Positions 1-23,255 of a stretch of 23,255 bases of DNA are shown in pieces. The notes under the pieces are model-generated. The model did no database searches. It saw nothing but the letters and a program-made list of their open reading frames with translations, and had not been told where the DNA came from. The DNA is from Treponema sp. (lineage in GTDB: Bacteria > Spirochaetota > Spirochaetia > Treponematales > Treponemataceae): positions 1 through 23,255 of the forward strand of contig JAEETM010000053.1 of the NCBI GenBank assembly GCA_016290335.1, in the 5' to 3' direction. Position 1 is the stretch's first letter; each line of letters begins with the position of its first letter. The position numbers and the translations under genes are program-made.

Positions 1-268
1 GATACCCGAGTGCAACAAAAAGTTCGTGGAGCTTTCTAAGCCTTGCAAACTTAACAAAAAATGCCACACAAACCATTCCAAAGAAAACAATCCAGCACTC
101 TATTTTTATCTGCCTGGTGAAAATCCAGTTTAAAATCGAAACTAAAACACACAATCCGAAAGATGAAAAATAAGCAATTGTTGCTGCAGTCTTCTGTACT
201 TCCAGATCTTCAATATCTTTTCCAGCATTATCGCTGCGACTTTTTTCCAGAATCTCTTCTTTTGTCAT
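1..268 (-). CDS. DUF6442-like small membrane protein (C-terminus cut by window edge)
   Basis: Read by hand on the minus strand: an ATG at 268 opens a frame that runs off the left edge (89 codons visible). The N-terminus is charged (MTKEEILEKSRSDNAGKDIE) and is followed by two hydrophobic stretches, around residues 31-45 and 53-67, separated by a short charged loop, then a basic tail. A short acidic/basic head with an SR.DN..KD pattern followed by paired membrane helices is what I remember of the DUF6442 family, whose function is unknown. It starts 22 nt after the stop of the polyferredoxin gene and is probably co-transcribed with it from the promoter near 1150. In related genomes such proteins often sit next to a small HTH regulator, which would lie outside this window. 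The family name is from memory; that it is a small membrane protein is well supported. Confidence 0.6.
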   Translation of the reverse strand, partial: MTKEEILEKSRSDNAGKDIEDLEVQKTAATIAYFSSFGLCVLVSILNWIFTRQIKIECWIVFFGMVCVAFFVKFARLRKLHELFVALGY

Positions 269-290
269 AATTCTTCCTCACAAAACCGCA

Positions 291-1019
291 TTAGCGGCAC
301 TTAATAGTATAGTCTAAAACTTCTTTCGGGCAAGTCTTTACACACTCGCCACACAAAATGCATTCAGCACTTTTTATTTCGCCCTTCTGCAAAAGCTGAG
401 TAACATTCAGGCTCATAGGACAAACCTTTTCGCATTTTTTACAGCCAATACAGTTTTCTTTTTTCGATTTGATTTTCAACTGCGGCAAGTGCAAAAGTCT
501 TCCAACCTTGTATCCAAAAATCATAAAGGGTGCCATCCAGCAGATGTAGTGACAGTTTGCCCTTTTCCCGTGAATCAAAGCCGGAATCAAAAACAAAATC
601 ACAATTCCGTAATAAATCACATAGCCGTAAATATCAGAAATTGAAATGCCATGCTCGGTCATAAAAAATGGCTGAATCGTATAATCACCTTTTCCAAGAA
701 CATGGCAGACAATTATTCCGCTTATCCACACAACCCAGATTCCATATTTGATGTAATTACGCCACCCCTGCTTTGGAGCCTTATCAGAAATCTGGGCAAA
801 GCATTCGCACATACCACCGGTAGGACAGAAAAAACCGCACCAGAGGCGTCCGAAAAACAAGCCCAGAATAAACATCAGCGAAAAAACAATAAAGCTTCCA
901 TTAATAATATGCTGCATGGCCGACATTAAAATCAGGTAAGGCGAAAAATAATAAATCGTAATTGGAAAAAGCAGCATGCTGACAATAAGCGTAAACTTTC
1001 GGATTTTTTGCAAAGTCAT
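291..1019 (-). CDS. NapH/CcoG-like membrane polyferredoxin (4Fe-4S binding)
   Basis: A 242-residue integral-membrane iron-sulfur protein. Hydrophobic helices cover roughly residues 10-32, 42-58, 89-107, 130-148 and 155-170. Between helices lie C61-x3-C65-P (the CxxxCP motif of NapH/NosR/CcoG-type proteins) with further Cys at 71 and 73. The C-terminal domain binds two [4Fe-4S] clusters through C190/C193/C196/C200 and C220/C223/C226/C230, both followed by Pro. Members of this family pass electrons across or along the membrane. The partner is unknown and nothing nearby is an obvious redox enzyme. The second loop motif is C-H-Y-I-C-W-M-A-P rather than the usual C-x3-CP, a small departure. The start at 1019 is fixed by AGGAGG a few bases upstream. 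It is first in a unit with the DUF6442-like gene. Confidence 0.85.
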   Translation of the reverse strand: MTLQKIRKFTLIVSMLLFPITIYYFSPYLILMSAMQHIINGSFIVFSLMFILGLFFGRLWCGFFCPTGGMCECFAQISDKAPKQGWRNYIKYGIWVVWISGIIVCHVLGKGDYTIQPFFMTEHGISISDIYGYVIYYGIVILFLIPALIHGKRANCHYICWMAPFMIFGYKVGRLLHLPQLKIKSKKENCIGCKKCEKVCPMSLNVTQLLQKGEIKSAECILCGECVKTCPKEVLDYTIKCR

Positions 1020-1123
1020 AATCTTCCTCCTGTGTAAGCGGGCCGGTCAGAGCCCGCGGTGTTCTATAGCAAAGCGTTAAAAAAAAATTGCGATGCAGCA
1101 ATTTTTTAGCTTTACCTCGTATG

Positions 1124-1193
1124 CCAAGTAAACTTGGTATACATCAGATTATAAACATGCAAAGTAAACTTGTCAAGCATTGCATAGTATACT
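1124..1193. promoter_or_regulatory. Three operator-like palindromes around the consensus promoter
   Basis: Three related dyads: CCAAGTAAACTTGG at 1124-1137, AGTAAACT at 1163-1170 (extended as AAAGTAAACTTG) and the perfect palindrome AGTATACT at 1186-1193. The shared core is AGTAWACTTG. The middle copy lies in the -35/-10 spacer, the third just upstream of -35 and the first downstream of -10, as for a repressor. Centres are about 36 and 23 bp apart. No cognate regulator is encoded beside it; it may be past the left edge. Confidence 0.5.
1148..1176 (-). promoter_or_regulatory. Perfect consensus sigma70-type promoter for the polyferredoxin operon
   Basis: On the minus strand TTGACA (1176-1171) and TATAAT (1153-1148) are separated by exactly 17 nt, a perfect consensus. 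It points at the polyferredoxin gene starting at 1019, leaving a leader of about 120 nt. The leader contains a 6-bp GC hairpin (arms 1038-1043 and 1052-1057) and a weak A/T-rich hairpin with GCAATT arms near 1086-1110. Such an unusually strong promoter is expected to be held down by a repressor, which fits the palindromes that overlap it. Confidence 0.75.
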
Positions 1194-1218
1194 TGTCAAT
1201 TCGTATTGATTATCCTGT

Positions 1219-2016
1219 TCACCCAATCGTGCAGAGCTTTCCGCGGAGAATGTATCCTATTTTTGAATAACAGGCATTTGACGCCACATAATCTGCATCA
1301 GTATACAGCGTTGGAAGGTATCCCAACCGGGCAGCTTCTTCTGTAACCCGGTAAACAATATTTTCTGCATAATGCCTGCGGCGGTAATCTTTAAGTGTAA
1401 ATACAAGACCAAGACTTGCCATATTACCGGCAATCCTTAAATCGCAGCTGGCAACATATTTTCCTTCTGCATTTTTCCAAAGGTAGCAGTGACCTTCTTC
1501 AATAAGAGCTTTTGAATCCTGCCTGTAACCTTTGCGGTCCTTCATATCAAGCTGGAGTTCAGTGTGGAAGCTTTCTTTAAAATCTGTTAAATCTTCCAGG
1601 TCTTCCAGTACACAAAGATGAAGTTCGCCATCCACTTTTCTAAGAGCAGTTTCATCAACAAGCTTAGGACAATCATAGGCAAACATATTTTTAAGAATGG
1701 AAAGCTTTTTACCTTCACCGGCAGCCCGTTTAATAAAATATTCAGCAAGCTCATACTTCATGTTTATGCCGTGCTTTCCGTCAAGAAATCCGTGCTCATC
1801 AGAAATTCTATAAGCATTTTCCATTTCTTCCTGAGTTGCATCCGCAGCAGTCCAAATCCAGACAGGAAAAGGACTTTGAGAATAACAGATAATCATGCGG
1901 CTGTGATCACTTAAAAGCAGTTCGCAGTTTCTTTTCACAATCCGTGTAAGCACAAAAAAAGTATACTTGTCGGCTTCCAGAATTTTAAAATCTCTTTCAT
2001 CTACAAAATTATCCAT
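1219..2016 (-). CDS. GNAT-family N-acetyltransferase (two-part, 265 aa)
   Basis: The C-terminal half (about residues 140-265) has GNAT features: a beta-strand region near VASCDLRIAG, then SLGLVFTLKDYRRRHYAENI, which corresponds to the V-x-T-x-x-x-x-R-x-x-x/A acetyl-CoA pyrophosphate-binding turn (here LVFTLKDYRRRHYA), and a late Y-Y-S-x-x-G-Y-like segment (ACYSKIGYILRG). The N-terminal 130 residues resemble the extra domain of larger GNAT proteins and carry a conserved-looking WIWTAADAT segment. The substrate cannot be inferred. The start is supported by AGGAG about 9 nt upstream of the ATG at 2016. It is 43 nt downstream of the next GNAT gene, in the same direction, so the two may be co-transcribed. 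The last codons approach the operator-bearing promoter of the polyferredoxin operon. Confidence 0.8.
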   Translation of the reverse strand: MDNFVDERDFKILEADKYTFFVLTRIVKRNCELLLSDHSRMIICYSQSPFPVWIWTAADATQEEMENAYRISDEHGFLDGKHGINMKYELAEYFIKRAAGEGKKLSILKNMFAYDCPKLVDETALRKVDGELHLCVLEDLEDLTDFKESFHTELQLDMKDRKGYRQDSKALIEEGHCYLWKNAEGKYVASCDLRIAGNMASLGLVFTLKDYRRRHYAENIVYRVTEEAARLGYLPTLYTDADYVASNACYSKIGYILRGKLCTIG

Positions 2017-2059
2017 ACAGTTATTCTCCTTTCTAATTTTTTATTCGCATTATACAAAA

Positions 2060-2578
2060 CTAAATCTTTTTCTGCATCCACAAAAGATCATAATAACGGC
2101 CAAACTTTTTCCCCACATCCTTAAGCTGCCCCGCCACAAAATAACCTTCCTTGAGGTGGAACCTGTAACTGTCTTTTGTAAGATACTCATCTTCCCGCTC
2201 ACAATAAGCAACACCCGCCAGAAGATTTTCAATCCCCATTTCCTTCAACCGCGCCTCAAGCTGAGCATAAAGAAAAGCCCCCACTCCCATCCTGCGGCAA
2301 TCCTTATCAACATAAATCGAAGTAGCAACAGTCCAGTCGTAAGCCTCACGTTTACTGTAAGCACTCGCATACACATAGCCCACAATCACACCGTCCTTTT
2401 CGCAAACAAGATACGGATATTTCTGTTTTACATTTTTAATCCGCTCTTTAAACTCTTCCACCGTGGGCACTTCATATTCATACGAAACCGCAGTCTCCGT
2501 AATATAAGGTGCATAAATCTCCACCAAGCGCTCAGCATCCTCGAGTTCAGCATCACGTATTTTTAATTCAGTATTCAT
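2060..2578 (-). CDS. GNAT-family N-acetyltransferase, phosphinothricin-acetyltransferase-like
   Basis: A 172-residue single-domain GNAT protein. The order is typical of the PAT/YwnH subgroup: IRDAELEDAERLVEIYAPYI at the N-terminus, a T-A-V-S-Y-E segment, VGYVYASAYSKREAYDWTV, then SIYVDKDCRRMGVGAFLY with the R-x-x-G-x-G/A acetyl-CoA loop (RRMGVG), and a final segment with FHLKEGYFVAGQLKDVGKK. Proteins of this type acetylate small amines or amino-acid analogues such as methionine sulfone; resistance function should not be assumed. No ribosome site precedes the ATG, but TAAAAT ends 6 nt upstream of it (2590-2585), so the message may be leaderless. A REP-like repeat lies directly upstream. Confidence 0.85.
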   Translation of the reverse strand: MNTELKIRDAELEDAERLVEIYAPYITETAVSYEYEVPTVEEFKERIKNVKQKYPYLVCEKDGVIVGYVYASAYSKREAYDWTVATSIYVDKDCRRMGVGAFLYAQLEARLKEMGIENLLAGVAYCEREDEYLTKDSYRFHLKEGYFVAGQLKDVGKKFGRYYDLLWMQKKI

Positions 2579-2600
2579 ATTGCCATTTTATCGTATTATG

Positions 2601-2685
2601 AGGGGGAAGTCTCCCCCTGTCTCCAGCCCGCATTCGCGGTCTTCCGCCACCCCCTCTCCTAAGGGGTGGCCCCCTTAAAATCCCC
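2601..2685. repeat. REP-like element made of three hairpins
   Basis: About 85 bp of GC-rich sequence in AT-rich surroundings. It holds AGGGGGA-agtc-TCCCCCT (2601-2618), CCGC-attc-GCGG (2628-2639) and CCACCCC-N9-GGGGTGG (2647-2669), ending in CCCCTTAAAATCCCC (2671-2685). The last 15 bases recur exactly at 7414-7428. Composition, tandem dyads and intergenic location suggest an interspersed repeat family of this genome. It does not look like a simple terminator, because no T-run follows any stem. Confidence 0.6.
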
Positions 2686-2723
2686 AACAGTACAATGTAT
2701 GGATTTATACAAAATATTAATGA

Positions 2724-2842
2724 TTGATTTTTTTGTGCTATGTGATATATTGATAAACGGATAGTGGACTGTAAGAAATTGCAGTTGAAACGCTCTATGA
2801 GCCGCTGTCGCCTGCCCTTGTTTTGACAAGGGCTATTTTTTT
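2724..2842 (+). ncRNA. Candidate orphan small RNA with its own promoter and terminator
   Basis: On the plus strand TTGATT (2724-2729), 16 nt spacing and TATATT (2746-2751) could start a transcript near 2758. It would hold a small stem ACTG/CAGT (2768-2771 and 2782-2785), a tight hairpin GCTC-TAT-GAGC (2792-2802) and end in a strong intrinsic terminator (2814-2842). Both flanking genes are on the minus strand, so this terminator serves neither. No convincing ORF is present (longest about 10 codons). A transcript of about 85 nt is the simplest explanation. I do not recognise it as a known RNA family. Confidence 0.35.
2814..2842 (+). terminator. Strong intrinsic terminator on the plus strand
   Basis: GCCCTTGT (2814-2821), loop TTTG, ACAAGGGC (2826-2833), then TATTTTTTT. 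The perfect 8-bp stem with a T-run follows only in the plus direction; on the minus strand the stem is followed by GC-rich sequence. It lies 15 nt beyond the stop codon of the minus-strand res gene and faces towards it. Confidence 0.8.
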
Positions 2843-2856
2843 GAAAAAACAATTAG

Positions 2857-5145
2857 TTAGCACATAACATCTTCTAAAAGCTGCCAGTCATCGCCATCTA
2901 TGTTGTCATTAAAATGTTCTGTACAGATACATAGTTTGCCTTTTCTGTTTGTTCGAACAAATCCACCTTTTAAATTATGCTCTGTAAGATAAGATTTTAG
3001 TACTTCAAATTTTCTTGGAGCAAAATCATCTATATTCTGGCTTTGTCCGCTTGCAGAAAAACCGCCTTTAGTTTCGATAATCCAAATACCTTCTGTTGTT
3101 CCTAAAACATAATCAGGATAGAAAAGACGCATTTTGCCAGTTCCATCTTTATATGCAACAGAATAAAAATCCGTTCCTTTGTCACCATTTTTATAGAACC
3201 ATAAAACAAAATCGTTATCTTCACAAAAAGCTTCAAAGAGACGTTCAGGCATAGAGCGAACTTCTGCGGATTCACGATATTCTGCATAAACATTTTTACT
3301 GTATACTTTTTGTGCTTTGTCGTTTCCGTCATAAGTAAAGAGACAAACCTGCGGTATATGAAAATCCTTTTCTACAATTTCGGAAGGGTCAAATGTTAGT
3401 GTTGCTTGAATACCGTTAGTTGAACCTAATTCTGTTATTGCTTCATGAAAATCTTCTTTTAGTTTATCTGAATTGTTAATAACAAAGGAATATAATTCAC
3501 GTGTTCCAAGATTTAACAGAGAATATTTTGAACTCTTTGCTTTTGGATTTTTATAAAATACGCGACGAATAACAGTAATCATCTTTTCATATTTAAGGCT
3601 CACTTCAGTACTCAAAATACCAACTTCGTGATGAAATTGTCGACCATGTGTATGTGTGTTTAATGGAATCGCAAAATCTGTTTCATACAACTGATTCAAG
3701 GTTACTGCATTTAATACAGCTGTTTGTCCCAATTTTGCTGCACGAATAATTTTATCACTAAAAAGATATCCTGCTTTTTCAAGGAGCTTCCTGTTATCAT
3801 CAAGTTTTTTATTTGCCTGTAAACCATATTTCTGTTCAAAATGATTTACAACACTTTTCATCGTGTCTTCTGCATCGTTTTCATCAATTACATCTGGGCG
3901 TTGCTGAGTTTTGATTGTTATATCTTTATATTCATCTTTAAGATTTATATAAGCTGCATCCCATGCTCCGTGTTGTAAGAAAGCTCTTGCACCTTCTGTA
4001 AACTTGTTGTCCCAGGTATAGAGATAACAACTGTCCAATGCAGTGTCACCATAATGATGTGCATTAGGCATACGGCGGATTCTTCCAAAAGTCTGAATCT
4101 CAAATTTTTCACCTTCATGGTCTCGGAGTTTTACAAGAATATGTGCACGCGGACAATCCCATCCTGTTGCAACTGCCATCTTAAAAATCAGAGCTTCCTG
4201 TTCGGCATCATTAGCTTCTATTCCTTCCAGATTTTCATGACGACTGAATTTGCTCTTTCCATTTTCACTAAGCCAGATTGCAAGCTTTCCATTGTCGAAA
4301 GTAATCTGATGATTTTCAAACCAGGTTTGAACTTCGTCTAAAAGAGCATCAGAAGTATTTGGCATTTGAACAAGAATAAGAGGATTTATGTTTTCGCCAT
4401 ATTCTAAAAACTTAGCACGAAGCATTTTTTGTTTTGCAAGTGCTTTGTCCAAAAGATATGCAACCTGTGATTCTCCTTCCAGGTCATACGGTTCGTTTGT
4501 CATAATAGGCAGAGGAAATCCCTCGTTGATTATCAACATTTTTTTAATGAGCCCCTCGGCAATTACTTCATCTTCCGGTACATCAATAAAAGCCACTTTT
4601 GGATCATTTATGTTGAAATTATTTGGTGTTGCACTGGCACGAATGATAGGAAGGTGTTGTCCACCTTCCTTAAAATAATTAATGATAACCTGTGATTTTT
4701 TTGAATCATTCATGTGACTTTCATCAATTATGAGAATGAAGTGTAAACCAGTTTCTCTTGCTTTTTGAATGTATTCTATAAAGTTAGTATGTTCGCCGTC
4801 ACGAACAGCAACATTGTCAACCTTGTTTAATAGTTCCCAGTTTATAAAGCAGCAGTCGTTTTCTGAAAAACCACTTGTCATTACATCACTCAAAAGTTTT
4901 GTCTGCGCACCATGAATGTAAATATCCATTTTCTTTTTGCTTTGCTCTTCAAGATTACCTTTTCCAGGGGTAAACCAGATGAAAACAGTTCTTGCATGGC
5001 ACTTAAGAAACTCATCCATAAAATGAGTGAGCATAATTGTTTTACCGCTTCCTGTGCAGGATTTAAGAATGATTTCCTGTTTCCCATTTTCGATTGCATT
5101 CTGAATCAGCGAAATTGCTTTGTTCTGAAAATTCATCAAATCCAT
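2857..5145 (-). CDS. res: Type III restriction enzyme, Res subunit (helicase-nuclease)
   Basis: A 762-residue superfamily-2 helicase fused to a nuclease. Visible motifs: Walker A TGSGKT (residues 31-36), DEAD-type DESH (141-144), motif III SATP (171-174), ATGWDCPRA (about 326-334, typical of type III Res), motif VI QTFGRIRRMP (351-360), and a C-terminal PD-x-n-ETK nuclease site with D678, E691 and K693. Res binds the Mod subunit, hydrolyses ATP on meeting an unmethylated site and cuts DNA when two complexes in opposite orientation meet. At 762 aa it is shorter than EcoP15I-type Res (about 970 aa), but all catalytic motifs are present. It starts 10 nt after mod, with AGGAGG before the ATG at 5145. 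mod-res form a two-gene operon. Confidence 0.92.
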   Translation of the reverse strand: MDLMNFQNKAISLIQNAIENGKQEIILKSCTGSGKTIMLTHFMDEFLKCHARTVFIWFTPGKGNLEEQSKKKMDIYIHGAQTKLLSDVMTSGFSENDCCFINWELLNKVDNVAVRDGEHTNFIEYIQKARETGLHFILIIDESHMNDSKKSQVIINYFKEGGQHLPIIRASATPNNFNINDPKVAFIDVPEDEVIAEGLIKKMLIINEGFPLPIMTNEPYDLEGESQVAYLLDKALAKQKMLRAKFLEYGENINPLILVQMPNTSDALLDEVQTWFENHQITFDNGKLAIWLSENGKSKFSRHENLEGIEANDAEQEALIFKMAVATGWDCPRAHILVKLRDHEGEKFEIQTFGRIRRMPNAHHYGDTALDSCYLYTWDNKFTEGARAFLQHGAWDAAYINLKDEYKDITIKTQQRPDVIDENDAEDTMKSVVNHFEQKYGLQANKKLDDNRKLLEKAGYLFSDKIIRAAKLGQTAVLNAVTLNQLYETDFAIPLNTHTHGRQFHHEVGILSTEVSLKYEKMITVIRRVFYKNPKAKSSKYSLLNLGTRELYSFVINNSDKLKEDFHEAITELGSTNGIQATLTFDPSEIVEKDFHIPQVCLFTYDGNDKAQKVYSKNVYAEYRESAEVRSMPERLFEAFCEDNDFVLWFYKNGDKGTDFYSVAYKDGTGKMRLFYPDYVLGTTEGIWIIETKGGFSASGQSQNIDDFAPRKFEVLKSYLTEHNLKGGFVRTNRKGKLCICTEHFNDNIDGDDWQLLEDVMC

Positions 5146-5155
5146 AGTACCCCTC

Positions 5156-6928
5156 CTATAGTGCTAAGTCGCGATAATAATAATCTGGAATTACATTTAC
5201 AGTGATATTATGAGCCTTTAAGATTCGTTCCTGTTTTGAAGAAAGCAGAACATCGTGTCCCATATATAAAGTTTTTACATGCTCTTCTGTCATTGTCGGA
5301 CTTGATCCGACAATCTTTGTTACAAATTCTTCCATCTCATCATCATCCAGGACAATCGTAACAGAATCATCTTTGTCAAAGTTAACAGCATTTTCTAGTT
5401 CTACAAGTTCCCGAACATGCAGCAAAAGTTCATCTGCATATTCGTAATACATTTTTTCTGAAATAGGAATAAAGTCGGTCTTGAAATATTTGAGGGAACC
5501 GGGAAGATTATCTTCTGTTATGACATTTTTTATTCGTTGATATGTAATGTCATGACATATATTATTTTCATTATTGGTACATAAAATAAATTTTCTAGAT
5601 CCACCATCTTCTTCATTAAGTGCAAGCGTTGCATGACCAGTAGAACCCGAACCTGCAAAAAAATCTAAAACGGTAATATCTTTACCTTTATGATAATTAA
5701 TGAATTGTTTAAGCATTTTGACAGGTTTTTTGCCGCTGCCGAATGAGACGCCTCCCTCACTGTTAATATTTCCAAAATCAGGACTGAAATCATAAAAGCT
5801 TAGAATGGGTTTGTATTTTAAAGCCTCTGCAAAATCTCCTTTTTTTGATAAAGGAGCACCTTGATATATTTTTCCTCTTGTTTTATCAAGTTTTGATGGA
5901 CCTTTAACATAGCGATAACCAAGGCCATCTTCTCCAATACCATATATTTTGTATAAGGTATCAGTTCCATCCTCTTCTAGTCTTGATAAAAGATATTCAT
6001 TGTAATACCATGCAGCTGTATTCTTTTGTTTAAGCAAATTTCCAGATGCCCAAACTTCTTTTAAAGAATCTTTATCAGCTTCTTTGTTATTGATTATTTC
6101 ATAAGAACCTTTCTTAAATATTTCAACTTTCTTCCCATTCATATCAATTAATGAGCTTGATTGTTTTTCTATAACATTAAAATGATATGGGGAGAAATTA
6201 TAATTTTCTGTTGGCCTGTTTAGTTTAAATTCCATTATTTTTTTTGCATAAATGAAAACGTATTCAATTATTGGTAACCATTCTGCTCCGTTATTTGCAA
6301 CGTCTTTTTCTGGATATCTAGTCTGAATATGAAAAACACAAAGCAGATTTTCCTGTCCAAAGATATCATCACAAATAAGTTTTAGTTGTGCTTGTTCGAT
6401 TTCATTAATGCTTATAAAAATAATGCCATTATTAGCTAGCAATTCGCGAGCTATAGTTAATCTTTTAGACATAAATGAAATCCATTTAGAATGTTTAAAA
6501 GAATCCTCTGATTCTACAAAAGAGTCATCATATTTAAATCCACCATCTATAGGTTTTAAACCTGTATTATATGGAGGATCAATATAAATCACATCAATCT
6601 TTCCACGATGAGTTTTTTCCAAAAGCTTAAGACTGGCAAGATTATCACCTTCGAGCAAAAAATTAAGTTCTCCTCCTCCGTCAATAAACAAATCTTTTTC
6701 TTCGGTAAAAACAGGAGCGTTTTGTTCCAGTATCTCATCTATTTTTTCACGATGCTCTTCAAAGACGAGCCCATATTTCTTCCCGTTTACTTCTTTGGAT
6801 AAATCTCCAAGAAATGATAGCAACTGAGATGCATTTTCATCTTTTGCATTCTGTTCAATAAATGATTTTATTTGGGCAATTTTTGAAAGCAAAGCTTCTC
6901 GTTTTTCACCTGAAATATTGGTAGACAT
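5156..6928 (-). CDS. mod: Type III site-specific adenine-N6 DNA methyltransferase, Mod subunit
   Basis: 590 residues from the chosen start. DPPY (motif IV, residues 117-120, in the context [11 protein letters not shown]) precedes the AdoMet-binding motif [11 protein letters not shown] (about 422-430): this order defines beta-class N6-adenine methyltransferases, which include type III Mod. The stretch between the motifs (about 200-400) holds the target-recognition domain that sets the recognised sequence. A Met 18 codons upstream (6982) is open, but it falls at the expected transcription start next to the -10 box (6989-6984) and lacks a ribosome site. The ATG at 6928 has AAAGGA upstream and the more typical [11 protein letters not shown] start. 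No repeat tract is visible in the gene, so phase variation is not indicated. Confidence 0.92.
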
Positions 6929-6983
6929 ATTGGTTTTTCCTTTTTTGAACAACAATTTTACTATAATTATCGTGTATACCAAT

Positions 6984-7011
6984 ATTATATCATATTTTTA
7001 TAGTTTTGAAA
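6984..7011 (-). promoter_or_regulatory. Putative mod-res promoter
   Basis: On the minus strand TATAAT (6989-6984) is preceded by TTTCAA (7011-7006) at 16 nt. The -10 is perfect, the -35 weak. The predicted start near 6977 gives a leader of about 50 nt to the ATG at 6928. The -35 overlaps TTGAAA (7006-7011), a possible -35 for the divergent XRE gene, so the two promoters would compete. Confidence 0.5.
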
Positions 7012-7035
7012 CAATAAAAAATACTAAATTTATAG
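6997..7035. repeat. Paired direct repeat TTTATAG in the mod/XRE divergent promoter region
   Basis: TTTATAGTTTTGAAAC-AATAA starts at 6997 and TTTATAGCTTAAAC-TAATAA at 7029, similar 16-21 bp units with starts 32 bp apart (about three helical turns). The first covers the -35 of mod, the second the -10 region of the XRE gene, so they may be binding sites for the XRE protein. The region is very AT-rich, which weakens the case. Confidence 0.3.
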
Positions 7036-7049
7036 CTTAAACTAATAAT

Positions 7050-7346
7050 GTGATTGATTATCAAGAAGAGTTTGTAGAAAACTTAAAATATTATCGAAAA
7101 CAAAAGGGTATTTCCCAGGAAAAACTAGCTGAATTATGCGATTGTGCTACAGCCACAATTGGATGCATTGAAATATACAGACAGTTGCCTTCCTTTGATA
7201 TGATTGTGAAGATTTCTGCAGCCTTAAAAATCCATCCTGCAGATCTTTTCTTACGCAATGCCTCCACAACCGTCACAAATACAAAGAAAATCCTTAAGTC
7301 CAAACTGCTGCCACAAATAGAAAACTTTATCGAAAAAGAATTGTAA
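7050..7346 (+). CDS. XRE-family HTH transcriptional regulator
   Basis: 98 residues with a Cro/C1-type helix-turn-helix over residues 9-66: an NLKYYRKQKGISQEKLAEL start, recognition helix near ATATIGCIEI, and the closing PSFDMIVKISAALKIHPADL segment. The C-terminal 30 residues are a short helical tail. The start is a GTG at 7050 without a ribosome site; the message may be almost leaderless. It is divergent from mod-res with 121 bp between the starts, which makes it a candidate regulator of the restriction system or only of itself. Classical C-proteins control type II systems; control of a type III system by an XRE protein would be less usual. No inserted phage or plasmid genes surround it. Confidence 0.8.
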   Translation: MIDYQEEFVENLKYYRKQKGISQEKLAELCDCATATIGCIEIYRQLPSFDMIVKISAALKIHPADLFLRNASTTVTNTKKILKSKLLPQIENFIEKEL

Positions 7347-7413
7347 TAGGATTCCTTATAGAGCATGGACATATTCTTTTTGCAACATGATTCATGCAAA
7401 ATAAAAATACTGT

Positions 7414-7428
7414 CCCCTTAAAATCCCC
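7414..7428. repeat. Solo copy of the REP-like end sequence
   Basis: CCCCTTAAAATCCCC is an exact 15-bp match to the end of the REP-like element (2671-2685), in the same orientation, inside the 131-bp gap between the XRE gene and alkD. The hairpin part is missing, so this is a remnant or a separately moved end. The rest of the gap holds an imperfect dyad TTTTGCA-N10-TGCAAAA (about 7378-7401) without a T-run. Confidence 0.45.
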
Positions 7429-7477
7429 GCACTCCAATTTCTTTTTCAAACACTTTGTGTTAAAATAAAAAATACTT

Positions 7478-8164
7478 ATGACTCAAATACAAGAAATCCT
7501 ATTTAAATATCAGGACACACAATACGCCGATTTTTCCGCAAAGCTCGTACCAACACTTCCGCGTGAATCTTTTATTGGAATCCGTTCGCCAAATTATAAA
7601 CTCGTTCTTAAAGAGCTCAAAACTCTTCCGCTTGATGTCACAAACGATTTTCTAAAAGACCTGCCCCACCAATATCACGAAGAAAACTGCCTGCACATTG
7701 CTCTCATCAACAAAACAAAAAATTACGACGAATGCCTTGCCGCACTCGAAAACTTTCTTCCATATATAAACAGCTGGGCAGTAAGCGACGGACTCAATCC
7801 ACCAGCGCTCAAGAAAAACAAACAGCTCTTACTTCCAAAGCTTGAGCAGTGGATTCGTGCCGAAGCCCCTTTTACAAAACGAGTTGGCATGCTTCTTTTA
7901 ATGAAATACTTTCTTGATGATGATTATAAACCTGAATACTTAGAGCTGCCTGCTTCAATCCGCAGCAATGAATATTACGTAAATATGATGACAGCCTGGC
8001 TCTTTGCAGAAGCACTTGTTAAGCAATGGGAAACCGCACTCCCCTTTATTCAAAACAAAAAGCTGGCTCCCTGGACTCACAACAAGGCAATTCAGAAAGC
8101 CTGCGAAAGCTTCCGCGTTTCTGATGAACACAAAGAGTACTTAAAAACACTCAGGATAAACTGA
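7478..8164 (+). CDS. AlkD-family DNA alkylation repair protein (alkylpurine DNA glycosylase)
   Basis: A 228-residue all-helical HEAT-like-repeat protein of the DNA_alkylation_repair family. AlkD removes 3-methyladenine and 7-methylguanine without flipping the base. The Bacillus cereus AlkD active residues W109, D113, R148 and W187 have plausible counterparts at W100 and D104 (SWAVSD), R135 (TKRVGML) and W174 (TAWLFAE); the W-D and R-W spacings match exactly. It is transcribed towards ycaQ and its last 14 bases overlap the 3' end of that gene. No ribosome site is seen before the ATG at 7478; TAAAAT lies about 11 nt upstream. The family assignment is firm, the substrate range is not. Confidence 0.88.
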   Translation: MTQIQEILFKYQDTQYADFSAKLVPTLPRESFIGIRSPNYKLVLKELKTLPLDVTNDFLKDLPHQYHEENCLHIALINKTKNYDECLAALENFLPYINSWAVSDGLNPPALKKNKQLLLPKLEQWIRAEAPFTKRVGMLLLMKYFLDDDYKPEYLELPASIRSNEYYVNMMTAWLFAEALVKQWETALPFIQNKKLAPWTHNKAIQKACESFRVSDEHKEYLKTLRIN

Positions 8165-9341
8165 ACTTTTCAAACCGCTTAACCGCAACCCCTACCGCCG
8201 CCTCAATCTTTCTGGTAACCTTTACACCTTCTTCATACCAGAGATTTTTAACCTCAAGCTTTTCAGCCTTTTTATCAAACACCATTTCAATTCTGCCGAT
8301 AAGATTTTCGTCGTACAAAACCGGAAGTACGTAATAACCATATTTTCTCTGCTCAGCCGGCGTATAGATTTCCCACTTGTAGTCAAAGTTCCAGATTTCT
8401 TTTATAAGGTTTCTGTCCCACATCATGTTATCCAGGGCAGCAATAAACTCACAGCGGGGTTTCAGTGATGAAGCAGTATAGTTAGTCTCTTCTAACTCCC
8501 CGTTCACACCATTTATGATTTTTACAATATCAGCATCACCAGCCAGACAGTAAAGCGTATGCTTAATTCCTTCCACATGAACCGGAACAATTTTTCCCTC
8601 AGCCAGCAGCGAATCAAAAATCTTATTTCTCACATCAGCTTTTAAATCACCAATTCCAAGCCACGCATCCGAAGGCCGGTTCCACAAAAGTCCCAGCGAA
8701 CCAATACGTTCAAGCACGCGCCACTTTTTATGATCAAAATCATCAGGGTATGGTTCAGGCGCTTCAAGAATCTCACGCGGAATACACCGCTCAATCAAAT
8801 CATAATATTTCAGGCTTTTCTTTTTATGATGAATTGCAAGTTCCCCGCGAAAATACATATGCTCCAGCGCAGCCCGCGAAAGCTTTGTTTTGCTCCAGTA
8901 CCAGTCAACCTTTTCAGACATTTCCAGATCAGCAGAACACACCGGTCCACGCTCAGCAATAACAGCTTTAATCTTATCGCAGGCCTGCTGAATCTCATCA
9001 AAGCTCCGCTCGTTTTCAAGGTGCCAGTCTCTGTCACGCTTAAAATATATCCAGTTTTCAACAGAAATTATAGAAAGATTTTTATCCCAGTTATCAAGCA
9101 GTTTTCTGTCCTCGTACAAAAGCTCATAAAGCATTTTCTTTGTAAAACCGCTCACTCTGGACTGAAGGACAAGCTCTGCATTTTTTCCGCAGACATCAAT
9201 CGGGTCAAACTGAATGCACCCCGCCTGCCTCACAAACTCAAGCACGCCATCTTTTCCAGAAAACCTGTAATCCCCAAGCAGCCCCTGTTTGTATAGAATA
9301 AATCGCCTTACTTCAGATAAAGTTAAATTCAATTCCTGCAT
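8151..9341 (-). CDS. YcaQ/AlkX-family winged-helix DNA glycosylase (crosslink repair type)
   Basis: About 396 residues of the HTH_42/DUF1006 family, which in E. coli YcaQ (AlkX) and Streptomyces AlkZ excises alkylated bases and unhooks interstrand crosslinks. The catalytic Q-x-D motif is present as QFD within CIQFDPIDVCGKN (residues 44-46 from this start), followed by winged-helix segments and the conserved late block with MMWDRN and PAEQRKYGYYVLPVLY. The frame is open from a TTG at 9356, but the ATG at 9341 looks better: TATAAT ends exactly 6 nt before it, consistent with a leaderless message. It follows the rrf2 gene and may also be read through from the patB promoter. Its 3' end overlaps alkD in convergent orientation. 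Confidence 0.85.
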   Translation of the reverse strand: MQELNLTLSEVRRFILYKQGLLGDYRFSGKDGVLEFVRQAGCIQFDPIDVCGKNAELVLQSRVSGFTKKMLYELLYEDRKLLDNWDKNLSIISVENWIYFKRDRDWHLENERSFDEIQQACDKIKAVIAERGPVCSADLEMSEKVDWYWSKTKLSRAALEHMYFRGELAIHHKKKSLKYYDLIERCIPREILEAPEPYPDDFDHKKWRVLERIGSLGLLWNRPSDAWLGIGDLKADVRNKIFDSLLAEGKIVPVHVEGIKHTLYCLAGDADIVKIINGVNGELEETNYTASSLKPRCEFIAALDNMMWDRNLIKEIWNFDYKWEIYTPAEQRKYGYYVLPVLYDENLIGRIEMVFDKKAEKLEVKNLWYEEGVKVTRKIEAAVGVAVKRFEKFSLS

Positions 9342-9371
9342 AATTAAATTATACAATGACTTTATAAAAAA

Positions 9372-9806
9372 CTAAATGCAATATTCATATCCTACAAAGG
9401 CTTTATTTTTCTGCACAAGATTTTCAAGCGTAACAGAATCAACAAACTCATTTATCCTATCCGTAAAATCCTGCCAGAACGCAACATTTCCTTTCGATTC
9501 CAGATGATTGTTCTCGCAGTTTCCGCGCGGTGCCAGTTCTCCTTCCATTGCACGAAGAATCTCACCCGCCGTATACTCGTCCGGTTTTTTACTCAGTTTA
9601 TAACCGCCGTTTGTTCCGCGTGAACCTGTAACTAGCCCGCTTTTCCCAAGTTGAATTAGAATCTGCTCAAGATACTTTACCGAAAGATTCCTGCGGTGAG
9701 AAAGAGTTTTAAGCGGGATATAACCTCCCTCGTTTTTCTCTTCCTCCTCGGCAAGGTCCGTCATGATTAAAAGCGCATATTGTCCGCGTGTTGATATTTT
9801 TAACAT
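9372..9806 (-). CDS. Rrf2-family transcriptional regulator
   Basis: 144 residues. MLKISTRGQYALLIMTDLA is the Rrf2 family start; the recognition region is HRRNLSVKYLEQILIQLGK and the wing GSRGTNGGYKLSK. Family members sense Fe-S status (IscR), NO (NsrR) or cysteine supply (CymR with CysK). The IscR cluster ligands are not conserved: only C97 lies in the relevant loop and C143 near the end, so a CymR-like or other non-IscR mode is more likely. Its ATG overlaps the patB stop by 7 nt (9800-9806) with GGAGG upstream, so translation is coupled. Being in the patB operon, it would repress itself if it binds the AACCTA-N9-TAGGTT sites at 10987-11048. Confidence 0.88.
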   Translation of the reverse strand: MLKISTRGQYALLIMTDLAEEEEKNEGGYIPLKTLSHRRNLSVKYLEQILIQLGKSGLVTGSRGTNGGYKLSKKPDEYTAGEILRAMEGELAPRGNCENNHLESKGNVAFWQDFTDRINEFVDSVTLENLVQKNKAFVGYEYCI

Positions 9807-10972
9807 TTCAATGCCTCCGATATTCTATCTATTGCCTCTTTCAAGAGAGCTTGTGGTGTTGCAATATTTATTCGCTGATAGCAGTTTCCTTCAGGTCCAA
9901 ACATTGTGCCGCGGTCAAGCCAAACCTTTGCTTTATTTACAATGATGTCATCCAGCTCACTGTCAGAAATACCAAGCGCCGAAAAATCTATCCATAAAAG
10001 GAAGGTTCCTTCCGGTTCAATAAGACGTGCCTGCGGGATTTTCTGTCTCAAGTACGAGCGCACAAAATCAATATTTTCCAGCAGATGTTTTTTAAGTTCT
10101 TCAAGCCAGGGCTTTCCACCTTCGTAAGCGGCACGGGCAGCAACCATTCCCATAAGGCTTGGTTCATCATAACCGGTTTTATCACGTTCAAGCTTAAACC
10201 TTGCACGCAGGCTCGGATTTTTTATAAAGTTTGTAGAAAACTGTAAGCCCGCAAGATTAAAGGTTTTGCTTGGCGACATAGAAACAATACAATTTTGTGC
10301 AAGCTCAGGTGAAAGCGTTGAAAAAACTGTGTGAACATTCGGCGCATAAACAAAATCGTTGTGAATCTCATCAGCAAAAACAAGAACGTTATGACGCAGA
10401 CAGATTTCTGCAAGACGGCTCAATTCTTCGCGCGTCCAGACCCGGCTTACAGGATTATGCGGACTGCAGAGAATAAAAAGCTTTACATCGTTTTCTACTA
10501 TTTTATTTTCGAAATCTTCAAAATCGATTTGCCATTTCCCATCTTTTTCAAAAAGCGGAGAAGTTACAAGATTGCGGTTATTTGCTTCTATCATATTTTT
10601 AAAAGGATAGTAAACCGGAGTCTGAATCAGAACACTCTCGCCTTCCTTTGTGTATGCTTTGATTGCAGTTGCTATTGCAAATACTACACCCGGAGTTGAA
10701 ACCATTTCTCGACGGTCAAAGGTAAAGTTGTGCTCGTTTTTCATCCAGGCTGCCAGTGCATTATGGAAGGCTTTATCCGGACAAGAATATCCGAAAATAC
10801 CATGATCTATTTTTTTATGAAGAGCTTCGAGGATTACAGGGCTTGTCGGGAAATCCATATCTGCAACCCAGAGTGAAAGAACATCTGCTGGTTTTCCGCG
10901 CGCAACAGCAAGATCGATTTTTACAGCACCAGTATTGCGACGGTCGGTAATTTTGTTGAAGTTATAAGACAT
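9800..10972 (-). CDS. patB: MalY/PatB-family PLP-dependent C-S lyase (cystathionine beta-lyase type)
   Basis: 390 residues of fold-type I aminotransferase architecture. The start has the MalY-type block DVLSLWVADMDFP; PHNP (N173), ADEIH (D201) and the Schiff-base lysine K236 in SMSPSKTFNLAG are all present. MalY/PatB enzymes split cystathionine, cystine or S-alkylcysteines into pyruvate, ammonia and a thiol. It is cytosolic. It is transcribed with rrf2 (7-nt overlap) and divergently from the nitrogenase-like operon through a shared 112-bp operator region. In that setting it may release or recycle thiols. The subfamily is clear, the natural substrate unknown. AGGA lies about 9 nt before the ATG. 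Confidence 0.87.
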   Translation of the reverse strand: MSYNFNKITDRRNTGAVKIDLAVARGKPADVLSLWVADMDFPTSPVILEALHKKIDHGIFGYSCPDKAFHNALAAWMKNEHNFTFDRREMVSTPGVVFAIATAIKAYTKEGESVLIQTPVYYPFKNMIEANNRNLVTSPLFEKDGKWQIDFEDFENKIVENDVKLFILCSPHNPVSRVWTREELSRLAEICLRHNVLVFADEIHNDFVYAPNVHTVFSTLSPELAQNCIVSMSPSKTFNLAGLQFSTNFIKNPSLRARFKLERDKTGYDEPSLMGMVAARAAYEGGKPWLEELKKHLLENIDFVRSYLRQKIPQARLIEPEGTFLLWIDFSALGISDSELDDIIVNKAKVWLDRGTMFGPEGNCYQRINIATPQALLKEAIDRISEALKC

Positions 10973-10986
10973 AATTTTTTTCCTTT

Positions 10987-11007
10987 AACCTATTGACTTG
11001 CTAGGTT
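10987..11007. promoter_or_regulatory. Operator O1, AACCTA-N9-TAGGTT
   Basis: A perfect 6-bp inverted repeat: AACCTA (10987-10992), nine bases, TAGGTT (11002-11007). The -35 hexamer TTGACT of the plus-strand promoter lies wholly in the nine-base spacer, so binding would block it. Assigned provisionally to the adjacent Rrf2 protein. Confidence 0.75.
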
Positions 11008-11021
11008 ATTTAGAGTATAAC
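10993..11021 (+). promoter_or_regulatory. Promoter of the nitrogenase-like operon
   Basis: TTGACT (10993-10998), 17 nt, TATAAC (11016-11021). Predicted start is near 11028, giving a leader of about 57 nt to the ATG at 11085. Its -10 overlaps that of the opposite promoter (11014-11019), so only one polymerase can bind at a time. Confidence 0.7.
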
Positions 11022-11042
11022 TTTAGTTACCTACTATGTCAA
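11014..11042 (-). promoter_or_regulatory. Promoter of the patB-rrf2 operon
   Basis: On the minus strand TTGACA (11042-11037), 17 nt, TATACT (11019-11014). It mirrors the plus-strand promoter: same spacing, -35 inside an operator spacer, and -10 boxes overlapping by four bases. Predicted start near 11006. Confidence 0.7.
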
Positions 11043-11048
11043 TAGGTT
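11028..11048. promoter_or_regulatory. Operator O2, TACCTA-N9-TAGGTT
   Basis: TACCTA (11028-11033), nine bases, TAGGTT (11043-11048), matching O1 in 11 of 12 arm positions. The minus-strand -35 TTGACA lies in the spacer, while the left arm covers the predicted start of the plus promoter. Centres of O1 and O2 are 41 bp apart, close to four helical turns. Confidence 0.75.
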
Positions 11049-11084
11049 ATTAGGCAATTCTAGAAAACCACAGGAGTATATAAT

Positions 11085-12422
11085 ATGGCAAAGATTTTGG
11101 ATCAGCCGCGCTATAAATGTGCGCTTGCTGCAATGCAGACCGTTCATGCAATTCCGGGGGCAATACCGGTTCTTCATTCGGGACCTGGCTGTGCGGCAAA
11201 ATTGAACGACAACAACGGAACAAGCGGACGTTACAGCCCGAATATTTTTCCGTGTACGTCTATAAGTGAAAAAGAAGTTGTATTTGGCGGAACTAACAAG
11301 CTGCGTTCTACTATAGAAAATGCTCTCAAAGTTATTGATGCCGATTTATTCGTAGTACTCAGTGGTTGTACCGGCGAAATTATTGGTGATGACATTGAAG
11401 AAGTTGCAAGTAATTTTGCAGATGCCGAAAAGCCAGTTATCTGGGCAAAAACTCCGGGTTTTAAAGGAAACAACTATGTTGGCCACGACTGGATTTTGAA
11501 GTCAATTTTTGAGCAGTATCTTGAACGTGATGAAGCTGTAAAAGTTTGGGCAAATGCTGATGGTGAACCTGAAAAAGAAAAAGGACTTGTAAACCTTTTT
11601 GTAGCTCCGCCGCAGCAGGATCCTTACTGGCTTGGAAACTTGCGCGAAATTGAAAGTCTGCTTTCTGAAATCGGTTTAAAGCCTAACACAATTTTTGGAT
11701 TTGGCCGCGGTCTTGAAAATCTTAAAAAGATTCCTAAGGCTGAATATACAATTCTTGTTTCCCCTTGGGCTGGCCTGGAAAGTGCTAAATATCTGGAACG
11801 TCGTTTTGGAACCAAGCTTTTGCAGTATCCTCTTCTTCCGATTGGTGCTACAGAAACTACAAAGTTCCTGCGTGCTGTTGCAGATTTTACAGGTGCTGAC
11901 AAGACTTTAACAGAGAGTGTAATCGCCGAAAAGGAAGCAGAGTTCTACTATTATATTGAACGATTTGCAGACACACTTCTGGAAACCCGTATTCTTGGAA
12001 AACGCTTTACGGTTGTTAGCGACAGTGAATATACACTTGCGGTTACCAAGTTTCTTGTAAACGACATGGGACTCTTCCCTGAAAAAGTTTTTATAACTGA
12101 TGATGCGCCAAAAGCCTTCCAGCAGAAAATTACCGATGAATTGAATCAGCTTAATTATGGAATTACAACAGAGCTTCAGTTCACAACTGATGGTCACGAT
12201 ATTCACGAACAGATTAAAGCTTTTGATTTTGCAGGAACTCCGTTGATAGTTGGCTCTAACTGGGAAAAGAAGCTTGCTCTGGAAATGGGTGCACACTATG
12301 TAAACGTGAGCTACCCTATGCTCGAAAAGCTTGTAATAAATGATCACATTGCCGGTTACAGCGGCGGACTTCATTTACTGGAACAGATTTATACAGCAGC
12401 TATGAGCAAGCTTAAGTTATAG
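11085..12422 (+). CDS. Nitrogenase component 1-like protein, NifK-like (beta-type) subunit
   Basis: 445 residues of the oxidoreductase/nitrogenase component 1 family. The N-terminal half has C12, C36 (SGPGCAA) and C95 (SGCTGEIIGDD); the spacings of 24 and 59 match NifK P-cluster ligands C70, C95 and C153 (25 and 58). VFGGTNKL corresponds to the NifK VFGG..N region and C95 is followed by the usual I-G-D-D. It lacks the long N-terminal extension of true NifK (about 520 aa). It should pair with the NifD-like protein as an alpha2beta2-type enzyme holding an interface Fe-S cluster. It is not a canonical nitrogenase: gene order is K-D and no nifH, nifE, nifN or nifB is here. A Mar-like (methylthio-alkane reductase) or uncharacterised Nfl-type reductase is the best comparison. 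AGGAG lies 8 nt before the ATG. Confidence 0.85.
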   Translation: MAKILDQPRYKCALAAMQTVHAIPGAIPVLHSGPGCAAKLNDNNGTSGRYSPNIFPCTSISEKEVVFGGTNKLRSTIENALKVIDADLFVVLSGCTGEIIGDDIEEVASNFADAEKPVIWAKTPGFKGNNYVGHDWILKSIFEQYLERDEAVKVWANADGEPEKEKGLVNLFVAPPQQDPYWLGNLREIESLLSEIGLKPNTIFGFGRGLENLKKIPKAEYTILVSPWAGLESAKYLERRFGTKLLQYPLLPIGATETTKFLRAVADFTGADKTLTESVIAEKEAEFYYYIERFADTLLETRILGKRFTVVSDSEYTLAVTKFLVNDMGLFPEKVFITDDAPKAFQQKITDELNQLNYGITTELQFTTDGHDIHEQIKAFDFAGTPLIVGSNWEKKLALEMGAHYVNVSYPMLEKLVINDHIAGYSGGLHLLEQIYTAAMSKLKL

Positions 12423-12432
12423 GAGGAAAAAA

Positions 12433-13905
12433 ATGCCATTTAATTTTACTAATGCAAATATAGCAATACGCGAAAACCGACTCGGTTCTATTACAGGTTT
12501 TGTTGGAGATCTTAAAACTCTGGTAGAAAAATCTGAAGATGGAAGTCTCAGAAACAGAGAGCGCTGCTTCAGCCAGTCAAGCTCCTGTCTTTCGGGCTGT
12601 GCCCTCAATGCACTTGCCGCTATACGTAATGTTGCAGTTGTTTACCATGCGCCTGCCGGTTGTACTGCAATGGCAAGTAATGATGCAGTAAAGTTCGGAC
12701 AGATTGCAGCACGCGTTAATAAAACAACAAACTCTGTTTTTGTCTGCACAGATTTGAATGAAAAAGACACTGTATTTGGTGCAACTAACGATTTGCGAAA
12801 AATCATTCTGCACACCTACGAAGCTTATAAGCCTGATGCAATTTTCGTTTCTACAAGCTGTGTTTCAGGTGTAACCGGTGAAGATGTTGACGGTGTTGCA
12901 AGCGATTTAGACTCCGAGCTGCCAATTCCTGTAATTCCAGTTCACTGTGAAGGTTTTAAGAGCCGAATCTGGGCCAGCGGTTTTGACATTTCTGATCACG
13001 CAGTTTTACAGGGTATTGTACAGCCACCAAAGCAAAAAAGGCGCACAATCAATATTAAAAACTTTTATGAAAGTGCACGTCCACAGATTACAAAAATCTT
13101 TAATGAAGTCTTTGACGCAGAACCACAATTTCTTTACTGTAACTCGACTATCGAAGAATTGTCTCACTTGAGTGAAGCTCTGGCAACCGTTTGTATCTGC
13201 GGTACACTTGGAACTTACCTTGGAAATGCTTTGGAAGAAAAATACGGTGTTCCTTATGTGCGTACAATAAATCACTCTGGTGTTACCGGCTTTGAAACCT
13301 GGTTGCGAGGAATAGGAGATGCAATTGGAAAGCGTGCAGAAGTTGAAGCCTACATTGAAAAACAGCGCGCCATTTTCATTCCTCAGATTGAAGAAGTAAC
13401 AAAGCAGCTGAAAGGACTTCGTGCTGTAATTGGAATGGGCCCCGGCTTTACTTACGAAATTGCCCGTGTTCTTCAGGAGTTTGGAATGACTGTAGAATAT
13501 GCCCTTGCCTGGCACTATGACTATAAGTACGATAACGGAAAGGTTCCACCTGCACTTGAACATCTGCTTGAGCATTCTCCGAAGGATATGAAAGTGGCAG
13601 TTGCCGACCAGCAGAACTATGAAGTTTTGAATATCTTAAATCACTATAAGCCTGATGTTTATTTCAGCCGTCACCCTGGAACAACAGTCTGGGCAATCAA
13701 ACAGGGCTTTGCTGCAGTCTTTGTTGCAGATGAATACACCGTTTTTGGTTACGAAGGAACTCTGAGCTTTGCAAAGCTTATCCGCGACACTGTAACAAAC
13801 CGCAGCTTTGAAAAAAATCTTGCTGCCCGAATTAAGCTTCCATACACAAAATGGTGGTATGAGCAGAATGCAGATAAGTTTATTAAGGAAGAAGCTAAGA
13901 AATAG
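12433..13905 (+). CDS. Nitrogenase component 1-like protein, NifD-like (alpha-type) subunit
   Basis: 490 residues. C52 (or C56), C77 (HAPAGC) and C143 (TSCVSGVTGEDVDGV) match NifD C62, C88 and C154; the 77-to-143 spacing of 66 is identical. C256, in ICGTLGTYLG before EEKYG (268-272), lines up without a gap with the FeMo-cofactor ligand C275, so an active-site metallocluster is likely. The FeMo-co histidine H442 has no counterpart in the aligned segment (VADEYTVFGYEG, 431-442), and the H195 region reads SGFDISD instead of a His-His motif, which argues against N2 reduction. H361 in ALAWHYDYKYDNG resembles a loop shared with NifD/NifE. AGGAGG sits between the two genes, 10 nt apart. An electron-donating NifH-like protein must come from elsewhere. 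Confidence 0.87.
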   Translation: MPFNFTNANIAIRENRLGSITGFVGDLKTLVEKSEDGSLRNRERCFSQSSSCLSGCALNALAAIRNVAVVYHAPAGCTAMASNDAVKFGQIAARVNKTTNSVFVCTDLNEKDTVFGATNDLRKIILHTYEAYKPDAIFVSTSCVSGVTGEDVDGVASDLDSELPIPVIPVHCEGFKSRIWASGFDISDHAVLQGIVQPPKQKRRTINIKNFYESARPQITKIFNEVFDAEPQFLYCNSTIEELSHLSEALATVCICGTLGTYLGNALEEKYGVPYVRTINHSGVTGFETWLRGIGDAIGKRAEVEAYIEKQRAIFIPQIEEVTKQLKGLRAVIGMGPGFTYEIARVLQEFGMTVEYALAWHYDYKYDNGKVPPALEHLLEHSPKDMKVAVADQQNYEVLNILNHYKPDVYFSRHPGTTVWAIKQGFAAVFVADEYTVFGYEGTLSFAKLIRDTVTNRSFEKNLAARIKLPYTKWWYEQNADKFIKEEAKK

Positions 13906-13917
13906 GAGAAATGAAAA

Positions 13918-14895
13918 ATGGCAAAAGTATATGATTCATTAACAGAACTCGTTGGACACACACCACTTGTACGACTCCACGGTTATGAAAAAAAACTCGG
14001 GCTAAAAGCTCACATACTGGCCAAGATTGAATATTTTAATCCAATTGGAAGTATTAAAGACCGTATTGTTCTGCGCATTATTGAAGATGCAGAGCGTGAA
14101 GGAAAAATAAAACCAGGCGTAACAACTCTCATTGAATACACCAGCGGTAATACAGGAATTGCTGTAAGTGCTATTGGTGCAATGAAAGGTTATAAAGTTC
14201 AGATTTATCTTCAGGAAGGAGTAAGCCAGGAACGACTTCAGGTTATGAAGGCTTTTGGTGCTAACGTTCAGAAAATCAGCGAAGTACCAGAACTGCAGGA
14301 TGAATTAAAGGCAACTAACAACGACTTTGTAGCCGCAACTAACATCTTAAAGCAGCATATTCGTGAACGCCAGTCTGCAGGAGACAGTATTTACTTTGTA
14401 GACCAGATGATTAATCCATTAAACCCTACTGCTCACCACGATACAACAGGACCGGAAATCTGGGAAGATACAGACGGTAATCTTGATGCAGTAGTAAGCG
14501 CAGTTGGTACTGGTGGTACAATCCGCGGTATAAGTGATTATATCAAAGCGCAGAATCCGCATGTAAAAGTTATTGCAGTTCAGCCTGCAATTGACGCAGG
14601 AAAGCTCACGGGAATCCACAATTTTACAGAAGTACCGGAAGAACGTGTTCCAATTGCAATCAAAAATAAAGATGATATATTTGATGAAGTTCTTACTGCA
14701 GGCGTACAGAATGGTTTTGAAGCTGCAAGAATTGTTGCAAAAACAGACGGTGTGTTAGTTGGAAATTCCAGCGGCGCCGCTCTCTGGGGTGCAACAGAGC
14801 TTGCAAAACGTCCTGAGTTTGAAGGAAAGAATATTGTAGTTGTATTCCCGGATACAGGATTAAGATATTTAAGTACGGAGCTTTTTGCCGAGTAA
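13918..14895 (+). CDS. Cysteine synthase-like PLP enzyme (O-acetylserine sulfhydrylase family)
   Basis: 325 residues, fold-type II. The PLP lysine K47 lies in NPIGSIKDR (the family usually has NPGGSIKDR or NPLGSVKDR), the substrate loop is TSGNTG (75-80), the phosphate-binding loop GTGGT (197-201), and the end has FPDTGLRYLSTELF, typical of CysK/CysM. The enzyme joins sulfide (or another small thiol nucleophile) to O-acetylserine. It begins 12 nt after the NifD-like gene with AGGAGA, and its stop overlaps the lysR start by one base. It is therefore translated in the same operon as the reductase, which suggests it captures the sulfur product. The loop Q-M-I-N-P-L-N-P differs from standard CysK, so the acceptor could vary. 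It may also act as a partner of the Rrf2 regulator, as CysK does with CymR. Confidence 0.87.
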   Translation: MAKVYDSLTELVGHTPLVRLHGYEKKLGLKAHILAKIEYFNPIGSIKDRIVLRIIEDAEREGKIKPGVTTLIEYTSGNTGIAVSAIGAMKGYKVQIYLQEGVSQERLQVMKAFGANVQKISEVPELQDELKATNNDFVAATNILKQHIRERQSAGDSIYFVDQMINPLNPTAHHDTTGPEIWEDTDGNLDAVVSAVGTGGTIRGISDYIKAQNPHVKVIAVQPAIDAGKLTGIHNFTEVPEERVPIAIKNKDDIFDEVLTAGVQNGFEAARIVAKTDGVLVGNSSGAALWGATELAKRPEFEGKNIVVVFPDTGLRYLSTELFAE

Positions 14896-15824
14896 TGACT
14901 CTTCAACAGATAAAATACATTCTGGGTGTCGCTGAATCGGGGTCTTTTAACAAGGCCTCGGAAAAGCTTTTTATCTCGCAGCCCTCCCTTACCAGCTCCG
15001 TACACGATGCTGAATATGAACTTGGTTTTCAGATTTTCAACAGGTCTGCACGTGGCGTTACGGTAACAGAACGTGGACAAAGCTTTATACACGATGCCCG
15101 GAATCTGTATTCACAATACGAAGAACTTCTCAAAAAACACTGTGGTATTGAAAAAAAGAACTTTTCTGTTTCTACACTTTATTATGCTTTTGCACGAAAA
15201 GCCTTTGTGGAAATTGTAAAAAAATATTCATCACAGGAATATGATTTTGCTTTCTGTGAAAAAAAGGCTTCTGATGTAATTGATGATGTGGCTTCCGGAA
15301 ACAGTACAGTCGGCATTTTATATTTGAGTGAACAAAACCGTGAAGAAATCAACAAAAACTTAAAAGCAGGCAAACTTGAGTTTCATCCGCTCACCGAATG
15401 TAATGCCTTTGCGTATCTTCATAAAAAACATCCTCTTGCTAAAAAAGAAAGTCTTTCTCTCGATGAACTCCAATCATATCGTTTTATTACCTTTGACACC
15501 GATGATGTCAAATCTTTCTTTTCACATGAAGTTATTTCTAAATACGGATTAGACAAAGCAATTACCGTGGCAGACCGTGCAACAGAATTGAATCTCATAG
15601 AAAATCTGAACGGCTATACTTTTCTTTCCGGCATATACGGCGAAGATATTAACGACCCGGATGAAAGCTTTGTGTTAATTCCTCTTCAAAATCACGACAC
15701 AACAATCAGCCACACCTTTGAGCTGGGCTACATCACAAAAGCCGGCCAGCGCATGAACGACATCAGCCTTACCTACATAGACGCAATCCGCCGTATTCTT
15801 CACATCGCGGGATTTACGTGTTAA
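14895..15824 (+). CDS. LysR-family transcriptional regulator
   Basis: 309 residues. The N-terminal winged helix is clear (MTLQQIKYILGVAESGSFNKASEKLFISQPSLTSSV with wing near FNRSARGVTVTERG), followed by a linker helix and a two-lobed periplasmic-binding-protein-like effector domain. The start codon overlaps the cysteine-synthase stop (TAATG at 14893-14897). LysR proteins bind T-N11-A dyads near -65 and usually activate; exactly such dyads lie at 15861-15883 and 18944-18966. It probably activates both transport operons, and perhaps hydE, in response to a sulfur metabolite. The effector domain is too divergent for me to name the ligand. Confidence 0.9.
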   Translation: MTLQQIKYILGVAESGSFNKASEKLFISQPSLTSSVHDAEYELGFQIFNRSARGVTVTERGQSFIHDARNLYSQYEELLKKHCGIEKKNFSVSTLYYAFARKAFVEIVKKYSSQEYDFAFCEKKASDVIDDVASGNSTVGILYLSEQNREEINKNLKAGKLEFHPLTECNAFAYLHKKHPLAKKESLSLDELQSYRFITFDTDDVKSFFSHEVISKYGLDKAITVADRATELNLIENLNGYTFLSGIYGEDINDPDESFVLIPLQNHDTTISHTFELGYITKAGQRMNDISLTYIDAIRRILHIAGFTC

Positions 15825-15860
15825 ATTACAGACGCTTCAATTCCCTGTTCATTTTATTTT

Positions 15861-15883
15861 AGTTATAGAAAAAAGCTATAACT
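15861..15883. promoter_or_regulatory. LysR-type T-N11-A dyad upstream of the ABC permease operon
   Basis: AGTTATAG-N7-CTATAACT is a perfect 8-bp inverted repeat with the T-N11-A arrangement. Its centre (15872) is about 65 bp upstream of the start predicted from the -10 box at 15925-15930, the usual LysR recognition position. Confidence 0.65.
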
Positions 15884-15901
15884 TTAATCAATAAAATATA
15901 T

Positions 15902-15948
15902 TATGCAAGGTATCTGTTTTTTAGTATAACATACTAAGTTACTAGGTA
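15902..15948 (+). promoter_or_regulatory. ABC permease promoter with overlapping operator O3
   Basis: TATGCA (15902-15907), 17 nt, TATAAC (15925-15930). The -35 is poor, as expected for an activator-dependent promoter. AACATA (15928-15933)-N9-TAGGTA (15943-15948) overlaps the -10 and start and matches O1 at 10 of 12 arm positions. The same TATGCA-N17-TATAAC and AACATA-N9-TAGGTA arrangement occurs at 18985-19031. Confidence 0.6.
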
Positions 15949-15985
15949 ATTAAAACGACCTTTTAAGTTTTATATGAGGTACAAA

Positions 15986-16957
15986 ATGAAACAAATACTG
16001 CAATCAATTAAACAAGTTCTTTATCGGGCTTTTCCGGCTTTAGGAGTTCTGTTTGCACTTCTTATTCAAACAACAGTTCCAGACAGCCCACTTCATCCAG
16101 CTGCGCAAAAGCCTTATTACAATTATGTTCTGTTTTTTCTGCTGGCGGTAACCGTTACAGTTTTTATCATTTCATTTTTCAACAAAAAATTACGTACCTC
16201 TCTTACCTTCAAAGGTCCTTTCTTCGCGGGGGCAGGAGTTTTGATTACGCTCCTAAATCTCATAACTGCCAAGTTTGCCCTGCTCCCCGTGATTTTTTTT
16301 CCAAGCTACGACAATATTCTGGGCGTGTTTGTTGAACAGACAAGCCTGCTCGGAAAATGTATATGGTATTCCTTCCGGCTTTTGCTGCTCGGCGTTTTCT
16401 GGGGAATAACAGTTGGCTTTATTACCGGAGTTCTTCTCGGATTTTCACAAAAGGTTTACTACTGGATTAATCCTTACATAAAGCTGATTGGACCAATTCC
16501 TGCCACAGCCTGGATTCCGCTTGTACTTACAACCTTTCCTACACCTTTTGGAGCAAGCGTTTTCATTATTGCACTTGCAGTATGGTTCCCGGTTCAGCTG
16601 ATGACAAGCTCCGGCATTCAGAATACAAGCAAGGTTTATTTTGAGGTTGGTAAGACACTTGGTGCAGGCACCTTCTTTCAGGTTTTCAAGATTGCCGTTC
16701 CTGCCGCTCTGCCAAATATTTTTCAGGGCGTATTCAACGGAATCTGTGCCGCCTTTATCGCCCTTATGACCGCCGAAATGTTCGGTGCAAAATATGGAAT
16801 CGGCTGGTACATCAGTTACCAGAAAGCCATGATGCTTTACAGCGGAGTTTACGCCGGCCTGATTATGATTGCAGTTTTCTGTACCGTGATTATTACAGCG
16901 CTCTTTAAGGTGCGTAAACGTCTGTTAAGCTGGCAGAAGGGTTTGATTAAGTGGTAG
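15986..16957 (+). CDS. ABC transporter permease, NitT/TauT (SsuC) type
   Basis: About 323 residues with six or more hydrophobic segments. The conserved cytoplasmic coupling loop of the BPD_transp_1 family is recognisable: the ISLGTLLG-like IGPIPATAWIPLVLTTF, and the EAA loop as EVGKTLGAGTFFQVFKIAVPAALPNIFQG. N-terminal helices (about 15-35 and 46-66) are extra compared with a minimal SsuC. An in-frame ATG at 15974 exists, but GAGG at 15976-15979 serves the ATG at 15986. The next gene, an SsuB/TauB-type ATPase, follows 23 nt later. The matching binding protein is probably the lipoprotein at 19058, in a separate but co-regulated operon. Substrates of the family are nitrate, taurine, sulfonates and similar small anions; context favours a sulfur compound. 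Confidence 0.88.
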   Translation: MKQILQSIKQVLYRAFPALGVLFALLIQTTVPDSPLHPAAQKPYYNYVLFFLLAVTVTVFIISFFNKKLRTSLTFKGPFFAGAGVLITLLNLITAKFALLPVIFFPSYDNILGVFVEQTSLLGKCIWYSFRLLLLGVFWGITVGFITGVLLGFSQKVYYWINPYIKLIGPIPATAWIPLVLTTFPTPFGASVFIIALAVWFPVQLMTSSGIQNTSKVYFEVGKTLGAGTFFQVFKIAVPAALPNIFQGVFNGICAAFIALMTAEMFGAKYGIGWYISYQKAMMLYSGVYAGLIMIAVFCTVIITALFKVRKRLLSWQKGLIKW

Positions 16958-16980
16958 AGCCATCACACAGGAGAAAAATT

Positions 16981-17760
16981 ATGTCTGGAGAAATTAAAAT
17001 AAACAATGTAACAAAAATCTTTAATCAAGGTGCAGCCGAAGAAGTCACCGCACTCAATGGCGTAGACTTCACAATTCCTGCAGGAAGCTTTGTTTCACTC
17101 ATTGGACCGTCCGGCTGTGGTAAGACAACGCTCCTCCGCTGTATCGCAGGGCTGGAAACTCCAACCTCCGGCGAAGTAGATGTAGACGGTGCAAAAATCA
17201 CAAAACCTGGCAGCGACCGCGGCTTTGCGTTCCAGCAGGCAAATCTTTTTCCCTGGCTTACAATCCGCGACAATGTTGCATTCGGTCTTCGAGCCCGCCA
17301 CATATATAAAAACCGCAAGGCCGATGTTGATGAGTTCATCAAACTTGTTGGACTTGAAGGCTTTGAAAAATCTTTCCCTCATCAGCTTTCCGGCGGTATG
17401 AACCAGAGAGCAAGCCTTGCACGCGCACTCGTAGGTCACCCTAAAATCCTTCTGCTTGATGAACCGCTTGGAGCCCTCGATGCCTTTACCCGAATGACAA
17501 TGCAGGACGAAATAATCCGCCTGTGGAAGGAGCATAATACAACAATGGTTATGGTTACCCACGATGTAGACGAAGCCGTTTATCTCAGTGACTATGTAGT
17601 TGTAATGTCACCACGCCCGGCAAAAGTTGAAAAAATAATAAAGATCGATTTGAGCCACCCACGTGCCAGAGCCCAGGATGTATTCTTAAAATACCGCACC
17701 CAGATTCTTGAAATCCTCAATTACGCTGGAAAAGTTCAGGAAGCAGAATACGCCATCTGA
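16981..17760 (+). CDS. ABC transporter ATP-binding protein, NitT/TauT (SsuB/TauB) type
   Basis: 259 residues. Walker A GPSGCGKT (42-49), Q-loop in AFQQANLFPWLTIRDNV (the L-x-P-W-L-T block is typical of the SsuB/TauB/NrtD group), signature LSGGM (136-140), Walker B ILLLDEP with the catalytic glutamate at about 161, D-loop GALD and H-loop VTHDVDEA. It powers the permease encoded directly upstream. A longer frame from 16951 would overlap the permease stop; AGGAG at 16969-16973 supports the ATG at 16981. The gene ends 19 nt from the 3' end of the convergent hydE-type gene. Confidence 0.92.
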   Translation: MSGEIKINNVTKIFNQGAAEEVTALNGVDFTIPAGSFVSLIGPSGCGKTTLLRCIAGLETPTSGEVDVDGAKITKPGSDRGFAFQQANLFPWLTIRDNVAFGLRARHIYKNRKADVDEFIKLVGLEGFEKSFPHQLSGGMNQRASLARALVGHPKILLLDEPLGALDAFTRMTMQDEIIRLWKEHNTTMVMVTHDVDEAVYLSDYVVVMSPRPAKVEKIIKIDLSHPRARAQDVFLKYRTQILEILNYAGKVQEAEYAI

Positions 17761-17772
17761 TTTTTATGCTTC

Positions 17773-17810
17773 GGGAGATTTATATGCCTTTAAACTTAAT
17801 ATGATCTCCC
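17773..17810. terminator. Weak hairpin between convergent ABC ATPase and hydE-type genes
   Basis: GGGAGAT (17773-17779) and ATCTCCC (17804-17810) form a perfect 7-bp stem around a 24-nt loop, followed on the plus strand by CTGTCTTTT. It spans the end of the hydE-type gene. The loop is large and the T-run short, so terminator function is uncertain. Confidence 0.25.
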
Positions 17811-18874
17811 CTGTCTTTTACAACCTCATACCCAATACTCTGCACCCGCCTGGACATACAATTAATACATTCAGCCGCTTCTTCACCTGTACAGATTTTA
17901 TTGTCGTAAAGTAAATATTTTCCACGCACGTTCGATGGAGAAAGGTTTGGCATTACAACATTTGCCCCAGCCAGCAGACCTTTTTCGCGCCCAAGAGGAT
18001 CAACAGTTCCAAGTGCAGTTGTTGCAGGAAGCAATGTTTCAGGTAAAAGCAACCGTATAATAGACAGGAGCCGGACCGTCATTTCTGCTGTACCAGCCGC
18101 ATAATCTTTGTACTCTGTATCGCGGTGTGGAATAAAAGGACCTATTCCAACCATTTCCGGTTTAAAGGCTTGAAGAAATCGCAAATCTTTAATCAGATAT
18201 TCAGGTTTCTGCCCGGGAGAGCCAACCATCATACCACATCCCACCTGATAACCAATATCACGTAAATCCTGAAGACACTGCATCCTGTGTTCAAAAGACA
18301 TTCCCTTAGGATGCAGTAACTCATAGTGATTTTTATCAGCAGTTTCATGACGAAGCAGATAACGATCCGCGCCAGCATCATACATTTTTTTATAACTGTC
18401 TTTATTCCGTTCTCCAATTGAAAGTGTAATTGCACAATCAGGATGATTTTTCTTAATTGCGCTGATAACAGGAACTATTCTCTCGTCCGTAAAACATGGA
18501 TCTTCTCCACCCTGCAAAACAAACGTTCTAAAGCCAAGCTCATATCCAACATCACAACAGGATAGAATCTCCTCATCACTCAGACGATAACGGCTGGCAT
18601 TTTTATTTGAACAGCGGATTCCACAATATCTGCAATCGTTTTTACAATAATTTGTAAACTCAATCAGCCCGCGAATATATACTGCTTTTCCGTAATTTCT
18701 TTCCCTAACAACCCTCGCTTTTTCTAAAATGTAGTCATTGAAAACAGGATTGCTGTAAAGCAGCACAGACAGAAGTTCTTCATCCGTAAGGTCACCTGAA
18801 ACAGCAAGTCTGTCTACAAAGCTCTTATTTTCAGATAGAGAAGCTTTTGGGATTTTATAATCTATTGCTTTCAT
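17780..18874 (-). CDS. hydE: HydE-type radical SAM enzyme ([FeFe]-hydrogenase maturase family)
   Basis: About 364 residues. The radical-SAM cluster motif is C-x3-C-x2-C (C-KND-C-RY-C, residues 77-84 from this start) followed by GIRCSNKNASRYRLS, characteristic of HydE. A second, auxiliary cluster motif C-x7-C-x2-C lies at the end (about residues 328, 336 and 339). Other HydE blocks are LQGGEDP, GCGMMVGSPGQ and GIGPFIPHRDTEY. HydE acts on a cysteine-bound Fe(CO)2CN species in H-cluster assembly; related enzymes make other products. hydF, hydG and a hydrogenase are not in the window. It is read convergently with the ABC ATPase and divergently from the binding-protein operon. An ATG three codons upstream (18883) lacks a ribosome site; GGGA precedes 18874. 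Whether it serves hydrogenase or this cluster is open. Confidence 0.85.
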   Translation of the reverse strand: MKAIDYKIPKASLSENKSFVDRLAVSGDLTDEELLSVLLYSNPVFNDYILEKARVVRERNYGKAVYIRGLIEFTNYCKNDCRYCGIRCSNKNASRYRLSDEEILSCCDVGYELGFRTFVLQGGEDPCFTDERIVPVISAIKKNHPDCAITLSIGERNKDSYKKMYDAGADRYLLRHETADKNHYELLHPKGMSFEHRMQCLQDLRDIGYQVGCGMMVGSPGQKPEYLIKDLRFLQAFKPEMVGIGPFIPHRDTEYKDYAAGTAEMTVRLLSIIRLLLPETLLPATTALGTVDPLGREKGLLAGANVVMPNLSPSNVRGKYLLYDNKICTGEEAAECINCMSRRVQSIGYEVVKDRGDHIKFKGI

Positions 18875-18876
18875 TT

Positions 18877-18926
18877 TTCCCATATATACGATGGGTTATT
18901 ATATCAAAAAGCCATTTTATCAGCAA
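18877..18926 (-). promoter_or_regulatory. hydE-type gene promoter with degenerate operator
   Basis: On the minus strand TTGCTG (18926-18921), 17 nt, TATAAT (18903-18898) give a predicted start near 18891. AACCCA-N9-TGGGAA (18897-18877) overlaps that start and has the same half-site spacing as O1-O4, but only about 8 of 12 arm matches. The LysR-type dyad centred at 18955 is about 64 bp upstream of this start. Confidence 0.45.
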
Positions 18927-18943
18927 TTTTAAATATTCTATTT

Positions 18944-18966
18944 AGTTATAAAAAAAATCTATATCT
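18944..18966. promoter_or_regulatory. LysR-type T-N11-A dyad between hydE and the binding-protein operon
   Basis: AGTTATAA-N7-CTATATCT repeats the dyad at 15861-15883 with two arm mismatches. Its centre at 18955 is about 65 bp from the predicted starts on both sides (near 19020 on plus, near 18891 on minus), so one site could serve both promoters. Confidence 0.6.
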
Positions 18967-18984
18967 ATCATATAAAAAAAATAT

Positions 18985-19031
18985 TATGCATACTACATGC
19001 ATTTTGATATAACATAGTACATTGGTAGGTA
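18985..19031 (+). promoter_or_regulatory. Binding-protein operon promoter with overlapping operator O4
   Basis: TATGCA (18985-18990), 17 nt, TATAAC (19008-19013), then AACATA (19011-19016)-N9-TAGGTA (19026-19031) overlapping the -10 and start. The layout is identical to that at 15902-15948, although the spacers differ in sequence. Confidence 0.6.
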
Positions 19032-19057
19032 ATTAATATTTACAGGAGGATTGCTTT

Positions 19058-20161
19058 ATGAAAAAAGCATATTCAATTAAATTTATCGGTGGAATTGCCC
19101 TCATTGCAATTTCTGCCATGCTCACAGGCTGCTCTAAAAAGCAGAATACAAAACCAACTTCGGGCGGGACTGAACAAAAGGTTGTACGCATTAATTTCTC
19201 AACAGGAAGTCTTTGTCATGCGCCGGTTCATATTGCAATGGCTCTTGGACTTTTTGAAGAAGAGCTTGGAAAAATCGGACAGAAAGCTGAATATGTACAG
19301 GTTGTAGAAGGTGGTGCAACTCTTGGAGAAATGATTGCTTCAGGAAAAGTTGATGCCGGTTACGGATTGTATGCTACACAGCTTCAGGCAATTGAAAACG
19401 GACTTCCAATTTCATTTACATCTGGAATCCATACTGGTTGTACAAAATACTATGTTCGTGCAGACAGTGATATTTATTCAGCAGCAGATTTACGCGGAAA
19501 GACAATCGGAGTTCCCGGACTTGCAGACAGTGCCGTAATGAATCTCAAGAGAAAACTTATTGATGTTGGTATTGGAGTTACTGCTGACAATAATGAAGTT
19601 GAGTTCATTGCTTACGCTTCTGCAGATCTTGCAATTGCCTTGAATAACGGTGCGGTAGATGCAATCGGAGCTCACGACCCTGTTGCAACAAAGGGTGAGC
19701 TTGCTTACGGCTTCAGAAAGATTCTTGATACGGGAACTGATGAAAAGTTTGTAAATGAATATTGCTGCCAGCAGTTTGTAACACACAAGCTGCTCAGTGA
19801 AAATCCGGCTGGTGCTGCAGCTGTTACACGAGCTTTACAAAAAGCTGCCGCTTATGTTGAAGCAGAACCAAGAGCCGCCGCACAGCTTCAAATTGAAAAG
19901 AATTATGTAGCAGGCGACCTTGACTTTAATGCCGCTTTACTCGAAGAACTATTCTATCAGCCAAGCCGTTCTCTCGGAAAGAAAACCTTTGAAGCTGCTG
20001 CCCGCCAGTTACAGCAGGCTGGAGTTTTGAAAGCTGCAACTAACATCGAAAAGTTTATTGAAGACGGCTATATCGAATTGTACGGTGTACCAGACGGCTA
20101 CATCTACGACAGTGCAACAAAAGAATATAAAGAAATAAACGGAACAAGGACATCATTATGA
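19058..20161 (+). CDS. NitT/TauT-type ABC substrate-binding lipoprotein
   Basis: 367 residues. A lipoprotein signal is clear: basic start, hydrophobic core, lipobox L-T-G-C with C25 as the lipidated residue, then a Ser/Lys/Gln-rich linker. The mature part resembles NMT1/SsuA-like proteins: INFSTGSLCHAPVHIAMALG at the first strand, EGGATLGEMIASGKVDAGYG, then ADLRGKTIGVPG and a two-lobe pattern. C54 lies in the likely ligand-facing first loop (LCHAPVH), where canonical SsuA-like proteins rarely have Cys. It probably delivers substrate to the permease/ATPase at 15986-17760. It heads an operon with DUF4418-like, FtsX-like and LolD-like genes (ATGA overlap with the next). AGGAGG sits 8 nt before the ATG. 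Confidence 0.88.
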   Translation: MKKAYSIKFIGGIALIAISAMLTGCSKKQNTKPTSGGTEQKVVRINFSTGSLCHAPVHIAMALGLFEEELGKIGQKAEYVQVVEGGATLGEMIASGKVDAGYGLYATQLQAIENGLPISFTSGIHTGCTKYYVRADSDIYSAADLRGKTIGVPGLADSAVMNLKRKLIDVGIGVTADNNEVEFIAYASADLAIALNNGAVDAIGAHDPVATKGELAYGFRKILDTGTDEKFVNEYCCQQFVTHKLLSENPAGAAAVTRALQKAAAYVEAEPRAAAQLQIEKNYVAGDLDFNAALLEELFYQPSRSLGKKTFEAAARQLQQAGVLKAATNIEKFIEDGYIELYGVPDGYIYDSATKEYKEINGTRTSL

Positions 20162-20361
20162 AATATATAAATATAATTTTATCAAGTGTAACTGCCCTAT
20201 TCGGGCTTCTCGTTAGCATTGCACCATACACCTTTGCAAAAGTCTGCGGAATGGCAAACATGCATTGTCATAAGGTTACTGCACCAACAGTTTTAGTTTT
20301 TGGTATTCTGATTTTTGTAATTTCTACAATTCAGGCAGCAATCTTATGGAAAAAGCAATAA
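20158..20361 (+). CDS. Small DUF4418-like membrane protein
   Basis: 67 residues with two hydrophobic helices (about 3-27 and 42-62) separated by a short loop KVCGMANMHCHK. The Cys-x-n-M-H-C-H pattern in an extracytoplasmic or membrane-edge loop resembles the DUF4418 family, normally a four-helix protein of about 130 aa, so this would be a half-length version. The Cys, His and Met residues could bind a metal, but nothing proves it. It overlaps the binding-protein stop by 4 nt (ATGA) and the FtsX-like start by 16 nt, so it is clearly a translated member of the operon. The family name is moderately sure; function unknown. Confidence 0.7.
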   Translation: MKYINIILSSVTALFGLLVSIAPYTFAKVCGMANMHCHKVTAPTVLVFGILIFVISTIQAAILWKKQ

Positions 20362-21545
20362 CAATTTCGGGGCTTGCTCTTTCAAACATAAAGCGTAAGC
20401 CCTACCGCACTGCTGCCTTAATTTCAATCTCTGCACTTTCTGCAGCAGTGCTGTTTGCCAGTTTTATTCTTTCTTCAAGCCTCAAAGGCGGAATCCACGG
20501 TTTCCAGAAACGTCTCGGTGCAGATTTGATGATTGTACCGGAAGGTTATACCGCACAGATGGAAAGTGTACTTCTTACCGGCGAACCCAATTATTTTTAT
20601 ATGGATAAAAGTGCAGAAGAAATTATTCGCAACATAGAAGGCGTTGAAAAAGCAAGCAGCCAGTTTTATCTTACAAGCCTTAGCGAAAGCTGCTGTGACT
20701 TCCCTATTCAGATTATCGGCTTTGATCCTGAAAGTGATTTTATTGTAACACCGTGGTCCAAAAACAAAATCAAAGTGCCAAAAAATGACACTTCCACCAG
20801 TGAAGAATTGATTTTTGCAGGGCACAATGTAAACATAACTAACAGACAGGTAACATTTTTTTCTCAAACTCATACAGTTACATCAAAGCTTTCAAAAAGC
20901 GGTTCCGGTATGGACAACGCAATTTATGCAGACTTACCAACCCTTCAGAAAATCTTTAATGATGCAAAAACAAAAGGATTCGGTTTTATTTCTGATGGTG
21001 ATACAAATACAAAAACAAGCGTTATCTTTGTAAAACTGGCTCCTTATGCAAAACCCGACAGCACTGCAATAAAAATCAAAACAGCGCTGCCAGAAGTTCA
21101 GGTAATAAAAGGCGGAAGCTTTATTTCACAGTTAGCAGAAAAAATCTCATCATTCCTGATTTTTCCAAAAATCCTTACAGTTCTATTTCTGCTTATAACA
21201 ATATTTACACTTGCAATTGTATTCTCTCTGATTGTCAATGAACGAAAAAGAGAATATTCAATTCTGCGTGTGTTAGGAGCAGATAACTTTACAATGAAAA
21301 AATTGATTTTTACCGAAGCTACTATCATCGGTTCAATTGGAGCAGGTATTGGTATTTTTTTTGCCGCACTTATTGTCCTTCCATTCAACACATTGATTGC
21401 AGAAAAACTTTCTGTTCCATTTGCACTTTCAGGCCCGGCATTGATTATTCTTTTTGCAATTTTAACATTTGTAATATCTGTAGTTTCAAGTGTATTTTCT
21501 GCAGTATTTGGAGCTGCAAAACTTTCAAATCAAAAAGTCTGGTAA
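20346..21545 (+). CDS. FtsX/MacB-like ABC transporter permease
   Basis: 399 residues. An N-terminal helix (about 20-42) is followed by an extracytoplasmic MacB-PCD-like domain (about 45-270) and three C-terminal helices (about 277-300, 323-345 and 357-385), the FtsX fold. NERKREYSILRVLGADNFTMKKLIFTE matches the conserved cytoplasmic segment after the second helix. These permeases do not import solutes; they work as mechanotransmitters or extract lipoproteins, peptides or small molecules with a LolD/MacB-type ATPase, which is the next gene. No ribosome site is obvious, and the start lies inside the DUF4418-like gene, so translation is probably coupled. Placement behind a NitT/TauT binding protein is unusual. 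Confidence 0.88.
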   Translation: MEKAITISGLALSNIKRKPYRTAALISISALSAAVLFASFILSSSLKGGIHGFQKRLGADLMIVPEGYTAQMESVLLTGEPNYFYMDKSAEEIIRNIEGVEKASSQFYLTSLSESCCDFPIQIIGFDPESDFIVTPWSKNKIKVPKNDTSTSEELIFAGHNVNITNRQVTFFSQTHTVTSKLSKSGSGMDNAIYADLPTLQKIFNDAKTKGFGFISDGDTNTKTSVIFVKLAPYAKPDSTAIKIKTALPEVQVIKGGSFISQLAEKISSFLIFPKILTVLFLLITIFTLAIVFSLIVNERKREYSILRVLGADNFTMKKLIFTEATIIGSIGAGIGIFFAALIVLPFNTLIAEKLSVPFALSGPALIILFAILTFVISVVSSVFSAVFGAAKLSNQKVW

Positions 21546-21557
21546 AAGGAGTTATAA

Positions 21558-22211
21558 ATGATTGAAATAAAAAACCTTAAAAAAGCATTTCAAACATCTC
21601 ACGGAAAGCTTACAATTTTTGAAGATTTTAATCTCACTGTAAAAGACAGCACATTTCTCGGTATTCAGGGAAAATCCGGTATTGGAAAAACTACCCTCCT
21701 TTCAATAATTGCAGGCCTGCAGAATCCAGACAGCGGTACCATAACAATTGACACTACAGAATTAACATCACTTTCAGAAAAAGAGCTTGCTGCTTTCCGT
21801 AATCGGAACATAGGTTACATTTCGCAGGAACAAAGTCTTTTGGAAAATCTTACAATTGTTGATAACGTAAGACTTCCTGCATATCTTTCAAAAACAAACA
21901 ACTCATCAGATGAAGAAATCGCAAATCACACAAACAGACTTCTCGCAGACTTTGGCATCTTACATCTTGCCAAACAATATCCATCCGATCTTTCCGGCGG
22001 CGAAAATCACCGTGTCCTTATTGCCCGAGCCTTAATCAATAACCCACAAATCATCCTCGCCGATGAACCAACCGATTCTGTTGACGAAGAACGAACAGAT
22101 GAAATAATAAAAATATTCAAGAATCTCGCAACCCAGGGCAAAACAGTAATTCTTGTAAGTCACGACTCACAGGCTTTAAGACTTTGTGATGAAGTTATAA
22201 AGATTAAATAA
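21558..22211 (+). CDS. LolD/MacB-type ABC transporter ATP-binding protein
   Basis: 217 residues. Walker A GKSGIGKT (38-45), Q-loop SQEQSLLENLTIVDNV, signature LSGGE (145-149), Walker B IILADEP with E170, H-loop VSHD. ILADEPT and the size are typical of the LolD/FtsE/MacB ATPase group that pairs with FtsX-fold permeases, here the gene just upstream. The D-loop reads DSVDEE rather than the common GNLD, a minor divergence. AGGAG lies 6 nt before the ATG. It is the last gene of the operon; 13 nt separate its stop from that of the convergent PLP-enzyme gene, with no clear terminator between. Confidence 0.9.
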   Translation: MIEIKNLKKAFQTSHGKLTIFEDFNLTVKDSTFLGIQGKSGIGKTTLLSIIAGLQNPDSGTITIDTTELTSLSEKELAAFRNRNIGYISQEQSLLENLTIVDNVRLPAYLSKTNNSSDEEIANHTNRLLADFGILHLAKQYPSDLSGGENHRVLIARALINNPQIILADEPTDSVDEERTDEIIKIFKNLATQGKTVILVSHDSQALRLCDEVIKIK

Positions 22212-22224
22212 ATCGGATGTCAAA

Positions 22225-23255
22225 TTATTTCAACGCCTCTTCCAAATCCTTAATCAAATCTTCTGCACTTTCAATTCCAACAGAAAGGCGTAATGTTTCC
22301 GGTGTAATTCCATTTTTGATTTTGAGCTCTTCCGGTACATCGGCATGAGTTTGAGTTGTAGGATAAGTGATTAAAGTTTCTACGCCACCAAGGCTTTCGG
22401 CGTATTTTATGAGGTGTACTTTTTCAAGCACAGAAAGTGCTTTTTCTACAGAGTTTAATCGGAAGGTTACCATTGCACCAAAACCACGGCTTTGTTTTTT
22501 CATGATTTCATAGCCGGGGTGTTCAAGTAAACCAGGATAAATTACTTTTGTAACGGCTGGCTGCAGTTTCAGCCATTCTGCAATTTTGGCTGCATTTGCC
22601 TGTGCCTTTTCCATACGTACCGCAAGAGTTTTAATACCGCGCAATAAAAGCCAGCTGTCAAATGGAGCCAGTCCGGAACCTGTTGTCTTTATGAGGAACC
22701 GAAGCTTTTCATTTATTTCATGATTTCGTGAAACAATAAAACCTGCAAGTGTATCATTGTGCCCTGCCAAAAACTTTGTTCCGCTGTGAATTACAACATC
22801 TGCACCCAAGTCCAGTGGATTTTGAAAATAAGGCGACATAAATGTATTATCCACAACTAACAATAAATTATGTTTATGTGCAAGCCTTGCAATTGCAGAA
22901 ATATCTGTAACATTCATCATTGGATTTGTAGGAGTTTCCACATAAATAGCTTTTGTGTTAGACTTAATTAACAACTCAATATTATCGCTCGCACAATTTG
23001 CCCGTGTAAACTCTATTCCATTTTTTGCAGAAACATTATCAAACAAACGGATTGTACCACCATACAAATCCGAATCTACAATCAGATGGTCACCAAGTTT
23101 AAAGATTTCCATAAAAAGAGTAATTGCTGCCATGCCCGTACTTAAAGCAAAAGCATCTGTTCCGTGCTCCAGCTGGCAAAGGATTTTTTCAAGCTGCTCT
23201 CGTGTAGGATTCTGCAGGCGTGAATAATCAAAGCCTGTACTTTTTCCAACCCCAG
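22225..23255 (-). CDS. Cys/Met-metabolism PLP enzyme (cystathionine gamma-lyase/synthase family), N-terminus cut by window edge
   Basis: About 343 codons are visible; the frame continues upstream of the first internal Met (23133) to the right edge and gives TGFDYSRLQNPTREQLEKIL followed by LEHGTDAFALSTGMAAI, so the true start lies outside. The PLP lysine is in DVVIHSGTKFLAGHND, and VYVETPTNPMM-type (AIYVETPTNP) and SLGGVETLITYP blocks are family signatures. Family members make or cleave cystathionine, or sulfhydrylate O-acyl-homoserine; the subtype cannot be decided by eye. A full protein would be about 375-390 aa. It is convergent with the LolD-like gene and continues the sulfur amino-acid theme, although its promoter is not visible. 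Confidence 0.88.
   Translation of the reverse strand, partial: GVGKSTGFDYSRLQNPTREQLEKILCQLEHGTDAFALSTGMAAITLFMEIFKLGDHLIVDSDLYGGTIRLFDNVSAKNGIEFTRANCASDNIELLIKSNTKAIYVETPTNPMMNVTDISAIARLAHKHNLLLVVDNTFMSPYFQNPLDLGADVVIHSGTKFLAGHNDTLAGFIVSRNHEINEKLRFLIKTTGSGLAPFDSWLLLRGIKTLAVRMEKAQANAAKIAEWLKLQPAVTKVIYPGLLEHPGYEIMKKQSRGFGAMVTFRLNSVEKALSVLEKVHLIKYAESLGGVETLITYPTTQTHADVPEELKIKNGITPETLRLSVGIESAEDLIKDLEEALK

Follow-up and report, generated by a model that had tools for sequence, protein, structure and literature searches.

The described systems closest to the locus analysed here are nitrogenase-like reductases. Methylthio-alkane reductase (Mar; MarBHDK of Rhodospirillum rubrum; PDB 9fmg and 9d9u; PMC12552129) shares with it a superclade, the predicted fold and the six cysteine positions of the P-cluster. 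Isethionate reductase (Isr; IsrBHDK of Rhodobacter capsulatus; PMC11423573) is likewise a nitrogenase-like reductase of organic sulfur with an SsuA-type importer, but IsrD has a single P-cluster cysteine and lacks the Cys275 ligand, the radical SAM partner is a different one, and sulfite is released. By their description in PMC9147875, the group IV-A Nfa system of Endomicrobium proavitum and the heliobacterial NflDK1-5 are similar in that a genome has multiple group IV D/K pairs alongside one NifH. MarHDK-like genes in or near the mlp methyltransferase clusters of anaerobes lie near PatB, CysK, MetY or MetB and have been proposed to act in sulfur salvage; as described in PMC10418091, they differ in belonging to corrinoid methyltransferase clusters. 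Finally, in the termite spirochaete P. corrugata a group-IV nifK-nifD pair lies beside a cysteine synthase, with NifH and NifB at distant loci, and a sulfur role has been suggested; from the one-sentence description in PMC13067680, this operon is very likely of the same kind as ours.

The DNA studied here is a 23,255-nucleotide stretch from a rumen Treponema (hereafter, the window). The NifK- and NifD-like genes, the cysteine-synthase-like and LysR genes, the PatB/Rrf2 pair, the importer, HydE, the FtsX/LolD module and the Cys/Met PLP enzyme named in the original prediction were all found where it had placed them. They are listed here together with the operator sites identified in this analysis:

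9372-9806, minus strand: Rrf2-family regulator (PF02082, 99 bits); the nearest named model is CymR, below cut-off (NF047409, 107 bits; cut-off 195)
9800-10972, minus strand: PatB/MalY-type C-S lyase, in the same operon as Rrf2 (TIGR04350, 458 bits; cut-off 340)
10989-11005, plus strand: first copy of the operator, which overlaps the K promoter at its -35 box (10993-10998; -10 box at 11016-11021, spacer 17)
11030-11046, minus strand: second, mirrored copy of the operator, which overlaps the PatB promoter at its -35 box (11042-11037; -10 box at 11019-11014, spacer 17)
11085-12422, plus strand: K subunit, MarK-like (PF00148, 247 bits)
12433-13905, plus strand: D subunit, MarD-like (PF00148, 226 bits)
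13918-14895, plus strand: variant cysteine-synthase-like enzyme coupled to K-D (cysKM, 289 bits, below the cut-off of 344)
14895-15824, plus strand: LysR-type regulator
15930-15946, minus strand: weak operator-like site (score 11.7; training sites 25-31) a short way before the permease gene
15974-16957, plus strand: ABC importer permease, NitT/TauT type (PF00528; nearest model SaoP, 97 bits, cut-off 295)
16951-17760, plus strand: ABC importer ATPase (SaoA, 279 bits; cut-off 360)
17780-18883, minus strand: HydE (TIGR03956, 566 bits; cut-off 255)
19058-20161, plus strand: binding protein of the ABC importer, NMT1/SsuA type; four of its cysteines are invariant
20346-21545, plus strand: FtsX-type permease, of uncertain role in the system
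21558-22211, plus strand: LolD-type ATPase, of uncertain role in the system
22225-23253, minus strand: Cys/Met PLP enzyme (cystathionine gamma-synthase/lyase family), its 5' end past the window edge

The K, D, cysteine-synthase and LysR genes are separated by 10, 12 and -1 bases, a spacing that suggests one operon.

Family assignment and cluster ligands of K and D

By sequence and by predicted fold, R. rubrum Mar is by far the nearest relative of K and D: K matches MarK (9d9u_C) with 343 bits against 80 for the next family, and identity is 40% for K and 32% for D. In the phylogenetic check proposed with the original prediction, a 60-row tree based on D, with six NifD/NifE rows as outgroup and no BchNB/BchYZ or CfbD rows, the window-type D formed its own clade outside true Mar (100/100 support for each clade) and did not fall within NifE, so that membership of NifEN was rejected. 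BchNB/BchYZ and CfbD were set aside by score, lying far under cut-off (for example, K against BchB, 118 bits with a cut-off of 490; CfbD model, 47 bits with a cut-off of 268). True Mar orthologs co-occur with window-type D in 5 of 20 genomes.

The large-cluster anchor of MarD, formed by Cys270 and by Arg428-His429 on loop I, corresponds to Cys256 and Arg413-His414 in the window D and is kept in 86/86 D sequences of the clade, as are all three P-cluster cysteines of D (Cys52, Cys77 and Cys143 in the window). The pattern characteristic of Isr, a D subunit with one P-cluster cysteine and no equivalent of Cys275, is therefore absent from the window D, which has three such cysteines plus Cys256. 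In K (Cys12, Cys36 and Cys95), two P-cluster positions are kept in 76/76 sequences and the third in 75/76, with one gap, in a count that includes MarK. Around the cluster, window-type D keeps MarD Trp195, Phe199 and His375 but not His194, which is replaced by Ile in 85/86 clade sequences and by Val in one; His376 is replaced by Tyr in 85/86.

His194 of MarD sits near the reactive edge, and its replacement by Ile here counts against the explanation favoured below.

Given the separate clade, the co-occurrence with true Mar and the exchange of His194, K-D is, on the sequence evidence, a Mar-like family distinct from Mar, and is not Isr, NifDK or NifEN either. The same observations bear on whether K-D could nevertheless function as a methylthio-alkane reductase, releasing methanethiol from small methyl thioethers, with an operator-controlled MetY-type enzyme making methionine. 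While the superclade, the active-site set and an exact operator at the O-acetylhomoserine sulfhydrylase gene of T. bryantii (L203; 606 bits, cut-off 495) are in keeping with this, true Mar orthologs form the other clade and can stand beside the window type in one genome, both histidines are exchanged, and small volatile thioethers would presumably need no dedicated importer; we regard this reading as unlikely.

Nitrogen fixation is very improbable. The positions of NifD Gln191 and His195 carry Trp and Phe in the window D, the His ligand sits on the Mar loop and not on the His442 loop, the operator keeps company with sulfur genes, and Mar itself fixes no N2 according to PMC12552129; these points are set against a T. 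bryantii NifH that scores above the cut-off of the nifH model (461 bits against 394) and a NifEN-less group IV system reported in PMC9147875 to fix N2.

Gene neighbourhood and a shared operator

A survey of neighbourhoods, likewise proposed at the outset, found the neighbours of K-D recurring in Spirochaetota, Fibrobacterota and Bacillota. In T. bryantii, the gene order of the window runs on into NifX, NifH and NifB, and the Cys/Met PLP gene closes the convergent NifB/NifX/NifH operon there and in six other close genomes. Since the window ends inside this gene, the missing H, put forward as a distinguishing trait, is a window-edge effect: it is true of the window only. NifB-type and NifH partners, which Mar has, occur in relatives whose genes run in this order; for the window itself, they would lie past its edge. 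A second supposed trait, the HydE neighbour, occurs in 1/80 related loci and was discarded both as such and as a member of the system. K precedes D in the Fibrobacter loci and in the closest Treponema, whereas other Treponema and Bacillota show D-K, and the claim for the FtsX/LolD module is weakened by its recurrence at one Clostridium locus and at some of the Treponema loci. Relative to Mar, the window system adds the coupled variant cysteine synthase, PatB, NifX-type genes, the importer and a Treponema operator.

This operator, CCTA-N9-TAGG, is mirrored between PatB and K, with both copies in 20/20 aligned loci. Across four Treponema genomes, searched genome-wide, all 15 exact copies precede PatB/K, NifH, NifB, CysK, sulfhydrylase-type or amino-acid-importer genes. 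The weak site upstream of the importer permease has the same score in loci L001 and L011 as in the window and reaches 24.1 in T. ruminis (L149); upstream of the T. bryantii permease, no operator-like site scores above 6.5. This gap and the low score in the window count against the explanation favoured below. That the shared operator links K-D to cysteine and methionine genes across the genome is well supported. Its reader is presumably the Rrf2-family regulator; we infer both the identity of the repressor and the sign of regulation. Through kinship with Mar, the cluster-ligand fingerprint, the recurring neighbours and this operator, the core of the original prediction, a sulfur-related nitrogenase-like reductase, is well supported; with the failed or weakened distinguishing traits taken in, the prediction as a whole is supported in part.

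Import, product and proposed function

The binding protein scores 26 bits to 3qsl and THI5, and its predicted fold is of the general NMT1/SsuA/ThiY class, which does not tell whether the ligand would be a sulfonate, a thiamin precursor or another compound. The importer ATPase and permease score best with Sao, a family tied to organometals in a review (PMC13188914); the papers listed by a literature search on SaoX/SaoA were on unrelated matters. Together with the four invariant cysteines of the binding protein, this would suit a different substrate, such as a toxic or redox-active compound or one with a non-sulfur leaving group, the sulfur regulon then reflecting the sulfur need of the cluster or a coinciding stress. 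We think this improbable, given that a gene of the cysteine-synthase family (counted as a whole) is coupled to DK in 31/39 loci, and that PatB, CGS, MetY and MetN genes are linked by position or operator.

The window cysteine synthase has intact catalytic motifs and an altered substrate loop. Its best variant clade holds 45 DK-adjacent sequences among 50 rows (FastTree support 0.81); the variant is not universal, the DK-adjacent enzyme of locus L060 being of another type. Because the enzyme is a loop-changed variant and NifB has a gene for canonical CysK as its neighbour, we say no more than that the co-translated enzyme may capture the product, as predicted.

Sulfite reductase was found in none of the 38 Treponemataceae genomes with strict window-type D among the D matches listed (cut at 820 bits; seven D matches fall in between, at 607-642 bits, and of the genomes with such matches G185 and G196 lie outside the 38). 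It occurs in 13 of the other 157 Treponemataceae genomes, which include G155, where a window-type fragment and sulfite reductase are found together. As this contrast is small, we use the absence alone and draw no anticorrelation. The absence suggests that the product in Treponemataceae carriers is probably sulfide or a thiol; 5/7 non-Treponema carriers possess sulfite reductase, so that there sulfite may be the product. PAPS-reductase family matches, in 12/20 genomes including T. bryantii but not T. ruminis, give no clear picture and carry no weight here; among the papers listed by a literature search on T. bryantii and sulfur, none was relevant.

An Isr-like sulfonate reductase releasing sulfite would fit the SsuA/TauA-type importer adjoining K-D and the superfamily and sulfur role common to Isr (PMC11423573). 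Yet carriers in Treponemataceae have the sulfite reductase record just given, Isr-like Treponema operons bear a sulfite-reductase-C-like gene, a NifB-type gene takes the place of the Isr-type radical SAM gene, and window-type D has three of three P-cluster cysteines where IsrD has one; this makes such an enzyme a distant prospect.

We favour, as probable, a reductase of the Mar superclade, in a family of its own, that cleaves organic C-S bonds for sulfur supply, although we infer both the cleavage and the import of the substrate. K and D would form the catalytic part, holding a P-cluster and, via D Cys256 and His414, a putative [Fe8S9C]-type cluster. NifH would see to electrons and ATP and NifB/NifX would supply the cluster, all from the convergent operon cut by the right edge of the window. 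On shortage of cysteine or methionine, the Rrf2-type repressor reading CCTA-N9-TAGG would allow the K-D-CysK-LysR, PatB and H/B operons and the importers to be switched on jointly. The importer would probably take up an organic sulfur compound, K-D would reductively cleave its C-S bond, and the sulfur set free, as sulfide or a thiol rather than as sulfite, would pass to a cysteine synthase, or to a MetY-type enzyme and on to methionine.

More tentatively, and with rather less confidence than in the reductase itself, one may picture gut anaerobes with a modular set of nitrogenase-family enzymes for obtaining sulfur, in which a number of interchangeable DK heads share a single NifH and a single NifB/NifX cluster line. 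Several of these heads would adjoin an ABC importer, and a cysteine/methionine operator would govern the set. The window head would then represent a new family of C-S reductases, with Ile in place of His in the pocket and a substrate class outside the range of the known superfamily enzymes.

These data point to an unassigned Mar-type reductase family of rumen and gut bacteria within a frame of sulfur amino-acid supply that is testable in culturable rumen species, and the operator gives a way into what further DK pairs without an assigned function do. Since T. bryantii NifH exceeds a curated nifH cut-off, gut surveys of nifH or nifD call for caution, as they may tally sulfur scavengers as nitrogen fixers. 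The proposed function would extend anaerobic C-S bond chemistry past methyl thioethers and isethionate, and would go some way towards accounting for the sulfur supply of rumen treponemes that have no sulfite reductase.

Gene layout and phylogenetic place of the D subunit

All of the genes named in the original prediction were recovered in the window, the GC content of which ranges from 30 to 46% (1-kb steps). The core operon (K, D, a cysteine synthase-like gene and LysR) is divergent from PatB-Rrf2. Downstream of it lie an importer of the NitT/TauT type, an FtsX/LolD module and the gene for a Cys/Met PLP enzyme, which crosses the right edge.

2060-2578: acetyltransferase; closest model, arsinothricin-resistance ArsN1 type B (151 bits), under the cut-off of 210
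2857-6982: two adjoining genes, which we take from their motifs to be a type III restriction-modification pair; curated matches weak and under cut-off
11085-15824: core operon
11085-12422, + strand: K, MarK-like subunit
12433-13905, + strand: D, MarD-like subunit
17780-18883: HydE (566 bits, cut-off 255), separating the importer ATPase gene from the binding-protein gene
19058-20161: importer binding protein

Neither HydF nor HydG was found within the window beside HydE, a relative of which occurs in just one of 80 related loci (L063). Since the D protein is 94-98% identical to those of the first 18 loci found, which come from Treponema and Spirochaetales (L001-L018, ending with T. bryantii XBD1002 at 94%), the source of the window is, judged from sequence, a rumen Treponema.

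The phylogeny envisaged in the original prediction was run for D (60 rows, IQ-TREE, LG+C20), and placed it in a clade of its own within the Mar (methylthio-alkane reductase) superclade, distinct from true Mar. The window protein falls inside a 23-row clade of Treponema, Fibrobacter and Bacillota (support 100/100), while RrMarD and seven rows with 54-75% identity to it form another (100/100). A 43-row superclade (99/99) unites these two clades with further unnamed families; within it, the window clade plus one Clostridium row is sister to a 19-row branch containing Mar (96/89). Long-branch joins were flagged in this tree, including those at its base. An Arg-His pair is kept in all 43 superclade rows and is missing from the 11 outer group-IV rows and the six NifD/NifE rows. 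The window proteins are thus placed almost certainly in the Mar superclade. Because two tested features differ, namely the clade and the active-site residue His194 (Ile in the window's D), there is very little doubt that the window-type pair is a family separate from Mar. Genuine Mar genes sit alongside a window-type pair in 5/20 genomes, one Fibrobacter (G013) and four Clostridia (G015, G016, G017 and G020). D is likely to carry a large cluster.

Probable nitrogenase-type partners beyond the window

The reported lack of NifH beside K-D is most likely an effect of the window edge, as relatives with the same gene order encode NifH beyond that point. T. bryantii (L018, L141) keeps the window's order without HydE; on the minus strand it continues with the Cys/Met PLP enzyme, a NifX-type protein (PF02579) and NifH, followed after an unnamed frame by NifB and then by a canonical cysteine synthase. 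Six further close genomes were examined (L142-L147), and every one has NifB and NifH grouped with the Cys/Met PLP gene in this order, plus one or more NifX-type genes. Of 20 genomes, 17 have NifH on D's contig at a distance of 2-37 kb; T. ruminis has it about 560 kb away, and two have it on other contigs. It is therefore very likely, from these relatives, that NifH and NifB are encoded past the window's right edge. The T. bryantii NifH scores 461 bits against the nifH model (cut-off 394), and NifB 244 bits, under its cut-off of 344. Since K and D are the only PF00148 matches in T. bryantii, and a single NifH is strong (427 bits; the remaining three score at most 36), this NifH should serve the K-D pair.

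Two genomes also have a very divergent PF00148 pair (73-94 bits) adjoining a second NifH-like gene: G003:C10:98650-101385 (L169; NifH-like 315 bits) and G012:C10:71744-74458 (partly L106; 324 bits, with one TAG within the match).

An operator shared with cysteine and methionine genes

Within the 112-base gap between PatB and K, CCTATTGACTTAGTAGG or a near form (CCTA-N9-TAGG) occurs twice, in mirrored orientation. Two divergent sigma-70-type promoters with 17-base spacers are predicted there, and the -35 box of each is overlapped by one copy. Both copies are present in 20/20 aligned loci (the window and 19 others; L007, with a long gap, and L019, which has no PatB, were left out). A weight matrix built on 36 sites from 18 of these loci, with a background per 20 kb of 0.03 at score 15 and 0.14 at score 10, found matches upstream of NifH (23.6 to 27.9) and of CysK-NifB or NifB (25.4, 19.7). 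The site preceding the importer permease scored 24.1 in T. ruminis and 11.7 in each of the window, L001 and L011; T. bryantii had none above 6.5 there.

A genome-wide pattern search of T. bryantii, T. ruminis, G108 and T. saccharophilum, allowing at most one mismatch, gave 39 matches versus 8 for the backwards pattern. All 15 exact matches have a relevant gene no more than 350 bases downstream: PatB/K (three, the kind from which the pattern came), Rrf2/NifH or NifH, CysK-NifB, NifB/BioB, CGS/MetY-family enzymes and amino-acid-type binding proteins. The T. bryantii enzyme is MetY-type (TIGR01326, 606 bits, cut-off 495). For three of the binding proteins a cystine-type model ranks second among named models (~103-106 bits, cut-off 312); another (L200) matched nothing in NCBIfam and belongs to SBP_bac_3 in Pfam. 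The one-mismatch matches, examined in part, include sites at MetN (378 bits) and MetQ (195 bits), both under cut-off, and sites in L199, L206 and L207 that fall inside open frames and count against the regulon. We are highly confident that the K-D genes belong to a cysteine/methionine regulon. We infer that the Rrf2 protein reads the operator, because its gene accompanies PatB and, in T. ruminis, it and NifH diverge on either side of a single exact site (L186). In T. ruminis, too, an exact operator separates NifB from a divergent BioB gene (L190; 403 bits, cut-off 225), and the same regulon may therefore extend to biotin synthesis.

Importer, probable product and published record

Neighbours were counted wherever D was flanked by 9 kb or more on each side, which was the case for 39 of 80 loci: cysteine-synthase family 31, ABC ATPase 24, NifH 23, NifB 22, NifX type 21, PatB 20, LysR 19, Rrf2 14, CGS type 12, permease 10, binding protein 8 and FtsX 4. 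The K-D order holds in close Treponema and Fibrobacter, and is reversed (D-K) in other Treponema and Bacillota. One Ruminococcus locus (L064) has, all on one strand, LysR, CGS, PatB, CysK, NifB, NifX, NifH, CysK, D, K, NifX, binding protein, permease, ATPase and Rrf2. Other-clade DK pairs occur in the same region, several adjoining an ABC importer (L180 and L181 in G108; L006, L014, L019, L032, L049, L157); G108 has three DK pairs within ~40 kb, and a single NifH-NifB-CysK operon nearby that was spotted by its operator sites.

All 20 genomes have an NMT1-family binding protein no more than 25 kb from D, against 1.3 expected from copy number. The distance is at most 10 kb in 13 of them (0.5 expected), four of which (G010, G015-G017) depend on weak 24-27-bit matches. 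The importer has an even chance of carrying the reductase's substrate. The binding protein scores best with the models for the SsuA family (82 bits, cut-off 164) and for SaoX (77, cut-off 300), and the ATPase and permease with SaoA and SaoP, every score being under cut-off. Cys53, Cys128, Cys236, Cys237, His125 and His206 are invariant in 16/16 aligned binding proteins; four invariant cysteines are odd for an import binding protein. Its ligand might be a thiol, a soft metal or an organometal.

Siroheme sulfite/nitrite reductase (PF01077) is missing from all 13 spirochaete genomes tested (12 Treponema-labelled, one Spirochaetales), including the complete chromosome of T. ruminis, and is found in 5/7 non-spirochaete carriers. 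Among 195 genomes of T. bryantii's family, 38 reach the 820-bit threshold for a strict window-type D, and none of them has PF01077; of the 13 genomes that do, one (G155) has a fragment of a window-type D at the edge of a contig. By contrast, an operon resembling that of isethionate reductase (Isr) in Treponema genomes G128 and G169 (L176, L177: binding protein, radical SAM (NF045502, 406 bits), NifH, D, K and an O-acetylhomoserine sulfhydrylase-like gene) comes with a sulfite-reductase-C-like gene (141 bits, cut-off 324); read by eye, its D lacks the first P-cluster Cys. Because of this contrast, it is reasonably probable that the window type in Treponema would yield sulfide or a thiol, not sulfite. 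T. bryantii has two cysteine synthases. One is canonical and encoded with NifB (TIGR01139, 454 bits, cut-off 351); the other is the DK-coupled variant, in which the catalytic motifs are intact and the HKIQGIGAGF loop is replaced; the variant may accept a product other than sulfide, or another acceptor. The K-D reductase probably cleaves a C-S bond.

In the portions of the literature consulted, Isr is reported in Spirochaeta and gut bacteria (PMC11423573), group-IV nifK-nifD with cysteine synthase in one operon of a termite spirochaete (PMC13067680), MarHDK-like genes close to sulfur genes (PMC10418091) and multiple NflDK per genome (PMC9147875). Group IV pairs have therefore been linked to sulfur before. 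Our search, which covered few subscription journals, found no published account of the window-type family's pocket, operator or importer. The present analysis adds the assignment to a family, the change in the pocket, a regulon defined by the operator and the absence of sulfite reductase.
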